Of a DNA stretch of 64,000 bases, positions 1-64,000 are shown piece after piece. Source of the stretch: Oharaeibacter diazotrophicus (lineage in GTDB: Bacteria; Pseudomonadota; Alphaproteobacteria; Rhizobiales; Pleomorphomonadaceae); the NCBI RefSeq assembly GCF_004362745.1, contig NZ_SNXY01000012.1, forward strand, positions 1 through 64,000, given 5' to 3'. The notes under the pieces were generated by a model, which saw only the letters and a list, made by a program, of their open reading frames with translations, was not told where the DNA came from and did no database searches. The first letter of the stretch is position 1. Each line of letters begins with the position of its first letter. Position numbers and translations under genes: made by a program.

Positions 1-536
1 AGGACGGAGATCGGGCTGACGGCGGTTGCGGCGGAGAGGGAGTCCTGGGGGATGGCGTCCTGGGCGCGGACGGCGAAGCGGAACTCGGAGACGTACTGGG
101 GGGAGGCGACGAAGGCGAAGTAGAGGGCGGCGACGACGGTCGGGAGGGCGACCATCAGGAGGAAGGAGAGGGCGGAGCCGGAGACGCGGGGCCGGCTGGC
201 GGCGAGGAGGCGGTCGAGGGAGGGGTTGCGGCCGGCAAGGCGCAGGCCGCCGCGGCCGGTCTGCTTCTGGGGCAGGGGGACGCGGCGGTTCGGGACGGCC
301 GGGGCGGTGGGGCTCGCCGGACCCGGGACGGCGGGGCCGTCGGGGGCGACGGCGGGAACGGCGGCGGCGGGTCGGCGGGCGGGGCCCGCGCCCTGGCCGG
401 CGCCGGCACCACGTGCGGGAGCGGCCGCGCCGGCCGCGGCCCCGCCGGCCGCCGGACCCGCGGCGCGCTCGCCGCCGGGCCGAACCCGGTTCAGCCGCAC
501 CAGCATCGCGCCTTCGCCTTCGCCCGTTCCGCTCAC
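1..536 (-). CDS. Capsule polysaccharide export inner-membrane protein, KpsE/BexC/CtrB type (partial, C-terminus beyond left edge)
   Basis: An open frame runs on the minus strand from a GTG at 536 to the left edge, giving the first 178 residues. GGGAGG lies seven bases upstream of the GTG. The protein starts with about 75 residues rich in Ala, Pro and Gly, then a basic stretch, then a membrane segment (LLMVALPTVVAALYFAFVAS) at about residues 128-147. This is followed by YVSEFRFAVRAQDA. A single N-terminal membrane helix followed by a YVSE-R-F-V-R motif is the hallmark of the KpsE/BexC/CtrB inner-membrane periplasmic adaptor of ABC-dependent capsule export. The Ala/Pro-rich cytoplasmic extension is longer than usual. 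It is divergent from the glycosyltransferase genes to the right, which fits a capsule or exopolysaccharide locus. The family is fairly sure; whether this is capsule or another exopolysaccharide is unknown. Confidence 0.75.
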   Translation of the reverse strand, partial: MSGTGEGEGAMLVRLNRVRPGGERAAGPAAGGAAAGAAAPARGAGAGQGAGPARRPAAAVPAVAPDGPAVPGPASPTAPAVPNRRVPLPQKQTGRGGLRLAGRNPSLDRLLAASRPRVSGSALSFLLMVALPTVVAALYFAFVASPQYVSEFRFAVRAQDAIPQDSLSAATAVSPISV

Positions 537-718
537 GCGCTTGCCTCCCGAAATGACGTCGACCCCGGCCGCGCGGCCGGTCCGGACGCGCGTCTGCCCG
601 GAAAACTAGCATGTCCGGGCCCGTCGCGCGAGTGCACCGCAAAACGGCACCGCCCCATGGCGGGCGGGGCGTCGTCGTACTAGACATCCTCACGGTCTGG
701 CGGGGAGCTGCGGCGACG

Positions 719-3280
719 ATGGCGAGGGACGTGGACGGGTGGCGCGGCAGGGTGGCGCGGGTGGCGGACGGCGCAGCGGCGGCGCTCCGGCGCGCGCGTC
801 TCCGCCCGCTCGCCGTGCTCCCCGCGGGCCTTTCGGCCCTCGTCGTGCCGACGCCGGAGCGCTTCGGCGCGCTCGCCGGCGACCTGCACGCCTCGGCCCT
901 CTACCGCCGGGCCGCCGACGCCGCACGGGCGGCGGCGGCGCTCGCCCCCGGCGACGTCGAGCTCCTGGTCCGTCTCGCCGAGCGCGAGCGCCGCTGCGGC
1001 CGCTACGCCGCCTCCGCCGACGTGCTCGCCGCCGCCCTCGCGCTATCGCCCGCCCGCGCCGACCTGCAACGCCGGCGCGACGACATGGAGCTGATGCGGG
1101 GCGCCCGCCAGCTCGGGGCCGAGATGGCCGCCTTCACCCGTCACGCCGACGCCCTGCGCGACGCCGGCCGGCGCGAGGAGGCGGCGCTGGCCTACCGGAA
1201 GATCGTCGCGGCCGCGCCTGCCCACGGCATCTTCCTGGTCCAGCTCGGCAACATGCTGCTCGACGGCCGCGACTTCGCCGGCGCCGAGGACGCCTTCCGC
1301 CGCGCCGCGGCGCTGGCGCCGGGCGCCGCCGAGCCGCGGCTGCAGCTCGGCCGCCTGCATCTGGTGACCGGCCGGCGCGCCGCGGCGATCGCCGCCTTCG
1401 AGGACGCCGCCGCGGCCGCGCCCTGGCACGACGGCGCCTTCCGCTGGCTCGCCGGCACCACCGACCCCCGCCATCAGGAGAGCTGGTACATGCGGCGCGA
1501 CGCCAACGGGGAACTCGCGCGGGCGACCGCCCTCGCCGAGGAGGCGGCGCACCTCCGTGCCCGCCTCGCCGAGATCGCGGCCGAACGGCCGGAACTCGAG
1601 GCCGAGACCGGCCTGCCGGTGGGGCTGTGGCCGCTCGCCCGCGACGGCTTCCGGCACCCGGCGCCGCTCGTGCCGGCACCGGCGGGGACGGTGGTCACGG
1701 TCGTCGCGCTCGCCGCCGCCTACGGCCTCGGCCGGCTGCACCGGCTGACGGCGGCGGTGGCGGCGAGCGAAGGCACGGACTGGCGGCTCGCGATCGTCGG
1801 CGACGACCCCGACCTCGCCGCGGCGGTGGCGCGGGTCGCCGTCGCCGAACCGCGGATCGTCTGGCACGCGGCGTCCGCCGACGCGGCGCCGGCCGTGGCC
1901 GTCCGGCTGGCGACATCCGCGGACGGCCCGGTGCTGCTGCCGGCGCCGGGCGCGCTGCCGGCCCGGGACGCGCTCGCCCGGCTCGCCGACGCCCTGGCCG
2001 CGACCGGCGCACCGGCGGTCGTCGCCGACGCCGAGATCGACGGCGCCGACGGCCCGGTGCCGCAGCTGCGCGGCCTGCCCGACCGCTTCGCCGCCGCCGA
2101 GCGGACCGTCGATCCCGGCAGCGTGCTCGCCCGTCCCGCGGCCGTCGCCGCCGCGCTCGCCGAACTCGGCGCGGACGCGGGACCGGACGCGCTCCGCCTC
2201 GCCGTCGCCCGCGCCGCGACGCTCGGACCCGGGCTCGCCCACGTGGCGTGGCCGCTGTTCGCGGAGGCGCGGCGGCCGGATCCACCGAGAGCGGACCCGC
2301 CGGCCGCGGTTCCGGCCATGCCCGCGTCCGCGCCGGCGGAGCGCGCGCGCATCGCCGTGATCGTGCCGAGCCGCGACAATCCGGGCGACCTCGGCACCTT
2401 CGTCGCCAGTCTGCGCGCCACCGCGGCGGCGGCGGACGCGCTCGACCTCGTCGTCGTCGACAACGGCGGCGTCCTCACGGAGACGCGGGCGCTGCTGGAC
2501 GATCTCGCCCGGTCGGGCGTGCGGGTGATCGCCGCGCCGGAGCCCTTCAACTGGTCGCATCTCAACAACCGCGCCGCGGCGACGACCGACGCGCCGCTGC
2601 TGGTGTTCGCCAACGACGACATGCGGATGCTGACGACCGGCTGGGACGACGTGCTGCGCGGGCTGCTGGCGCGGCCGGAGATCGGGGCGGTCGGCGTCCG
2701 AATGGTCTATCCCGACGGCACGGTGCAGCACGCCGGCTTCCTCGCCGGCTGGCGCGGCGACGGCATGATCCACGACGGCGTCCACGAGGCCGGCGACGCC
2801 GCGGGTCCCGACGGCCGGTATCTGGCGACACGGGCGGTCGCGGCGGTGACCGGCGCGTTCCTCGCCCTTCGGCGGGCAGACTTCGAGGCGGTCGGCGGCT
2901 TCGACGCCGTGGCGCTGCCGATCGCCTGGAGCGACGTCGACCTCTGCTTCGCGCTGCGCGCCCGCGGGCTCGCCGTGGTCGAGACGCCGTCGATCCGCCT
3001 CGTGCACCACGAATCGAAGAGCCGCGGCCACGAGCACGAGAGCCCCGAGCGGATGGCGCGCAACGCCGCGGAACGCGCGGTGATGGCGGCGCGCTGGCCG
3101 GAGGCGCTCGCCCGCGATCCGTTCGCGAACCCCTGGTGGGTCATGGACCTCATGCCGTTCAGGCTGGTCCGCCCGCCCTCGGCCGCCGTGCTCGCCGCCC
3201 ATCTCGCCCGCTCCGCGAGCGCCGCGCCGTGGCGGATTTCCGCGCCGGCGACGTCCCGGTCGGCGCCGGCGCGGGCATGA
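719..3280 (+). CDS. TPR-containing family 2 glycosyltransferase
   Basis: A protein of 853 residues. Residues 45-240 consist of tetratricopeptide-like helical repeats. A poorly conserved middle follows, and a GT-A family 2 domain starts near residue 544 (IAVIVPSRDNPGDL). The nucleotide-sugar site is seen as VDNGG, then FANDDM near 630 as the DXD-type motif, and WSDVDLCF near 739 as the acceptor-side acidic motif, with HHES after it. It probably adds sugars to a surface polysaccharide in the cytoplasm. The start used is the ATG at 719, with GGGGAG about a dozen bases upstream; an in-frame ATG at 611 would add 36 unconvincing residues. It lies next to a KpsE-like gene and another giant glycosyltransferase. 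Donor and acceptor cannot be read from the sequence. Confidence 0.8.
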   Translation: MARDVDGWRGRVARVADGAAAALRRARLRPLAVLPAGLSALVVPTPERFGALAGDLHASALYRRAADAARAAAALAPGDVELLVRLAERERRCGRYAASADVLAAALALSPARADLQRRRDDMELMRGARQLGAEMAAFTRHADALRDAGRREEAALAYRKIVAAAPAHGIFLVQLGNMLLDGRDFAGAEDAFRRAAALAPGAAEPRLQLGRLHLVTGRRAAAIAAFEDAAAAAPWHDGAFRWLAGTTDPRHQESWYMRRDANGELARATALAEEAAHLRARLAEIAAERPELEAETGLPVGLWPLARDGFRHPAPLVPAPAGTVVTVVALAAAYGLGRLHRLTAAVAASEGTDWRLAIVGDDPDLAAAVARVAVAEPRIVWHAASADAAPAVAVRLATSADGPVLLPAPGALPARDALARLADALAATGAPAVVADAEIDGADGPVPQLRGLPDRFAAAERTVDPGSVLARPAAVAAALAELGADAGPDALRLAVARAATLGPGLAHVAWPLFAEARRPDPPRADPPAAVPAMPASAPAERARIAVIVPSRDNPGDLGTFVASLRATAAAADALDLVVVDNGGVLTETRALLDDLARSGVRVIAAPEPFNWSHLNNRAAATTDAPLLVFANDDMRMLTTGWDDVLRGLLARPEIGAVGVRMVYPDGTVQHAGFLAGWRGDGMIHDGVHEAGDAAGPDGRYLATRAVAAVTGAFLALRRADFEAVGGFDAVALPIAWSDVDLCFALRARGLAVVETPSIRLVHHESKSRGHEHESPERMARNAAERAVMAARWPEALARDPFANPWWVMDLMPFRLVRPPSAAVLAAHLARSASAAPWRISAPATSRSAPARA

Positions 3281-3409
3281 TGTTTTTTTTACCCTGGATG
3301 GACATGTCGCGGCCTTTCCGCTTTTGTAGCATCGCATCGCAGCATGGGGCGGCGGCCGGGCGACCGGTCGTGACCCCCGGTTTTGACAACGAGATCGGAT
3401 AATCGGCCC

Positions 3410-6226
3410 GTGTATTCATTGCGCAGGATCTTCGGTGAAATCGTCCGGCCCCCTTCCGTCCGCGACCTCGTGCGGACCGGCGACCGCTTCAACGCGCGCA
3501 AGCAGTGGGCCCCGGCGCTCGATGCCTACCGCAAGGCGCTCGCCCAGGATCCGTCGATGGCGCACATCTGGGTCCAGGCCGGTCACTGCGAGAAGGAACT
3601 CGGCCGCGTCGATCAGGCGATCGGCTGCTACCAGTCGGCGCTGGCGCTGGAAAACCTCGCCGACACCCACCTGCAGCTCGGCCACGCCCTGAAGATCTCG
3701 GGCCGCCCCGAGCAGGCGGTGGTCTCCTACATGACCGCGTTCCGCCTGGACCGCAACGCCGACGCCGATCGCGAGATCGCGGCGCTGCTCGGTCTGCCGG
3801 CGGGCGTCGGGTCGGTGGTCGACGACATCTACAAGGAGTTCGACGCGAAGTTCTACGTGTCGCGCTACCAGGACGTCGGCGCGTCGGGCGCCGATCCGTT
3901 CAACCACTTCATCGCCTGGGGCTGGAAGGAGCGGCGCAACCCGAACGCCACCTTCGACACCACGTGGTACCTCGAGGCCTACCGCCAGCTGATGGCGCCG
4001 GGCGAGAATCCGTTCCTGCACTACGTCGCCAAGGGCCGCCGCCTCGGCCTCAAGACCAACCCGGGCGGCGAGGGCGTCTGGCACGAGATGATCGCGCCGC
4101 GCAAGGCCGCCTGGAAGACGGTGGAGCCGGCCAAGATCTCGCCGATCTGCCGTGGCGTGGTGCTGATCCCGGTCTACAAGGGCCGCGACGAGACGCTCGC
4201 CTCGATCCACGCGGTGCTGCGCTGCCGCGGCGAGGTGCCCTACGCCCTGCTCGTGATCAACGACTGCAGCCCCGATCCCGACCTCACCGCCGAGCTGCGC
4301 GAACTCGCGGCCGAGGGTCTGTTCGAGTATTACGAGAACGAGAAGAACCTCGGCTTCGTCGGCACCTGCAACCGCGGCATCGAGATCGCCGCCGGCTTCG
4401 ACATCGTGCTGCTGAACTCGGACGCCGAGGTGATGCCGGGCTGGTTCGACCGCATGACGGCGCACGCCGACCGCGAGCCGGACATCGGCTCGATCACGCC
4501 CTTGTCGAACAACGCCACCATCTGCAGCTATCCGCGCACCGACGCCGACAACATCATCCCGCTCGAGGTGACGATCGAGGAGATCGACGCCATCGCGGCG
4601 AAGGTCAACAAGGGCATCGTCGTCGACGTGCCGACCGGCGTCGGCTTCTGCATGTACGTGCGCCGCACCGCCCTCGACGAAGTCGGCCCGCTCGACATCG
4701 AGGCCTTCGCCAAGGGCTACGGCGAGGAGAACGACCTCTGCCGCCGGCTCGCCGGCGCCGGCTGGCGCAACGTGCTGGCCACCGACATCTTCTGCTTCCA
4801 CGTCGGCTCGATCTCGTTCGGCGCCAGCAAGGCGGCGGAATACGAGGCCGGGCAGAAGGCGCTGATCCGCAAGCACCCGGACTATCCGATGCTGGTGCAC
4901 CGCTACATCGGCGGCGATCCGAGCGTGTTCGCGCGCAAGCGCCTCGACCTCGGCCGCGTCGCCGAGCGCTTCCGCGGCTGCCTGCTGCTGGTCACCCACG
5001 ACTGGGGCGGCGGCATCAAGACCTACATCGACGAGCGGCTGAAGCGCGACGACGTCGAGGAGGAGAACTACCTCGTCCTGCGCGTCACCGGCCTGCAGCA
5101 GCTGGTGATCGACCTGCCGCCGGGCGTCGACATGTTCCTGCCGAACGCGCGCGGCGTCGACCTGCGCTTCGACAAGCAGCTGTTCCGCGACTTCCTGCGC
5201 TTCCTCGAGCCGGCGGGGATCGAGTTCAACAGCGTCGCCGGCCTCGACTGGAATTCGCATTCCTTCGTGCTCGACGCGATCCGCGGCAGCGGCGCGCCCT
5301 ACACCTACGTCGGCCACGACTTCGGCTCGTTCTGCCACCGCTTCAACCTGGTGCGGATCGACGGCCGTCACTGCGGCGTGCCGGGCATCGACGCCTGCCG
5401 GTCCTGCCTGCAGGTGCCGGATCCCTTCGTGCGCGACGCCGTCGACCCGGCCGAGCGCGTCGCCACCTACCGGACCTTCCTCGGCGGGGCCGCCCGCGCC
5501 GTGGTGCCGTCCGAGGCGAGCGCGGCGATCCAGAAGAAGCGCTTCCCGGAGATCGACTTCGTCGTCGAGCCGCACGAGGAGCCGCTGCTCGACGCCGACG
5601 CCCAGGTCAAGCGCGTGCGCAAGCGTTCGTCGCTGGTGGTGGCGGTGGTCGGCGCGATCGGCCCGCACAAGGGCGCCGACGTGCTGATGGCGCTCGCCCG
5701 CGACGCCCGCACCCGCAAGCGCGACGTCGGTTACTGCGTCGTCGGCTACACCAGCTCCGACAAGGAACTGTCCGACCTCGGCGTGACCATCAGCGGCCAC
5801 TACGAGGGCGACGCCGGCGCGGTCAAGCTCCTGAAGCTGGTGCAGCCGGACCTGTTGCTGATCCCCAGCATCTGGCCGGAGACCTTCTGCTACGCGCTGT
5901 CGCTCGCCTTCAAGACAGGCATTCCGCCGGTGGTGTTCGACATGGGCGCCCCCGCCGAGCGCGTGCGCCGGCGCGGTTTCGGCCTCGTCGCGGACGCCAA
6001 GCTCGTCGATCGACCGGTCGACCTCACCGAGTTCCTGCTCGACGTCGACCTCGACGCCGCCTGGGACGCGGTGACGACGCTGGAGGCCGAGGCCGAGGCG
6101 GCCGCGCTGGCGGCCGAGGCCGAAGAGGCCGAGGCGGACGCCGCCGAGGCGGAGACGGCCGGCGGCAAGACGGCGGCCGCGGCCAAGGCGGCCAAGAAGA
6201 CCCCGCCCGCCGCGGCGGCCGAATGA
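3410..6226 (+). CDS. Multidomain glycosyltransferase: TPR + tandem repeat + GT2 + GT4-like
   Basis: About 938 residues. Residues 20-125 are TPR repeats. Residues 144-219 are two copies of a 38-residue repeat built on FD..(F/W)Y and G.(D/N)PF.H. A GT2 domain starts near 249 (GVVLIPVYKG), with NSDAE near 336 as the metal-binding motif and GYGEENDL near 437. From about 523 (LLLVTHDWGGG) to 880 there is a second, GT-B/GT4-like domain, with GAIGPHKGAD near 750 and SIWPETFCYALS near 820. The last 50 residues are Ala/Glu-rich low complexity. Two catalytic domains in one chain suggest sequential sugar additions on one surface glycan. The start is uncertain: GTG 3410 is used, TTG 3383 is in frame, and neither has a good Shine-Dalgarno. 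It follows the previous glycosyltransferase by 130 bases. Confidence 0.78.
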   Translation: MYSLRRIFGEIVRPPSVRDLVRTGDRFNARKQWAPALDAYRKALAQDPSMAHIWVQAGHCEKELGRVDQAIGCYQSALALENLADTHLQLGHALKISGRPEQAVVSYMTAFRLDRNADADREIAALLGLPAGVGSVVDDIYKEFDAKFYVSRYQDVGASGADPFNHFIAWGWKERRNPNATFDTTWYLEAYRQLMAPGENPFLHYVAKGRRLGLKTNPGGEGVWHEMIAPRKAAWKTVEPAKISPICRGVVLIPVYKGRDETLASIHAVLRCRGEVPYALLVINDCSPDPDLTAELRELAAEGLFEYYENEKNLGFVGTCNRGIEIAAGFDIVLLNSDAEVMPGWFDRMTAHADREPDIGSITPLSNNATICSYPRTDADNIIPLEVTIEEIDAIAAKVNKGIVVDVPTGVGFCMYVRRTALDEVGPLDIEAFAKGYGEENDLCRRLAGAGWRNVLATDIFCFHVGSISFGASKAAEYEAGQKALIRKHPDYPMLVHRYIGGDPSVFARKRLDLGRVAERFRGCLLLVTHDWGGGIKTYIDERLKRDDVEEENYLVLRVTGLQQLVIDLPPGVDMFLPNARGVDLRFDKQLFRDFLRFLEPAGIEFNSVAGLDWNSHSFVLDAIRGSGAPYTYVGHDFGSFCHRFNLVRIDGRHCGVPGIDACRSCLQVPDPFVRDAVDPAERVATYRTFLGGAARAVVPSEASAAIQKKRFPEIDFVVEPHEEPLLDADAQVKRVRKRSSLVVAVVGAIGPHKGADVLMALARDARTRKRDVGYCVVGYTSSDKELSDLGVTISGHYEGDAGAVKLLKLVQPDLLLIPSIWPETFCYALSLAFKTGIPPVVFDMGAPAERVRRRGFGLVADAKLVDRPVDLTEFLLDVDLDAAWDAVTTLEAEAEAAALAAEAEEAEADAAEAETAGGKTAAAAKAAKKTPPAAAAE

Positions 6227-6240
6227 TGCGCGTCCTGCGA

Positions 6241-6260
6241 GGTCCCGACGGGTCGGGACC
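6241..6260. repeat. Perfect hairpin, copy 1 (GGTCCCGAC arm)
   Basis: Arms of nine bases (GGTCCCGAC / GTCGGGACC) are separated by GG. Allowing G-U pairs the stem extends about six more pairs outward. It lies 15 bases after the stop of the glycosyltransferase gene, so it may be its terminator, though no T-run follows. The same 20-base core recurs at 6361-6380. Confidence 0.6.
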
Positions 6261-6301
6261 TTGCGGCCTTTCGGCCGGCGCCCGGTCGGGCGCTTCTCGC
6301 C

Positions 6302-6334
6302 CGCGACGCTCCGACCATGGGTCGGAGCGTCGCG
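6302..6334. repeat. Perfect 15-bp hairpin between the two GGTCCCGAC copies
   Basis: The left arm at 6302-6316 and the right arm at 6320-6334 are exact reverse complements, with a three-base loop (ATG). The stem core is GCTCCGACC. It is the middle one of three strong hairpins in 145 bases between two convergent genes. Confidence 0.6.
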
Positions 6335-6355
6335 AGCTCGGTATGATATCCGTCC

Positions 6356-6385
6356 CACGAGGTCCCGACGGGTCGGGACCTCGTG
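6356..6385. terminator. Perfect 14-bp hairpin, copy 2 (GGTCCCGAC arm)
   Basis: This repeats the 20-base core of 6241-6260 and is extended on both sides by CACGA/TCGTG into a perfect 14-base-pair stem with a GG loop. It lies between the convergent glycosyltransferase (plus) and transglycosylase (minus) genes. It is probably a bidirectional transcription stop, but it lacks a T-run, so Rho-independent action is not certain. Confidence 0.5.
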
Positions 6386-6428
6386 CGCTCGCCACGGTGC
6401 GCGCGCCGGGGTCCCGGCCCCGGGGGTC

Positions 6429-7238
6429 TCACTCCAGGAGCTTGCCGGCCATCAGCGCGATGGCACGCTGGTAGTTGTCGGACTTGTTCCAGGCGGCGAG
6501 CACCGGGAAGTTGCCGCCGCCGGGCGCGTAGTCTGCGCCGGCCGACCAGCCGTGCGACTTCAGCAGGTTGGCGGTCGAGGCCAGCACGTCCGGCACCGAG
6601 CGGATCAGGTCGCGGCGGCCGTTGCCGTCGTAGTCGACGCTGTATTTCAGGTAATTCGAGGCGAGGAACTGGGTCTGGCCGATCTCGCCGGCCCAGGCGC
6701 CGACGAGGTCGGCCGGCGACTTGTCGCCGCGCTGGATGATCGTCAGCGCCGACAGGAGTTCGTTGCGGAAGAAGTCGGAGCGGCGGCAGTCGTAGGCGAG
6801 CGTCGCCAGCGAGCGGATCACGGGCATCTTGCCGCGGACGGCGCCGTAGTCGGTCTCCATGCCCCAGATCGCCACCAGCACCTCGGGCTGGACGCCGTAG
6901 CGGCGCTCGATGCCGGCGAGCAGGTCGGCGTGGGTGCGCAGCATCTTCTTGCCGGCGACGAGGCGACCCTTGGTGACGCGCTTGGCGGCGAAGGTGGCGA
7001 AGTCGACCTTGAAGGTGCCCTTCTGGCCGCGGTCCAGGCGGATCACCTCCTTGGAGTAGGAGAGGCCGCCGAGGGCCGACGCGGCGACGCCGGGCGCGAT
7101 GCCGGCGGCGACCGCCTCGCCCTGGAAGGCGTCGAGCCAGGCCGGGAAGCCGGCGGCGTCGTTGCCGCAGGAGGCGGCGGTAGCCGGCGCGGCGGCGAGG
7201 GCGAGGAGGGCGGCGGCGAGAAAGGTCCTGTGGAACAT
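6429..7238 (-). CDS. Lytic murein transglycosylase, MltB-like
   Basis: A protein of 269 residues. It cleaves the MurNAc-GlcNAc bond of peptidoglycan in the periplasm. Residues 1-22 form a clean signal peptide (FLAAALLALAAAPATA) when the ATG at 7238 is used; upstream in-frame starts would spoil it. The catalytic Glu is residue 128 in WGMETDYG, followed by GEIGQTQFLASNY, both typical of the SLT family 3 (MltB) fold. It stops after the catalytic domain, so the C-terminal peptidoglycan-binding domain found in many relatives is missing. It stands alone and is convergent with the glycosyltransferase gene across the hairpin cluster. Confidence 0.88.
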   Translation of the reverse strand: MFHRTFLAAALLALAAAPATAASCGNDAAGFPAWLDAFQGEAVAAGIAPGVAASALGGLSYSKEVIRLDRGQKGTFKVDFATFAAKRVTKGRLVAGKKMLRTHADLLAGIERRYGVQPEVLVAIWGMETDYGAVRGKMPVIRSLATLAYDCRRSDFFRNELLSALTIIQRGDKSPADLVGAWAGEIGQTQFLASNYLKYSVDYDGNGRRDLIRSVPDVLASTANLLKSHGWSAGADYAPGGGNFPVLAAWNKSDNYQRAIALMAGKLLE

Positions 7239-7356
7239 CTGAAATCCCCGGCGGAACGATCCGCCGAGGTTCGCCACACAGGGTGAAGGATTCGTCAAGA
7301 ACGCGGCCCGCGGCCGTGAAGTCGCGCGGCCGGCGACGCGCGTCGGCGGGCCTTGG

Positions 7357-9258
7357 TCAGCCGTCGCGGCCGAGCACGACGACGCGGTCGGCCTCCTCGA
7401 AGGCGACGGCGGTGGACTTGGCCGGGTTGATCACGACGCCGCCCATGTTGCGCGCGTCGGTCTCGCCGGAGCGGCGGCGGCGCCAGCCGAGCGCGACCTC
7501 GCCGCGGGCGCGGGCGGCGGCGGTGACGGTGTGAAAGTCGACCGGGCGGTCGAGCGCGACGTAGTCCGACATCGGCCGGAGGTAGATCTCCGAGCCCGCC
7601 TCGTCGAGCAGGCCGGCGAAGATCGCCGACATCGCCTCGTTCTCCGCCGCCTGGGCCAGCATCAAGCTGACCAGCTTGTTGCTGACGACGAAGTCGTCGG
7701 CCCGGCTGACCTCGGCGAGGACGCGGTTGCGGACGTCGACCATTTCGCTGACCACCGAGACGTGGCGGCCGGCGGCCTCGGCGATCTTGCGCAGGTGCAG
7801 CAGCGTCACCAGCGTGCGGGTGTCGGCGGCCTGGGCGGCGAGCGTCTCGATGTAGCCGAGCACCAGGACGTGGTCGTAGGACGGCACGTCGAAGCCGTCG
7901 AGCACGGTGCGGCTGGTGGTGTCGGCGACGCAGTATTCGAGGCGGAGGTTGGAGCCGACCAGCTCGACCGCGCCGACGCGCTCCTCGAGGTCCGGCACGT
8001 CGGCGACGACGGTCAGCACCGAGCCGGGGGCGACGTAGCGCGACAGCTCGCGGGCGATGATCGGGGCGCGGCGGTTCCAGCCGAGCAGCAGGGCGCGCTC
8101 GGGCAGGCGCGGCCGTTCGACCGCCGGGCGAATGGCGGCCTCGTCGGGCGCGCGCGCCGGCGGCTTGATGCGGATCGCGTCGTCGTCCTCGGCGATCACG
8201 ATCACCTTGTCGCCGCGCCCGATCACGGTCTCCATCGGCGGGTTGAGCTCGATGGCGCCGCCGACCGACAGGCCGATCGGGACGCAGTCGTCGAAGGCGG
8301 ACAGCGCGTCGCCGAAGCGGCGGCCGACGAGGTCGGGCTGTTCGACCACGTAGATCTCGCAGCCGTCGAAGTCGAGCAGCTCGGAATAGACCGCGGAGAG
8401 GCCGGTCTGCCGGCTGGAATGGACGACGATGCGCGAGATCAGGTCGTCGGCCAGCACCAGCTGCAGCTCGTCGCCGCCGACGACGCGGGCGAGGTCGGCC
8501 TTGGCGAGGTCGCGGATCTCGGCGGCGATGCGGTAGGGCTCCGGCCGCCGCGCCGGGTCGTTGGTGAGGGCGAGCACGGTCTTGATCACCCGGCTGTCGG
8601 GATCCTCGCCCTCGGGCGACAGCACCACGACCGCCCGCGAGGTCTGCGGGTTGACGATGGCGAGGTCGTAGAGGTCGGTGGGATCGCCCGAGCGGCAGAT
8701 GACGCGGGTGTTGCGCAGGTCCGGGATCTTGTCGGCGATCTCGTCCTCCATCTCGACCTTGTCGCGGTCGGCCATCACGACGATGCGCGGCCGCTTGCGG
8801 CTCTCGTTGGCGATCACGAGCTCGGAGATGACGTCGAAGATCGACGGCGACCAGTTGAGGATGACGGTGTGGTCGCGCTCCAGCACCTTCGAGCGGCCCT
8901 TGCGCAACTCGTCGAGCTTGCCCTCGAGGCCGGAGGACAGGACGCCGATCAGCGCCGAGACGATGAAGATGCCGGCGAGCGTGACCAGCAGCATCACCCA
9001 GCGGAAGCCCCAGCCGGCGTCGCCGCCCATGGTGCCGCTGTCGAGGGTGCGCATCAGCGCCTCCCAGGAGCCCTCGCCGAAGCTCAGCGCCTCGCCGCCC
9101 TCGGGCGCGATCGCCGTGACGGCCAGGAACGCGCCGGCGACCAGCACCACCGCCAGCGACAGCACGCCGAGCCAGCCGATCAGCGCGATCGGGCCGGCCG
9201 CCATGGTCTTGTCGAACGCGTAGCGCAGCCGCGCCCCGAGCGGAGCCCTGTCCGTCAT
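7357..9258 (-). CDS. CASTOR/POLLUX-related putative ion channel (RCK/TrkA-N type)
   Basis: A protein of 633 residues. Two membrane segments lie at about residues 20-45 and 85-105 (VMLLVTLAGIFIVSALIGVLSS). They are followed by a large cytoplasmic part with two Rossmann-like regulatory halves. The line DHTVILNWSPSIFDVISEL and later LLLGWNRRAPIIARELS are characteristic of the CASTOR/POLLUX/SYM8 channel family, named after plant nuclear-envelope channels and common in bacteria. The likely role is a gated cation channel in the inner membrane; substrate and gating ligand are unknown. The ATG at 9258 is preferred over one nine codons upstream because of GGGGGGA before it. There is no partner gene nearby. 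Confidence 0.82.
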   Translation of the reverse strand: MTDRAPLGARLRYAFDKTMAAGPIALIGWLGVLSLAVVLVAGAFLAVTAIAPEGGEALSFGEGSWEALMRTLDSGTMGGDAGWGFRWVMLLVTLAGIFIVSALIGVLSSGLEGKLDELRKGRSKVLERDHTVILNWSPSIFDVISELVIANESRKRPRIVVMADRDKVEMEDEIADKIPDLRNTRVICRSGDPTDLYDLAIVNPQTSRAVVVLSPEGEDPDSRVIKTVLALTNDPARRPEPYRIAAEIRDLAKADLARVVGGDELQLVLADDLISRIVVHSSRQTGLSAVYSELLDFDGCEIYVVEQPDLVGRRFGDALSAFDDCVPIGLSVGGAIELNPPMETVIGRGDKVIVIAEDDDAIRIKPPARAPDEAAIRPAVERPRLPERALLLGWNRRAPIIARELSRYVAPGSVLTVVADVPDLEERVGAVELVGSNLRLEYCVADTTSRTVLDGFDVPSYDHVLVLGYIETLAAQAADTRTLVTLLHLRKIAEAAGRHVSVVSEMVDVRNRVLAEVSRADDFVVSNKLVSLMLAQAAENEAMSAIFAGLLDEAGSEIYLRPMSDYVALDRPVDFHTVTAAARARGEVALGWRRRRSGETDARNMGGVVINPAKSTAVAFEEADRVVVLGRDG

Positions 9259-9427
9259 CTCGCCATCCCCCCGAACCGGAGCCATCGCGGCCCGGACCCT
9301 CGCAAAATCCTTAAGGATTTGTTTCGATCACCAGCTTTAGGGCCGCCCCGGCGGGCGGGGAAGGGGGCGAATCGCCGATTGGTGAACGCTCGTCGCGTCC
9401 CGCGTGGCGGCCGCCTCCGACCCGGCC

Positions 9428-9643
9428 TCAGAGCAGCGGGTCGGCGAAGGGCGCGGCGGCGCCGGCGCAGCCGACGGAATGGCCGGCGGGGGCGAAGCGG
9501 CGGATCGCCGGCACGGGGGCGAAGCGGCGGAGGGCCGCGACGGTCTCGGCGCGGCTGGCGCCGACGAGGCCGGTGCGGACCAGAGCCTCGGCGAGGCGGC
9601 GGGAGAAGGTGCGGCGGGGCAGGGTCTCGACGATCATGGTCAT
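9428..9643 (-). CDS. Small hypothetical protein, 71 residues
   Basis: A short open frame starts at the ATG at 9643, with AAGGA nine bases upstream, and ends at 9428. The product is basic in its first half (RRTFSRRLAEALVR) and small-residue rich at its end. I recognise no family. Codon use is like its neighbours, and the ribosome-binding site is the main support. It lies between the channel gene and a repeat element and could be spurious. Confidence 0.35.
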   Translation of the reverse strand: MTMIVETLPRRTFSRRLAEALVRTGLVGASRAETVAALRRFAPVPAIRRFAPAGHSVGCAGAAAPFADPLL

Positions 9644-9781
9644 GGGGGCTGGTCCTTCGCTCGGCCGCGCGGCGCGGCGTTTCGTGGGACCATCGATGCC
9701 CGGGACGCGGCCCGGCCGCGGTGCGAAAACGCACAGGCCGGACGAAGGCGGCCAGGACAACCGCTCGAAACCGCCTTTCAT

Positions 9782-9954
9782 CCCTCCCCTCCAGGGGAGG
9801 GTCCGAGCGCAGCGAGGGGGAGGGGTCGCCCCTTTTTCCGTTCCGCGGGCGCGTTTTGGATGGAACGAGGCTCCCCTCGATCAAATCGCGCTTGGTCCGA
9901 CCCGCAAAGGCGACCCCTTCCGGCCCTTCGGGCCACCTTCCCCTGAGGGGAAGG
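9782..9954. repeat. Composite palindromic intergenic repeat (REP/MITE-like)
   Basis: The element starts with a hairpin (CCCTCCCCT-CC-AGGGGAGGG, 9782-9801) and ends with a related one (CCTTCCCC-TGA-GGGGAAGG, 9936-9954). Just inside lie inverted copies of AGGGGTCGCC (9821-9830) and GGCGACCCCT (9909-9918), plus a small GGCCC/GGGCC hairpin at 9922-9934. The whole can fold into one long imperfect stem. Elements of this look, with CCTCCCC hairpins and GAGCGCAGCGAGG spacers, are scattered between genes in many alphaproteobacteria. The 412 bases from 9644 to 10055 hold nothing else I can support. Confidence 0.65.
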
Positions 9955-10055
9955 ATGAATTGCAGCTTCGAACGATCGCCGGACCGAACCGGCGGATCCG
10001 CTTGACAAGGCGTGCCGGCGCGGCGTTGATGCCGGCCGGACGAAACGAGGCGACC

Positions 10056-10328
10056 ATGGTCACCAACCGCATTCCCGACGAGGGCACCTACAGCAAGACC
10101 GACGCGGTGATGTCCGCGGTCGGCGCCACGCTGCTGATCGTCACCGAGATGCTGGGTGCGGTGTTCGCCTTCGCCTGGGCGATCGCCGGCCTGCTCGGCC
10201 TCGGCGAGACCGCGACCTACGTGCTGATGGCCGTGGTCGCCGTGCCCGGCCTCGTCGCCTCCGCTTCCCTCACCCGCCGGGTGCTGCGCGTCGAGGCGAC
10301 GCTGCGCGGGGCGGCGCCGTCGGCCTGA
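10056..10328 (+). CDS. Small two-helix membrane protein
   Basis: A product of 90 residues starts at the ATG at 10056, with AACGAGG eight bases upstream. Two hydrophobic segments lie at about residues 19-46 and 50-70, joined by a short LGLGET turn, with an Arg-rich end (LTRRVLRVEATLR). It is probably an inner-membrane protein of unknown function. It stands alone between the repeat element and the end of the gsp operon, with which it is convergent. Confidence 0.6.
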   Translation: MVTNRIPDEGTYSKTDAVMSAVGATLLIVTEMLGAVFAFAWAIAGLLGLGETATYVLMAVVAVPGLVASASLTRRVLRVEATLRGAAPSA

Positions 10329-10382
10329 TCGGCCGCCGCCGGCCGGATCATCTCCGGCGCCGGACCATGCGATCACACGACG

Positions 10383-11261
10383 TCAGCCTCGCCACTCGAT
10401 CACGCGATAGGGCGCCGTGCCGGTGGAATCGGCCGTGATCACCACCTCGACGTCGCGCGCGACGCCGCGGCCGGACGCCACCTTCAGGCCGATGCGGTAG
10501 GCGACCGGCGGATCGGTGGTCGCCAGGGCCTGCGCCGCTTCGCCGACGAGCTTCTTCAACGCCTCCGAGGTCTCGTCGGAGCGCTTCTGCCGGAGCTTCA
10601 CGAGGCGGCCGACCGCGCTCGACGACAGGCCCGGCAGCGCCCGCAGCACCGCCTCGGGGGCGTCGTAGAGGTCTATCGTGCCGGCGGGGTTGGCGACGGT
10701 GAAATAGGGCCGGAGCGCGCGGACGTCGTCGGCGCCGACGCCGAGCACCCAGCGCAGCTCGTCGACCGAGCGGAAGCCGTCGTTGCGCGGCCGCCAGCCG
10801 ACGCCGGCGGCGTCGTAGTCCGCGGCCTCGGCGCCGCCGCCCTCGCCGACGTCGCCGTCGGCGTCGCGCCAGTCGGCGACGCGGGCGGCGAACTGCTCCG
10901 GCCGCAAGGTCTTGCGGCCGGCGGCAAGCCAGGCCGCGGCGATCAGCTTGGGATCCGAACCGTTGAGGTCGATGCGGGCGCTCTCGGCCAGCACCGACAG
11001 CGTCACCGTGCCCGCGTCGAGCCGGATCTGCTGGCCGGCGAGGCCGGCGGCGGGGGTCTTCAGCACGAACAGCTGGTAGCCGGCGAGTTCGAGGCCGGCG
11101 CGGACGAGGGCGTCCGCCTCGAGGTCGTCGACGGCGAGGCGGGCGTCGTCGACGCCGGAGCGCACCAGCAGGGTGATCGCGCCGACGAGCCCGGCGAACA
11201 GCACCAGGACGCCGAGGACGGAGGCCAGCACGAAGCCGGCTCGGGGCGCGCGTCCGGTCAT
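10383..11261 (-). CDS. gspK: Type II secretion minor pseudopilin GspK
   Basis: A protein of 292 residues. GspK caps the tip of the T2SS pseudopilus together with GspI and GspJ. The prepilin peptidase site is RAG-FVLASVLGVLVL at residues 8-9, followed by the hydrophobic helix. Position +5 is Ser and not Glu, which is normal for GspK and sets it apart from the other pseudopilins. The long C-terminal part contains LNGSDP, VADWRDADGD (residues 130-140) and a helix-hairpin-like ALPGLS, all as in GspK. Its start overlaps the gspJ stop by four bases. It is the last gene of the gspD-to-gspK operon. Confidence 0.88.
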   Translation of the reverse strand: MTGRAPRAGFVLASVLGVLVLFAGLVGAITLLVRSGVDDARLAVDDLEADALVRAGLELAGYQLFVLKTPAAGLAGQQIRLDAGTVTLSVLAESARIDLNGSDPKLIAAAWLAAGRKTLRPEQFAARVADWRDADGDVGEGGGAEAADYDAAGVGWRPRNDGFRSVDELRWVLGVGADDVRALRPYFTVANPAGTIDLYDAPEAVLRALPGLSSSAVGRLVKLRQKRSDETSEALKKLVGEAAQALATTDPPVAYRIGLKVASGRGVARDVEVVITADSTGTAPYRVIEWRG

Positions 11262-12031
11262 CGCACCCTCGCCGCCGCCGGGCCGTTGCGGTTGCGGTTC
11301 GGGCGAGCGCCCGGCTCGCCCTGGGGCGCGGCGCCCTCGCCCTGGCGCTGCTGGTCGGCGAGGCTGCAGAAGCCTTTGCCCTCGACGGCGCAGCCGGGTT
11401 CGGCGTCGACCAGGATCGGCACGCGGACGCTGTCGACGAGAGTGCCGGCGCGGTCGGTCAGGGCGATCCGGATCGCCGCCGGCAGCTTGCCGGGCTTGGT
11501 CCAGTCGTCGGTCAGCACCTCGCCGCTGCCGTCGGCCTGCGCCGCGAAATAGGCGAAGGCGACCCTGAGATCGCCCTGGTAGAGCCGCACCGGCGCCGGG
11601 AAGACGAGGGTGCGGGCGTCGTCGAGGTCGGGCCGCACGGGTGCTTCGGTGCGCAGCAGCACCGCGCGGTCTTCGACGACGCCGGCCCGGTAGGCGACGG
11701 CCGCGGTGGCGAGGAGGCCGGTGGCGTCGGGCCGGTCGAGGGTGAAGAGCAGGCGGTCGGACCCGCCGGCGAACAGGAAGTCGCCGTGGCGCTCGCCGGC
11801 GAAGCGGCCCCGGCTCATGCCCCGGATCTCGCGCTCAAGGCCGGCGACGGCACGGCCGATGGTCTCGCGGCGCTCGAGGTCGGCGGCGGTGCGGTCGCCG
11901 AGCCGGATCACCACGGTGATCAGGCCGGCCAGCCCGGCGACGACGAAGGCGCCGATCGCCAGCGTCGCCAGCGCCTCGACGAGCACGAAGCCGGCGCGGG
12001 GGGCGCCGCGGGCGGGGCGCCGGCCGGTCAC
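11258..12031 (-). CDS. gspJ: Type II secretion minor pseudopilin GspJ
   Basis: A protein of 257 residues. The N-terminus has a type III signal, RAG-FVLVEALATLAIGAFV, with Glu at +5. The globular part carries DRTAADLERRETIGRAVAGLEREI, matching the start of the GspJ domain. It joins GspI and GspK in the pseudopilus tip. Its start overlaps the gspI stop by four bases and its stop overlaps the gspK start by four bases, so translation is probably coupled. The last 30 residues are an Arg/Pro/Asn-rich tail with no obvious fold. Confidence 0.85.
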   Translation of the reverse strand: MTGRRPARGAPRAGFVLVEALATLAIGAFVVAGLAGLITVVIRLGDRTAADLERRETIGRAVAGLEREIRGMSRGRFAGERHGDFLFAGGSDRLLFTLDRPDATGLLATAAVAYRAGVVEDRAVLLRTEAPVRPDLDDARTLVFPAPVRLYQGDLRVAFAYFAAQADGSGEVLTDDWTKPGKLPAAIRIALTDRAGTLVDSVRVPILVDAEPGCAVEGKGFCSLADQQRQGEGAAPQGEPGARPNRNRNGPAAARVR

Positions 12032-12435
12032 GACGCCGGCGCCTTGACGAGGCGGACGGTCTCGACCGCCAGCCGGCGGCCGCGCGGCATCGACACCTCG
12101 ACGGTGAGGCGGACCGGCACGAAGGCGGGCGGGGCACCGTCGCCGGGCTTCGGCAGGGCGAGGCCGACCGCCTCGCTGGTCATGACCCAGGGATAGTCGC
12201 CGGCGCGGCCGGTTTTGCGGCCGGGCCTCGCGAGGGCGGCGGGGATCGGCCCCTCGAGCAGGCTGCGCACCACCTTCTCGGCGGCGAGGGTCTCGTTCAC
12301 CGACGCGGTGCCGTAACGGGCCGAGACGAGGCCGCGGGTCAGCACGACGGCGACGAGCGAGAGCACGACGAAGGCCGCGAGCACCTCGATCAGCGTGAAG
12401 CCGTCGCGGCGCCCGCGCGGCGCGGTCCCGGTCAC
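12028..12435 (-). CDS. gspI: Type II secretion minor pseudopilin GspI
   Basis: A protein of 135 residues with a clear prepilin signal, RRDG-FTLIEVLAAFVVLSL, cleaved after Gly12 with Glu at +5. The body is short, as in GspI, and includes LAAEKVVRSLLE. It nucleates the pseudopilus tip with GspJ and GspK. It overlaps gspH upstream and gspJ downstream by four bases each. Confidence 0.85.
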   Translation of the reverse strand: MTGTAPRGRRDGFTLIEVLAAFVVLSLVAVVLTRGLVSARYGTASVNETLAAEKVVRSLLEGPIPAALARPGRKTGRAGDYPWVMTSEAVGLALPKPGDGAPPAFVPVRLTVEVSMPRGRRLAVETVRLVKAPAS

Positions 12436-12908
12436 AGCTTCACCTCGACCATGGTGACGGCGGAGGTGATCGGATCGACGCGGACGCCGTAGCCGGACTT
12501 GCCGCGGCCGATCACCATGAGGCCGCCGCTGGAGCGGCCGTCCGGGGAGAAGACGACGCCGGCCGGGCGGCCGTCGAAGCGGAACACCACGTCGTCCGGC
12601 AGCGCGATGACCGCGCCGGTGGTGCCGGAGCGGACGAGGCGGGCGCCGACGTCGACGGCGGTGACCACCGGCCGGTCGGTCCGGTCGGCGGCGTTGCGGT
12701 CGGCGCGCATGGTCGCCGCGACCTGATAGGCGCGCACGCGCAGGTCCGTCGCGGTGCGCACCGGCATCACCTTGGGCAGGGCGAGCGCCGCGACGAGGCC
12801 GAGGATCGCGAGGGTGAGCGACAGCTCGATCAGGGTGAAGCCGGCGCGGCGGCCGCGCCGGTGCCCCGGGCGGGCGCGGTCACTCGTTGGAGACGTCGGC
12901 CCCGTCAT
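12432..12908 (-). CDS. gspH: Type II secretion minor pseudopilin GspH
   Basis: A protein of 158 residues. A long basic leader precedes the cleavage site RRAG-FTLIELSLTLAILGL. The rest fits the GspH pseudopilin domain (MRADRNAADRTDRP; SSGGLMVIGRGKSGYGVRV). GspH links the pseudopilus shaft to its tip. Its start lies inside the end of gspG (29-base overlap) and its stop overlaps the gspI start by four bases. Confidence 0.85.
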   Translation of the reverse strand: MTGPTSPTSDRARPGHRRGRRAGFTLIELSLTLAILGLVAALALPKVMPVRTATDLRVRAYQVAATMRADRNAADRTDRPVVTAVDVGARLVRSGTTGAVIALPDDVVFRFDGRPAGVVFSPDGRSSGGLMVIGRGKSGYGVRVDPITSAVTMVEVKL

Positions 12909-13338
12909 CGGTTCCGCCCTTCTTGCCGTCGGCGCCGTAGGACACGATCACGTAGGGCGCCTTGGTGCCGGGCACGCGGTATTCGTAGGCGTTGCCCCAG
13001 GGATCGAGCGGCACCGCGTCCTGCTGCAGGTAGGGACCGCCCCACTTGTCGGCCGACGGCGGCCGCTTGATCAGGGCGCCGAGGCCCTCCGAGGAGGTGG
13101 GATAGCGGCCGTTGTCGAGGAAGAACAGGTCGAGCGCACCGGCGAAGGACTCGATCTGCAGCTTGGCGGCGCGCGAGCGCGACGACGACAGGTAGCTCAG
13201 GACCCGCGGGCCGACGAGGCCCATGACGAGGCTGAGGATGACGAGCACGACCAGGAGCTCGACCAGGGTGAAGCCGCCCTTGCGGTCGCGTCGGGCGCGG
13301 TACGTCTCGAGGGAACGGCGGAGCGCGGGTCGATCCAT
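12880..13338 (-). CDS. gspG: Type II secretion major pseudopilin GspG
   Basis: A protein of 152 residues and the main subunit of the T2SS pseudopilus. The cleavage site KGG-FTLVELLVVLVILSLVMGL has Glu at +5. The GspG signature follows: FAGALDLFFLDNGRYPTSSEGLGALI, then PYLQ and PLDPWGNAYEYRVPG. The Asp-rich end (GGTDDGAD) suits the calcium-binding loop of the family. It follows gspF by six bases. A leader of about 22 residues before the cleavage site is longer than usual, so a slightly later start is possible. Confidence 0.92.
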   Translation of the reverse strand: MDRPALRRSLETYRARRDRKGGFTLVELLVVLVILSLVMGLVGPRVLSYLSSSRSRAAKLQIESFAGALDLFFLDNGRYPTSSEGLGALIKRPPSADKWGGPYLQQDAVPLDPWGNAYEYRVPGTKAPYVIVSYGADGKKGGTDDGADVSNE

Positions 13339-13344
13339 GATTGC

Positions 13345-14556
13345 CTATACCAGGAGGTCGTTGATGCTGATGAGCGCCGTCATCACGGAGATGATCAGCC
13401 AGGCGACGAGCAGGCTGACGCCGATCATCATAGCAGGCCCGATGATGGCAGTAACACGGCCGAGGGCCGTGTCCAACTTGGCTTCGTAGAAGCCGCCGAT
13501 GCGGTCGGCGCTGTCGGCGAGGTTGCCGGATTCCTCGCCGACCCGGATCATCTGCACGACGTGGCCGGGCAGGAGGTTCCGTTTCGCCAGCGATTCCGAC
13601 AGCCGCTTGCCCTGGCGGACGTCGGCGATCACCTTGTCGATCTCGGCGCCCGCCGCCGGCAGGCGCACGACGCCGCGGATCAGGCGGAGCGAGGTGGAGA
13701 TGTCGACGCCGTTGCGCACGAGGATGGCCAGGGTCCGGCAGAAGGTCAGCGTGATGTCGTAGGTGATTACGGTCCGCGTCACCGGCATCCGCGCGAGCAG
13801 CGTGATCCAGAGCGAGCCGCCGCGGCCGAGCCGGCCGATCACCACGAACAGGATCAGCAGCCCGATCGCGCCGGCGCCGATCATGTCGAGGTTCTCTCGG
13901 AAGATCCGCGACAGCTCGAACACCCTGAGCGCCGACGGGTCGAGCTTGTCGCGGAAGCCGGCGATCGCCTTCTCGAACTGCGGGATGATGTAGGCGAGCA
14001 CGAAGACCAGTACGCCGCTCGCCGCCACCACCAGGAACAGGGGATAGGAGATCGACGAGAAGAAGCGCTTGCGCAGGAGTTCGACGCGCTGGCGCTCGCG
14101 GGCGATGCCGGTCAGCGCCTCCTCGAGGCGGCCGGTGGTCTCGGCGACCTCGACGGTCTTGACGTAGATCGGCGGGAACAGCTTCGGGTGCTGCGCCAGC
14201 ACCTGGCTGAGGCTCTTGCCGCCGGTGAGCTCGGCGTGGAGCGTACGGATCAGCTTGGCGAGCCAGCGCCGGGATTCCATCTGCGACAGGATCACCAGCG
14301 CCTCGTCCAGCGTCACGCCGCCCTTGAGCAGCATCGCGAGGTCGAGGGTGAAGCCGGTGATGTCCTCGGACTTCGGCTCCGGCGTCACGAGCTCGCGCCA
14401 GCCGCCGGTGCTCGCCGGCCGGGTCTCGTCGGCGGAGATCGGCGTGAAGCCGGCGCGCTCGAGATTCTCCAGCACCTCGGCGCGGCTGCCGGCCTCCATG
14501 ACGCCGGCGAGCATGCGGCCCGAGGCGTTGATGGCCTTGTAGGCGAAATGGGTCAC
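13345..14556 (-). CDS. gspF: Type II secretion inner-membrane platform protein GspF
   Basis: A polytopic protein of 403 residues at the centre of the inner-membrane platform, contacting the GspE ATPase. The N-terminus FAYKAINASGRMLAGVMEAGS is the usual GspF opening. Two GspF cytoplasmic repeats are seen: DLAMLLKGGVTLDEALVIL near residue 75 and CRTLAILVRNGVDISTSLR near 275. Three membrane segments lie near residues 173-195, 220-245 and 375-395. Its start overlaps the prepilin peptidase stop by four bases. Confidence 0.92.
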   Translation of the reverse strand: MTHFAYKAINASGRMLAGVMEAGSRAEVLENLERAGFTPISADETRPASTGGWRELVTPEPKSEDITGFTLDLAMLLKGGVTLDEALVILSQMESRRWLAKLIRTLHAELTGGKSLSQVLAQHPKLFPPIYVKTVEVAETTGRLEEALTGIARERQRVELLRKRFFSSISYPLFLVVAASGVLVFVLAYIIPQFEKAIAGFRDKLDPSALRVFELSRIFRENLDMIGAGAIGLLILFVVIGRLGRGGSLWITLLARMPVTRTVITYDITLTFCRTLAILVRNGVDISTSLRLIRGVVRLPAAGAEIDKVIADVRQGKRLSESLAKRNLLPGHVVQMIRVGEESGNLADSADRIGGFYEAKLDTALGRVTAIIGPAMMIGVSLLVAWLIISVMTALISINDLLV

Positions 14557-15146
14557 GGCGCGAGCCCTCCCGGCAGCACGTCGGGGGCGAGGCGGGCGAG
14601 CGCGAACACCAGGGCGAGGGCGGGCGCCAGCAGGGTGCCGAAGGCGAGCTTCTCGGCGCGCAGGCTCTGCGAACGGCCGTGGCGGACGAGGAGGACGGCG
14701 ACGCCGGCCGCGCTGGCGGCAGCGAGGGCGGCGGCGAAGCCGGGCGCGCCGACCAGGACGCCGCCGGCGGCGCCGAGCTTGACGTCGCCGAAGCCGAGGC
14801 CGTCGAAGCCGCGGCGGCGGTAGAAGATCTCGCGCACCAGCCAGAGCGCGCCGCCGGTGAGGGCGACCTCGACCGCGGCGCGCAGCGCCTCGTCGGCGAG
14901 CGGCAGGCCGAAGGCGCGGGCGTCGGCGAGGCGGACGGCGGCGCCGACCAGGGCGAGGCCGACGACGGCGCCGTCGGGGATGGTGAAGCTCGCGGCGTCC
15001 TCGACCGCGACCCAGGCGGTGAGCGCGACCACCGCCGCGACCGCGACCGCCTCGCGGCCGCCGCCGGCGGCAAGGACGACCGCGACGGCGGCGAGCGCCG
15101 CCAGCGTCGCGCCGACGAGGTCGCGGAGGCCGGCGCCGTCCGCCAT
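14553..15146 (-). CDS. Prepilin peptidase GspO-like (A24), lacking the methyltransferase domain
   Basis: A hydrophobic protein of 197 residues with about six membrane segments. Both catalytic aspartates of the A24 aspartyl peptidases are present: VAVEDAASFTIPD near residue 50 and GLGFGDVKLGAAGG near 118 (the GxGD motif). It removes the basic leader of the pseudopilins encoded downstream. Canonical GspO/PilD enzymes are near 270-290 residues, with an N-terminal domain that has two CxxC pairs and N-methylates the new Phe. That part is absent here, as in CpaA-type peptidases. The gene lies between gspD and gspF, with overlaps, so it belongs to this T2SS. Confidence 0.85.
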   Translation of the reverse strand: MADGAGLRDLVGATLAALAAVAVVLAAGGGREAVAVAAVVALTAWVAVEDAASFTIPDGAVVGLALVGAAVRLADARAFGLPLADEALRAAVEVALTGGALWLVREIFYRRRGFDGLGFGDVKLGAAGGVLVGAPGFAAALAAASAAGVAVLLVRHGRSQSLRAEKLAFGTLLAPALALVFALARLAPDVLPGGLAP

Positions 15147-15147
15147 C

Positions 15148-17415
15148 TCAGGGGCTCTGCCGTTCGCGCTGGCCGATCGACCACAGCCGCGAGCGCAGGT
15201 CCTCGGCGACGGTCTGGGCGTCCTCGCCGTCGTGGATGACGACCGGCTTGATCAGGACGACGAGTTCGGTGCGCTCGCCCTTCTTGGAGGTGTCGCCGGC
15301 GGCGTCGCGCAGGATCGGGATCCGGTTGACGAGCGGCAGGCCGGTGCGGCCGTTGTCCTTGGACGAGGTGATCAGGCCGGCGAGCACCACGGTCTGGCCG
15401 GAGACCACCGAGATGCGCGAGGACACCTTGCGCTGCGAGAAGGTCGGACCGAGCTTGTTGGACTGGTCGGCGACGTTCGATATCTCCTGGTCGATGCTCA
15501 TCGTGACGGCGCCGTTGTCGCCGATCCGCGGCGTCACCTTCAGGATGATGCCGGTGTTGCGGTACTCGATCTCGTTGACCGTGACCGCGTTCGAGGTGTC
15601 GTTGCTGGTGCGCTGGGACACCTGGATCGGTACCGAGTTGCCGACCTGGAGGTTGGCGGTCTGATTCTCCATCACCACCAGCGAGGGCGACGACAGGATT
15701 TCGACGTCGGTGACCTTGTCGAGCGCCGAGATGATCATGTCGGGATCGGAGGCGGCGCCGAGCAGGAAGTTGAAGCCCGGCAGCGTGCGGGTCAGCGTCG
15801 AGGCCTCGGAGTTCTGGAAGTTGACGCCGGCGTCGCCCGACTGGAAGTAATACTTCACGCCGTATTGCAGCGTGGTGTTGAGCTTGACCTCGGCGATGGT
15901 CGCCTGGATCGCGACCTGGAGCGGCGGCACGTCGAGTTCGCGCAGGGTCGCCTGGATCTTCCGGAAGGTGTCGCCGTCGGCGAACACGACCACCGAGTTG
16001 TTGGTGGGGTCGGCGCTGATGCGCACGGCCGTGTTCGCGCCCTCGTTGCCCTGACGGGTGAGGTCGATCACGTCGGGCGAGGCCGAATCGGAGGCAGAGG
16101 TGCCCGACTGGTCGCCGCCCCCGCTGTCCTCGCCGGCGCCGGTGACGTTGTCGATCGGGGTCTCGCCGGTCTGGCTCGGATCGGTCGACTGCGTCGGGTC
16201 GGTGCCCCCGGCGGTGGAGCTACCGGAGATCGGCGAGCCGGTCGTCGAGCCCGAGCCCGAGGTGCCACTGCCGCCGCCGGACGTGCCCTGCTGGCCTCCG
16301 GTCGACAGCGAGGTGTCGGCCGAGATGCCGAACAGGGTGCCGACGATCTTGGCCAGTTCCTTGGAATCGCGGTACTTCGCCCGGTAGATGAAGACGTTGC
16401 CCTCGCCGTCGGCGTTCTCCTGGTCGAGCCGGCGGACCCAGGTCTCGGCGCGGCGGATCAGGGTCTGGTTCGACGACACCGCCAGCACGGCGCGCAGGCG
16501 CTTGATCGGCTTGAACTGGATCGCGCCGTTGGCGTTGCCGTTGGCGCCGCTGTCGAAGACGCGCTCGAGCTCGGAGACGATCGCGTCAGGCTGGGCCCGC
16601 TTCAGCTCGAGGATGGCGACCGACTGGTTCGCCATCCAGTCCTCGTCGAAGGACAGCACGGTCTGCACCACCTCCTCGCGCTTCGGCCCGGGGCCGGAGA
16701 TGACGAGGGCGTTCTTGGTCCGGTCGATCCGCAGGCTCTCGGCGTCGGTGACGAAGCCGCCGAGCAGTCGCGAGATCGCCTGCACCGAGACGAAGCGCAG
16801 CGGCACGATCGAGACGCCGTAGCCGGGGCTGGAGCGGCGGCCGACGTCGACGGCGCCGGCCGCCGGCAGCAGCGGGCCGACCCGGTAGACGCCGCCGGAC
16901 TTCGTCAGCGAGAAGCCCTGGCTGGAGAGTACGGTCTCGAGCGTCGACAGCAGCTCGTTTCGGCTCACGGGGCGCGCCGAGGAGATCGAGGTGGTGCCGG
17001 CGACGTCGGGCGAGATGGTGTAGTTGAGGCCGAGCGCCTCGCCGAGCACGGCGTGAACCACGTCGCGGATCTCGGCGTTGTCGAAGTTGAGGCGGTAGGC
17101 GTCGGGCTGCGAGGCGCCGGTGGCCTCGCCCGCCGCGGGGTCCGTCGCCGCGCCGGTGCGGGCGCCGGCCGCGGCGGTGCCGTCGGCGGCATAGGCGCCG
17201 GGTCCGAAGATCTGCGAACGGCCGGAGCCGCCGCCCCCGACGGGGATCAGGCCCTGCGGCTCCCTGGCGGAGGGCTTGGGCTTGCGGGCACGCAGGTCGC
17301 CGAACACGCCGCCCTCGAACACCGAGCCGCGGCTGTCCGGCTCGCTGTCGAGGCTGGCGCACGAGACGACCCCTGCGAGGCCGACGATCACGAGCAGGAG
17401 CCGCAATGCCCACAT
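15148..17415 (-). CDS. gspD: Type II secretion secretin GspD, predicted lipoprotein
   Basis: A protein of 755 residues that forms the outer-membrane channel. The N-terminus is a lipoprotein signal with lipobox VVSC at residues 16-19. An N0 domain starts near 105 (YRLNFDNAEIRDVVHAVLGEAL). Further N domains follow, and the secretin core from about 510 has VEILSSPSLVVMENQTA and the VPI and RTGLPL motifs. Between N2 and N3, at about residues 365-450, is a Gly/Ser/Thr/Asp-rich low-complexity insert. A built-in lipid anchor suggests the secretin needs no separate pilotin; no pilotin gene is in the window. It is first in its operon and divergent from gspE. Confidence 0.93.
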   Translation of the reverse strand: MWALRLLLVIVGLAGVVSCASLDSEPDSRGSVFEGGVFGDLRARKPKPSAREPQGLIPVGGGGSGRSQIFGPGAYAADGTAAAGARTGAATDPAAGEATGASQPDAYRLNFDNAEIRDVVHAVLGEALGLNYTISPDVAGTTSISSARPVSRNELLSTLETVLSSQGFSLTKSGGVYRVGPLLPAAGAVDVGRRSSPGYGVSIVPLRFVSVQAISRLLGGFVTDAESLRIDRTKNALVISGPGPKREEVVQTVLSFDEDWMANQSVAILELKRAQPDAIVSELERVFDSGANGNANGAIQFKPIKRLRAVLAVSSNQTLIRRAETWVRRLDQENADGEGNVFIYRAKYRDSKELAKIVGTLFGISADTSLSTGGQQGTSGGGSGTSGSGSTTGSPISGSSTAGGTDPTQSTDPSQTGETPIDNVTGAGEDSGGGDQSGTSASDSASPDVIDLTRQGNEGANTAVRISADPTNNSVVVFADGDTFRKIQATLRELDVPPLQVAIQATIAEVKLNTTLQYGVKYYFQSGDAGVNFQNSEASTLTRTLPGFNFLLGAASDPDMIISALDKVTDVEILSSPSLVVMENQTANLQVGNSVPIQVSQRTSNDTSNAVTVNEIEYRNTGIILKVTPRIGDNGAVTMSIDQEISNVADQSNKLGPTFSQRKVSSRISVVSGQTVVLAGLITSSKDNGRTGLPLVNRIPILRDAAGDTSKKGERTELVVLIKPVVIHDGEDAQTVAEDLRSRLWSIGQRERQSP

Positions 17416-17580
17416 AACGAACGGTGCCCCTCAGGCGATCCGACGACTGCGCCCGGATCCACGGCGCGCGAACGATACACCGGACGGATGGGTCCTTCCG
17501 GCCATATTGCTCCGCTCCCGTCCGATATGTCCCGGAGCTTCACCGTTTTTCAACATGTGTGTCGTCGCGGACGCATCGCA

Positions 17581-17625
17581 TCGACCCCCGACGGGGTGGC
17601 GGCGGGGTCGATTTGCGTCGACCCC
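17581..17625. promoter_or_regulatory. Triple TCGACCCC palindrome between gspD and gspE
   Basis: TCGACCCC occurs at 17581-17588 and 17618-17625, and its inverse GGGGTCGA at 17604-17611. The last two form a hairpin or operator with a six-base spacer (TTTGCG). The cluster is 86 bases upstream of gspE and 166 bases upstream of gspD, in a 295-base divergent region with no gene. It may be a binding site for a regulator of both T2SS units. No convincing -35/-10 pair was found. Confidence 0.35.
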
Positions 17626-17710
17626 GGGTGCCGTCTATCTCTACGGGACGGTGGGCGCCGGGGCGCGTTCCGCCGCGGGTTCGGGGCGGTCTCGAGGAGG
17701 CGGGCGGGGC

Positions 17711-19393
17711 ATGGCGGCGATCGAGAGTCCGGTTCGGGACGGCGGCTTCATCACCTTCCTGCGCGACCGCGGCATCCTCAACGACGCCTCCGGTCCGCGC
17801 GCGGACCGCGCCGACCTCGAATCACTCTGGCGCTCCGGCGTCGCCACCGGCGCCGAACTCGCCGACGCGGCGGCCGAGTTCCACGGTCTGAGGCGGGCGA
17901 GTTTCGCGGAGCTGTCGCAGCGTCCGCCGGCCTTCCAGGACCTGTCGCGGCGCTATCTGCGCGAGGCCGCGATCTTCCCGTTCTCGCAGGACGGCCGCGC
18001 CGTGCTCGCCGTCGCCGACCCGGCCCGGCGCGAGCCGGTCGAGGCGGTGCGGCTCGCCCTCGGCGGCGAGGCGGAGCTGGTCGTCGTCACCTTCGACGAG
18101 GTCGACCTCCTGTTCGAGCGCGCCGGCGCCGAGGAGCCGGCCGTCGAGCCCGATCTCGCCGACGCCGGCGAGGGCGAGGCGGCGGTCGCCCTGTCGGACA
18201 GCGTCGAGGCGCTGCAGGACCTCGCCCGCGGCGCCCCGATCGTGCGGACGATCGACCAGATGCTGGAGCGCGCGCTCGAGGCGGGCGCCACCGACATCCA
18301 CGTCGAGACCGGGCGCGACAACCTCCGGGTCCGCTTCCGCGTCGACGGCTATCTCCGGCCCGACCAGAGCTTCCCGAAGCATCTGGCGCCGGCGATCATC
18401 TCGCGCATCAAGATCCTCGCCTCGCTCGACATCGCCGAGCGCCGTCTGCCGCAGGACGGCCGCGCCAACATCCGGATCGGCAACCAGGAGGCCGACCTGC
18501 GCGTCGCGATCGCGCCGACGCTCTACGGCGAGACGGCGGTGCTGCGCATCCTGCTCAAGGACACCCGCCTGCTCGAACTCGGCCGCATCGGCATGACCGA
18601 GGCGGACCAGCGCATCTTCGAGAGTCTGATCGAGGAGCCGCACGGCATCGTCATCGTCACCGGCCCGACCGGCTCGGGCAAGACGACGACGCTCGCCACG
18701 GCGATGTCGATGCTGAACGACCCGACCCGCAAGATCATCACGGTCGAGGACCCGATCGAGTACCAGCTGCCGGGCATCCACCAGACCCAGATCCGCGCCC
18801 AGATCGGCCTGACCTTCGCGGCGGCGCTGCGCTCGTTCCTGCGCCACGACCCGGACGTGATCATGGTCGGCGAGATGCGCGACGGCGAGACCGCCAGCAT
18901 CGGCATCCAGGCGGCGCTGACCGGGCATCTGGTGCTGACGACGCTGCACACCAACACCGCCGCCGACGCGGTGATCCGCCTCGCCGACATGGGCGTCGAG
19001 CCCTACCTGATCGCCTCGACGCTGCGCGGCGTGCTCGGCCAGCGCTTGGTGCGGCGGCTGTGCGAGCGCTGCAAGCGGCCCGACGCGCGCGAGGCCGACA
19101 TCGCCGAGGGACTCGCCGAGACGCGCGGGTTCCGGATGGATCCGTCCTGGGTGTTCCACGGACCGGTCGGCTGCGAGGCCTGCGGCCACACCGGCTACCG
19201 CGGCCGCGTCGGCATCTTCGAGGCGATGCGCGTCGACGGCGAGCTGCGCCACCACATCCGCCACGAGCCGGATCCGCAGAAGATCCTGGAGATCGCGCGT
19301 GCGGGCGGCATGACCTCGATGCTGGAGGACGGCCTTATGAAGTCCGGCCTCGGCGTCACCTCGATGGAAGAGGTGCTCCGGACGACCGGCTGA
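17711..19393 (+). CDS. gspE: Type II secretion ATPase GspE
   Basis: A cytoplasmic ATPase of 560 residues that drives pseudopilus assembly. N1E-like domains occupy residues 1-145. The N2 domain starts near 180 (DQMLERALEAGATDIHVE). Walker A is GPTGSGKTTT near 318, the Asp box is EDPIEYQLPGIHQ, Walker B is DPDVIMVGEMRD, and the His box is LTTLHTN. The zinc-binding tetracysteine motif is intact (CERC near 453 and CEAC near 491). The start is the ATG at 17711, with GAGGAGG ten bases before it. It is transcribed away from gspD, unlike the usual gspC-D-E order. Confidence 0.94.
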   Translation: MAAIESPVRDGGFITFLRDRGILNDASGPRADRADLESLWRSGVATGAELADAAAEFHGLRRASFAELSQRPPAFQDLSRRYLREAAIFPFSQDGRAVLAVADPARREPVEAVRLALGGEAELVVVTFDEVDLLFERAGAEEPAVEPDLADAGEGEAAVALSDSVEALQDLARGAPIVRTIDQMLERALEAGATDIHVETGRDNLRVRFRVDGYLRPDQSFPKHLAPAIISRIKILASLDIAERRLPQDGRANIRIGNQEADLRVAIAPTLYGETAVLRILLKDTRLLELGRIGMTEADQRIFESLIEEPHGIVIVTGPTGSGKTTTLATAMSMLNDPTRKIITVEDPIEYQLPGIHQTQIRAQIGLTFAAALRSFLRHDPDVIMVGEMRDGETASIGIQAALTGHLVLTTLHTNTAADAVIRLADMGVEPYLIASTLRGVLGQRLVRRLCERCKRPDAREADIAEGLAETRGFRMDPSWVFHGPVGCEACGHTGYRGRVGIFEAMRVDGELRHHIRHEPDPQKILEIARAGGMTSMLEDGLMKSGLGVTSMEEVLRTTG

Positions 19394-19403
19394 GTTCGTG
19401 GCC

Positions 19404-19428
19404 GACCGCCGGCGGCGGGCCGGCGGTC
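19404..19428. terminator. GC-rich hairpin between gspE and the DUF1150 gene
   Basis: Arms of ten bases (GACCGCCGGC and GCCGGCGGTC) enclose a five-base loop. It lies between two convergent stops 45 bases apart, so a shared terminator is likely. There is no T-run. Confidence 0.45.
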
Positions 19429-19438
19429 CGGACGGGGC

Positions 19439-19711
19439 TCAGTGCACGCTCACCGTGGTGAGGTCGGCTTCCTGGGCGTTGGCGAGCGCGGCCTCGCGGC
19501 TGTCGGTCAGCATGATCGGCGTGCCGTCGGCGGCGAGCAGTGCCCACAGCTTCAGGCCGGGGGCGAGATGCGGCGCGCCGGGGAACAGCGAACCGACGTC
19601 GTCGGAATCGATCTTGCGGATGTAGGCGACCTTGCCGTCGCCTAGCTGCAAGAAGGCCGCGTCGGGCATGATCGCCCGCTCGGCGTGGTGGTGATGCTCC
19701 TGGTCGTTCAT
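19439..19711 (-). CDS. DUF1150 family protein
   Basis: A protein of 90 residues. FLQLGDGKVAYIR near residue 20 and LKLWALLAADGTPIMLTDSREAALANA near 53-80 are the conserved lines of DUF1150, a small alphaproteobacterial family usually encoded beside hsp20. The N-terminus has a His run (HHHH). Function is unknown; the gene order suggests a heat-shock or proteostasis link. It lies 271 bases downstream of hsp20. That gap holds a small hairpin near 19861-19880 and nothing else I can support. Confidence 0.85.
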   Translation of the reverse strand: MNDQEHHHHAERAIMPDAAFLQLGDGKVAYIRKIDSDDVGSLFPGAPHLAPGLKLWALLAADGTPIMLTDSREAALANAQEADLTTVSVH

Positions 19712-19982
19712 GACGCACCTCCTCGGGGTCCCGCCGTGACGTGGCCGGGAACCGCTGGACTGTCCGGTCGGTGGTCCGTCGCGCGCCGGTCTTTCGGCCG
19801 GCGTGGGCGGGTGCCGGGCCCGCGGCGAGCATGTCGCCGTGCGCCCGACGGGAACGCATTCCGATCTTACGGTCGGAACGCTTACGTGGATGTTGACGTT
19901 CGGGTGTCCGCCCCGCCCACGAGAGGGAACGGGCCGTGCGGTGCGACGGTTCCGCCGCGGGGATCGGACCTTCGGACCGCCG

Positions 19983-20408
19983 TCAGTCGCGGGCGGAGAT
20001 CTCGATCTTGCGGACGATCCGCTCGGGCTGCGGGCGGGTGAGGTCGATCGAGAGCAGGCCGTCCTTGAGGTCCGCGCCCTTGATCTCGATGCCCTCGGCC
20101 AGCACGAAGGTGCGCTGGAACTGCCGCGCGGCGATGCCGCGGTGGAGGAAGTGCCGCGCCTTGTCCTCGACCTGACGGCCGCGGATGATCAGCTGGTTCT
20201 CCTCCACCGAGACGTCGAGCTGGTCGCGGGTGAAGCCGGCCACCGCGAGGGTGATGCGGATCACGTCGCCGGCGCCGTCGCCGGGGATGCGCTCGATGTT
20301 GTAGGGCGGATAACCGTCGTTGGTGGCCTTGGCCACCCGGTCGAGCGCCCGCTCGATGTCGTCGAAGCCCAGCAGGAACGGGCTCTGGAAAGTTGTCAAA
20401 CGCGTCAT
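19983..20408 (-). CDS. Small heat-shock protein, Hsp20/IbpA type
   Basis: A holdase chaperone of 141 residues that keeps unfolded proteins soluble. The alpha-crystallin domain spans about residues 37-130 (YNIERI, ITLAVAGFTRDQLDV, LIIRGRQ, ARHFLHRGIAARQFQRTF). The opening FQSPFLLGFDDIERAL is the usual start of rhizobial class A small heat-shock proteins. The ATG at 20408 has GAGGA nine bases upstream. The Shine-Dalgarno is partly held in a hairpin. DUF1150 lies downstream in the same direction. Confidence 0.9.
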   Translation of the reverse strand: MTRLTTFQSPFLLGFDDIERALDRVAKATNDGYPPYNIERIPGDGAGDVIRITLAVAGFTRDQLDVSVEENQLIIRGRQVEDKARHFLHRGIAARQFQRTFVLAEGIEIKGADLKDGLLSIDLTRPQPERIVRKIEISARD

Positions 20409-20417
20409 CGATCAAAG

Positions 20418-20435
20418 TCCTCGCTCGGGAAGCGA
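20418..20435 (-). promoter_or_regulatory. Possible thermosensor hairpin over the hsp20 ribosome-binding site
   Basis: On the minus strand TCGCT-TCCCG-AGCGA forms a five-base-pair hairpin (20421-20435), and the AGCGA arm runs into the Shine-Dalgarno GAGGA (20418-20422). Rhizobial small heat-shock genes often have ROSE elements whose last hairpin masks this site. The hairpin here is short and I did not find the rest of a ROSE element. Confidence 0.3.
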
Positions 20436-20561
20436 CCTTGACGTTGCGCCGGACCCTGGCGGCGTCCGGCCGGCCCCGAGGGGCACGACGCGAATATGGC
20501 GAGCCCCTCCCGGGACTTCAAGGCGAGGCCGCGGGAGCGGCCCCGGGGAGGGGAAAGGGGA

Positions 20562-21470
20562 TCACGCGTCGGCGAGCGCGAGGGCGGTCGCGGCGTCGAT
20601 CGGGCGGTCGACGAAGAGCAGCCGGTTGCCGGAGGGGTCGACCGCGGCGGTCGCGGGACCGGCGTCCGCGCCGAGGCCGGCGGCGGCGAGGCGGGCGGCA
20701 TGGGCCGCGCGCGCGGCCGGCGCCATGGTGACGGTGGCGTGGCGAAGGCCGGTCGCGCCGGCCACGCGGGTGCCGCCGGCGCTCTCCCAGGCGTTGAGGC
20801 CGAAGTGGTGGTGGTAGCCGCCGGCCGCGACGAACAGCGCGGACGGATAGCCCTCCTCGGTCGCCTCGAAGCCGAGGGTGTCGACGTAGAAGCGGCGCGT
20901 CGCCGCGACGTCGGCGACCTTGAGGTGGACGTGGCCGACCACGGTGCCGGCCGGCAGGCCGTCGAAGCGCCGGCCGACGGCGTCGCCGTCGGCGAGCACG
21001 CCGGCGATGTCGAAGGGCGAATTGTCCATGTGGATCCGGCCGTCGCGCCGGGGCCACTCGGCGCGGGGACGGTCGCGGTAGACCTCGATGCCGTTACCCT
21101 CGGGGTCGGCGAGATAGGTCGCCTCGGAGACGAGGTGGTCGGAGGCGCCCTGCAGGCGCGCGCCGACGGCGGCGGTGTGGCGCAGCCAGCGGCCGAGGTC
21201 GGCGCGCGCGGGCAGCAGGATCGCGACGTGGTAGAGGCCGGGCGCGCGGCGTCCGGCGAGCGGGGCGTCGGGCGCGCCGACCAGGGTGACGAGCGGCGTG
21301 CCGTCGGCGGCGCCGAGCACGACGGCGCGCCCATCCTCGGCGAGCGGGACCATGCCGAGCACGTCGCGGTACCAGGCCGCGACGCGGGCGCGGTCGCGCA
21401 CGGTCAGGGCGACGGGGCCGACGGCGGTGGCGGCGTCGATGGCGGCGGCGGTGTGCGGCGCGGTGTCCAT
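20562..21470 (-). CDS. VOC family protein (glyoxalase/extradiol-dioxygenase fold), CatE-like
   Basis: A protein of 302 residues with two vicinal-oxygen-chelate domains, at about residues 15-130 (VGPVALTVRDRARVAAWYRDVLGM) and 165-285 (VGHVHLKVADVAATRRFYVDTLGF). The sequence YHVAILLPAR, LADPEGNGIEVYRDRP and GYHHHFGLNAWE are typical of the catechol-2,3-dioxygenase-like CatE group. The His and Glu metal ligands appear kept, so a metal-dependent ring-cleaving or isomerising enzyme is possible. Substrate is unknown. It is the first gene downstream of the LuxR-type regulator, 169 bases away, and may be under its control. Confidence 0.8.
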   Translation of the reverse strand: MDTAPHTAAAIDAATAVGPVALTVRDRARVAAWYRDVLGMVPLAEDGRAVVLGAADGTPLVTLVGAPDAPLAGRRAPGLYHVAILLPARADLGRWLRHTAAVGARLQGASDHLVSEATYLADPEGNGIEVYRDRPRAEWPRRDGRIHMDNSPFDIAGVLADGDAVGRRFDGLPAGTVVGHVHLKVADVAATRRFYVDTLGFEATEEGYPSALFVAAGGYHHHFGLNAWESAGGTRVAGATGLRHATVTMAPAARAAHAARLAAAGLGADAGPATAAVDPSGNRLLFVDRPIDAATALALADA

Positions 21471-21639
21471 GGGGTCTCGTCCCTTCGCGGGGCCGGATGC
21501 GCCTCCGTCGGAGGCGCCGGAACCGGCAGCGTCCCTTCCCGGATAGCCCGCGCCCGCGCGGGGCGGGAGATCTCGCCCGGTGGAAACGCCGTTCGACGGG
21601 CGTGAACAGTCCGGCGAAACGCTGGCTCGACGTTCAGCG

Positions 21640-22758
21640 TCAGAGCCTGAACAGCGGTGTGATCCGCTCGACGAGGCGCACCAGCTCGCCCTGGCGGCCG
21701 ACGTCGAGCTTGGCGAACACCTTCTTCAGAACGGTGCGGACGGTCTCCTCGGAGAGGGACAGTTCCTCGGCCGCACGGGCGGGCACCAGACCGCCGCCGA
21801 CCAGTTCGGCGACGCGGGCCTCGCCGGCGGTCAGGCCGGCCTGCATCAACGCCGCGGCGACGCCGCCGCCACCCTCCAGCGGATCGTTGACCATCACCAG
21901 CGCGTGGCGCCGGCGCGGATCGTCGTCGCCGGCCCGCGGCAGCGGGACGACGCGCAGGTAGACCGGCAGCCGGCTGTCGGGGCGGGGCAGGGCGAGGAAG
22001 TCGGGGTGGCCGCTCGCGGTGCGCGCGAGGGCGTCGGCGACCATGGCCTCGAAGGCGGTCTGGACCGCGGCGACGCGGAAGCGCGGCTTCGGCCGCGCGA
22101 GCGCCAGATGGCCGGCGACGAGGCGTTCGAAGGCGGCGTTGGCGACCAGCACCGCGCCACGGCCGTCGAGCACGGCGGCGCCGAAGCCGAGCCGGCCGAG
22201 CGCCTCGGCGAGTTCGTTTCCGGCCGTCGCCAGCCCCCCGAGCCGGGTCGTCAGCAGCATCGCCCGCGACAGGTGGCGCGACAGCCGCTCGAAGTCGACC
22301 CGGCGGGCCCGGTCGATCTCGTCGACGTCGGTCGGGAACTGGATCGAGACGGTGAGGCGGTCGCCCTCGGCGGTCGCCGCGACGAGGCAGAGCAGGTGGC
22401 GCATGCCGTGGTCGCGCCGGAACTCCTGGTAGAAGGGATCGGCGCGAAAGGCTTCGGTGGAGAAGATGTCGAGGTCGGAGAAGACGCCCTTGAGCCGGCT
22501 GCGGAAGGCCTCGGCGCCGATGCTGTCGTGGCGGCACCAGTGCGCCACGTAGTCGGGCACGGCGCCCTGCAGGGCCGGGCTGACCGCCGCGACGTCGGCC
22601 GCGTCGACCGCGTGCAGGATCATGGTGGCGCCGACGCCGCCGAAGGCCTCGGCGAGCGCCTGCAGGGTGTCGTTCCACGTGCCCGGATCCGCCGCCGCGG
22701 CATAGACGCGGTCGACGAGATCGAGCATCTCCTGCTCGCGCAGGTGCCCCCGCTCCAT
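21640..22758 (-). CDS. LuxR-type helix-turn-helix transcriptional regulator
   Basis: A protein of 372 residues. The C-terminal 65 residues are a LuxR/FixJ DNA-binding domain (LTAGEARVAELVGGGL, then RAAEELSLSEETVRTVLKKVFAKLDV). The upstream 300 residues have no recognised autoinducer-binding or receiver domain. Around residues 195-290 a PAS-like line (GAAVLDGRGAVLVANAAFERLV) is visible. This layout is common in orphan LuxR regulators of Hyphomicrobiales. No luxI-like gene is in the window. Likely targets are the neighbours (VOC protein, polyol dehydrogenase or T2SS), but this is inference. Confidence 0.8.
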   Translation of the reverse strand: MERGHLREQEMLDLVDRVYAAAADPGTWNDTLQALAEAFGGVGATMILHAVDAADVAAVSPALQGAVPDYVAHWCRHDSIGAEAFRSRLKGVFSDLDIFSTEAFRADPFYQEFRRDHGMRHLLCLVAATAEGDRLTVSIQFPTDVDEIDRARRVDFERLSRHLSRAMLLTTRLGGLATAGNELAEALGRLGFGAAVLDGRGAVLVANAAFERLVAGHLALARPKPRFRVAAVQTAFEAMVADALARTASGHPDFLALPRPDSRLPVYLRVVPLPRAGDDDPRRRHALVMVNDPLEGGGGVAAALMQAGLTAGEARVAELVGGGLVPARAAEELSLSEETVRTVLKKVFAKLDVGRQGELVRLVERITPLFRL

Positions 22759-22846
22759 CGGTGTCCGGATCCCGTTTCCCCCCGGACCGTCACTATCTCG
22801 CGGATGGCGGCGGGCGGCAACCCTGCGCGCGGAACAGGTTGCCTCG

Positions 22847-23617
22847 TCAGTTCATGCAGTTCCCGCCGTCGACGTTGAGCGTCTGGGCGACGACGTAGTC
22901 GGAATCGGCGCTGGCGAGGAACACGGCGGCGCCGGCGAGGTCGTCCGGCCGGCCCATGCGGCCGTAGGGGACGGCGGCGCCGACCTCGCGCTTCTTGGCG
23001 CCGATCGGCAGGCCCTCGCGGGCGGCGAACAGGGCGTCGACGTGGTCCCACATCGGCGTGTCGATCACGCCGGGGGCGATGGCGTTGACGTTGATGCCGT
23101 GGCGGATCAGGTCGAGACCGGCGGACTGGGTCAGCGAGATCACCGCCGCCTTGGTGGCGCAATAGACCGCGCCGAGCGGCTCGCCGCGCCGGCCGGCCTG
23201 GCTCGACATGTTGACGATCTTGCCGCCGCGGCCGCGCGCGATCATCGCCCTCGCCACCGCCTGGAGCGTGAAGAACAGGCCCTTGACGTTGATGTCGAAC
23301 AGCTTGTCCCAGCCGGGGCGCGTCACCTCGACCACCGGCGCGAGGTCGTAGACGGCGGCGTTGTTGACCAGCACGTCGATGCCGCCGGCGCGGGCGACGA
23401 CGGTGTCGACCATGGCGTCGATGCTGGCGGGGTCGGTGACGTCGAGACGGACGGCGAACGCGCCGCCGCCGATCGCGGCGGCGGTGGCGGCGGCCTCGTC
23501 GGCGAGCACGTCGGCGACCACCACCACGGCGCCCTCGCGTCCGAAGGCCTCCGCCATCGCCCGGCCGATGCCGCGCGCGCCACCGGTGACGATGGCCACC
23601 TTGTTCTCGAGTTTCAT
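22847..23617 (-). CDS. SDR polyol dehydrogenase, sorbitol dehydrogenase (SmoS)-like
   Basis: A short-chain dehydrogenase of 256 residues. It has the cofactor loop TGGARGIG (residues 11-18), Asp36 for NAD preference, NNAA (85-88), and the catalytic set Asn110, Ser139, Tyr152 and Lys156. Much of the chain reads like SmoS of Rhodobacter (ASQAGRRGE-like region, VYCATKAAVISLTQSAGL, GINVNAIAPGV, DYVVAQTLNVDGGN), so oxidation of sorbitol or a related polyol to a ketose is likely. The ATG at 23617 is preferred to one ten codons upstream. It usually sits with an ABC polyol transporter, which is not present here. Confidence 0.85.
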   Translation of the reverse strand: MKLENKVAIVTGGARGIGRAMAEAFGREGAVVVVADVLADEAAATAAAIGGGAFAVRLDVTDPASIDAMVDTVVARAGGIDVLVNNAAVYDLAPVVEVTRPGWDKLFDINVKGLFFTLQAVARAMIARGRGGKIVNMSSQAGRRGEPLGAVYCATKAAVISLTQSAGLDLIRHGINVNAIAPGVIDTPMWDHVDALFAAREGLPIGAKKREVGAAVPYGRMGRPDDLAGAAVFLASADSDYVVAQTLNVDGGNCMN

Positions 23618-23728
23618 GAATTCGGATTCCGCGATCGATTGCCGCACGCCGCGACGGCGCGCGGGGCGGACGCTAGGAGCGGCGTCGCGGCGCTGTCAAG
23701 CCGGCGGCAGCGCCACCGGCGCCGTCGG

Positions 23729-24562
23729 TCAGGGCTGACCGATCGGAAAGTTGGAACCGCCGAAGTTGGAGGCACCACCACCGTCGCCGCCGGTGTCGGG
23801 GGCGCCCGGAGGCGGCGGGGCGAAGCCGGGCGGCAGGTTGCCCGACCCGTCGGGCGAGACGTCGCCGCCGCCGGGCACGGAGCCGTCGTCGCGGTGCCGT
23901 GCGGGGTTGTTGGAGCCGGCCGCGCCGGGATCGTCGAAGTTCAGCGCGGGATCGACCGGGTTGCCCGAGGCGTCGAACTGCGGCAGGGCGTCGGGATCGT
24001 TCATGCCGTCGATCGCGCCCGGCGCACCGCCGGCCGGCGATGCGGGGCTCGAGCCGGGCTCGAACAGCACGTAGTCGGAGACCTGGTCCTCGTAGGCGAG
24101 GTGCAGCGCGGTCGGATCGATCGCGGCCACCGTCCAGGCCTCGATGGCGTCGCCGACGCGCACCGGGTTGGTCTTGCCGGTTCCGAGGTCCTGGACGAGG
24201 GCGATGGTCTCCTCGCCCTTACCGAGCACGCCGGCGAGACGGATGTTCGGCGGATCGGGTGCCACCGCGGGTTCCGGCTCGGGTTCGGGCTGCGGCTGCG
24301 GTTCCGGCTCGGGCGCCGGCGGCGCCGGGGCGCGCCGGGAGGCGGTGAACAGCGGGCGGTCGCGGAAGCCGTCGAGGCTTTCGAGCGAGAGCGTCGAGAG
24401 ATTGTTGAGGAGGAAGCGGTCGGCGCCGGCCGCGGTCGCCGCCGCGGCGGCGTCGGTGGCGGTGCCGACGTCGACCGGCTCGGCGGACGGGACGTCCTGT
24501 GCCACGGCCGGGGCGGCGGCGAGGAAGGCCAAGAGGAGGCCGGAGCGGAGGGCGGGGGTCAT
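23729..24562 (-). CDS. T2SS GspN/GspC-like periplasmic protein
   Basis: A protein of 277 residues with a signal peptide (residues 1-21, ending AVAQ). Residues 65-80 read DRPLFTASRRAP, a hallmark of the T2SS GspC/GspN family. After a Pro/Glu repeat (PEPEPQPQPEPEPEP), residues 103-165 form the likely homology-region domain (IRLAGVLGKGEETIALVQDL, VRVGDAIEAWTVAAI). The last 100 residues are Gly/Pro/Asn-rich and probably disordered. GspC bridges the inner platform to the secretin, and this may do so here, but it has no separate membrane anchor and no PDZ domain. It follows gspM by one base. Confidence 0.7.
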   Translation of the reverse strand: MTPALRSGLLLAFLAAAPAVAQDVPSAEPVDVGTATDAAAAATAAGADRFLLNNLSTLSLESLDGFRDRPLFTASRRAPAPPAPEPEPQPQPEPEPEPAVAPDPPNIRLAGVLGKGEETIALVQDLGTGKTNPVRVGDAIEAWTVAAIDPTALHLAYEDQVSDYVLFEPGSSPASPAGGAPGAIDGMNDPDALPQFDASGNPVDPALNFDDPGAAGSNNPARHRDDGSVPGGGDVSPDGSGNLPPGFAPPPPGAPDTGGDGGGASNFGGSNFPIGQP

Positions 24563-24563
24563 C

Positions 24564-25112
24564 TCAGGCCTCCGCCTTGAACCAGGCGCGCACGGTGAGG
24601 TCGATGCGCAGCACCGGGTCCTCGGCGCCGGCGCCGTCCTGGCTCGGCAGCTCGCGCACCGCGGCGGTGCCGACCGTCATCAGCGGCAGCCCGGTCTCGA
24701 GGCCGTGCAGCAGGCGCAGGAGGCCGCCGTTGGTGGCGTCGAAGGTGACCTTGAGGTCGATGGCGTCCGGGGGCAGGTCGGGGTCGTCGATCACCTGCGC
24801 TTCGACCAGCTTGCCGCCGACGTCGGCGATCGCCTTGCCGATCCGGGTCTGCAGGTCGGCGCCGGCGAGCGGGCGGCTGCCGGCGGCGAGATAGAGCGTG
24901 CGGGTGTCGACGGCGACGACGCCGTCGGCGCCGGTGCGGGCGAGACGGGCGTCGAGATCGCGCAGCAGCGCCTCCTGGCGGGCGATCAGGTCCTCGGTCT
25001 CGCGCCAGGCGACGAGCTGGAACAGCCCGGTCGCCAGCGCCGCGGCCGGCAGGGCGAGGAACACCACCACCGCGACGAGGCGGAGCGTGCTGGAGGACGG
25101 GGCGGCGCTCAC
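24564..25112 (-). CDS. gspM: Type II secretion inner-membrane protein GspM
   Basis: A protein of 182 residues, starting at the GTG at 25112, which overlaps the gspL stop by four bases (GTGA). A membrane helix lies at about residues 12-34 (VVVFLALPAAALATGLF), then a coiled-coil-like stretch (EDLIARQEALLRDLDARLAR), then a ferredoxin-like periplasmic domain (IDLKVTFDATNGGLLRLLHGLE). This is the GspM/PilO layout. It partners with GspL to anchor GspE at the inner membrane. The open frame continues upstream without a stop, but that part is antisense to gspL. Confidence 0.78.
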   Translation of the reverse strand: MSAAPSSSTLRLVAVVVFLALPAAALATGLFQLVAWRETEDLIARQEALLRDLDARLARTGADGVVAVDTRTLYLAAGSRPLAGADLQTRIGKAIADVGGKLVEAQVIDDPDLPPDAIDLKVTFDATNGGLLRLLHGLETGLPLMTVGTAAVRELPSQDGAGAEDPVLRIDLTVRAWFKAEA

Positions 25113-26191
25113 GGCAGGCCTCCGGCGGCGGGGGCGGCGCCGTCGACGGCCGCGGTTTCGCCGCCGGGCGTGCCGACGTCGCGGACGGCGACGATGTCGA
25201 AGCTGTCGCGGCCGTCGTCGGTGCGGGTGACCGGGGCGGCGAAGCGGACGTCGGAGAGGCCGGGATCGGCGTCGAGCAGGCCGATCAGCGCCGGGGCGTC
25301 GGCCGAGAAGCCGACGAGGCGGACCTTCGGGCCCTCGATCGAGAGTTCGCGCAGGTAGGTGTCGTCGGGCACGGCGCGCGACAGCCGGTCGATCAGCACG
25401 ACCAGCGACGTGGCCGGCGTCTTCGCCTCGATCAGTTCCTTGTCGCGGCCCTCCGTCCGCCCCGCACCGGCGGCGGCGCGCAGCACGGCGCGCTTGGTGA
25501 GGAGGCGCTTGTCGAGTTCGGCGAGCCGCTGGTCCGACAGGCCGGTCAGCACCGTGCCGGCGGCGAGGGCACCGACGCCCGACAGGCCGAGCAGCGCGAC
25601 GGCGACGACCACGCCACGGCGCAGCCGGACGCGGCCGACGTCGCGACGGCCGCGGTAGAGGTCGACGCGCAGCGGCGTCGCGATCGGCTCGGCGGCCGAA
25701 CCGAGCGCGGTCGGGGCGAGGTCGAGCGCCTCGAGCCGGGCGACCGCGGGCGCGGCGAGGTCGGACGAGGTGGCGGCGAACTCGACGGTCATGGTGCCCT
25801 CGCCGGCGGTCGTGCCGGCGGCGTAGCCGAACAGCACGCGGTCGGGGCGCCACGGCGTCAGCCGTTCGAGGCGGTGCTCGATGATGGGCTCGAGATATTC
25901 GCGGCCGGCGGCCGGCAGTTCCAGCGTGCGGGTCAGGACGCGTTTCGGGGCGAGGCGGAGCTCGACGGCGGCGCCGCCGGCGCGCTTCAACCGGCGGATC
26001 TCCTTGGCCGCCGCGGTCTCGGCGGTGCCGACCGGCTCGGCGCGGCCACGCCGCACGGCGTAGAGCGCCAGCCCGCCGTCGGCCTCGACGGCGACAATCC
26101 GGCTCGACGACACGAAGCGCCCGAAGACGGGCGCGACCACCTCGACGAAGGCGTCGACGAGCTTGGCGAGGGTCCCGGAGATCTGGCCCAT
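25109..26191 (-). CDS. gspL: Type II secretion inner-membrane protein GspL
   Basis: About 360 residues. The cytoplasmic part (residues 1-185) has PAAGREYLEPIIEHRLERLTPW and ATSSDLAAPAVARLEAL, as in the GspL/PilM-like ATPase-docking domain. A membrane helix lies near residues 187-208. It is followed by a periplasmic coiled coil and a PilN-like domain (VVLIDRLSRAVPDDTYLRELSI). It recruits GspE to the membrane. The ATG at 26191 is chosen, since upstream in-frame codons give an unlikely Ala/Pro-rich leader; the ribosome-binding site is weak. It is first in a gspL-gspM-gspN operon about 6 kb from the other T2SS genes. Confidence 0.8.
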   Translation of the reverse strand: MGQISGTLAKLVDAFVEVVAPVFGRFVSSSRIVAVEADGGLALYAVRRGRAEPVGTAETAAAKEIRRLKRAGGAAVELRLAPKRVLTRTLELPAAGREYLEPIIEHRLERLTPWRPDRVLFGYAAGTTAGEGTMTVEFAATSSDLAAPAVARLEALDLAPTALGSAAEPIATPLRVDLYRGRRDVGRVRLRRGVVVAVALLGLSGVGALAAGTVLTGLSDQRLAELDKRLLTKRAVLRAAAGAGRTEGRDKELIEAKTPATSLVVLIDRLSRAVPDDTYLRELSIEGPKVRLVGFSADAPALIGLLDADPGLSDVRFAAPVTRTDDGRDSFDIVAVRDVGTPGGETAAVDGAAPAAGGLP

Positions 26192-26340
26192 GAAGCACTC
26201 GACTGCGGGCGCCGCGGCTGCGGCCGGCCTCGCGGGGACATCCTGGCGTGCGACGGCGGCGAATCCGGGGCGGGCCCGGCTCCACACGGCCGCAAGCCTA
26301 GCGATCCCGGCCGCCCCGTCAATCGCGGCGACGCCGCGGC

Positions 26341-26805
26341 TCAGGCCGCGTTGGAGGCCGGCGGCTGGGTCAGCAGCGCGTAGATCGCGGCGGCGTCGTC
26401 GGCGGCGCGCAGCTTGCCGGCGATCGCCTGCTCGCGCAGGACGCGCGCGATCCGCGCCAGCGCCTTCAGATGGTCGGCACCGGCGTTCTCGGGGGCGAGC
26501 AGCAGGAACATCAGGTCGACCGGGCGGTCGTCGAGGGCGTCGAAGTCGACCGGCTTGTCGAGCCGGGCGAACACGCCGACCAGCCGCGCCAGTCCGGGCA
26601 GCTTGCCGTGGGGGATCGCCACGCCGTGGCCGACGCCGGTGGACCCGAGCTTCTCGCGCTGGAGCAGCGTGTCGAAGATCTCGCGGTCGGACCGCCCGGT
26701 GACTTCGGCCGCCTTGGCCGCCATCTCCTGGAGCGCCTGCTTCTTGGAGTTGACCTTCAGGCTCGCCAGCACCGCCTCGGTCGGCAGTAGGTCGATCAGA
26801 TCCAT
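26341..26805 (-). CDS. ptsN: Nitrogen-PTS EIIA component PtsN
   Basis: A protein of 154 residues. It accepts phosphate from NPr and, depending on its phosphorylation state, controls potassium uptake, nitrogen and carbon genes. The phosphorylated His is residue 66 in GVAIPHGKL, within the EIIA-Ntr signature. LMFLLLAPENAGADHLKALARIARVL is the second conserved line. Length is as usual. The ATG at 26805 gives MDLIDLLPTEAV, the normal start. It is the last gene of the lptC-lptA-lptB-rpoN-hpf-ptsN series. Confidence 0.95.
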   Translation of the reverse strand: MDLIDLLPTEAVLASLKVNSKKQALQEMAAKAAEVTGRSDREIFDTLLQREKLGSTGVGHGVAIPHGKLPGLARLVGVFARLDKPVDFDALDDRPVDLMFLLLAPENAGADHLKALARIARVLREQAIAGKLRAADDAAAIYALLTQPPASNAA

Positions 26806-26974
26806 GTCTCGGCCTCGGATGGGGCGGCCGGTCGGACCGGCGCCGCGTGGCTCTCTACCCGTGTGCGGCCCCGTCTCGCCGGCGCTGTGCACCGACGGGA
26901 ACGGCGACCGGGCGCCGCGGGATCCCGGCCGGGCGCGATCGGCGTCGGCCCGGTGTCCCGCGGCGCGCGCGGCG

Positions 26975-27562
26975 TCAGCGCGCCATCTCGACGATGGCCG
27001 GATCGATCCAGCCGATGTTGCCGTCGGCACGGCGGTAGACGATGTTGATCGCCCCGCTGCCGGCGTTGCGGAACACGACCACCGGCGCGCCGGAGAGGTC
27101 GAGGTCCATCACCGCGCCGCCGACGGTGGCGGTGCGGATGGTCTGCGTGGTCTCGGCCACCACCACCGGCGCGAAGTCGGCCGGCACCTCGTCGTCCTCG
27201 TCGGGGGCGGCGAGGACGTAGGCCTGGGCCTCGACCGGCTCGAAGCCGTCGTCGCGGCCCTCGGGGCCGTGGTGGTCCTTGAGCTTGTGCTTGTAGCGGC
27301 GCAGGCGCCGCGCGATCTTGTCGACGGCCTGGTCGGCGGCGGCGTAGACCTCGTGGGCCTTGCCGTGGGCCTGGAGCACCGTGCCCGAGGTCAGGTGGAT
27401 GTTGCCGTCGACCGTGTAGGACGAGCCCTCGCGGGCCACCACGATCGTGCCGGTGTAGCCGCCGTCGAAGAACTTGCCGAGGGCTTCGGCGATCCGGTTG
27501 CCCAGGTGCTCACGGAGCGCCTGACCGATGTCGACGTTCTTCCCGGAGACGCGAAGCGGCAT
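26975..27562 (-). CDS. hpf: Long-form ribosome hibernation promoting factor
   Basis: A protein of 195 residues. The N-terminal domain (1-100) binds the ribosome decoding region (MPLRVSGKNVDIGQALREHL; AADQAVDKIARRLRRYKHKL). The C-terminal domain (about 135-192; VMDLDLSGAPVVVFRNAGSG, VVYRR-like, GNIGWIDP) dimerises 70S ribosomes into 100S particles, which makes this the long form. It lies between rpoN and ptsN, as in most proteobacteria. The 234 bases between it and rpoN carry no gene. Confidence 0.95.
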   Translation of the reverse strand: MPLRVSGKNVDIGQALREHLGNRIAEALGKFFDGGYTGTIVVAREGSSYTVDGNIHLTSGTVLQAHGKAHEVYAAADQAVDKIARRLRRYKHKLKDHHGPEGRDDGFEPVEAQAYVLAAPDEDDEVPADFAPVVVAETTQTIRTATVGGAVMDLDLSGAPVVVFRNAGSGAINIVYRRADGNIGWIDPAIVEMAR

Positions 27563-27796
27563 GTCTGACCTCCCTCAAGACGACGCTCGGGATGTTCGGA
27601 ACGGGTCCTTCGGACCCCTGGTCGGGCCGCGTCCCGCGCGTCGTCCCTAGCGCACGGCCCGCCGTTTCCGGCTGCGCCGCCGGTGGGTCCGGTCCCGGCG
27701 AGGGACCGGCTCCGCCGATGCGGCGTGTCTTTTAGTAGATGGGGACCCGAAGTCAACGGCGCGAGGTCTGCCATCCCGGGGTTCCTCCCGTTGCCG

Positions 27797-29317
27797 TCAG
27801 GCGGTGAGGCTCTGCTTCAGGCGCCGGCGCTGCACCGACGAGGGGATCCGCATCGCCTCGCGGTACTTTGCGACCGTCCGGCGGGCGATGTCGATACCGG
27901 CGTCGCGCAGGAGCTTGACGAGGGTGTCGTCGGACAGGACGTCGGCGGGGTCCTCGGCGTCGACGAGCTGGCGGATGCGGTGGCGGACCGCCTCGGCGGA
28001 ATGGGCGTCGCCGCCCTCGGCCGAGGCGATCGAGGAGGTGAAGAAGTACTTCAGTTCGAAGATGCCGCGCGGCGTCGCCATGTACTTGTTGGAGGTGACG
28101 CGCGACACCGTGGATTCGTGCATGCCGATGACGTCGGCGATCATGCGCAGGTTGAGCGGACGCAGGTGCGCGACGCCGCGGGCGAGGAAGGCGTCCTGCT
28201 GGCGGACGATCTCGCTCGACACCTTGAGGATGGTCTTGGCGCGCTGGTCGAGGCTCTTGACCAGCCAGTTGGCGGTCTGCAGGCAGTCGCCGAGATAGGC
28301 CTTGTCGGCGTCGCCGCGCGCGGTGCGCGAGACCTCGGTGTAGTAGGCCTGGTTGACCAGCACGCGCGGCAGGGTCTCGGCGTTGAGCTCGACCAGCCAG
28401 CCGCCGTCCGGGCCGGGGCGGACCACCACGTCCGGCACCACCGGCTGGACCACGGTCGATCCGAACGACGCGCCCGGCTTGGGGTCGAGGGCGACGACCT
28501 CGCGGATCATGTCGGCGAGGTCCTCGTCGTCGACGCCGCAGAGCCGGCGCAACTGGGCGAGGTCGCGGCGGGCGAGCAGGTCGAGGTTGTCGATCAGCGC
28601 GCGCATCGCCGGGTCGAGGCGGTCGCGCTCGGCGAGCTGCAGGGCGAGGCACTCGGAGAGGTCGCGGGCGCAGACGCCGGTGGGCTCGAAGGTCTGGAGC
28701 ACGGCCACCACCTCGTCCACGGTGGCGCGGGCGATGCCGAGGCGCTCGGCGACGGCGTCGAGGTCGGCGCGCAGGTAGCCGGCCTCGTCGACCTGGTCGA
28801 CGAGGTCGCGGGCGACGAGGCGCAGGGCGGGGTCGGCGATGGCGAGGGCGATCTGCTCCGCGAGATGGTCGTGCAGACCGATTTCGCCGGTGAGGACGTT
28901 CTCGAAGTCGAAGTCCTCGCCGCCGCCACCGCCGGAACCGACGCCGGCCCATTCGCTGCCGACGAGGGCGCCGGCGTCGAGGCCGCGCTGTTCGGCGGCA
29001 GGAGCCGGGGCGTCGTCGGGGTAGACATTGCCGAGGTCGGTGTCGAGCACGCCCGCGACGCGTTCGGGCGAGGGGGCGCCGTCGTCCTCGAACCAGTCGG
29101 CGCGCTCGCCGTCGGCGCCGTCGGAGGCGCGGGCCTCCGGTTCGGGGGCGTCGTCGCCGGCCTCGCGCTCGAGCAGCGGATTGCGCTCGAGTTCGGCGTC
29201 GACATAGGCGACGAGGTCGAGGTTGGAGAGCTGCAGCAGCTTGATGGCCTGCATCAGCTGCGGGGTCATCACCAGCGACTGGCTCTGCTTCAGCTCGAGT
29301 CGTGCCGATAACGCCAT
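27797..29317 (-). CDS. rpoN: RNA polymerase sigma-54 factor
   Basis: A protein of 506 residues. Region I at the N-terminus is Gln/Leu-rich (LELKQSQSLVMTPQLMQAIKLLQLS), and an acidic region II follows (about 55-130). The core-binding region comes next, then the -24-contacting C-terminus with the RpoN box ARRTVAKYREA near residue 485. Sigma-54 needs activator ATPases and recognises -24/-12 promoters; in this order it drives nitrogen fixation, C4-dicarboxylate transport and other genes. It lies 102 bases downstream of lptB. Confidence 0.97.
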   Translation of the reverse strand: MALSARLELKQSQSLVMTPQLMQAIKLLQLSNLDLVAYVDAELERNPLLEREAGDDAPEPEARASDGADGERADWFEDDGAPSPERVAGVLDTDLGNVYPDDAPAPAAEQRGLDAGALVGSEWAGVGSGGGGGEDFDFENVLTGEIGLHDHLAEQIALAIADPALRLVARDLVDQVDEAGYLRADLDAVAERLGIARATVDEVVAVLQTFEPTGVCARDLSECLALQLAERDRLDPAMRALIDNLDLLARRDLAQLRRLCGVDDEDLADMIREVVALDPKPGASFGSTVVQPVVPDVVVRPGPDGGWLVELNAETLPRVLVNQAYYTEVSRTARGDADKAYLGDCLQTANWLVKSLDQRAKTILKVSSEIVRQQDAFLARGVAHLRPLNLRMIADVIGMHESTVSRVTSNKYMATPRGIFELKYFFTSSIASAEGGDAHSAEAVRHRIRQLVDAEDPADVLSDDTLVKLLRDAGIDIARRTVAKYREAMRIPSSVQRRRLKQSLTA

Positions 29318-29419
29318 CGCCCGTCCGCACCCCCTGCCGCCGATCCGGCCCCCCCGGCCAGCCGAACCACCAACGGCGTGGTCCGGTTCTTGCTTTCTAC
29401 CTTAGCCGGGGAGTCGGGA

Positions 29420-30190
<771 letters not shown>

Positions 30191-30198
30191 GGCGAGGG

Positions 30199-30795
30199 TC
30201 AGTTCGACGTCGGCTGCTGCTTCAGGCTGTTCGGCTCGATCAGCATCTGGACGCGCCCGCCGGCCATCTTGGCCTGCCCGCTGTCGATGTCGATGATCAG
30301 CTTCGGGCCGCGGATGACGTTGTCGCCCTGGGTCAGCACGACGTTGCCGGTGACGACGATGGTGTTCTCCTTGGTGTCGAACACCGCGTTGTCGCCGCTG
30401 GCCGTCTGCGGGCCGGAGGTGACCAGCACCTTGCCGCTGGCCTCGAGACGGCGGACCTGCTGGCCGCCCTGGGTCGGGTCGCCGCCGGCGCCGCCGGCCG
30501 CGCCGGGGTCCTTTTCGTAGAAGACCGTGAGCTTCTCGGTCTTCAGCACGGTCTGCTTCTGCCGCACCACGACGTTGCCGGAGAAGATCGCGAGGCTCTC
30601 CTGCTCGCGGACCTCGAGCGATTCGGCCTCGAACTGGATCGGGTCGGTGGAGGAGACGCCGAGGCCCTGGTAGCCGTTCGGCAGCGTCGCCGCGCCGCTC
30701 TTGCGCTCCTCGGCCGACGCGGCGCCGCAAAGGGCCATCGTCGCGGCGAGGGCGGCGGCGAGGCCGTGGCGCGCGAGGCGTGATCTCAGGGTCAT
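30199..30795 (-). CDS. lptA: LPS transport periplasmic protein LptA
   Basis: A protein of 198 residues with a signal peptide (about 1-28, ending AASA). The OstA/LptA jelly-roll begins with PIQFEAESLEVREQESLAIFSGNVVVRQ and repeats as VVTGNVVLTQGDNVIRGPKL. A short Gly/Ala insert (GAAGGAGGDPTQGG) lies in the middle. It forms the periplasmic bridge between LptC and LptD. Its start overlaps the lptC stop by four bases. Confidence 0.93.
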   Translation of the reverse strand: MTLRSRLARHGLAAALAATMALCGAASAEERKSGAATLPNGYQGLGVSSTDPIQFEAESLEVREQESLAIFSGNVVVRQKQTVLKTEKLTVFYEKDPGAAGGAGGDPTQGGQQVRRLEASGKVLVTSGPQTASGDNAVFDTKENTIVVTGNVVLTQGDNVIRGPKLIIDIDSGQAKMAGGRVQMLIEPNSLKQQPTSN

Positions 30796-31520
30796 CTTGG
30801 GGCGTTCCCGTCGTTGTCGCCCGTCACGGGTGCGAGCGGGTTGCCCCCCGAGCGCCGGACGGCGGCGGGATCGACCGTCATCTTGACGCCCCCGCCGAAG
30901 GTTACGGAATTGGCCTTCTCGCCGACTTCCATGCCGCGGGCCTTGATGGCGCCGAGGGAGGAGGAGAAGGCGACGGGCGCATCGGACGAGACCTCGCCGG
31001 TGGCGAGGTCGATCTCGGCGCGCTCGAGGTCCGCGGCGGTGCCGTCGCTGGCGCGGATGGCGATGTCGCGGTCGAGCACGAGGGTCTGGGCGCGGGCGTC
31101 GTAGACGCCGCTGGCGGCGGAGAAGTCGGCCGAACTGCCGTCGGCCTGGCGGACGTGGGCGCGGATGCCGCCGAGGCGGATCACCTGGGGATCGGAGAGG
31201 TCCTGAACCGCCTTGTCGGCGGTGACCTCGTAGGTGCGGCCCTTGCCGTCGCTGCCCGACAGCCGCGGCGCGTCCATCGACAGGCCCTCGGCGGTGATGG
31301 CGAGCTTGCCGATCGCCAGCGACAGGCCGATCCGCGTCGCGACGCCGTAGCCGGCGACCAGCGCCACGAGCAGGATGCTGAGGGCGGGTAGCGCGATCCG
31401 GAGCCGGCGCACGCGACGGCTGTGGCGGGCGGCGCGATCGAACGCGCGCACCCGCTCCGGCGCATGGGCCGGATCCTGGCGGACGTCGCCGCCGTAGCCG
31501 TACGGAACCGTGGAGCTCAA
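30792..31520 (-). CDS. lptC: LPS export protein LptC
   Basis: About 242 residues. One membrane helix lies near residues 43-65 (IALPALSILLVALVAGYGVA). A periplasmic beta-jellyroll follows (PRLSGSDGKGRTYEVTADKAVQDL, LERAEIDLATGEVSSDAPV). Together with LptA and LptB this is the LPS transport module. The start is uncertain. TTG at 31520 has AGGGCGAG before it and gives a normal length; an ATG at 31604 would add 28 Arg-rich residues that look like leader. Confidence 0.85.
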   Translation of the reverse strand: MSSTVPYGYGGDVRQDPAHAPERVRAFDRAARHSRRVRRLRIALPALSILLVALVAGYGVATRIGLSLAIGKLAITAEGLSMDAPRLSGSDGKGRTYEVTADKAVQDLSDPQVIRLGGIRAHVRQADGSSADFSAASGVYDARAQTLVLDRDIAIRASDGTAADLERAEIDLATGEVSSDAPVAFSSSLGAIKARGMEVGEKANSVTFGGGVKMTVDPAAVRRSGGNPLAPVTGDNDGNAPR

Positions 31521-31693
31521 GTCTCGCCCTTGCCGTCGGCCGCCGCGTTCCCCCTCGGGGAACGCGCGACCGCTCCGCGCCCGGCCCGCCCGGGTGCAGG
31601 ACAAAGATATGGCAAAGACCGTTTCGGATTCCTAGCCGCGGACGCGGGTCGCGGCGCGCGCTCGCCGGAAAGTGAGCGGTCGCCGCCCCCCGG

Positions 31694-32308
31694 TCAGGTG
31701 TGCGCGAAGATGTCCTCCTCGCCCCAGCCGAGCAGGTCGAGACGGGCGCGGGTCGGCAGGAAGCGGAAGCAGGCGTCGGCGAAGCCGGCGCGGTCCTCGC
31801 GCTCGAGCAGCACCGTCAGCCGCTCGCGCAGGGCGTGGAGGTTGAGCACGTCCGAGGCGGCGTAGTCGAGCTGGGCCTGGGTCAGCTCGGCGGCGCCCCA
31901 GTCGGACGACTGCTGCTGCTTGGAGATCTCGATGCCGAGCAGCTCGCGGGTGACGTCCTTGAGGCCGTGGCGGTCGGTGTAGGTCCGCGTCAGCTTCGAG
32001 GCGATCTTGGTGCAGAACACCGGGGCGACCGTGACGCCGAAGGTCTGGAACAGCACCGCGAGGTCGAAGCGGGCGTAGTGGAAGATCTTGACCCGGTCCG
32101 GGTCCGACAGCAGGCGGACGAGGTTCGGCGCCTCGCGCTGGCCCTTGCGGATCTGCACCACGTCGGCCGAGCCGTCGCCGGGCGAGAGCTGGACGACGCA
32201 GAGGCGGTCGCGGTGGGGCTGCAGGCCGAGGGTCTCGGTGTCCACCGCGACGACCGCGCCGTAGCGGTCGAGATCGGGGAGGTCGCCGACATGGGTGCGG
32301 ATGGTCAT
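31694..32308 (-). CDS. Ribonuclease D family 3'-5' exonuclease (no HRDC domain)
   Basis: A protein of 204 residues. The DEDDy exonuclease motifs are present: VVAVDTETLGL near residue 22, YARFDLAVLFQTF near 80, and LDYAASDVLNLHAL near 150, where Tyr and Asp complete the site. E. coli RNase D is near 375 residues with an HRDC domain; this is the short alphaproteobacterial type with only the nuclease fold. It probably trims the 3' ends of stable RNAs. A tRNA-Leu gene lies 106 bases upstream in the same direction. Confidence 0.9.
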   Translation of the reverse strand: MTIRTHVGDLPDLDRYGAVVAVDTETLGLQPHRDRLCVVQLSPGDGSADVVQIRKGQREAPNLVRLLSDPDRVKIFHYARFDLAVLFQTFGVTVAPVFCTKIASKLTRTYTDRHGLKDVTRELLGIEISKQQQSSDWGAAELTQAQLDYAASDVLNLHALRERLTVLLEREDRAGFADACFRFLPTRARLDLLGWGEEDIFAHT

Positions 32309-32414
32309 CGGGGCGCTCCGTGCGCCGGGCGCGCGTCGCGGGTGCCCGACGTGAAGAAGCCGGCCAGCGGACCACTTGGATCCGGTGACCGGCTTCGAAA
32401 AATCGACCGCCGCA

Positions 32415-32499
32415 TGGTGCCCAGGAAAGGACTCGAACCTTCACGCCTCGCGGCACAGGTACCTGAAACCTGCGCGTCTACCAATTCCGCCACCTGGGC
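32415..32499 (-). tRNA. tRNA-Leu (anticodon CAG)
   Basis: An 85-base tRNA including an encoded CCA. The acceptor GCCCAGG pairs perfectly with CCTGGGC, followed by A and CCA. The D-arm has GGCGGAATTGGTAGACGC, typical of leucine tRNAs. The anticodon loop is TTTCAGGTA with anticodon CAG. A long variable arm (TGCCGCGAGGCGT) and GGTTCGAGTCC in the T-arm are present. It reads CUG codons, the most used Leu codon in this genome. Confidence 0.97.
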
Positions 32500-32518
32500 A
32501 GGTGCGTCGGTGCCGCGG

Positions 32519-32547
32519 TGTGTAGGGGAGCGCGGATGGCTTGTCAA
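32519..32547 (-). promoter_or_regulatory. Sigma-70 promoter of tRNA-Leu
   Basis: On the minus strand, TTGACA (32547-32542) is followed after 17 bases by TACACA (32524-32519). Transcription should start about 13 bases before the mature tRNA. The -35 is a perfect match. Confidence 0.6.
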
Positions 32548-32727
32548 CGGCGTTCGTGACGCTTCGTCGACATCGTCGCCGCGGTCCGCGCCGCACCGCG
32601 AAAACACGGGCTGTACAGGCCGCCCGCTCCTGGCATAAGAGCGGAGCGGTCCGGCGCCCCACCCTCGCGGGCGGGTGCGCGGGGCGCGCTCCGACAGCTT
32701 CTCAGACCCTTCTCGGATTCGGCAGCC

Positions 32728-33702
32728 ATGGCAGAGATCAGCGACAAGCCCCGCCTCGTCACGGTGTTCGGCGGATCGGGTTTCCTCGGCCGCCACGTGG
32801 TGCGCGCGCTCGCCCGCCGCGGCTATCGGGTCCGCGTCGCGGTGCGCCGGCCCGACCTCGCCGGCCACCTGCAGCCGCTCGGCACCGTCGGCCAGATCCA
32901 CGCCGTCCAGGCCAACCTGCGCTTCCGCGCCTCGGTCGACCGGGCGGTGCAGGGCGCCGACGCGGTCGTCAACCTCGTCGGCATCCTCGCCGGCTCGGGC
33001 GCGCAGACCTTCGACGCCGTCCACGCCTTCGGCGCGCGCGCCGTCGCCGAGGCGGCGCGGGCGGCCGGCATCGGCCGCCTCGTCCACGTCTCGGCGATCG
33101 GCGCCGACGCCGCCTCGGCGTCCGGCTACGCCCGCTCGAAGGCCGCCGGCGAGGCCGCGGTGCGCGAGACCGTGCCGGGCGCGGTGATTCTCCGGCCCTC
33201 GATCGTGTTCGGTCCCGAGGACGACTTCTTCAACCGCTTCGCCGACATGGCGCGGTTCTCGCCCGTGCTGCCGGCGATCGGCGGCGGCGAGACCCGGTTC
33301 CAGCCGGTGTTCGTCGGCGACGTCGCCGAGGCGGTCGCGCGCGCGGTCGACGGTGCGGTGCCGGCCGGCGTCGTCGAACTCGGCGGCCCCGAGGTCGTGA
33401 CCTTCCGCGAGGTGATGGAGCGGGTCTGCCGCGAGACCGGCCGCAAGCGCGCGATCGTGTCGGTGCCGTTCGGGATCGCCGAACTCGCCGCCAAGCTCAC
33501 GGGCTGGCTGCCCGGCGCGCCGATCACGGCCGACCAGGTCGAGCTGCTGAAGACCGACAACGTGGTGTCCGACGCCGCCACCGCCGAGGGCCGCACGCTC
33601 GCCGGCCTCGGCATCGTGCCGCACACGATGGCGGCGATCCTGCCGACCTATCTCTACCGCTACACCGTCCACGGCCAGTACGACCGCCACAAGGCGGTCT
33701 GA
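32728..33702 (+). CDS. NAD(P)-binding protein, complex I NDUFA9-like
   Basis: A Rossmann-fold protein of 324 residues. The dinucleotide loop is GGSGFLGRHVV (residues 15-25). The YxxxK pair is in GYARSKAAGE. LRPSIVFGPEDDFFNRFA is a strong marker of the atypical SDR subgroup that includes NDUFA9, the 39-kDa accessory subunit of mitochondrial complex I. In alphaproteobacteria the protein co-purifies or co-occurs with complex I, but no nuo gene is in the window. The ATG at 32728 gives a standard N-terminus. A terminator follows. Confidence 0.88.
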   Translation: MAEISDKPRLVTVFGGSGFLGRHVVRALARRGYRVRVAVRRPDLAGHLQPLGTVGQIHAVQANLRFRASVDRAVQGADAVVNLVGILAGSGAQTFDAVHAFGARAVAEAARAAGIGRLVHVSAIGADAASASGYARSKAAGEAAVRETVPGAVILRPSIVFGPEDDFFNRFADMARFSPVLPAIGGGETRFQPVFVGDVAEAVARAVDGAVPAGVVELGGPEVVTFREVMERVCRETGRKRAIVSVPFGIAELAAKLTGWLPGAPITADQVELLKTDNVVSDAATAEGRTLAGLGIVPHTMAAILPTYLYRYTVHGQYDRHKAV

Positions 33703-33732
33703 GGAGGCCGTTACTCCCGTTCCGACGATGCG

Positions 33733-33758
33733 AAAGAGGCGCCGCAGGGCGCCTCTTT
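33733..33758. terminator. Terminator hairpin after the NDUFA9-like gene
   Basis: An 11-base-pair stem (AAAGAGGCGCC / GGCGCCTCTTT) with a GCAG loop, followed by CCG. The A-run before and T-run after allow action in both directions, between the convergent NDUFA9-like gene and uppP. Confidence 0.75.
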
Positions 33759-33783
33759 CCGTTCGGGGCCGCCTCTTGGGGGA

Positions 33784-34590
33784 TCAGCCGACCAGCCAGA
33801 GCCCGGCGAGGCCGGCGGTGCCGACGGCGATGCGCCACCAGCCGAACGGGGCGTAGCCGTGGCGGCCGACGAAGTCGAGCAGGGCGCGCACCACCAGGAG
33901 CGCAGCGACGAAGGCGGCGAGGAAGCCGACGCCGATGGTGGCGGCGTCGTCCATCGAGAGCGCGTCGCGGTTCTTGTAGAGGTCGTAGGCGAAGGCGCCG
34001 GCCATGGTGGGCATGGCGAGGTAGAACGAGAACTCGGCGGCCGAGCGCTTGGAGACGCCGAGCAGCATGGCGCCGACGATGGTCGAGCCCGAGCGCGACA
34101 CGCCCGGCACCATGGCGAGGCACTGGAACAGGCCGATGGCGAGATAGGTCGTCCAGGGATAGCGCGTCGGGTCCTTGAAGCGGACGGCCGGCGGCCGGCG
34201 GTCGATCACCAGCAGCACGATACCGCCGAGGATCAGCGTGGTGCAGACCAGCGCCGGGGTCTCGAACAGCACGGTCTTGATGAAGTCGTGGGCGATCACG
34301 CCGACGATCACCGCCGGGAAGAAGGCGACCAGCACGCCGAGCACGAAGCGGCGGGCGAGCGGCTCGGATGGCAGCGCCATGGCGATCTGCCAGAGCCGGT
34401 CGGCGTAGACGGCGAGGATGGCGAGGATGGCGCCGAGCTGGATCAGCACCTCGAAGGTGCGGCCGGTCGACTTGAAGCCGAGGAAATGGCCGAGCAGCAG
34501 CAGGTGGCCGGTGGAGGACACCGGGATGAACTCGGTCAGCCCCTCGACGAAGCCGAGCACCAGGGCCTTCAGCAGCAGCAACCAATCCAT
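33784..34590 (-). CDS. uppP: Undecaprenyl-diphosphate phosphatase UppP/BacA
   Basis: A membrane protein of 268 residues that recycles the lipid carrier of peptidoglycan and O-antigen by removing phosphate from undecaprenyl diphosphate. The two active-site regions are intact: [14 protein letters not shown] near residue 17 and [14 protein letters not shown] near 172. Eight hydrophobic segments are visible. Extra enzyme gives bacitracin tolerance. It is monocistronic, convergent with the NDUFA9-like gene, and divergent from the GST gene. Confidence 0.96.
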
Positions 34591-34650
34591 CGCGACCTCG
34601 CTCGGTGAACGCCGTGGAAGACCCGGCGTAGCACGCGAATCTTAAACCGA

Positions 34651-34679
34651 TTGTTCATTACTCCGGCCGGCTCTATATC
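34651..34679 (+). promoter_or_regulatory. Candidate promoter of the GST gene
   Basis: TTGTTC (34651-34656) and TATATC (34674-34679) are 17 bases apart. This would start transcription about 180 bases before the GST start codon. The leader holds no recognised element. Confidence 0.35.
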
Positions 34680-34864
34680 CGAGCCGCAATCGTGGCGCGC
34701 GCGGAAAACGGCGCCGCCGCGGCCAGGGCGATCCGCGGCCGATCCGCCGTCCGGCCGACGATACCCCGCGTCCGCGGGTGCAGCCCCGTCCTCCCCGGGG
34801 AAGCGCCGCCGTCGACGCCATCCCCGGTCGGCGCCCCCGCGGCGACGCCTCGCGTAGGAACGAC

Positions 34865-35557
34865 ATGCTGAAGCTCTTCCACCACCCGTTCTCGTCCGCG
34901 TCCCGCTTCGTCCGGCTGATGCTCGCCGAACACGAGGCCAAGGTGGAGATGGTGGTCGAGCGGCCCTGGGAGCGTCGGCCGGACTTCCTGGCGCTCAACC
35001 CGGCCGCCACCGTGCCGGTGATGGTGGAGAACGACGGCCCGCCGATCGTCGGCCCGGCCACCATCATGGAATATGTCGACGAGACCCGCGGCTACGCCCT
35101 CTCCGACCGCCGGCTGATGCCGAACCACCCGGAGGCGCGCGCCGAGATGCGCCGGCTGGTCGACTGGTTCGGCCACAAGATGCAGGACGAGGTCACCCAG
35201 TATTTCGCGATGGAGAAGCTGCTGAAGCTGGAGATCCCGGCCTCGCTCGGCGGCGGCGCCCCGGACAACCAGGTGCTCCGGGTGGCGCGCCTCAACGTCA
35301 AGCACCATCTGCGCTACATCGGCTGGCTGGCGGGAACGCGGAACTGGCTCGCCGGCGACCGGTTGACCTTCGCCGATCTCGCGGCCGCGGCCGAGCTCTC
35401 CGTCATCGACTATCTCGGCGAGGTGCCATGGGACGAGGACGCCCACGCCAAGGCCTGGTACGCGCGGGTGAAGTCGCGGCCGTCGTTCCGCGGCCTGCTG
35501 CAGGACAAGATGCCGGGCCTGCCGGCGAACCGGATCTACGCGGACCTCGACTTCTGA
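34865..35557 (+). CDS. Glutathione S-transferase family protein
   Basis: A protein of 230 residues. The N-terminal thioredoxin-like domain reads [21 protein letters not shown] and [15 protein letters not shown], the latter containing the cis-Pro glutathione-binding loop. The helical C-terminal domain has [29 protein letters not shown], which contains the conserved GST N-cap box. The substrate is unknown. The ATG at 34865 has TAGGAACGAC before it. queG starts five bases after its stop, so the two are probably co-transcribed. Confidence 0.9.
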
Positions 35558-35562
35558 GCATC

Positions 35563-36582
<1,020 letters not shown>

Positions 36583-36665
36583 CGGGCCGCGGCGGACCGT
36601 CTTGCGCCACCGCCGCCGCCGCGTTACACGCAGGGAACGGGCCTTCTTCGCGCCCGCCGGCCCGC

Positions 36666-36742
<77 letters not shown>

Positions 36743-36916
36743 GCCGCCCTCCGCCACGCCGCGCCACCGCCGCCGTTCGTCCGCGCCCCGGTCGCGGGCT
36801 TGTGACATCTCTGTCGCACCGCGGGAAATTTGCCGTGATGCAGCGCCGCGGACGGTTGCCGGGCGGCGGCGGTCGTCCGATCTTTCTCGTACATACGCAG
36901 TTTCCGGCAGCGAGCC

Positions 36917-37372
36917 ATGTTCGACGCGATCCGTTCCCTGCTCTCCGACCTCGCCGGCCGCGATCGGCCGGCGGCGGCCGCGCTCGACGAGCGGGTCGCG
37001 ACGGCGGCGCTGCTCGTGCACGCCATCGCCGTCGACGGCGACGTCTCCGACAAGGAGCAGGCGGCGCTGCGCGAGGCGCTGACGCGGGCCTTCGACCTCT
37101 CGCCCGGCGAGGCCGACGACCTGATCGAGCGCGCCAGGGTGCGCGACCGCGAGGCGGTCGACCTCTACGGCTTCACCAGCGTGCTGAAGCGCCAGCTCGA
37201 CCAGTCCGGCCGCGAGCGGGTGATCGCGATGATGTGGGAGATCGTGTTCGCCGACGGCGAGGTCCACGAGTTCGAGGACAACGTGGTCTGGCGCGTCGCC
37301 GAACTGCTCGGCGTCTCCGCGCGCGACCGCATCCGCCTGCGCAAGCGCGTCGAAGCGGGAGACCGGCCGTGA
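36917..37372 (+). CDS. TerB family protein
   Basis: A protein of 151 residues with a TerB-like helical domain (about 25-140). The acidic metal-binding positions are seen in AIAVDGDVSDKEQAALREAL and VFADGEVHEFEDNVVWRVAELLGV. Free-standing TerB proteins of alphaproteobacteria are conserved, but their function is not known; tellurite resistance should not be assumed. The stop codon overlaps the GTG start of the next gene (GTGA), so the two are probably coupled. Confidence 0.85.
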   Translation: MFDAIRSLLSDLAGRDRPAAAALDERVATAALLVHAIAVDGDVSDKEQAALREALTRAFDLSPGEADDLIERARVRDREAVDLYGFTSVLKRQLDQSGRERVIAMMWEIVFADGEVHEFEDNVVWRVAELLGVSARDRIRLRKRVEAGDRP

Positions 37373-38163
37373 CGGCGGACGGCGCCCCTCCGGACGTCCG
37401 CACAACCGCCGGCCACGCCGTGCCGGCGCGCCACGTGGTGACGCCGTCGTCGGTGCCGATGGCGCTCCGGCCGAAGATCCTGGTGGTGCTGCACCAGGAG
37501 GGCTCCAGCCCCGGCCGGCTCGGCGACATGCTGGTGCGCCGCGGCTTCGCGCTCGACATCCGCCGCCCGGTGCTCGGCGACCCGCTGCCGGCGAGCCTCT
37601 CCGAGCACGCCGGCGCGATCGTGTTCGGCGGGCCGATGTCGGCCAACGACCCCGACGCCTTCGTGCGCACCGAGATCGACTGGATCGCGGTGCCGCTCGC
37701 CGAGGAGAAGCCCTTCCTCGGCATCTGCCTCGGCGCGCAGATGCTGGTGAAGCAGCTCGGCGGCACGGTGGAGCCGCACGGCGGCGGCATGGCCGAGATC
37801 GGCTACTATCCGCTGGAGCCGACCGAGGCCGGGCTGAGCGTCGTCCCGGACTGGCCGACCATGGTCTACCAGTGGCACCGCGAGGGCTTCGACATCCCGG
37901 CCGGCGCGGAACTGCTCGCCGCCGGTGAGACCTTCCGCAACCAGGCGATCCGGGTCGGCCGCAACGCCTACGGCATCCAGTTCCACACCGAACTGACCTA
38001 CGCCATGCTGAACCGCTGGACCACCCGCGGCGCCGCCCGGCTGTCGCTGCCCGGAGCGCAGCCGCGCCACGCGCATTTCCAGGGCCGCGGCCAGTTCGAC
38101 GCGATGACGCGGCGCTGGCTCGACGGATTTCTCGACGTCTGGATCGGCGGCGCGGCCGCCTGA
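37369..38163 (+). CDS. Class I glutamine amidotransferase (GMP synthase-like)
   Basis: About 264 residues from the GTG at 37369, or 234 from an ATG at 37459. The class I glutaminase nucleophile is Cys in GICLGAQML, the oxyanion region is FGGPMSAND, and the catalytic His is in GIQFHTELTYAML. As a free-standing domain it is of the type annotated GMP synthase-like or gamma-glutamyl hydrolase-like. The His-x-Glu dyad of the GATase fold appears as HTE. The partner synthase is unknown; the preceding TerB gene overlaps it. Confidence 0.85.
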   Translation: MTADGAPPDVRTTAGHAVPARHVVTPSSVPMALRPKILVVLHQEGSSPGRLGDMLVRRGFALDIRRPVLGDPLPASLSEHAGAIVFGGPMSANDPDAFVRTEIDWIAVPLAEEKPFLGICLGAQMLVKQLGGTVEPHGGGMAEIGYYPLEPTEAGLSVVPDWPTMVYQWHREGFDIPAGAELLAAGETFRNQAIRVGRNAYGIQFHTELTYAMLNRWTTRGAARLSLPGAQPRHAHFQGRGQFDAMTRRWLDGFLDVWIGGAAA

Positions 38164-38234
38164 GCGGTCCCGCCGTCGCAATTTGCAACGCCGCCCCGGT
38201 GCCGTCGAGCCGTCGTCACCAGGAATGGTGGTTA

Positions 38235-38250
38235 TGCGCCGGCCGGCGCA
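38235..38250. repeat. 16-bp perfect palindrome in the gap after the amidotransferase
   Basis: TGCGCCGGCCGGCGCA is its own reverse complement and is flanked by ATGGTGG and CCATCC. It lies in a 349-base gap (38164-38512) with no other feature that I can support. It could be part of a terminator or an operator. Confidence 0.35.
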
Positions 38251-38512
38251 CCATCCATTGATATCGCGATTTCCGCATCTCGAAACCGAATCGCAACCTT
38301 GATCCGCGAAAGTGTCTCTCGCCGGTCCGAGGGTTCTGCGTCGCCGGTTTCACCGCACGATCGTCGGTGGCCCCCATGGGTTCTGCGTTGGGGGCAGACG
38401 TCCGGTGTCGACAACGGGCCGCGGCATCGTCGCGCCGGTGCTGGCATTTCCGCCGCGAGCGGGTAAAAGGCGGGCTTTCGTCCCGTCCCACCGCCTTGCG
38501 GAGCCCCTGCGG

Positions 38513-39016
38513 ATGCCCTTGTCCCGCGACGACCTCTTCGCCCACCTCGACCGCCTCGGCATCGCCCACGCGACCATCGAGCACGAACCGTTGTTCACCG
38601 TCGAGGAGAGCAAGCGGCTGCGCGGCACCATTCCGGGCGCCCATGTCAAGAACCTCTTCGTCAAGGACAAGAAGAGCCGGGTGTTCTGCGTCACCCTGCG
38701 CGAGGAGGCCAAGATCGACCTGAAGCGCCTGCACGAGGTGATCGGCGCGTCGGGGCGGGTGTCGTTCTGCTCGGGCGAGCAGCTCGAGGCGATGTGGGGC
38801 GTCAAGCCCGGGTCGGTGACGCCGTTCGGCGCGATCAACGACACCGATGGCCTCGTCACCGTGGTGCTCGAGAAGACGATGATGGCGATGGATCCGCTCA
38901 ACTTCCATCCGCTGGTCAACACCGCGACGACCGCGATCTCGGCGGCCGATCTCCTCGTCTTCCTGCGCTCGACCGGCCACGAGCCGATGATCCTCGACCT
39001 GCCCGTCACGGAATGA
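38513..39016 (+). CDS. Prolyl-tRNA deacylase, YbaK/ProXp family
   Basis: A protein of 167 residues. It hydrolyses mischarged tRNA-Pro (probably Ala-tRNA-Pro or Cys-tRNA-Pro). The family Lys and surrounding lines are present: GAHVKNLFVKDKKSRVFCVTL (residues 42-62), KPGSVTPFGAINDTDGLVTVVLE and HPLVNTATTAISAADLLVFL. The last two lines match the ProX/PrdX group of Hyphomicrobiales better than short YbaK. The ATG at 38513 is chosen because it gives the standard N-terminus. Confidence 0.88.
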   Translation: MPLSRDDLFAHLDRLGIAHATIEHEPLFTVEESKRLRGTIPGAHVKNLFVKDKKSRVFCVTLREEAKIDLKRLHEVIGASGRVSFCSGEQLEAMWGVKPGSVTPFGAINDTDGLVTVVLEKTMMAMDPLNFHPLVNTATTAISAADLLVFLRSTGHEPMILDLPVTE

Positions 39017-39137
39017 CGCCGCGCCTCGGGGTGAATCGGGGTTTGTGTTCCGGGGCGATTGACGCCAAATAGGCACCGACCGAGGGGACCCCTCGCGGCT
39101 CCGGCCGCCGGTCCCGACCGAACCCGAGAAGCGAGCC

Positions 39138-40064
39138 ATGAGCAATCCGACCTTCACCTTCGGCAACGGCTTCGGCGCGGCGCCCGCCGCGGCGGACGAC
39201 CTCGTCCGCGACACCACCACGCGCGACTTCGCCCGCGACGTGCTCGAGGCCTCCAAGGTCGTGCCGGTGCTGGTCGACTTCTGGGCGCCGTGGTGCGGGC
39301 CGTGCAAGCAGCTCACCCCGGTGCTCGAGAAGGTGGTGCGCGCCGCCGGCGGCAAGGTGCGGCTGGTCAAGATGAACATCGACGACCACCCGCAGGTCGC
39401 CGGCCAGCTCGGCATCCAGTCGATCCCGGCGGTGATCGCCTTCGTCGGCGGCCGGCCGCTCGACGGCTTCATGGGCGCGCTGCCCGAGGGCCAGATCAAG
39501 CAGTTCATCGAGCGCGTCGCCGGTCCGGTCGGCCCGAGCCCGGTCGAGCAGGCGGTCGAGGCCGGCAACGCCGCCCTCGCCGAGATGGACTTCGAGGGCG
39601 CCGCCGACGCTTTCGGCGCCGTGCTCGAAGTCGAGCCGGAGAATCTCGCCGCCCTCGCCGGCATCGCCCGCGCGCTGGTCGGCGTGGGCCAGCTCGAGGA
39701 CGCCCGCGCCGTGCTCGGCCGCGTGCCCGCCGGCAAGGAGGGCGACGCCGCCGTCGCCGGCGCCCGCGCCGAGCTCGAGCTCGCCGAGCAGGCCGCCAGC
39801 CTCGGCGACGTCGCCGACCTCGTCCGCCGCGTCGAGGGCCACCCGGCCGACAACGACGCCCGCTTCGAGCTGGCGGTGGCGCTCGCCACCCGCGGCGAGA
39901 AGCAGAAGGCGGTCGACCACCTCGTCGAGATCGTCCGGCGCGAGCGCGCCTGGCGCGAGGAGGCCGCCCGCAAGCAACTGGTGCAGTTCTTCGAGGCCTG
40001 GGGCCCGACCGACCCGATGACGCTCTACGGCCGCCGCCGGCTGTCGTCGGTGCTGTTCGCCTGA
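39138..40064 (+). CDS. Thioredoxin-TPR co-chaperone, YbbN/CnoX-like
   Basis: A protein of 308 residues. The thioredoxin domain (about 35-135) has the active site FWAPWCGPCKQL and cis-Pro in QSIPAVIAF. The C-terminal half is a TPR-like helical region (GNAALAEMDFEGAADAF, ARFELAVALATRGEKQKAVDHL). Members bind unfolded proteins and hand them to DnaK or GroEL; unlike E. coli CnoX (SxxC), this one keeps both cysteines, as many alphaproteobacterial forms do. The ATG at 39138 follows GAAGCGAGCC. A terminator-like hairpin follows. Confidence 0.92.
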   Translation: MSNPTFTFGNGFGAAPAAADDLVRDTTTRDFARDVLEASKVVPVLVDFWAPWCGPCKQLTPVLEKVVRAAGGKVRLVKMNIDDHPQVAGQLGIQSIPAVIAFVGGRPLDGFMGALPEGQIKQFIERVAGPVGPSPVEQAVEAGNAALAEMDFEGAADAFGAVLEVEPENLAALAGIARALVGVGQLEDARAVLGRVPAGKEGDAAVAGARAELELAEQAASLGDVADLVRRVEGHPADNDARFELAVALATRGEKQKAVDHLVEIVRRERAWREEAARKQLVQFFEAWGPTDPMTLYGRRRLSSVLFA

Positions 40065-40074
40065 GCGGGACCTC

Positions 40075-40101
40075 GGAAGCCGCCGACGTCCGGCGGCTTC
40101 C
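40075..40101 (+). terminator. Hairpin after the thioredoxin co-chaperone gene
   Basis: Eleven-base arms (GGAAGCCGCCG / CGGCGGCTTCC) with an ACGTC loop, ten bases after the stop codon. No T-run follows, so it may stop only part of the transcripts before the next gene on the same strand. Confidence 0.45.
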
Positions 40102-40185
40102 CGGCCGGGCGATCCGGCCTATGTTCCCTTGGAACGGCGTCCGGGGCGGACGCCGCACGCCAGGATCCAGGAGAGCCAGACCGCC

Positions 40186-40863
40186 ATGCAGGTCGGCAAC
40201 GCCGTCTACGCCGGACCGGACGATCTCCCGCTGGAGATCCCGGTCTTCCCGCTGTCCGGCGCGCTGCTGCTGCCGCGCGGGCAGCTGCCGCTCAACATCT
40301 TCGAGCCGCGCTACGTCGCGATGCTCGACGCCGCGCTCGCCGGCCCGCGCCTGGTCGGCATGGTGCAGCCGCGCTTCGACGGCGCGGTCGTGCCGCCCGG
40401 CGGCGCGCCGCCGCTGTGCGAGGTCGGCTGCGTCGGCCGCGTCACCGCCTTCAGCGAGACCGGCGACGGGCGCTACCTGATCACGCTGGTGGGCGTCGCG
40501 CGTTTCCGCATCGTCGAGGAGCCGCCGTCCGGGCGGCTCTACCGGGTCGCGCGCGTCGATGCCCGCGACTTCGCCGCCGACTTCGTCGTGCGCGGCGGCG
40601 AGGGCGAGGTCGACCGCGCCGGCCTGCTGCGCACCTTCCGCGACTATCTCGCGGCCAACGACCTCGAGGCCGACTGGGACGGCGTCGAGAAGACGCCGAC
40701 CGAGACGCTGGTCAACGCGCTGGCGATGATGGCGCCGTTCGGACCCGGCGAGAAGCAGGCGCTGCTCGAGGCGCGCGACCTCAGGACCCGCGCCGACACG
40801 CTGGTGGCGATCACCGAGGTCGCGCTCGCCCGTGCCCGCCGCGACGAGCGACCGCTGCAATAG
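40186..40863 (+). CDS. LON substrate-binding domain protein
   Basis: A protein of 225 residues made only of the N-terminal domain of Lon protease ([31 protein letters not shown] near residues 14-45; [29 protein letters not shown]). It lacks the ATPase and protease domains, so it cannot degrade proteins. Stand-alone LON domains are common and their function is not settled. AGGAGA lies upstream of the ATG at 40186. trm112-like follows after 11 bases. Confidence 0.9.
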
Positions 40864-40874
40864 GGGAGGGGGCC

Positions 40875-41081
40875 ATGGGCGAGGTGGAGGCGCGGCGGGC
40901 CGGGTCGGTCGACCCCAAGCTGCTCGAGATCCTGGTCTGTCCGCTGACCAAGACGACGCTGGAATGGCGGCCGGCGACCCAGGAGCTGGTGTCGCGCTCG
41001 GCGCGGCTCGCCTTCCCGGTGCGCGACGGCGTGCCGATCATGCTGCCCGACGAGGCCCGTCCGCTCGAGGACGGCGAATAG
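40875..41081 (+). CDS. Trm112/YcaR family protein
   Basis: A protein of 68 residues. [41 protein letters not shown] are the Trm112 consensus. In eukaryotes Trm112 activates methyltransferases; the bacterial role is unproven. Only one of the zinc cysteines of other members is present (VCPL), which is usual for bacterial forms. GGGGAGGGGG precedes the ATG at 40875. Confidence 0.92.
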
Positions 41082-41099
41082 GCGGCGGAGGCGGGGCGA

Positions 41100-41441
41100 T
41101 CAGGCGCCGACGCCGACGGCGGCCTTCAGCGTCGCGGCGGCCGATGCGCCGCCGGTGAGCCGCACCGTCTTCACCCGTGCCGTCGCGCCGGCGACGACCG
41201 ACGCCGCGGACTTCGGCAGGCCGGCGGCGCCGGCGACCAGCAGTTCCACCGCCGCGTTGGCCTTGCCGTCCTCCGGCACCGCGCGCACCCGGGCCGCGAC
41301 GACGGCCCGGCCGTCGGCGAGCCGCTTGACGCCGTCGAAGCCGTCGCGGCCGGCCCGCGGGGTCAGGCGCAGGTCTACCAGCAGGTCGGCGCCGTCGAGG
41401 CGGAACGGACCGCCCGCGTCAGAACGCGAGGGGGTAGACAT
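41100..41441 (-). CDS. DUF167 (YggU) family protein
   Basis: A protein of 113 residues. It matches DUF167 in [33 protein letters not shown] and [13 protein letters not shown]. The function is not known. It overlaps the yggT stop by 23 bases, and yggT-yggU pairs are common. It is convergent with trm112, 18 bases away. Confidence 0.9.
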
Positions 41442-41709
41442 AGTAGATGATCAGGCGCTGGATCAGCATGATCAGCAGCAGCAGCACGATCGGCGAGAGA
41501 TCGAGGCCGCCGAGGTTCGGCATCACGTTGCGGATCGGGCGCAGCACCGGCTCGGTCATCTGGTAGAGCGCGTTGCCGATCATGGAGACCACCTGGTTGC
41601 GGGGGTTCACCACGTTGAAGGCGTAGAGCCACGAGAAGATCGCCGCCGCGATGATGACGTAGGTGTAGAGGTCGAGGGCGATGAGGACGACGTCGAGGAT
41701 CGCGCGCAT
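41419..41709 (-). CDS. YggT family membrane protein
   Basis: A protein of 96 residues with two hydrophobic segments (residues 3-28 and 68-92). The conserved line [27 protein letters not shown] belongs to the YggT family, linked to osmotic adaptation and, as SepG-like proteins, to division or pili in other groups. It is upstream of and overlaps the DUF167 gene, and is divergent from hisB. Confidence 0.92.
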
Positions 41710-41898
41710 GGGGCGGTTCTGCTCCGGCTACCGGTCGGTTCCCGATGTAGCGGCCGCGGCATCCCCCCGCAAGGGCGGCGGGGCGCGAAGCCGGCCGGGA
41801 GGTCGTCCGCGAGGCGGATCCGGTTCGCCTTGCATCGCCGGTCGCAGGTGCTAGAACGGCGGCGACCCCGCCCGCCCCTCGAGCCCGGATCCCGCGCG

Positions 41899-42492
41899 AT
41901 GCGCAAGGCCGCCCTGACGCGCAAGACCAACGAGACCGCGATCTCCGTCGCCGTCGACCTCGACGGTACCGGCGTCGCCGACATTTCGACCGGCGTCGGC
42001 TTCTTCGACCACATGCTGACCCAGGTGGCGCGCCACGGCCTGATCGACCTCACGGTGCACGCCGAGGGCGACCTGCACATCGACGACCACCATACCGTCG
42101 AGGACGTCGGCATCGCGATCGGCCAGTGCGTGCGACAGGCGCTCGGCGACAAGCGCGGCATCACCCGCTACGCCTCGGCCTACCTGCCGATGGACGAGGC
42201 GCTGACGCGCTGTGCGCTCGACATCTCCGGCCGGCCGTTCCTGGTGTTCCGCACCATTTTCCACACCCCGAAGATCGGCAGCTTCGACACCCAGCTGGTC
42301 GAGGAGTGGTTCCGCGCCTTCGCGATGCAGTCGGGCATCACGCTGCACGTCGAGACGCTCTACGGCGCCAACGACCACCACATCGCCGAGAGCTGCTTCA
42401 AGGCGCTCGCCCGGGCGCTCCGGGTCGCGGTGGCGATCGACCCGGCCCAGGCCGACCGCGTCCCGTCCACCAAGGGCGTGCTCGAGGGCTGA
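41899..42492 (+). CDS. hisB: Imidazoleglycerol-phosphate dehydratase HisB
   Basis: A monofunctional enzyme of 197 residues for step 6 of histidine synthesis. The metal-binding His motifs are complete: [16 protein letters not shown] near residue 36, [11 protein letters not shown] near 67 and [20 protein letters not shown] near 155. No phosphatase domain is fused. It starts the histidine gene cluster and is followed after one base by the DUF2628 gene. Confidence 0.97.
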
Positions 42493-42493
42493 G

Positions 42494-43048
42494 ATGGCGA
42501 TCTACACCGTCCACGCCCCGCCCGGGGAGGATCCGCCGGCGAGCCGTGCCGAAGAGGTCCGCTTTGTGCGCGAGGGCTTCTCCATCTGGGCGCTGGTGCT
42601 GCCCGGGGTCTGGTTCCTGTGGAACCGGATGTGGCTGGTCTTCCTCGGCTGGCTCGCCGCCATGGTCGCCTTCGAGTTCGCCGGCCGGGCGCTGCCCGGG
42701 CCCTACGTGCCGCTGGCGGCGGCGCTGTTCGGCCTGTTCCTCGCCCTCGAGGCCCGCGACCTTCTGCGCTGGACGCTGGAGCGCCGCGGCTGGCGCCTCG
42801 TCGGCGTCGTCGAGGGCGGCGATCGCGACGTCGCCGAACGGCGCTTCTTCGACGCCCTGCTCGTCGACCCCGCCGCCGCGCCGGCGTCCGCCGACCCGGC
42901 CGTCGCGCCCTCGTGGGACGGCACCGACCTGCCTTACGCCGCGCCCGACGCGCCGGCGCCCAAGGTGCCGGTCCCCTCGCGGGCGCCGCGGCCGATGCCG
43001 AGCGGGGTGATCGGCCTGTTCCCCTCCAGCGGAGGACGCGAGCGATGA
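42494..43048 (+). CDS. DUF2628 family membrane protein
   Basis: A protein of 184 residues. The N-terminus [11 protein letters not shown] and [27 protein letters not shown] are typical of DUF2628. Two or three membrane segments lie between residues 30 and 90; the rest is cytoplasmic and ends in a Pro-rich tail. Its place between hisB and hisH is conserved in Hyphomicrobiales, but no histidine-related function is known. Its stop overlaps the hisH start by four bases (ATGA). Confidence 0.88.
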
Positions 43049-43695
43049 GCGTCGCGATCGTCGACTACGGTTCCGGCAACCTGCGCTCGGCCGCCAAGGC
43101 CTTCGAGCGCGCCGCCCGCGAGAGCGGCTACGTCGGCGCCGTCCACGTCACCGCCGACCCCGAGGTGGTGCGCGCCGCCGACCGCATCCTGCTGCCGGGC
43201 GTTGGCGCCTACGCCGACTGCCGCGCCGGGCTCGACGCAGTGCCGGGCATGGTCGAGGCGCTGACCGAGGCCGTGCGCGGCCGCGGCACGCCCTTCCTCG
43301 GCATCTGCGTCGGCATGCAGCTGATGGCGAGCCGCGGGCTCGAGAAGACCGTGACCGCGGGGCTCGGCTGGATCCCGGGCGAGGTCCGGCTGATCGAACC
43401 GGCCGATCCGGCGCTGAAGATCCCGCACATGGGCTGGAACACGCTGACGGTGCTGCGCGCGCACCCGGTGCTCGCCGGCCTGCCGACGGGCGACAAGGGC
43501 CTGCACGCCTATTTCGTGCACTCCTACCACTTCGTCCCCGCCGATCCGGCCGACGTCGTCGCCGTCACAGACTACGCCGGGCCGGTCACGGCCGTGGTCG
43601 CGCGCGACACCATGGTCGGCACCCAGTTCCATCCCGAGAAGAGCCAGGGCCTCGGCCTCGGGCTGATCGCCAACTTCCTGAAGTGGACGCCGTGA
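43045..43695 (+). CDS. hisH: Imidazole glycerol phosphate synthase glutaminase subunit HisH
   Basis: A protein of 216 residues. It supplies ammonia to HisF. The nucleophile is Cys in [11 protein letters not shown], and His and Glu of the triad lie in [25 protein letters not shown] at the start is standard. It overlaps the DUF2628 gene and hisA by four bases each. Confidence 0.97.
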
Positions 43696-44429
43696 TCCTC
43701 TATCCCGCCATCGACCTCAAGGACGGCGCCTGCGTCAGGCTGGTGCTCGGCGACATGGACCGGGCGACGGTCTACAACGCCGATCCGGCCGCCCAGGCCC
43801 GCGCCTTCCGCGACATCGGCTTTCCCTGGCTGCACGTGGTCGACCTCAACGGCGCCTTCGCCGGCGCGAGCGTCAACGGCGCCGCGGTCGAGGCGATCCT
43901 CGCCGCGGTCGCGCCGGGCATGAAGGTGCAGCTCGGCGGCGGCATCCGCGACATGGCGGCGATCGACGGCTGGCTCGAACGCGGCGTCTCCCGCGTCATC
44001 CTCGGCACCGTGGCGCTGCGCGACCCCGCGCTGGTGCGCGCCGCGGCGGCGCGCCATCCCGGCCGGATCGTGGTCGGCATCGACGCCAAGGGCGGCCGCG
44101 TCGCCGTCGAGGGCTGGGCCGAGACCTCGGAGCTGACCGCCGTCGACCTCGCGCGCAAGTTCGAGGACGCCGGCGTCGCCGCGATCGTCTACACCGACAT
44201 CGACCGCGACGGCGTGCTGAAGGGCCTCAACATGGAGGCGACCCTCGAACTCGCCCGCGCCGTCTCGATCCCGGTGATCGCCTCCGGCGGCCTTGCCTCG
44301 ATCGCCGACGTCGAGCGCATGCTCGAGCCCGACGCCCTCATCCTCGACGGCGCCATCTCCGGCCGCGCCCTCTACGACGGCCGCCTCGACCCGAAGGCGG
44401 CGCTGGCCGCCATCGCCGCCGCCGGTTGA
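43692..44429 (+). CDS. hisA: Phosphoribosylformimino-AICAR-P isomerase HisA
   Basis: A TIM-barrel isomerase of 245 residues. The catalytic Asp is in YPAIDLKDG (residue 8 region), with a second in [10 protein letters not shown] near 173. [12 protein letters not shown] and [13 protein letters not shown] are the phosphate-binding loops. The GTG at 43692 overlaps the hisH stop by four bases and is preferred over a GTG nine bases earlier. Confidence 0.96.
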
Positions 44430-44505
44430 CGGCGAAGGGGTTCGCGGTGGCGCCGTAACGCGCCGCCGGCTATAGCTCCGATCGAATCCGAGGACATCCG
44501 CCGTC

Positions 44506-45297
44506 ATGCTCAAAGCCCGCGTGATCCCCTGCCTCGACGTCAAGGACGGCCGTGTCGTCAAGGGCGTCAACTTCGTCGACCTCGTCGACGCCGGCGATCC
44601 GGTCGAGGCCGCGGCGGCCTACGACGCGGCCGGGGCGGACGAGCTGTGCTTCCTCGACATCACGGCGAGCCACGAGAACCGCGGCACCCTGCTCGACGTC
44701 GTTCGGCGCACCGCCGAGCGCTGCTTCATGCCGGTGACGGTCGGAGGCGGGGTGCGGACCACCGACGACATCCGCGCGCTGCTGCTCGCCGGTGCCGACA
44801 AGGTCTCGATCAACACCGCCGCGGTCACCGACCGCGCCTTCGTCGGCCGCGCCGCCGACAAGTTCGGCGACCAGTGCATCGTGGTGGCGATCGACGCCAA
44901 GCGGGTCTCGGCCGAGGGCGAGGCGCCGCGCTGGGAGATCTTCACCCACGGCGGCCGCAAGCCGACCGGGATCGACGCGGTCGCCTTCGCGCGCGAGGTC
45001 GTCTCGCTCGGCGCCGGCGAGATCCTCCTGACCTCGATGGATCGCGACGGCACCAAGGCCGGTTTCGACATCCCGCTGACGCGCGCCGTCGCCGACGCGG
45101 TGCACGTGCCGGTGATCGCCTCCGGCGGCGTCGGCACGCTCGACCACCTGGTCGCGGGCGTGCGCGACGGCCACGCCACCGCGGTGCTCGCGGCCTCGAT
45201 CTTCCACTTCGGCACCTTCGGCATCGGCGAGGCCAAGCGCCACATGGCCGCCGCCGGCCTGCCGATGCGCCTCGACGGCCCGGGAGCGGCGGCATGA
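44506..45297 (+). CDS. hisF: Imidazole glycerol phosphate synthase cyclase subunit HisF
   Basis: A TIM barrel of 263 residues that works with HisH. The catalytic Asp pair is in [18 protein letters not shown] near residue 11 and [13 protein letters not shown] near 180. [16 protein letters not shown] and [13 protein letters not shown] bind phosphate. It starts 76 bases after hisA and overlaps hisE by four bases. Confidence 0.97.
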
Positions 45298-45617
45298 CCG
45301 GCTTCACCCTGTTCGACCTCGAGGACATCGTCGACGACCGCCTCGCCAACGGCGACGCCACGTCCTACACCCGCAAGCTCGCCGCCAAGGGCATGCCCAA
45401 GGCGGCGCAGAAGGTGGGCGAGGAGGCGGTCGAGGCGGTGATCGCCGCCGTCTCGGGCGACCGCAAGGGCCTCGCCTCGGAAACCGCCGACCTCCTCTAC
45501 CACCTGATCGTGGTGCTCAGACTCGCCGGCGTGCCGCTGTCGGACGTGATGGCGGAACTCGCCGCGCGTACCGGACGGTCCGGTCTCGAGGAGAAGGCCG
45601 CACGGCCGAAAGAATAA
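45294..45617 (+). CDS. hisE: Phosphoribosyl-ATP pyrophosphatase HisE
   Basis: A protein of 107 residues. It removes pyrophosphate from phosphoribosyl-ATP (step 2). The MazG-like metal site is seen in [13 protein letters not shown], with [14 protein letters not shown]. It is separate from HisI, as usual in alphaproteobacteria. The ATG overlaps the hisF stop. Confidence 0.96.
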
Positions 45618-45739
45618 CGGTCCGTCCATTCCATTCGTGGTATGACGCGGCCATGACGGCGCCGTCGCGCCCTGGGGCGACCCGGGGCGGCGGCGCTCGG
45701 CGCATCGCCGCGCGGGGCCGCGCGGCCGGGGTTCGGGTC

Positions 45740-46693
45740 ATGGATCAGAGCGTTCGGGCCAACCTCTCGCCCTACCAGACGTTCTCGCGGGCGGAGTGGG
45801 CCGAGCTCCGGCGCGGCACGCCGATGACCCTCACCATCGAGGACGTCATCCGCCTGCGCTCGCTCAACGACCCGGTGTCGCTGGCCGAGGTCGAGGACAT
45901 CTACCTGCCGCTGTCGCGGCTCCTGTCCTTCTACGTCGAGGCGACGCAGGGCCTGCACCGGGCGACCAGCCGCTTCCTCGGCCATTCCGGCGCCAAGATG
46001 CCGTTCATCATCGGCATCGCCGGTTCGGTGGCGGTCGGCAAGTCGACCACCGCGCGCATCCTGAAGACGATGCTGGCGCGCTGGGCGTCGAGCCCGAAGG
46101 TCGACCTGATCACCACCGACGGCTTCCTCTATCCCAACGCCGTGCTGAAGGCCGAGGGACTGATGGAGCGCAAGGGCTTCCCCGAGAGCTACGACCAGCG
46201 CGCCCTGCTCGGCTTCCTCTCCGACATCAAGGCCGGCACGCCGAACGTGACGGCGCCGGTCTACAGCCACCTCGTCTACGACGTGGTGCCCGGCGAGACC
46301 GTGACGATCGACCGGCCGGACATCCTGATCCTGGAGGGCCTCAACGTGCTCCAGGCGGGCCGCGGCCCGAAGGACGGCAAGGCGATCCCGTTCGTCTCGG
46401 ACTTCTTCGACTTCTCGATCTTCATCGACGCCGACGACCTCGACCTCCGCCGCTGGTACGTCGAGCGTTTCATGCGGCTGCGCGACACCGCCTTCCGCGA
46501 CCCGCGCTCCTATTTCACGCGCTACGCCGAGGTCGGCGAGGACGAGGCGATCGGCATCGCCAACGGCCTGTGGGACCGCATCAACCTGCCGAACCTGCGC
46601 GAGAACGTGCTGCCGACGCGCTACCGCGCCGACCTCGTGCTGAAGAAGAGCGGCCGCCACGCCATCGAGACGGTGATGCTCAGGAAGCTCTGA
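45740..46693 (+). CDS. coaA: Type I pantothenate kinase CoaA
   Basis: A protein of 317 residues. It phosphorylates pantothenate, the first step of coenzyme A synthesis, and is controlled by CoA. Walker A is [17 protein letters not shown] near residue 92. [30 protein letters not shown] is the type I signature. The ATG at 45740 gives the standard start; an ATG at 45653 adds a 29-residue Arg/Gly leader. It follows hisE in the usual rhizobial order. Confidence 0.95.
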
Positions 46694-46814
46694 GGGCTGC
46701 ACAACTTGGTACACGGCGCGCGCGTGTGAGTATCCCGGTGCCAATTGCTGTGCAGAAAACGGGCTGCTCTTGACGGCTTGCGGGAATCGCGTGAAGACTC
46801 GTGCAAGTTGATAA

Positions 46815-46846
46815 GGTTCGCCCGACGTTGGCGCGTCGGGCGAACC
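46815..46846. repeat. 13-bp perfect hairpin in a less GC-rich island
   Basis: Arms of 13 bases (GGTTCGCCCGACG and its complement) enclose TTGGCG. It lies 114 bases upstream of a 55-codon gene, in a region visibly poorer in GC than its surroundings. It may be a terminator of a short upstream RNA, an operator, or part of a leader. Confidence 0.5.
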
Positions 46847-46959
46847 GAAGTTCGCATCGAATTGTGTCCGAGGGCGAACTCTGTCGTGCAGACATCGGGA
46901 TCATGAATCCCGCGATTCGGCATGTCAACTCCTCGGACGAGCAATCGAAGGAGTGCAGC

Positions 46960-47127
46960 ATGGCCAGGAAGCCGCTTGGAACGAAGGCCTCGACCGGTAG
47001 CCGGTGCCCCGAAAGCGGGGTCTGGCAGGTCGAACATCGCACTGCCACCGCACCGATCGCTGAGGGCAACGTGATGCCTCCCTACGATCAGAAGGCCGTG
47101 GTCTGGGTGCTGATCCAGTACGCCTGA
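46960..47127 (+). CDS. Small protein of 55 residues with a CPESG motif
   Basis: Starts at the ATG at 46960, with GAAGGAG nine bases upstream, a near-perfect ribosome-binding site. The sequence contains SRCPESGVW at about residues 14-22 and ends PYDQKAVVWVLIQYA. The layout, with a C-P-E-S-G-x-W turn, a Pro-rich middle (PIAEGNVMPPY) and a W-V-L-x-Q end, resembles the tiny YjzC-like proteins of unknown function. No signal peptide. Base composition is lower in GC than neighbouring genes. An in-frame ATG at 46801 would add 53 residues that look non-coding. Confidence 0.6.
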   Translation: MARKPLGTKASTGSRCPESGVWQVEHRTATAPIAEGNVMPPYDQKAVVWVLIQYA

Positions 47128-47144
47128 CGAAGGACACTAGAACT

Positions 47145-47173
47145 CGGGGCGGGCAAAGACATCGCCCGCCCCG
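47145..47173. terminator. Bidirectional terminator between the 55-residue gene and gcrA
   Basis: Ten-base arms (CGGGGCGGGC / GCCCGCCCCG) with a nine-base loop lie between two convergent genes, 17 bases from either stop. A weak T-rich stretch (CTTTCTG) follows on the plus strand. Confidence 0.55.
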
Positions 47174-47189
47174 GGACCCACTTTCTGCC

Positions 47190-47750
47190 TCAGCCCGCCT
47201 GACGCTTGTCGCGGGCCTTGCGGTCGGCGGAGGGCTGGTAGGCGATGCGGGCATGGTAGGCGCAGTAGGGGATGCCGCTGTCGGACTTGCGGCCGCAGAA
47301 GAAGAAGTCGGGCCGGCCCGGGTCGCCGATCGGCCACTTGCAGGTCTGCTCGGTGAGATTGAGGATCGTCATCTTCTCGAAGACGATCGCCTCGGCCTCG
47401 AGGACGCGCGGGGCGGCCGGCACGAGGCGGGTCTCCGGCATCTCTTCGGCCTTCACCGCGACGTTGCCGATGCTGATCGTGCGCGGCGCCGGGCGGGCCG
47501 CGACGGGCGCCACCGGAGCGACCGGCCGGGGCGGCGCGGGCGACTTGACGCGCGGCGCGGCCGCGGCGGCCGCCGCCGGACGGGCGGCCTGGACCTGCGG
47601 CTTGGCGCGGCCGGACAGGCCGAGACGGTGGACCTTGCCGATCACGGCGTTGCGGGTGACGCTGCCGAGCTCGGCGGCGATCTGGCTCGCGCTGAGGCCC
47701 TCGGCCCACAACGTCTTCAGCCGTTCGACGCGTTCATCGGTCCAGGACAT
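47190..47750 (-). CDS. gcrA: Cell-cycle regulator GcrA
   Basis: A protein of 186 residues. The N-terminal helix-turn-helix (WTDERVERLKTLWAEGLSASQIA, then VTRNAVIGKVHRLGLSGR; residues 3-48) binds DNA at methylated GANTC. A long Ala/Pro linker (residues 50-95) follows, then a C-terminal Cys-rich sigma-70-binding domain (TCKWPIGDPGRPDFFFCGRK, YCAYHARIAY). GcrA is a sigma-70 cofactor working with CcrM methylation in Alphaproteobacteria. AAGGAAAG precedes the ATG at 47750. Confidence 0.96.
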   Translation of the reverse strand: MSWTDERVERLKTLWAEGLSASQIAAELGSVTRNAVIGKVHRLGLSGRAKPQVQAARPAAAAAAAPRVKSPAPPRPVAPVAPVAARPAPRTISIGNVAVKAEEMPETRLVPAAPRVLEAEAIVFEKMTILNLTEQTCKWPIGDPGRPDFFFCGRKSDSGIPYCAYHARIAYQPSADRKARDKRQAG

Positions 47751-47866
47751 GTCGTCTTTCCTTCTCATCGCCGCCGCCGCGGCAGAATCCCGTCGGCCCC
47801 GCCCGGACATGGCTCTGTCCGGAAACGCACTCCGCGTACTCGAATGACCCGGTGATTGTCGTGGCT

Positions 47867-47882
47867 CTACGAGATCTCGTAG
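47867..47882. promoter_or_regulatory. 16-bp perfect palindrome upstream of gcrA
   Basis: CTACGAGATCTCGTAG is an exact palindrome, 117 bases before the gcrA start. GANTC sites, the CcrM methylation target, are at 47785-47789, 47911-47915 and 48003-48007. A regulator or methylation-controlled region for gcrA is plausible. No clear -35/-10 pair was seen. The 516-base gap to argD also holds the argD promoter. Confidence 0.35.
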
Positions 47883-48079
47883 CGATCGATCGGACGCTAC
47901 AATAGCCGTTGAATCCGTGGCAAGCGGCGCAGGACTCCGTTTCGGGCGCGACACGACTTTTCCCCAAATATCGTGGCTTCGTCGCGACACCCGGAGGCAG
48001 ACGAATCCGGGCGGGCCGTCAGCATTCGCACGGAGGCGCCAAGATGAATCCCCCGGCGCTGCTCGCCCCGGCAAAAGCA

Positions 48080-48108
48080 TTGACAGTGCAGGTCGCGTCC
48101 GTGCTATA
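48080..48108 (+). promoter_or_regulatory. Sigma-70 promoter upstream of argD
   Basis: TTGACA (48080-48085, perfect -35) is followed after 17 bases by GCTATA (48103-48108). Transcription should start near 48115, about 150 bases before the argD start. Confidence 0.65.
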
Positions 48109-48120
48109 GGCCATGGCGAG

Positions 48121-48158
48121 GCCGCGCCGCCGAACCGGGGGCGCGGCTTGACGTTTTT
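48121..48158 (+). promoter_or_regulatory. Terminator-like hairpin in the argD leader
   Basis: GCCGCGCC (48121-48128) pairs with GGCGCGGC (48140-48147). Six bases later comes a TTTTT run (48154-48158). It begins just after the predicted start of transcription, so it could act as an attenuator or make a very short RNA. No Arg-rich leader peptide was found. Confidence 0.35.
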
Positions 48159-48266
48159 GTCGGCGCCCCGCTCGCACGCGGGCGCGCGAGAAGAACCAGA
48201 CCCGAGGCCGCACTCAGCCCGAAGCCCCCCGACCCAGACCACCCTTGGACCAGAGGAACCCTGCCG

Positions 48267-49463
<1,197 letters not shown>

Positions 49464-49477
49464 GGGGAGCCGACGCC

Positions 49478-50413
49478 ATGACCACGCCCCGGCACTTCCT
49501 CGACCTCACCGACCTCGACGGCGCCACCCTGCGCGGCATCCTCGACGGCGCCGCCGCCATCAAGGCGGAGCTGAAGGCCTCCGGCCGCGGCACCCGCCGC
49601 GGCGAGGGCCCGCTCGCCGGCAAGGTGCTCGCCATGGTGTTCGAGCGCCCGTCGACGCGCACCCGGGTCTCCTTCGACGTCGGCATGCGCCAGCTCGGCG
49701 GCGAGACGCTGATGCTGACCGGCGACGAGATGCAGCTCGGCCGCGGCGAGACCATCGCCGACACCGCCCGGGTGCTGTCGCGCTACGTCGACGCGGTGAT
49801 GATCCGCATCCTCGACCACGCCGCCCTCGCCGAGCTCGCCGCCAACGCCAGCGTGCCGGTGATCAACGGCCTGACCCGGCTGTCGCACCCCTGCCAGATC
49901 ATGGCCGACGTCATGACCTTCGAGGAGCACCGCGGCCCGATCGCCGGGCGCAAGGTGGCCTGGACCGGCGACAGCAACAACGTGCTGGCGTCGTGGATCC
50001 ACGCCTCCGCCCGCTTCGGCTTCGAGATGCGGGTGGCGACGCCGCCGGAGCTGGCGCCGCGCCGCGAGGTGGTCGACTGGGCCCGCGCCAACGGCGCCAT
50101 CGTGCACGTCACCACCGACGCCTACGAGGCGGTCGACGGCGTCGACTGCGTCGTCACCGACACCTGGGTGTCGATGGGCGACGACGACGCCGAGCGCCGC
50201 CACAACCTGCTCGCGCCCTATCAGGTGAACGACCGGCTGATGGCGGCGGCGGATCCGGAGGCGGTGTTCATGCATTGCCTTCCCGCCCACCGCGACGAGG
50301 AGGTCACCGGCTCGGTGATGGACGGTCCGCAGTCGATCGTCTTCGACGAGGCCGAGAACCGCCTGCACGCGCAGAAGGGCATTTTGGCCTGGTGCCTCGG
50401 AGCGATCGGCTGA
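49478..50413 (+). CDS. argF: Ornithine carbamoyltransferase ArgF
   Basis: An enzyme of 311 residues that makes citrulline. The carbamoyl-phosphate site is [21 protein letters not shown] near residue 50. Ornithine-binding motifs are [12 protein letters not shown] near 135, DTWVSMGDD and [12 protein letters not shown] near 268. It is of biosynthetic type. Its stop overlaps the hslO start by one base (TGATG), and gcrA-argD-argF-hslO is a common rhizobial order. Confidence 0.96.
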
Positions 50414-51402
50414 TGGTGGATCCCGTGACGGACGGCCCGGTTCCCGGCGACGACAGCGTGCTGCCCTTCGCGGTCGAGGGGCTCGACGCCCGCGGCCGGG
50501 TGGTGACGCTCGGGGCGGCGGTGGATTCGATCCTGCACCGCCACGACTATCCGCCGGCGGTGTCGCGCCTGCTCGGCGAGGCGGTGGCGCTCACCGCCCT
50601 GCTCGGCACGTCGCTGAAGTTCTCGGGCCGCTTCATCCTGCAGACCCAGTCCGACGGGCCGGTGCACATGCTGGTGGTCGACTTCGAGACCCCGGACCGC
50701 ATCCGCGCCTGCGCCCGCTTCGATCGAGACCGCGTCGTCGCCGCCAGCGCGGCCGGTGCGGACTCGCCCGAGGCGCTACTCGGCACCGGCACGCTGGCGA
50801 TGACGGTGGACCAGGGCGGCTACACCGCGCGCTACCAGGGCATCGTGCCGCTCGACGGCCGCTCGCTCGAGGAGGCGGCCCACCTCTATTTCGCCCAGTC
50901 GGAGCAGATCCCGACAAGGGTCCGCCTCGCGGTCACCGAGGTGCTGACGCGCGATCCCGGCCGCGGGCCGCGGCGGTCCTGGCGGGCCGGCGGCCTGCTG
51001 GTGCAGTTCCTGCCCGAGAGCGCCGACCGCGTGAAGCAGCGCGACCTCGCCCCCGGCGACGCGCCCGAGGGCACGGTGGTGCCGCCGGTCGACGAGGACG
51101 ACGCCTGGAACGAGGTGCTGAGCCTCGTCGGCACCGTCGAAGACGTCGAGTTGACCGATCCGGCAGTCCCCGCGGAGACGCTGCTCTACCGGCTGTTCCA
51201 CGAGCGCGGCGTCCGCGTGTTCGAGCGCCAGCCGCTGGTCGAGCGCTGCCGCTGCTCGCGCGAGCGGGTCGACGACATGCTGAAGAGCTTCACGCCGGAA
51301 GAGCGGCGCGACATGATCGAGGGTGGCCGCATCGGCGTCACCTGCGAATTCTGCTCCAGCCACTACGACTTCGATCCCGCCGACTACGACATCGCGGACT
51401 GA
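50413..51402 (+). CDS. hslO: Redox-regulated chaperone Hsp33
   Basis: A protein of 329 residues. It becomes an active holdase upon oxidative stress. The zinc-binding cysteines are all present: RCRCSRERV near residue 282 and CEFCSSHYDF near 316. The N-terminal domain has RHDYPPAVSRLLGEAVALTALLGTSLKF. The C-terminal end overlaps the convergent hydrolase gene by 19 bases. Confidence 0.95.
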   Translation: MVDPVTDGPVPGDDSVLPFAVEGLDARGRVVTLGAAVDSILHRHDYPPAVSRLLGEAVALTALLGTSLKFSGRFILQTQSDGPVHMLVVDFETPDRIRACARFDRDRVVAASAAGADSPEALLGTGTLAMTVDQGGYTARYQGIVPLDGRSLEEAAHLYFAQSEQIPTRVRLAVTEVLTRDPGRGPRRSWRAGGLLVQFLPESADRVKQRDLAPGDAPEGTVVPPVDEDDAWNEVLSLVGTVEDVELTDPAVPAETLLYRLFHERGVRVFERQPLVERCRCSRERVDDMLKSFTPEERRDMIEGGRIGVTCEFCSSHYDFDPADYDIAD

Positions 51403-52037
51403 GCCGTCCCGGCGAGCGCCGCGACGGCGGCCGCCGTGGCCGTGGCGAGATGGCCGGCGAGCGTGTGGCCGCTCGCCCGGCGTGGCGCGAGGTCGTGGTC
51501 GCCGTCGGCGCACCAGCGGATCGCGACACCGGCCGGCAGATCGTAGCCCGCGACCTCGACGCGGTTCCCGAACGGGTCGCGTTCGCCCTGGACGATCGTC
51601 ACCGGCAGCCGGGCCGCCGCGAGCGGCGCCAGCCGCAGCTTCTCCGGTGCGCCGGGCGGATGGAACGGATAGCCGAGCGCGACGACACCGACGACGCGCG
51701 GGTCGAGCGGATCGGCGGCGGTCATCGTCGCGACCCGGCCGCCGAGCGACTTGCCGCCGATCAGGACGGGACCGTCGAAGCGCGCGAGGACGACGTCGAG
51801 GGCGGCGCGCCAAGCCGGGACGAGGCTGTCGGCCTTCGGCGGCGGCCGGCGGGCGCCGTCGCGGCGGGCGGCCATGTAGGGGAACTCGAAGCGGACGACG
51901 CGAAGGCCCGCCTCCACCAGGGCGGCGGTGGCCGAGGCCATCCACGCGCTGTCCATCGGCGCGCCGGCGCCGTGGGCAAGGACGAGCGTGCCGCGCGGCA
52001 CCACGGGCGCGTCGACGAGGAGAGCCGGGGCGATCAC
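51384..52037 (-). CDS. Alpha/beta hydrolase of the KANL3/Tex30 type
   Basis: A protein of 217 residues. LVLAHGAGAPMDSAWM near residue 20, RFEFPYMAARRDG, LIGGKSLGGRVATM (nucleophile Ser in GKSLGG) and GYPFHPPGAPEKLR mark the KANL3/Tex30-like hydrolases. The catalytic Asp and His would be in GERDPFG and DGDHDL. The substrate is unknown. The GTG at 52037 overlaps the stop of the ornithine-cyclodeaminase homologue by four bases, so they are co-translated. Confidence 0.85.
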   Translation of the reverse strand: MIAPALLVDAPVVPRGTLVLAHGAGAPMDSAWMASATAALVEAGLRVVRFEFPYMAARRDGARRPPPKADSLVPAWRAALDVVLARFDGPVLIGGKSLGGRVATMTAADPLDPRVVGVVALGYPFHPPGAPEKLRLAPLAAARLPVTIVQGERDPFGNRVEVAGYDLPAGVAIRWCADGDHDLAPRRASGHTLAGHLATATAAAVAALAGTAQSAMS

Positions 52038-53008
52038 GCCGCGGCGTCGAGCCGCCCGATCACCAGCGCCGCGGCGGCGAGGTCCTCGAGCGCGGTGCCG
52101 ACCGACTTGAACAGGGTGATCGCCTCGGCCGACGTCCGGCCGGGATGGGCGCCGCGGCAGAGCTCGAACAGGTCGGCGCGGACGTCGTCCTCGGTGATCA
52201 GGCCAGCGCGGATCGGCTGCACGAGGTCGCCGGCCTCGTGGCAGGCGCCGGCGCGGGTGTCGGCGTAGAGCTCGGCCCGGAGGATCGCGGCGTCGTCGGC
52301 CTCGCGCATGTCCGGCGTGAAGCCGCCGACGAGGTCGACGTGGGTGCCGGGGGCGAGGCGCTCGCCCCGCACCAGCGGTTCGCCGGCGAGGGTGGCGGCC
52401 GAGACGATGTCGGCGCGCCCGAGCGCGGCGTCGAGGTCGGTGACGGCGGAGATCCGCGCCGGCCGGCCGGCGAGCGAGCCGCCGAGCCGCGCGGCGAGGG
52501 CGGCGGCCTTGCCCGGATCGCGGTTCCAGATTTCGACCTCGTCGATCCCGCGGCGGGCGGCGTGGGCGTGGATCAGGAACGGCGCGAGCGCGCCGGCGCC
52601 GATCATCAGCAGACGGCGGGCGTCGGGCCGGGCGAGGTACGAGGCGGCGAGGGCGGAGGCGGCGGCGGTGCGCCACAGCGTCAGCTCGCGGCCGTCGAGC
52701 ACGGCGAGCGGCGCGCCGGTGAGGCCGTCCATCAGCAGATAGGAGCCGATCACGGTCGCCTTGCCGCGGGCCGCGTTGCCGGGCACGACCGAGACGATCT
52801 TGATGCCGGTGTAGTGCGGGCCGGCGGCCGCGGCGCCGTGCCACGCCGGCATCAGCAGCAGCGTCGCCTCGGGCTCGCCGGCGCGCGGCATCGGATGATG
52901 ATGCCGGAGCGGCACCTCGATCGGGCTGCGGAAGGCGGCGTCGAGCGCGTCGATCACCGCCGACGGCGTCAGGACGGCGGCGATGTCCTCGCCGGTGACG
53001 ATGCGCAT
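52034..53008 (-). CDS. Ornithine cyclodeaminase / mu-crystallin family protein
   Basis: A protein of 324 residues. The family signature is ALAVLDGRELTLWRTAAASALAASYLARPDARRLLMIGAGALAPF. The NAD loop is GAGALAPF near residue 128. KIVSVVPGNAARGKATV and DLVGGFTPDMREADD are also typical. Members include ornithine cyclodeaminase, alanine dehydrogenase and pyrroline-2-carboxylate reductase; I cannot choose among them. It follows the lapA-like gene by nine bases, where trpF is often found in relatives. Confidence 0.9.
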   Translation of the reverse strand: MRIVTGEDIAAVLTPSAVIDALDAAFRSPIEVPLRHHHPMPRAGEPEATLLLMPAWHGAAAAGPHYTGIKIVSVVPGNAARGKATVIGSYLLMDGLTGAPLAVLDGRELTLWRTAAASALAASYLARPDARRLLMIGAGALAPFLIHAHAARRGIDEVEIWNRDPGKAAALAARLGGSLAGRPARISAVTDLDAALGRADIVSAATLAGEPLVRGERLAPGTHVDLVGGFTPDMREADDAAILRAELYADTRAGACHEAGDLVQPIRAGLITEDDVRADLFELCRGAHPGRTSAEAITLFKSVGTALEDLAAAALVIGRLDAAA

Positions 53009-53017
53009 CGCGGCCGC

Positions 53018-53371
53018 TCAGGCGGCGCGGCGCGGGGCGGGGAGAGCGGTGCCGCCTGACGGCGCCGGGGCGGCCGCGACTTCCTTGAGGCGCTCGGCCT
53101 CGACGCGCCAGCGCGCCGCCTCGCGGCGGTTGACGCGGGCGGCCTTGCGGAAGCGGCCCTGGCGCGCCCAGGTCGCGACGCCGCCGAGCGCGATGCCGAG
53201 CAGCAGCGCGCCGAAGAACACGACGTAGAGCGGCACCGTCAGCGCCAGGAAGGGCGTCGACGGCGTGAAGGGGTCGAAGGCGATGGTGACGGGCTGGTTG
53301 TTGACCACCGCGATCGCCATCAGCACCACGGCGACCGGGCCGCCGACGAGCAGCAGGACGAGGCTCTTCAA
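53018..53371 (-). CDS. LapA (DUF1049) domain membrane protein
   Basis: About 117 residues. Two membrane segments lie near residues 3-24 and 41-66. The LapA line is VVNNQPVTIAFDPFTPSTPFLALTVPLYVVFFGALLLGIALGG. In E. coli LapA works with LapB in controlling LPS synthesis. The TTG at 53371 is chosen because AAGGGAG lies upstream and the first helix starts just after it; an ATG at 53419 adds 16 residues. Confidence 0.85.
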   Translation of the reverse strand: MKSLVLLLVGGPVAVVLMAIAVVNNQPVTIAFDPFTPSTPFLALTVPLYVVFFGALLLGIALGGVATWARQGRFRKAARVNRREAARWRVEAERLKEVAAAPAPSGGTALPAPRRAA

Positions 53372-53462
53372 CGCCGAACTCCCTTCGTTCCCGGGCCCGA
53401 GGGGCCCGGCTCGTTCCATCCGACGACCGGTGGATCGGCCGGCCGGCGCGCGGGGGCCCGGA

Positions 53463-53756
53463 TCAGGCCTGATCGGAATCCGGGTTGAGCCGCTCGCGCA
53501 TCTCCTTGCCCGTCTTGAAGAAGGGCACGGACTTCTTGTCGACCGCGACCTTCTCGCCGGTGCGCGGGTTGCGCCCGATCCGGGCGTCGCGCGCCTTGAC
53601 CGAGAAGGCGCCGAAGCCGCGCAACTCGACGCGGTCGCCGTTGGCGAGGGCCTCGGTGATCTTGTCGAGGATGGTGTTGACGATGTTCTCGACGTCCCGC
53701 TGGTAGAGATGCGGGTTCTGCGCGGCGATGCGGCTGACGAGTTCCGACTTGATCAT
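53463..53756 (-). CDS. ihfB: Integration host factor subunit beta
   Basis: A protein of 97 residues. The start [30 protein letters not shown], the line [29 protein letters not shown] (the intercalating Pro in RNPRTG) and [14 protein letters not shown] are IhfB, not HU. It bends DNA and assists sigma-54 promoters, among others. It lies 34 bases downstream of sppA. Confidence 0.96.
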
Positions 53757-53790
53757 CGAACGGTCCCTCCGGATCGGTAAACCGAAATTC

Positions 53791-54747
53791 CTATTTCAGG
53801 TCGGAGGTTCCAGCCTGCCAAACCGAAACCAGACCGTCAAGCGATCCGATCGGCGCGAGCGCGCCGGCATCGAAGCCGAGCACGTTCGCCACCAGGGCGC
53901 GTGCCATGCCGGACAGGCCGAACGGACCCTGGTCGCGCTTCGGCTCCCAGTCGAGCACCGGCAGGGCGGTGTCGACCTTCCGGGTGCCGAGCCATGCGAT
54001 CGCCTCGTCCTCGCCGCCGATCTCGTCGACCAGCTTCAGCGGCAGCGCCTGCCGGCCCGACCAGATCGAACCGTCGGCGAGCTTCAGGGCCGTGGCGCGG
54101 TCGAGGCCGCGGCGCTCGGCGACGATGTCGACGAACCACTGGTAGGTGTCGTCGACCAGCCGGGCGATCATCTCGCGGGCGCCGGGCACCTCGGGGTCGG
54201 TGAAGGGCGACGGCTCGGCCTTGAGCGGGGCCGACTTCACGGTGTCGACCTCGACGCCGATGGTCTTCAGGAGTTCGGTGACCTTGCCGTACTGGAAGTA
54301 GACGCCGATCGAACCGGTGATCGAGGTGCGCTGGGCGACGATGTGGTCGGTGGCGATCGCCGCCATGTAGCCGGCCGAGGCGGCGAGCGTGCCGACGGTG
54401 GCGACCGTCGGCTTCTTCGCCGCGATGGCGCGCAGACCGTCGTAGAGCTTCTCGCCGCCGGTGGTGGAGCCGCCGGGGCTGTCGATCGCCACGATCACGC
54501 CCTTGACGGCGTCGTCGGCGGCGAGGTCGGCCAGCATCTCGTCGCGCTCGCGGTCGGCCATGATGACACCGCCGATCTCGATGCGGGCGATGTGCGGCTC
54601 GCGCTTGGCGAGACCGTCGCCGGCGCCCGACCAGGCGAGCGCGGCCGCCAGCGCGGCCAGCACGGCGAGGAAGGCGACCGCGCGCCAGAACACCAGCTTG
54701 CGCCGGGTGCGGCGGCGATCGACGACGGCGTCGGCGGTGAGGGTCAT
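53791..54747 (-). CDS. sppA: Signal peptide peptidase SppA (short form)
   Basis: A membrane-anchored Ser/Lys protease of 318 residues that clears signal peptides. A membrane helix lies near residues 20-42. [18 protein letters not shown], the nucleophile Ser in [16 protein letters not shown] and [13 protein letters not shown], with the catalytic Lys downstream, are standard. It has one protease domain, unlike the 67-kDa enzyme of E. coli. The ATG at 54747 has AGGA eight bases upstream. Confidence 0.94.
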
Positions 54748-54957
54748 GGGGTCCTGGCTCCACATCGATGCGGCAGGCCTAGCAGGCGTGGGCGGAGCCG
54801 GCAAGCGTCCGCCCACGGTGACGCCCCTCGACTTTCGCGAGCGGGCGCGCGACGAGGCGCGGTCGGCAGTGGTACCCCCGGACGCGACGGCCATTCCGGC
54901 GGAGCGCGACGTATTCGGCGGGGTCGCGGCGCGGCGAGGGCTGTAACCACGAAGTAT

Positions 54958-54987
54958 AAGGGCGCCGCACGAAGCGACGCCCTTTTT
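54958..54987 (+). terminator. Orphan Rho-independent terminator on the plus strand
   Basis: AAGGGCG and CGCCCTT pair, with an inner CGC/GCG stem, followed by a five-base T-run (54983-54987). No plus-strand gene ends here, since sppA starts 210 bases to the left on the other strand. It suggests a small RNA or a lost gene in the 499-base gap 54748-55246. Confidence 0.5.
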
Positions 54988-55169
54988 ACTGGCTCCCAAG
55001 ACTCGAAGTCGTTGTAGAAGCCGGCCAGCTTCAGCCTAGGAAGCCGGTCTGAAATCCCAGCCGCGTTGCACGGGGGATGGTGTGAACCATGCGCCCGGGT
55101 CGATCCGTCGTCAAGCGGGCCGCCTTTATTTCGGGCTCTGTAGTTTCACCGAACGGGGGCCCGAAACGG

Positions 55170-55205
55170 CGAGAGGCCCGCGGGATCGCTCCCGCGGGCC
55201 TCTCG
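55170..55205 (-). terminator. Terminator of rpsA
   Basis: A 16-base-pair perfect stem (arm CGAGAGGCCCGCGGGA) with a TCGC loop lies 42 bases after the rpsA stop. On the minus strand it is followed by GCCGTTTCGG, a short T-run. Confidence 0.7.
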
Positions 55206-55246
55206 ATCGGGTGGGTCCGGGCGGCACGGGGCCGCCCGGGAAGGGA

Positions 55247-56944
55247 TCACTCGTCGGTGTCCTGACGGGCCTTGAGGGCCGCACCCAGGATGTCGCCGAG
55301 CGAAGCGCCCGAGTCCGACGAACCGAACTGCGCGACGGCCTCCTTCTCCTCGGCGATCTCGAGCGCCTTGATGGAGAGACCGATCTTGCGGGTCTTGCGG
55401 TCGAACTGGGTGATGCGGGCATCCAGCTTCTCGCCGACGGCGAAGCGCTCGGGGCGCTGCTCCGACCGCTCGCGCGAGAGGTCGGCGCGACGGATGAAGG
55501 CGGTCAGGTCGGTGTCGACCAGCTTGACCTCGATGCCGGCGTCCTTGACCTCGAGCACCTCGCAGGTGACCACCGCGTTGCGGCGAAGCTCGCCGGCGGT
55601 CTCCATCGGATCGTTGGCGAGCTGCTTGATGCCGAGCGAGATGCGCTCCTTCTCGACGTCGACGTCGAGAACCTGGGCGCGCACCACGTCACCCTTGGCG
55701 AACTCCTCGATGACCTGCTCGCCCGGACGGTTCCAGTCGAGGTCGGAGAGGTGCACCATGCCGTCGACGTCGCCGTCGAGACCGATGAACAGACCGAACT
55801 CGGTCTTGTTCTTGACCTCGCCCTCGACAGCCGAACCGATCGGGTGCTTCTCGAGGAAGGCCTCCCACGGGTTCTGCAGGGTCTGCTTCAGGCCGAGCGA
55901 GATGCGGCGCTTGACCGGATCGACCTCGAGCACCATCACGTCGACCTCCTGCGAGGTGGACACGATCTTGCCCGGGTGGACGTTCTTCTTGGTCCACGAC
56001 ATCTCGGAGACGTGGATCAGGCCCTCGATGCCCGGCTCCAGCTCCACGAAGGCGCCGTAGTCGGTGATGTTGGTGACGCGACCCTTGAACTTGGCGTTCA
56101 CCGGGTACTTCGCCTCGATGCCCTCCCACGGATCCGCCTCGAGCTGCTTCATGCCGAGCGAGATGCGGTGGGTCTCCTGGTTGACGCGGATGATCTGGAC
56201 GCGCACCTGCTGGCCGATCGAGAGCACCTCGGTCGGATGGTTGATGCGGCGCCACGCGATGTCCGTGACGTGCAGGAGGCCGTCGATGCCGCCGAGGTCG
56301 ACGAACGCACCGTAGTCGGTGATGTTCTTGACGACGCCGTCGACCACCTGACCCTCTTCCAGGCTCTGGACGAGCTCGGAACGCTGCTCGGCACGGGTCT
56401 CCTCGAGGACGACGCGGCGCGACACGACGATGTTGCCGCGGCGCTTGTCCATCTTGAGGATCTGGAACGGCTGCGGCGTGTGCATCAGCGGGGCGACGTC
56501 GCGCACCGGGCGGATGTCGACTTGGCTACGCGGCAGGAAGGCGGTGGCGCCGTCGAGATCGACGGTGAAGCCGCCCTTCACCTGGTTGAAGATCTGGCCG
56601 ATGACCTTCTCGTTCTTCTCGAAGGCCACCTCGAGGCGGACCCAGCTCTCCTCGCGGCGCGCCTTGTCGCGCGAGAGAACGGCTTCGCCGAGCGCGTTCT
56701 CGACGCGCTCCAGGTAAACCTCGACCTCGTCGCCGATCTTGAGCTCGCCGTCGCGGGCCCGGGCGCCGAACTCCTTGAGCGGAACGCGACCCTCGACCTT
56801 CAGGCCGACGTCGATGACCGCGAGGTCCTTCTCGATCGCGACGACGCGACCCTTGACGACCGCGCCTTCGACGACGTCCGAGGCGGTCAGGCTCTCGGCG
56901 AGAAGGGCGGCGAAATCCTCGCGGGAGGGATTGCTGGTTGCCAT
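55247..56944 (-). CDS. rpsA: 30S ribosomal protein S1
   Basis: A protein of 565 residues. Six S1 RNA-binding repeats are visible; the middle ones read GVVKNITDYGAFVDLGGIDGLLHVTDIAW and GRVTNITDYGAFVELEPGIEGLIHVSEMSW. The first two bind the ribosome and the rest hold mRNA. The ATG at 56944 follows GGAG by six bases and gives MATSNPSREDFAALLAES, the usual start. It has its own leader of about 185 bases. Confidence 0.98.
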   Translation of the reverse strand: MATSNPSREDFAALLAESLTASDVVEGAVVKGRVVAIEKDLAVIDVGLKVEGRVPLKEFGARARDGELKIGDEVEVYLERVENALGEAVLSRDKARREESWVRLEVAFEKNEKVIGQIFNQVKGGFTVDLDGATAFLPRSQVDIRPVRDVAPLMHTPQPFQILKMDKRRGNIVVSRRVVLEETRAEQRSELVQSLEEGQVVDGVVKNITDYGAFVDLGGIDGLLHVTDIAWRRINHPTEVLSIGQQVRVQIIRVNQETHRISLGMKQLEADPWEGIEAKYPVNAKFKGRVTNITDYGAFVELEPGIEGLIHVSEMSWTKKNVHPGKIVSTSQEVDVMVLEVDPVKRRISLGLKQTLQNPWEAFLEKHPIGSAVEGEVKNKTEFGLFIGLDGDVDGMVHLSDLDWNRPGEQVIEEFAKGDVVRAQVLDVDVEKERISLGIKQLANDPMETAGELRRNAVVTCEVLEVKDAGIEVKLVDTDLTAFIRRADLSRERSEQRPERFAVGEKLDARITQFDRKTRKIGLSIKALEIAEEKEAVAQFGSSDSGASLGDILGAALKARQDTDE

Positions 56945-57134
56945 TGAAACTCCTGGTGCCGGCAGGCCGGCGTCGCGTCGGCGGGTTCGTGTGTTTGGGC
57001 GGCCCCTGACGTCCGTGGCCCGGATCCCCCTCGAAAACGACCGGGGAGCCGGATGCCGACGCTGTCGACGGACGACGGTGCCGAAAGACCTCGTGCGCCC
57101 GGTAGGATGACGTCCCGCCCGTGCGCGCCGCGCG

Positions 57135-57163
57135 GATATAGACGGGAAATCCGCGCGGCGCAA
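57135..57163 (-). promoter_or_regulatory. Candidate promoter of rpsA
   Basis: On the minus strand TTGCGC (57163-57158) and TATATC (57140-57135) are 17 bases apart. Transcription would start near 57128, giving a leader of about 185 bases. The rest of the 337-base gap (56945-57281) shows nothing else. Confidence 0.5.
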
Positions 57164-57281
57164 GACGGCGGGCGCGGCTCTTCACCCTCTCGCGCGGAGG
57201 CGGGGGCGGCACGCGCTATTCCTTTGCGCGCGGGGTCGCGCGGTGCTCAACTGCACCTCGTCAACGACCATGGGGGGCACC

Positions 57282-58856
57282 ATGCCGAAGTCGATCCACC
57301 GCCGCGGCGCCGCGTTGCTGTGCGCCGGGCTGCCGCTGCTCTTCGCCGCCGCCGCTCCGGCCGCCGCGGTCGAGCTCGGGCCGACGGTCGCGGTTTCGCC
57401 GAAGACCAGCCCGTTCGCGGACTGCAAGGCCGACGACGTCGCCTCGCAGTCCGGTACCAACTATCCCGGCTCGGAGATCGAGCCCTTCGTCGAGGCGGCG
57501 CCCAAGGCGCCGGCGCGGCTGCTCGCCGGCTGGCAGCAGGACCGCTGGTCGAACGGCGGCGCCCGCGGGCTCGCCGCGGCCTACAGCTTCGACGGCGGCG
57601 CGTCCTGGAAGACGGTGGTGCCGCCCGGCGTCAGCAAGTGTTCCGGCGGCGCCTACCTGCGCGCCAGCGACCCCTGGGTCGCGATCTCGCCGAATGGCAC
57701 GTCCTATTTCATGAGCCTCGCCTTCGACGCCGACCTGCCGGACGGCCGGTTCGGCGCCAACGCCATGCTGGTCAACCGGTCGACCGACGGCGGCCGGACG
57801 TGGTCGAGCCCGGTGGTGCTGCGCCGGGACGGCGTCGGCAAGGCGCTCAACGACAAGAACTCGATCACGGCCGATCCCGCGGACTCGCGCTACGCCTACG
57901 CGGTCTGGGACCGGCTGGTCGACTACAGCCTGCCCGACGGCCTGACCGGCGGCGGCGGCCGCGGCGCGCGCCAGCGCGCGGCCTTCCTGCGCTCGATCTC
58001 GGCCGGCAAGGCCACCGACGCGCCCGCGCGTGCCGACGAGGTGTTCTTCGAGGGGCCGGCCTTCCTCGCCCGCACCACCGACGGCGGCAAGACCTGGGAG
58101 CGGGCGCGCAAGGTGTTCGATCCCGGTCCGAACGCCCAGACCATCAACAACCTCGTCGAGGTCGGTCCGGGCGGCAAGGTCCACCTGTTCTTCACCCGCA
58201 TCGACAGCGTCGGCCGCGTCTACATCGAGGTGAAGACCTCGACCGATCACGGTGCCACCTTCCCCGGCGCGGCGAGCATGGTGTCGGAGGTGCTGAGCTC
58301 GCCGACCTACACGATCACGCCCAACCTCGAGGCGCCGGTGCGCGACGCCGGCATCCTGTTCGACACGGCGGTCGATCCGGCCACCGGCACGCTCGCCGTG
58401 GTCTGGCAGGACGGCCGGTTCCGCGGCGTCGAGGGCATCGCCTTCTCGACCTCGTTCGACGGCGGCAAGACTTGGACCTTCCCGATCGAGGTGAACCGGA
58501 CGCCGGCGAACTTCAACCGGCTGCGCGAGCAGGCCTTCGTGCCGGCGGTGGAATTCGTGGCGGGCAAGGTGGTCGTGACCTACTACGACTTCCGCAACGA
58601 CGACGCCTCGGGCGAACTCGCCGACGCCTTCACCGCGATCTGCGCCGCCGCGTGCTACTGGCCCGAGGGCTGGACCGTCGGCCGGCGGCTGACGGGCAAG
58701 TCGTTCGACCTCGCCAAGGCGCCGGTCGCGCGCGGCTATTTCCTCGGCGACTACATGGGCCTGACGGCCGCCGCCGGGAAGGCGGTGCCGCTGTTCGGCG
58801 TGACCCGGGCGACCGCCGGCACCGCCGACCTCGTGACGCGGTCGATCACGCCCTGA
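57282..58856 (+). CDS. Secreted BNR/Asp-box repeat protein (sialidase-like beta-propeller)
   Basis: A protein of 524 residues with a signal peptide (about 1-29, ending APAAAVE). At least five Asp-box/BNR motifs are seen: SFDGGASWKT, STDGGRTWSS, TTDGGKTWER, STDHGATFPG and SFDGGKTWTF. They indicate a six-bladed beta-propeller of the sialidase/exo-glycosidase superfamily. The catalytic Arg triad of true sialidases could not be assigned, so the activity is open. Cysteines (DCKADD, SKCSGG, CAAACYW) suggest an oxidised, exported protein. GGGGGG lies upstream of the ATG at 57282. It could be a T2SS client. Confidence 0.75.
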   Translation: MPKSIHRRGAALLCAGLPLLFAAAAPAAAVELGPTVAVSPKTSPFADCKADDVASQSGTNYPGSEIEPFVEAAPKAPARLLAGWQQDRWSNGGARGLAAAYSFDGGASWKTVVPPGVSKCSGGAYLRASDPWVAISPNGTSYFMSLAFDADLPDGRFGANAMLVNRSTDGGRTWSSPVVLRRDGVGKALNDKNSITADPADSRYAYAVWDRLVDYSLPDGLTGGGGRGARQRAAFLRSISAGKATDAPARADEVFFEGPAFLARTTDGGKTWERARKVFDPGPNAQTINNLVEVGPGGKVHLFFTRIDSVGRVYIEVKTSTDHGATFPGAASMVSEVLSSPTYTITPNLEAPVRDAGILFDTAVDPATGTLAVVWQDGRFRGVEGIAFSTSFDGGKTWTFPIEVNRTPANFNRLREQAFVPAVEFVAGKVVVTYYDFRNDDASGELADAFTAICAAACYWPEGWTVGRRLTGKSFDLAKAPVARGYFLGDYMGLTAAAGKAVPLFGVTRATAGTADLVTRSITP

Positions 58857-58885
58857 GCCGGCGCGGCCGCGCCCTCGAAACGGCA

Positions 58886-58918
58886 AAGGGCCCCGGCGCG
58901 GATCGCGCCGGGGCCCTT
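58886..58918. terminator. Bidirectional terminator between the BNR-protein gene and pnp
   Basis: A 15-base-pair perfect stem (arm AAGGGCCCCGGCGCG) with a GAT loop, followed by CTTCTTCTCT on the plus strand and preceded by an A-run. It serves two convergent genes. Confidence 0.8.
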
Positions 58919-58953
58919 CTTCTCTCTGGATCGTGCGGGGACGGCGGGGCGGA

Positions 58954-61083
58954 TCAGCCCTCGGCCTTGTCCTCGCCCTTGATCTCCTGACCGGTCTTCT
59001 GGTCGACGACCTTCATCGAGAGGCGGACCTTGCCGCGCTCGTCGAAGCCCATCAGCTTGACCCAGACCTTGTCGCCTTCCTTGACGACGTCCTTGACGTT
59101 CTGGACGCGCTGCGGGGCGAGCTGGGAGACGTGGACGAGGCCGTCGCGCGAACCGAAGAAGTTCACGAAGGCGCCGAACTCGACGACCTTGACCACGGTG
59201 CCCTCGTAGACCGCGCCGACCTCCGGCTCGGCGGCGATGCCCTTGACCCAGTTCATCGCGGCCTGGATCGCCTTGAGGTCGCTCGAGGCGAACTTGACGG
59301 TGCCGTCGTCCTGGATGTCGATCTTGGCGCCGGTCTTCTCCACGATCTCGCGGATGACCTTGCCGCCCGAGCCGATCACTTCGCGGATCTTGTCGGTCGG
59401 GATCTTCATCACTTCGATGCGCGGGGCGTGCTCGCCGAGCTCGGAGCGGGCGCCGGTGATCGCCTTGGCCATCTCGCCGAGGATGTGCCGGCGGCCGCCG
59501 CGGGCCTGCTCCAGCGCGACCTTCATGATCTCCTCGGTGATACCGGTGATCTTGATGTCCATCTGCAGCGAGGTGACGCCGTTCTCGGTGCCGGCGACCT
59601 TGAAGTCCATGTCGCCGAGGTGGTCCTCGTCGCCGAGGATGTCGGACAGCACGGCGAAACGGTCGCCTTCCTTGATCAGGCCCATGGCGATGCCGGCGGT
59701 GGCGGCCTTGAGCGGCACGCCCGCGTCCATCAGCGCCAGCGACGAACCGCAGACGGTGGCCATCGACGACGAGCCGTTGGACTCGGTGATCTCCGAGACC
59801 ACGCGAATGGTGTAGGGGAACTCGTGCTTGGCCGGCAGCATCGGGTGGACGGCGCGCCAGGCGAGCTTGCCGTGGCCGATCTCGCGGCGGCCGGGCGAGC
59901 CCATGCGGCCGGTCTCGCCCACGGAATAGGGCGGGAAGTTGTAGTGCAGCATGAAGTGCTGCTTGAAGGTGCCCTCGAGGGCGTCGACGAACTGCTCGTC
60001 CTCGCCGGTGCCGAGGGTGGCGACCACGAGGGCCTGCGTCTCGCCGCGGGTGAACAGCGCCGAACCGTGGGCGCGCGGCAGGATGCCGACCTCGGCGACG
60101 ATCGGGCGGACCGTCGAGAGGTCGCGGCCGTCGATGCGCGAGCCGGTGTCGAGGATGTTCCAGCGGACGATCTTCGCCTGCAGGTCCTTGAACACCGCGC
60201 CGACCTGCTCCTTCGAGAAGGCGGGCTCGCCACCCTCGGGGAAGAAGGCGGCCATCACCTTCGCCTTGGCGGCGTCGACGGCGGCGTAGCGCTCCTGCTT
60301 GGCGGTGATGCGGTAGGCGGCGCGCAGGTCCGTCTCCGCGATCTCCAGCATCTTCGCCTCGATCGCCGAATGGTCGACCGGGGTGAAGTCGCGCGGCTCC
60401 TTGGCGGCGCGCTCGGCGAGGCGGATGATCGCGTCGATCACCGGCTGGAAGCCGCGGTGGCCGAACATGACCGCCGCGAGCATGGTGTCCTCGTCGAGCT
60501 CCTGGGCCTCCGACTCGACCATCAGGACGGCGTCCTGGGTGCCGGCGACCACGAGGTCGAGCTTGGAGTCGGCCATCGAGTCGACGGCCGGGTTGAGCAC
60601 GAACTCACCGTCGATCAGGCCGACGCGGGCGCCGCCGATCGGGCCCATGAAGGGCACGCCGGAGAGCGTCAGCGCCGCCGAGGCGGCGACCATGGCGAGG
60701 ATGTCCGGCGCGTTCTCCATGTCGTGCGACAGCGTCGTCACGATCACCTGGGTGTCGCACTTGTAGCCCTCGGGGAACAGCGGGCGGATCGGACGGTCGA
60801 TCAGGCGCGAGGTCAGGGTCTCGTGCTCGGACGGACGGCCCTCGCGCTTGAAGTAGCCACCGGGGATCTTGCCGGCCGCGAAGGCCTTCTCCTGGTAGTT
60901 CACCGTCAGCGGGAAGAAGTCCTGGCCGGGCTTCGGTTCCTTGGCGGAGACGACGGTGGCGAGCACGGTGCTCTCGCCGTAGGTGGCGAGCACGGCGCCG
61001 TCGGCCTGGCGGGCGACGCGGCCCGTCTCGAGGGTCAGCTTGCGGCCGGCCCAGTCGATCTCGACTTTCTGGGTGTCGAACAT
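58954..61083 (-). CDS. pnp: Polynucleotide phosphorylase
   Basis: A protein of 709 residues. It degrades RNA by phosphorolysis and is a degradosome component. Two RNase PH domains (about 10-140 and 315-455), an alpha-helical linker, a KH domain ([23 protein letters not shown] near 563) and an S1 domain ([31 protein letters not shown] near 628) are in the usual order. [21 protein letters not shown] at 61083 is the standard start. The gene lies 365 bases downstream of rpsO. Confidence 0.98.
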
Positions 61084-61217
61084 GGGATGTCTTTTCGGTC
61101 CCGTATGCGTTGCGGTGCGCACCTGCCACGGGCAAGACGGCGGGACGCTCGGGTCGTTCCGGGGAAACGGGCCGAGCGCCCTGCGATCCTGCCCCATGGC
61201 CGTGCGGCACGGGGTGT

Positions 61218-61261
61218 GGCGACCGGCGCCGGCCCCGCTCCCGGGGCGGCCGACGGTCGCC
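61218..61261 (-). promoter_or_regulatory. Long hairpin in the pnp leader
   Basis: GGCGACCG (61218-61225) pairs with CGGTCGCC (61254-61261), and an inner GCCCCG/CGGGGC stem (61232-61237, 61242-61247) closes a CTCC loop. It lies about 135-180 bases upstream of the pnp start. In enterobacteria a leader hairpin cut by RNase III mediates pnp self-control; this may be the same device. No clear pnp promoter was found in the gap. Confidence 0.4.
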
Positions 61262-61391
61262 GGCGATGGGCCGCGACGGCGGCCCGGGCCGCTTCATGAC
61301 GCGAAACGGCCGACGGGCGGGCTCATACCACGTTTCGCGGGCCGCGGGAAATTCATTTGCCGGACGTCGGCGCGTCGGCCGGATACGGAAA

Positions 61392-61419
61392 AGGGGCGCC
61401 GGATCGCTCCGGCGCCCCT
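61392..61419 (-). terminator. Terminator of rpsO
   Basis: A 12-base-pair stem (arm AGGGGCGCCGGA) with a TCGC loop, followed on the minus strand by TTTTCCG. It is 30 bases after the rpsO stop, so pnp is probably not fully dependent on the rpsO transcript. Confidence 0.8.
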
Positions 61420-61448
61420 CGAAACCCGCTGGGGTCCACCCGTCCGCG

Positions 61449-61718
61449 TCAGCGACGCAGGCCGAGACGGCCGATGAGGGTGGTGTAGCGCTCCTCGCTG
61501 GTGCGCTTCAGGTAGTCGAGCAGCTGACGGCGCTGGCTGACGAGCTTCAGGAGGCCGCGGCGGGAGTGGTTGTCCTTGCCGTGGGTCTTGAAGTGCTCGG
61601 TCAGGTTGGAGATGCGCTCGGAGAGCAGCGCGACCTGCACCTCGGGCGAGCCGGTGTCGGCTTCCTTGGTGCCGTATTCCTTGATGAGCGCGGCCTTGCG
61701 CTCGGCGGTGATCGACAT
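61449..61718 (-). CDS. rpsO: 30S ribosomal protein S15
   Basis: A protein of 89 residues, the standard length. [65 protein letters not shown] and [13 protein letters not shown] are the S15 consensus. AAGGA precedes the ATG at 61718. It follows truB by 57 bases. Confidence 0.98.
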
Positions 61719-61775
61719 CGTCGATGTCCTTCGCGTTGCCGCGGCCGGAGCCGCGGGGAGGGGTGCCGCCACGGA

Positions 61776-62702
61776 TCAGGCCGTGGCGAGGTTGAAGACC
61801 CTGCGCGGATGCAGCTGCCCTTGCTCGATCTCGCCGAGCGCCACGAGCTCGCCCTTGCGGGTGGCGTAGGCCGGTCCGTCGATGGGGGCGCCCTGCCCAC
61901 GCAGGAGGATCGGCTGGCCGGAGCGCAGGCGACCCGCTTCCGCTTCCGTCACGGCCAGGGCCGGGATGTCGTCCAGCGCGGTCTCGACGGGGCGGAGCGC
62001 GGCGGCGAAAAGGCCGTCGCGGCCGGCTTCATGCGCCAGTTCCTGCAGCTTTTCAAGCGGAATCATGTCCACTTCGCCGTAGGGTCCGACGACGAGCCGG
62101 CGCAGGTCCACCACGTGGCCGCGGGTGCCGAGGCGGCGGCCGATGTCACGGGCGAGGGCGCGCACGTAGGTGCCCTTGCCGCATTCGCACTCGAACACGG
62201 CGGTGTCGGCGTCCGGGGTCGCGACGAGGTCGATCGTGTGGATGGTGACCGGGCGGGCGTCGAGCACCACCTCCTCGCCGGCGCGGGCGAGGTCGTAGGC
62301 GCGCTCGCCGTCGACCTTGATCGCCGAGAAGGCCGGCGGGACCTGCTCGATCTCGCCCTCGAACTCGTCGAGCACGGCGTCGACCGCGTCGGCGGACGGG
62401 CGGACGTCGGACGTCGCGACCGTCTCGCCCTCGGTGTCGTCGGTCGTGGTCTCGACGCCCCAGCGCACGGTGAAGCGGTAGATCTTGCGGCCGTCCTGGA
62501 CGAAGGGGACGGTCTTCGTCGCCTCGCCGAGCGCGATCGGCAGCATGCCGGAGGCGAGCGGGTCGAGCGTGCCGGCGTGGCCGGCCTTGGAGGTGCCGAA
62601 CAGCCGCTTGATCGCCCCGACCGCCTGGGTGGACGTGATGCCCACCGGCTTGTCGAGGAGCACCCAGCCGTGGACGAAATTGTTCTTCTGCCTGCGGGCC
62701 AT
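61776..62702 (-). CDS. truB: tRNA pseudouridine-55 synthase TruB
   Basis: A protein of 308 residues. It makes pseudouridine 55 in the T-loop of tRNAs. The catalytic Asp is in [23 protein letters not shown] near residue 47. [30 protein letters not shown] and [19 protein letters not shown] are standard. The ATG at 62702 gives [19 protein letters not shown]. It heads the truB-rpsO segment; rbfA and infB, often upstream, are not here. Confidence 0.96.
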
Positions 62703-62839
62703 GTCGGCGGAAACCCCGGAGACGCCGGGCGGGATTCGGACCCGCGGGACGGCGGTGGACGGGCGCACGGCACCCGCGCGCCCCGGAAGGCGCCGCTCAT
62801 AGCCGAGGCGGGCGGGCATGGCAACCGCCCGGGGTGCCG

Positions 62840-64000
62840 TCACGGGTTCGGGCCGACCTTGACGCGCCAGATCGTGCCGCCGTCCGCGGACGTGACGCCG
62901 TAGATCCAGCCCGCGCTCTCGACGATGGCGCCGAAGGGGTGGCTCCCGAAGTCGTCGTCGCCGCAGCCGAAGGACGCCGCGATCTGGTAGCGGTAGCTCG
63001 CTCCGCCGGCGACGGGGATCAGGCGGAACAGGGTGCCGTTGCCGCAGGCGCCGCCTTCCGACGTGGTTCCCCAGACGTGGCCGTTGCGGCGCACGAGCAG
63101 CCCGCCCCGGGGGGCGGCGCCGTCTCCGGCCCGGTCGCCGAAGCGGTGCAGGATCCTGAAATTCGCAGCGCCGGTGGTCGAGGGCTTCAGGGTGTAGAGC
63201 ACGCCCGGACCCCAGCGATCGGTCCTGTCGTTGATGCCGCCGCTCGAGGTCGTGCCGTAGAGGCGGCCGCCGGGCGTGATCACCAGACCGGTGTCCGGGT
63301 ACATGCCGTCGTTGTCCGGCGCCGGATCCGCGTCCGTCCACTTGAAGGTCTTGACCAGCTTCTGCCGATAGCCCTTTCCGGACAGCTTCAGGCGGAAGAT
63401 CGTGCCGAGGCCGACGGCGCCGCCGAAGGTCGCGGTGCCGTAGATCGTGTCGCCACAGTGGCAGCCGAGCGCCAGGGCGCCCTGCGGCTGCGCGCCGATC
63501 ACGGCGTGGCGGTCGTCCCGGCCGTCGGGATCGACGAAGTAGCTCACCGCCGACGTCGTCCAACCACCCTCGCCCTCCGCGAGGCGATAGACGGCGCCGT
63601 TGACGGCCGCCGGCGCCTTCGGCGAGAAGTCGCCCGAATTGCCGGTCACGAGCAAGGACCCGTCGGACGTGATCGTGATCGGCCGATGGCCGGCGACCTC
63701 GCCGGCGATCGGGCCCGAAACAGGTGTCGGCTTCCACTCGGTCGCGCCTTCCGCGACGGGAGCCAGGACGAAGTAGTGACCCGGGTCGCGGGCACAGGGG
63801 CCGTGGCAGGCGCCTCCGCTGATCGCGCCCCAGTCGACCGACGAGTAGAGCCGGCCGTCCGGACCGACGGTGACCTGCCGGGGAATGCGGCCGCGGTCGT
63901 CGCGCTCCTCGTCGGGCTCGTCGAAGCTGTAGAGCGTCTCGAGCTCGGAGCCCGGGCGGAGCCGGAAGATGGTGCCGGAATCCTCGACGATCGTGCCGGT
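62840..64000 (-). CDS. GloVer-repeat secreted protein (partial, N-terminus beyond right edge)
   Basis: The frame is open from the right edge to a stop at 62840, giving at least 386 residues. Several repeats of about 55 residues contain G(T/V)(I/L)(F/Y)RL followed by a Gly-rich YG(T/V)[66 protein letters not shown] and [12 protein letters not shown]. This is the choice-of-anchor tandem repeat called GloVer. Such proteins are exported and probably fold as a beta-propeller; function is unknown. The start and any signal peptide lie outside the window. Confidence 0.8.

Follow-up and report, generated by a model that had tools for sequence, protein, structure and literature searches.

The window analysed here, a stretch of 64,000 nucleotides from Oharaeibacter diazotrophicus, encodes a single type II secretion system (T2SS), apparently complete with gspC to gspM and gspO, in three pieces. 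It is very probable that this locus consisted of two divergent operons, gspD-O-F-G-H-I-J-K and gspE-L-M-C, before a single inversion turned about 6.8 kb of DNA between gspE and ptsN, that the genes now lying between the pieces are bystanders, and that the protein formerly labelled 'GspN-like' is GspC. The T2SS itself is ordinary, of a kind present in part of the Hyphomicrobiales, in the family Pleomorphomonadaceae or near it, while the rearrangement is lineage-specific. This takes away a seeming exception, a T2SS that lacks GspC, and the locus would illustrate clearly how one inversion can break up a set of secretion genes.

Gene content and the identity of GspC

The gsp genes are intact open reading frames within 10383-26191, most of which match their families in profile searches, and they bear out the first-pass annotation in its description of a three-piece T2SS with other genes between the parts. 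The minus strand carries, in this order, gspK (10383..11261; PF21687, 51 bits, over the cut-off; NF037980, 67.7 bits, under the cut-off of 130), gspJ (11258..12031), gspI (12028..12435), gspH (12432..12908), the major pseudopilin gene gspG (12880..13338; TIGR01710, 138.6 bits, cut-off 88.9), gspF for the inner-membrane platform (13345..14556; PF00482, 168.7 bits; TIGR02120, 234 bits, under the cut-off of 424), gspO for a prepilin peptidase with an A24 domain only (14553..15146; PF01478) and gspD for a secretin with an N0 domain (15148..17415; TIGR02517, 390.3 bits, cut-off 351.35; PF21305 for N0, 54 bits, cut-off 27). GspK, GspJ, GspI and GspH are minor pseudopilins; GspI and GspH each match N_methyl (PF07963) over the cut-off and the gspI/XpsI and gspH/XpsH models weakly, and the divergent GspJ is assigned by position, a type IV pilin-like N-terminus, a weak match to TIGR01711 (14.4 bits) and its occurrence in the same place in relatives. 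The ATPase gene gspE (17711..19393, plus strand; PF00437, 438.8 bits) is divergent from gspD. Beyond it, and beyond genes for DUF1150, Hsp20, a VOC protein, a LuxR-type protein and an SDR-family dehydrogenase, lies a minus-strand module of gspL (25109..26191), gspM (24564..25112; PF10741, 54 bits, over the cut-off) and gspC (23729..24562), which starts 4.3 kb past the end of gspE and 6.3 kb past the start of gspD. The periplasmic part of GspL is PilN-like, matching PF05137 (45.5 bits) and no GspL-named Pfam model. The expected components are present, namely GspD with its N0 domain, GspE, GspF, GspG, the minor pseudopilins (GspJ by a weak match), GspL and GspM, and the system is predicted from its genes to be functional in secretion; no separate gspN was found in this T2SS. 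Scanning 17300-27700 for promoters and terminators gave nothing resembling a promoter and a single terminator-like site, which falls within luxR (2.0 such sites are expected by chance). The genome holds two secretins, GspD of the window and CpaC of a Tad-type locus; with CpaC the sole other secretin found, no second T2SS was detected, and the complete gspC-to-gspO operon elsewhere, which the first-pass annotation had allowed for, was not found.

That annotation had reported no gspC homologue with a PDZ domain and suggested that a 'GspN-like' protein might replace GspC. The suggested replacement fails, since the gene in question encodes GspC itself, in a short form with an HR domain, and a GspC homologue is therefore present in the window. 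The HR domain (residues 103-167; 24062..24256, minus strand) is modelled by AlphaFold with a mean pLDDT of 92-97 in the blocks spanning residues 101-160, and its best PDB match by structure comparison is GspC 3oss_C (Z 9.8, rmsd 1.9 over 62 residues), so that the model shows an HR fold. The best Foldseek E-value for the model is 3.8e-3, and the best profile-to-PDB matches are 6hcg_e (E 0.0016) and the GspC HR structure 2lnv (0.018). NF041515 (GspC_delta) matches the protein with E 1.5e-7, at 31.5 bits far under its curated cut-off of 150, and matches 23 of the 25 members of the GspC alignment of relatives at E<=1.

The Pfam GspC model, PF11356, does not match the window protein. The whole-genome profile search for GspC that the annotation had proposed gave no PF11356 match at E<=0.001, yet the genome does contain one GspC, the only one found, which that model misses. 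At this threshold PF11356 is silent in all six genomes searched, including that of the window and three T2SS-bearing relatives from its family, which amounts to a blind spot in annotation; it matches weakly in nine of 25 and six of 16 GspC members, and does match in the Caulobacter control genome. The annotation rightly found no PDZ-bearing GspC: no PDZ family matched at E<=1 in the window GspC or in the 15 named relatives whose sequences were followed to the stop codon. GspN can be rejected as an identity, as no Pfam family matches the protein at E<=10, PF01203, the GspN (T2SSN) model, included. PilP is likewise rejected, on the absence of a Cys from the N-terminal hydrophobic stretch and on the gsp neighbours. 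The HR domain is expected to contact the N0 domain of GspD, which would link the secretin to the GspL/GspM platform with no PDZ domain involved.

Gene order in relatives and a proposed single inversion

The genes gspL-M-C are contiguous and on one strand in all 45 loci that have the three genes. The annotation had proposed looking for its order in related genomes: the divergence of gspE from gspK-D does recur, but the window is the only locus (1/45) in which over 3 kb separates gspLMC from the closest other gsp gene. The order gspE-L-M-C is found in the T2SS-bearing family members G002, G006 and G017 and in loci of families f34 and f17, and the nearest relatives have gspKJIHGFOD divergent from it; a gap of 1.8-2.2 kb follows gspE in G006 and G002. 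A tree of six proteins from 29 loci groups the window with G006 and G017 (support 100) and nests it inside an f1/f34/f17 clade (support 100) whose other members are all gspE-L-M-C. Four loci of f13, f28 and f23, with gspLMC and gspE converging, fall outside this clade. The three-piece order is therefore no clade-level alphaproteobacterial variant, as had been suggested, because the nearest T2SS-bearing relatives keep gspE-L-M-C together and the window alone has gspLMC more than 3 kb away. A split T2SS as such is not unique to the window, G052 (f34) having gspE-L-M-C and gspK..D on separate contigs (C2 and C1; loci L065 and L051). The family sample comprises 20 genomes, the window's being the only one of its genus, so the arrangement is known from one genome.

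We propose that the locus had gspD-O-F-G-H-I-J-K divergent from gspE-L-M-C until a segment of about 6.8 kb was inverted, with breakpoints in the gap past gspE (19394..19438, before the DUF1150 gene) and in the gap past ptsN (26192..26340, before gspL), both placed by synteny comparison. The inverted block would comprise gspL-M-C and five further genes, all now on the minus strand: the SDR gene (22847..23647; PF13561, 206 bits, searched as 22847-23614), the LuxR-type gene (21640..22758), the VOC/glyoxalase gene (20562..21470; PF00903), hsp20 (19983..20408; PF00011) and the DUF1150 gene (19439..19711; PF06620). Inversion would have parted gspLMC from gspE and placed it downstream of ptsN (26341..26955, minus strand; PF00359), the end of an rpoN-hpf-ptsN run, on the same strand and with ptsN directly upstream of gspL. 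Such a single event would explain both disturbed neighbourhoods, that of gspE and that of ptsN. The DUF1150 gene adjoins hsp20 and ptsN in relatives, and the pair converges on ptsN in all five family genomes outside genus g4 and in nine of 16 genomes of other families (in two of them hsp20 alone), the opposite arrangement occurring in none of the 16. In G005 and G007 a VOC gene sits on the far side of hsp20, an order shared with the block in the window. However, in nine of the 11 g4 genomes examined (of 14), hsp20-DUF1150 is co-directional with ptsN and preceded by mmcB and another gene, and the rpoN/hpf/ptsN tree makes the window sister to g4, which weakens a simple polarity on the hsp20 side. 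The flip on that side could thus partly predate the window's lineage; the window has no mmcB match, which is also compatible with g4 having changed on its own. Neither the SDR nor the LuxR gene was found beside any T2SS of the family.

The co-direction in most of the g4 genomes examined would also suit an arrival of the T2SS in two pieces, gspKJIHGFOD-E and gspLMC, which would have entered independently at the two ends of the hsp20 block without any inversion, and G052 demonstrates that parts of this system can separate. The flanks of the window cluster are not shared with the T2SS loci of relatives, as this scenario would have it. We nevertheless regard two-piece arrival as very unlikely: two insertions would have had to restore a complete set by chance, while the T2SS and species trees both place the window beside the G006/G017 lineage, which has gspE-L-M-C. 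An error of assembly is the least probable explanation of all, even for a draft in 14 contigs with no second genome of the genus for comparison. False inversions in assemblies usually stem from long inverted repeats, and among the longest 25 of 916 inverted-repeat pairs in 19340-26420 none joins the two breakpoints.

The first-pass annotation had suggested that the split order is a variant with its own control, possibly through the LuxR-type gene, which does sit between the T2SS parts and whose HTH match is borderline (PF00196, 22.8 bits, cut-off 23.5). The Beijerinckia mobilis locus (L096) encodes, some 0.6 kb downstream of its gspC, a full-length LuxR-type protein of 27% identity; it was the one relative detected by BLAST among the open reading frames of the T2SS regions examined. 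Within the family, a search at E<=1e-10 did not detect the gene in the T2SS-bearing G002, G006 and G017, and relatives of it occur in G003, G005 and G007, three genomes that yielded no GspC of this kind and of which G007 has a GspD by itself. Since the distribution of the LuxR gene does not follow that of this T2SS, there is no indication of local control, and we reject the gene as a local regulator; with gspE-L-M-C also kept together in the nearest relatives, a functional three-unit variant is highly improbable. Inversion of a once intact gspE-L-M-C operon is the reading we retain.

Anchoring of GspC and GspD

The N-terminus of GspC is probably a cleavable signal peptide, cut at AVA|QD after residue 21 (24500..24562, minus strand, by pattern inspection), and this is probably a feature of the clade. 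An A-x-A site is present in 14 of 15 signal-peptide-like GspC and three of eight others, a description rather than a blind test, as these 23 proteins were hand-picked from 37 + 16 matches and sorted into groups by eye beforehand. The best 19-residue hydrophobicity means of signal-peptide-like and anchored GspC overlap and do not separate them. GspD has a lipobox, VVS|C, with Cys19 (17359..17370, minus strand), and is probably a liposecretin; the motif is found in 42 of 54 GspD against 47 of 1154 unrelated open reading frames in a like test, and lipobox-bearing GspD is also a clade feature.

A bolder reading, which we hold tentatively and think somewhat likelier to be wrong than right, is that a Hyphomicrobiales clade (Methylopila, Chelatococcus, Hansschlegelia, Pleomorphomonadaceae and others) has a T2SS with exchanged anchors. 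GspC would be a soluble periplasmic HR linker, freed by signal peptidase I, lacking inner-membrane helix and PDZ domain and held by GspL/GspM and GspD only, half-way between the GspC of a T2SS and PilP; GspD would be a lipoprotein, and the inversion could tie platform levels to rpoN-hpf-ptsN. If GspC is soluble, the accepted picture of a bitopic inner-membrane clamp fails for this clade. Among the published titles and abstract beginnings listed by the literature searches, none dealt with this split order or with a soluble GspC in Hyphomicrobiales.

Comparison with known systems

The closest analogues are the loci of Oryzibacter oryziterrae (L081, genome G006) and a Pleomorphomonas MAG (L082, genome G017), which share with the window the gene content, the divergence of gspKJIHGFOD from gspE, an uninterrupted gspL-M-C and a GspC without a PDZ match. 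In both, gspLMC lies after gspE and runs in its direction, whereas the window has the module inverted at a distance of 4.3 kb. Caulobacter also has an alphaproteobacterial T2SS but, unlike the window, a gspC-N cluster with gspO in canonical alphabetical order (PMC2996285).

PDZ-less GspC was already known before this case, and a PDZ domain is not required, as LspC, XcpP and XpsC lack it. The history of XpsC of Xanthomonas, formerly XpsN, resembles that of the window protein: it was filed as a GspN equivalent and later recognised as GspC by its HR domain, and it has no PDZ domain (PMC11981180). XpsC has a single-helix second periplasmic region, where the window GspC has a low-complexity tail and a signal-peptide-like N-terminus. 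LspC of Legionella (PDB 7oio; Z 6.9 against our model) and XcpP of Pseudomonas are described in PMC12369372 as accepted PDZ-less GspC homologues; both belong to other lineages than the window, and XcpP has a coiled coil.

As to the anchors, the HxcQ liposecretin of Pseudomonas carries its own lipid anchor and reaches the outer membrane without a pilotin (PMC3542185); the window GspD would share the lipid anchor, its lipidation being predicted from the lipobox alone. PilP of type IV pili (PDB 2y4y and 2lc4) has an HR-like fold close to that of the window GspC (Z 8.9 and 8.5), but PilP is lipidated and encoded in pilus loci, whereas the window GspC lacks a lipobox and has gspL and gspM for neighbours.

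Genes of the T2SS and the identity of GspC

The genes named in the first-pass annotation are real and intact, and their coordinates and strands were borne out. On the minus strand gspK-J-I-H-G-F-O-D occupy 10383-17415, gspE follows on the plus strand (17711-19393), and gspC (23729-24562), gspM (24564-25112) and gspL (25109-26191) lie beyond it, again on the minus strand. Between gspE and gspC are intact minus-strand genes for a DUF1150 protein (19439-19711), Hsp20 (19983-20408), a VOC protein (20562-21470), a LuxR-type protein (21640-22758) and an SDR dehydrogenase (22847-23647). Family searches back the T2SS gene identities, that of gspJ weakly. The window belongs to contig C12, one of 14 in an assembly of 4.99 Mb with a completeness rating of 99.96%. 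No second T2SS was found in this genome: a PF00263 search gave two secretins, GspD of the window and a CpaC at a Tad-type locus, and a search with an alignment of 25 GspC relatives gave only the window's own GspC. The system is an ordinary one and apparently complete. GspO (14553-15146, minus strand) has the A24 peptidase domain alone in Pfam, with no extra N-terminal domain. The minus-strand gene at 7357-9285 encodes a Castor/Pollux-type ion channel protein, with a relative at E<=1e-100 in two of the 19 other family genomes (Oryzibacter oryziterrae, G006, and G018).

It had been proposed that no gspC homologue with a PDZ domain was present and that a GspN-like protein might replace it, but that protein is itself GspC, as its HR-domain matches indicate, and the system lacks no GspC. 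It matches no Pfam family at E<=10, and PF11356 (GspC), positive in the E. coli and Caulobacter controls, gave no match at E<=0.001, either in the window's genome or in its three T2SS-bearing family relatives. The NCBIfam model NF041515 (GspC_delta) matched residues 47-181 with an E of 1.5e-7, far below the model's cut-off, and at E<=1 it matched 23 of the 25 aligned relatives; PF11356 matched nine of them (best E 6.2e-5). Against the PDB, the top matches of a profile of these 25 were 6hcg_e (E 0.0016; molecule name OutC, entry title PulC HR domain), the GspC HR structure 2lnv (0.018) and PilP (0.055). Overall, an AlphaFold model built on 16 sequences is poor, with a mean pLDDT of 68, while ten-residue blocks within residues 101-160 average 92-97; its best structural match is GspC 3oss_C (Z 9.8, rmsd 1.9, 62 residues), followed by PilP, 6hcg and LspC, and the best Foldseek E was 3.8e-3. 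The absence of a PDZ domain, also claimed earlier, holds: no PDZ family was found at E<=1 in this GspC or in any of 15 named relatives followed as far as the stop codon, a sixteenth (L085) being left out as its sequence is cut. GspC C-termini are described as differing, with LspC lacking PDZ and XcpP carrying a coiled coil (PMC12369372), and Xanthomonas XpsN is recorded as renamed XpsC on account of its HR region (PMC11981180).

Gene order and a proposed inversion

Of 297 genomes from the taxonomic order, 72 had a TIGR02517 match at E<=1e-40. We surveyed 52 stretches, every match of at least 336 bits except the window's own, and added two stretches around gspLMC, in G052 (family f34) and a Pleomorphomonas MAG (G017), and 16 named loci from a GspL scan. 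After removal of loci missing gspL, gspM or gspC (at contig ends, or with a lone GspD) and of seven named loci duplicating surveyed genomes, 45 loci with all three genes remained: 35 surveyed stretches, nine named loci and the window. Stretches L017, L037, L042, L043, L056, L057, L059, L060, L061, L062 and L064 hold GspD-like secretins accompanied, as far as each stretch extends, by no other gsp gene or by a gspK-like match alone; several of these secretins exceed the TIGR02517 cut-off, some of the loci are contig ends, and one also occurs in family genome G007.

T2SS gene order is variable across the taxonomic order as a whole. In all 45 loci gspL-M-C are adjacent and on one strand; they also stand together in the Ensifer order gspDOGLMCKEFHIJ (PMC5613336). 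They directly follow gspE on its strand in 15 loci, two with a gap of 1.8-2.2 kb. In another 15, including the window, they oppose gspE, so that opposition by itself is not unusual. The window is the only one of the 45 in which no other gsp gene lies within 3 kb of them. The combination of KJIHGFOD with E-L-M-C occurs in, among others, Oryzibacter, the Pleomorphomonas MAG, Methylopila, Chelatococcus, Hansschlegelia, Methylobrevis, Aureimonas and Acuticoccus. In G052, gspE-L-M-C (L065) and gspK..D (L051) stand on different contigs, far inside both, and the T2SS is therefore split elsewhere too, at the gspD/gspE boundary. According to Abby et al. (PMC4793230), 96.5% of T2SS lie in a single locus and the Legionella system is scattered; splitting is thus uncommon but known.

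The three-unit arrangement had been read as an alphaproteobacterial variant, a reading at odds with its restriction to the window within a clade that otherwise has E-L-M-C. When GspD, E, F, G, L and M of 29 loci are combined in one tree, the window groups with G006 and G017 (support 100), nested in a clade of families f1, f34 and f17 (support 100) whose other analysed members all have E-L-M-C. This nesting, together with an rpoN/hpf/ptsN tree placing the window's genus as sister to g4, to which G006 and G017 belong (support 0.956), indicates that the window's order is derived. Hsp20 and DUF1150 genes converge on ptsN in all five family genomes outside g4 (G005, G007, G001, G002, G004), with a VOC gene beyond hsp20 in G005 and G007; among 16 genomes of other families both converge on ptsN in seven, hsp20 alone in two, and neither lies within the stretch in seven. 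Flipping the gspE-ptsN stretch back recovers E-L-M-C and the convergent hsp20-DUF1150-ptsN order together. A lineage-specific inversion of this stretch very probably split the T2SS. The breakpoint gaps are 45 and 149 bases, the same genes in relatives being, by eye, roughly 50 to 300 bases apart, and the 25 longest inverted repeats include none joining both breakpoints. Within g4, hsp20-DUF1150 are co-directed with ptsN in nine of 11 genomes examined (of 14), with mmcB and a further gene ahead of them, and hsp20 is lacking there in the other two (G006, G017); this turned orientation relative to other genera (L072-L075, L077, L144-L147) would be another rearrangement of that site.

Regulation and membrane anchoring

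Independent control of the system, with the LuxR-type gene as local regulator, had also been proposed, and is possible but not indicated: relatives at E<=1e-10 occur in G003, G005 and G007, and in none of the T2SS-bearing family members G002, G006 and G017. In Beijerinckia mobilis (L096:6239-7381) a full-length LuxR-type protein, 27% identical over almost its whole extent, lies about 0.6 kb downstream of gspC.

The boldest of the readings that remain concerns the GspC N-terminus, a short hydrophobic stretch and then AVA|QD after residue 21. Among 15 GspC sorted by eye as window-like, 14 have an A-x-A site, against three of eight in the other group. If cleaved there, the protein would be soluble, unlike the textbook GspC, which is bitopic.

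GspD carries a lipobox, VVSC, at residues 16-19 (17359-17370, minus strand). By a loose test, 42 of 54 GspD of the taxonomic order (L013-L066 included) have one just before the secretin domain; 47 of 1154 unrelated ORFs have one within their first 110 residues, and so does one of 216 other gsp proteins when put to the test. This makes a lipid-anchored secretin likely for many of these systems. Many secretins of this order are thus probably lipoproteins, and a pilotin may not be needed. From its lipobox, the window's GspD is predicted to be lipid-anchored, like the secretin HxcQ (PMC3542185).
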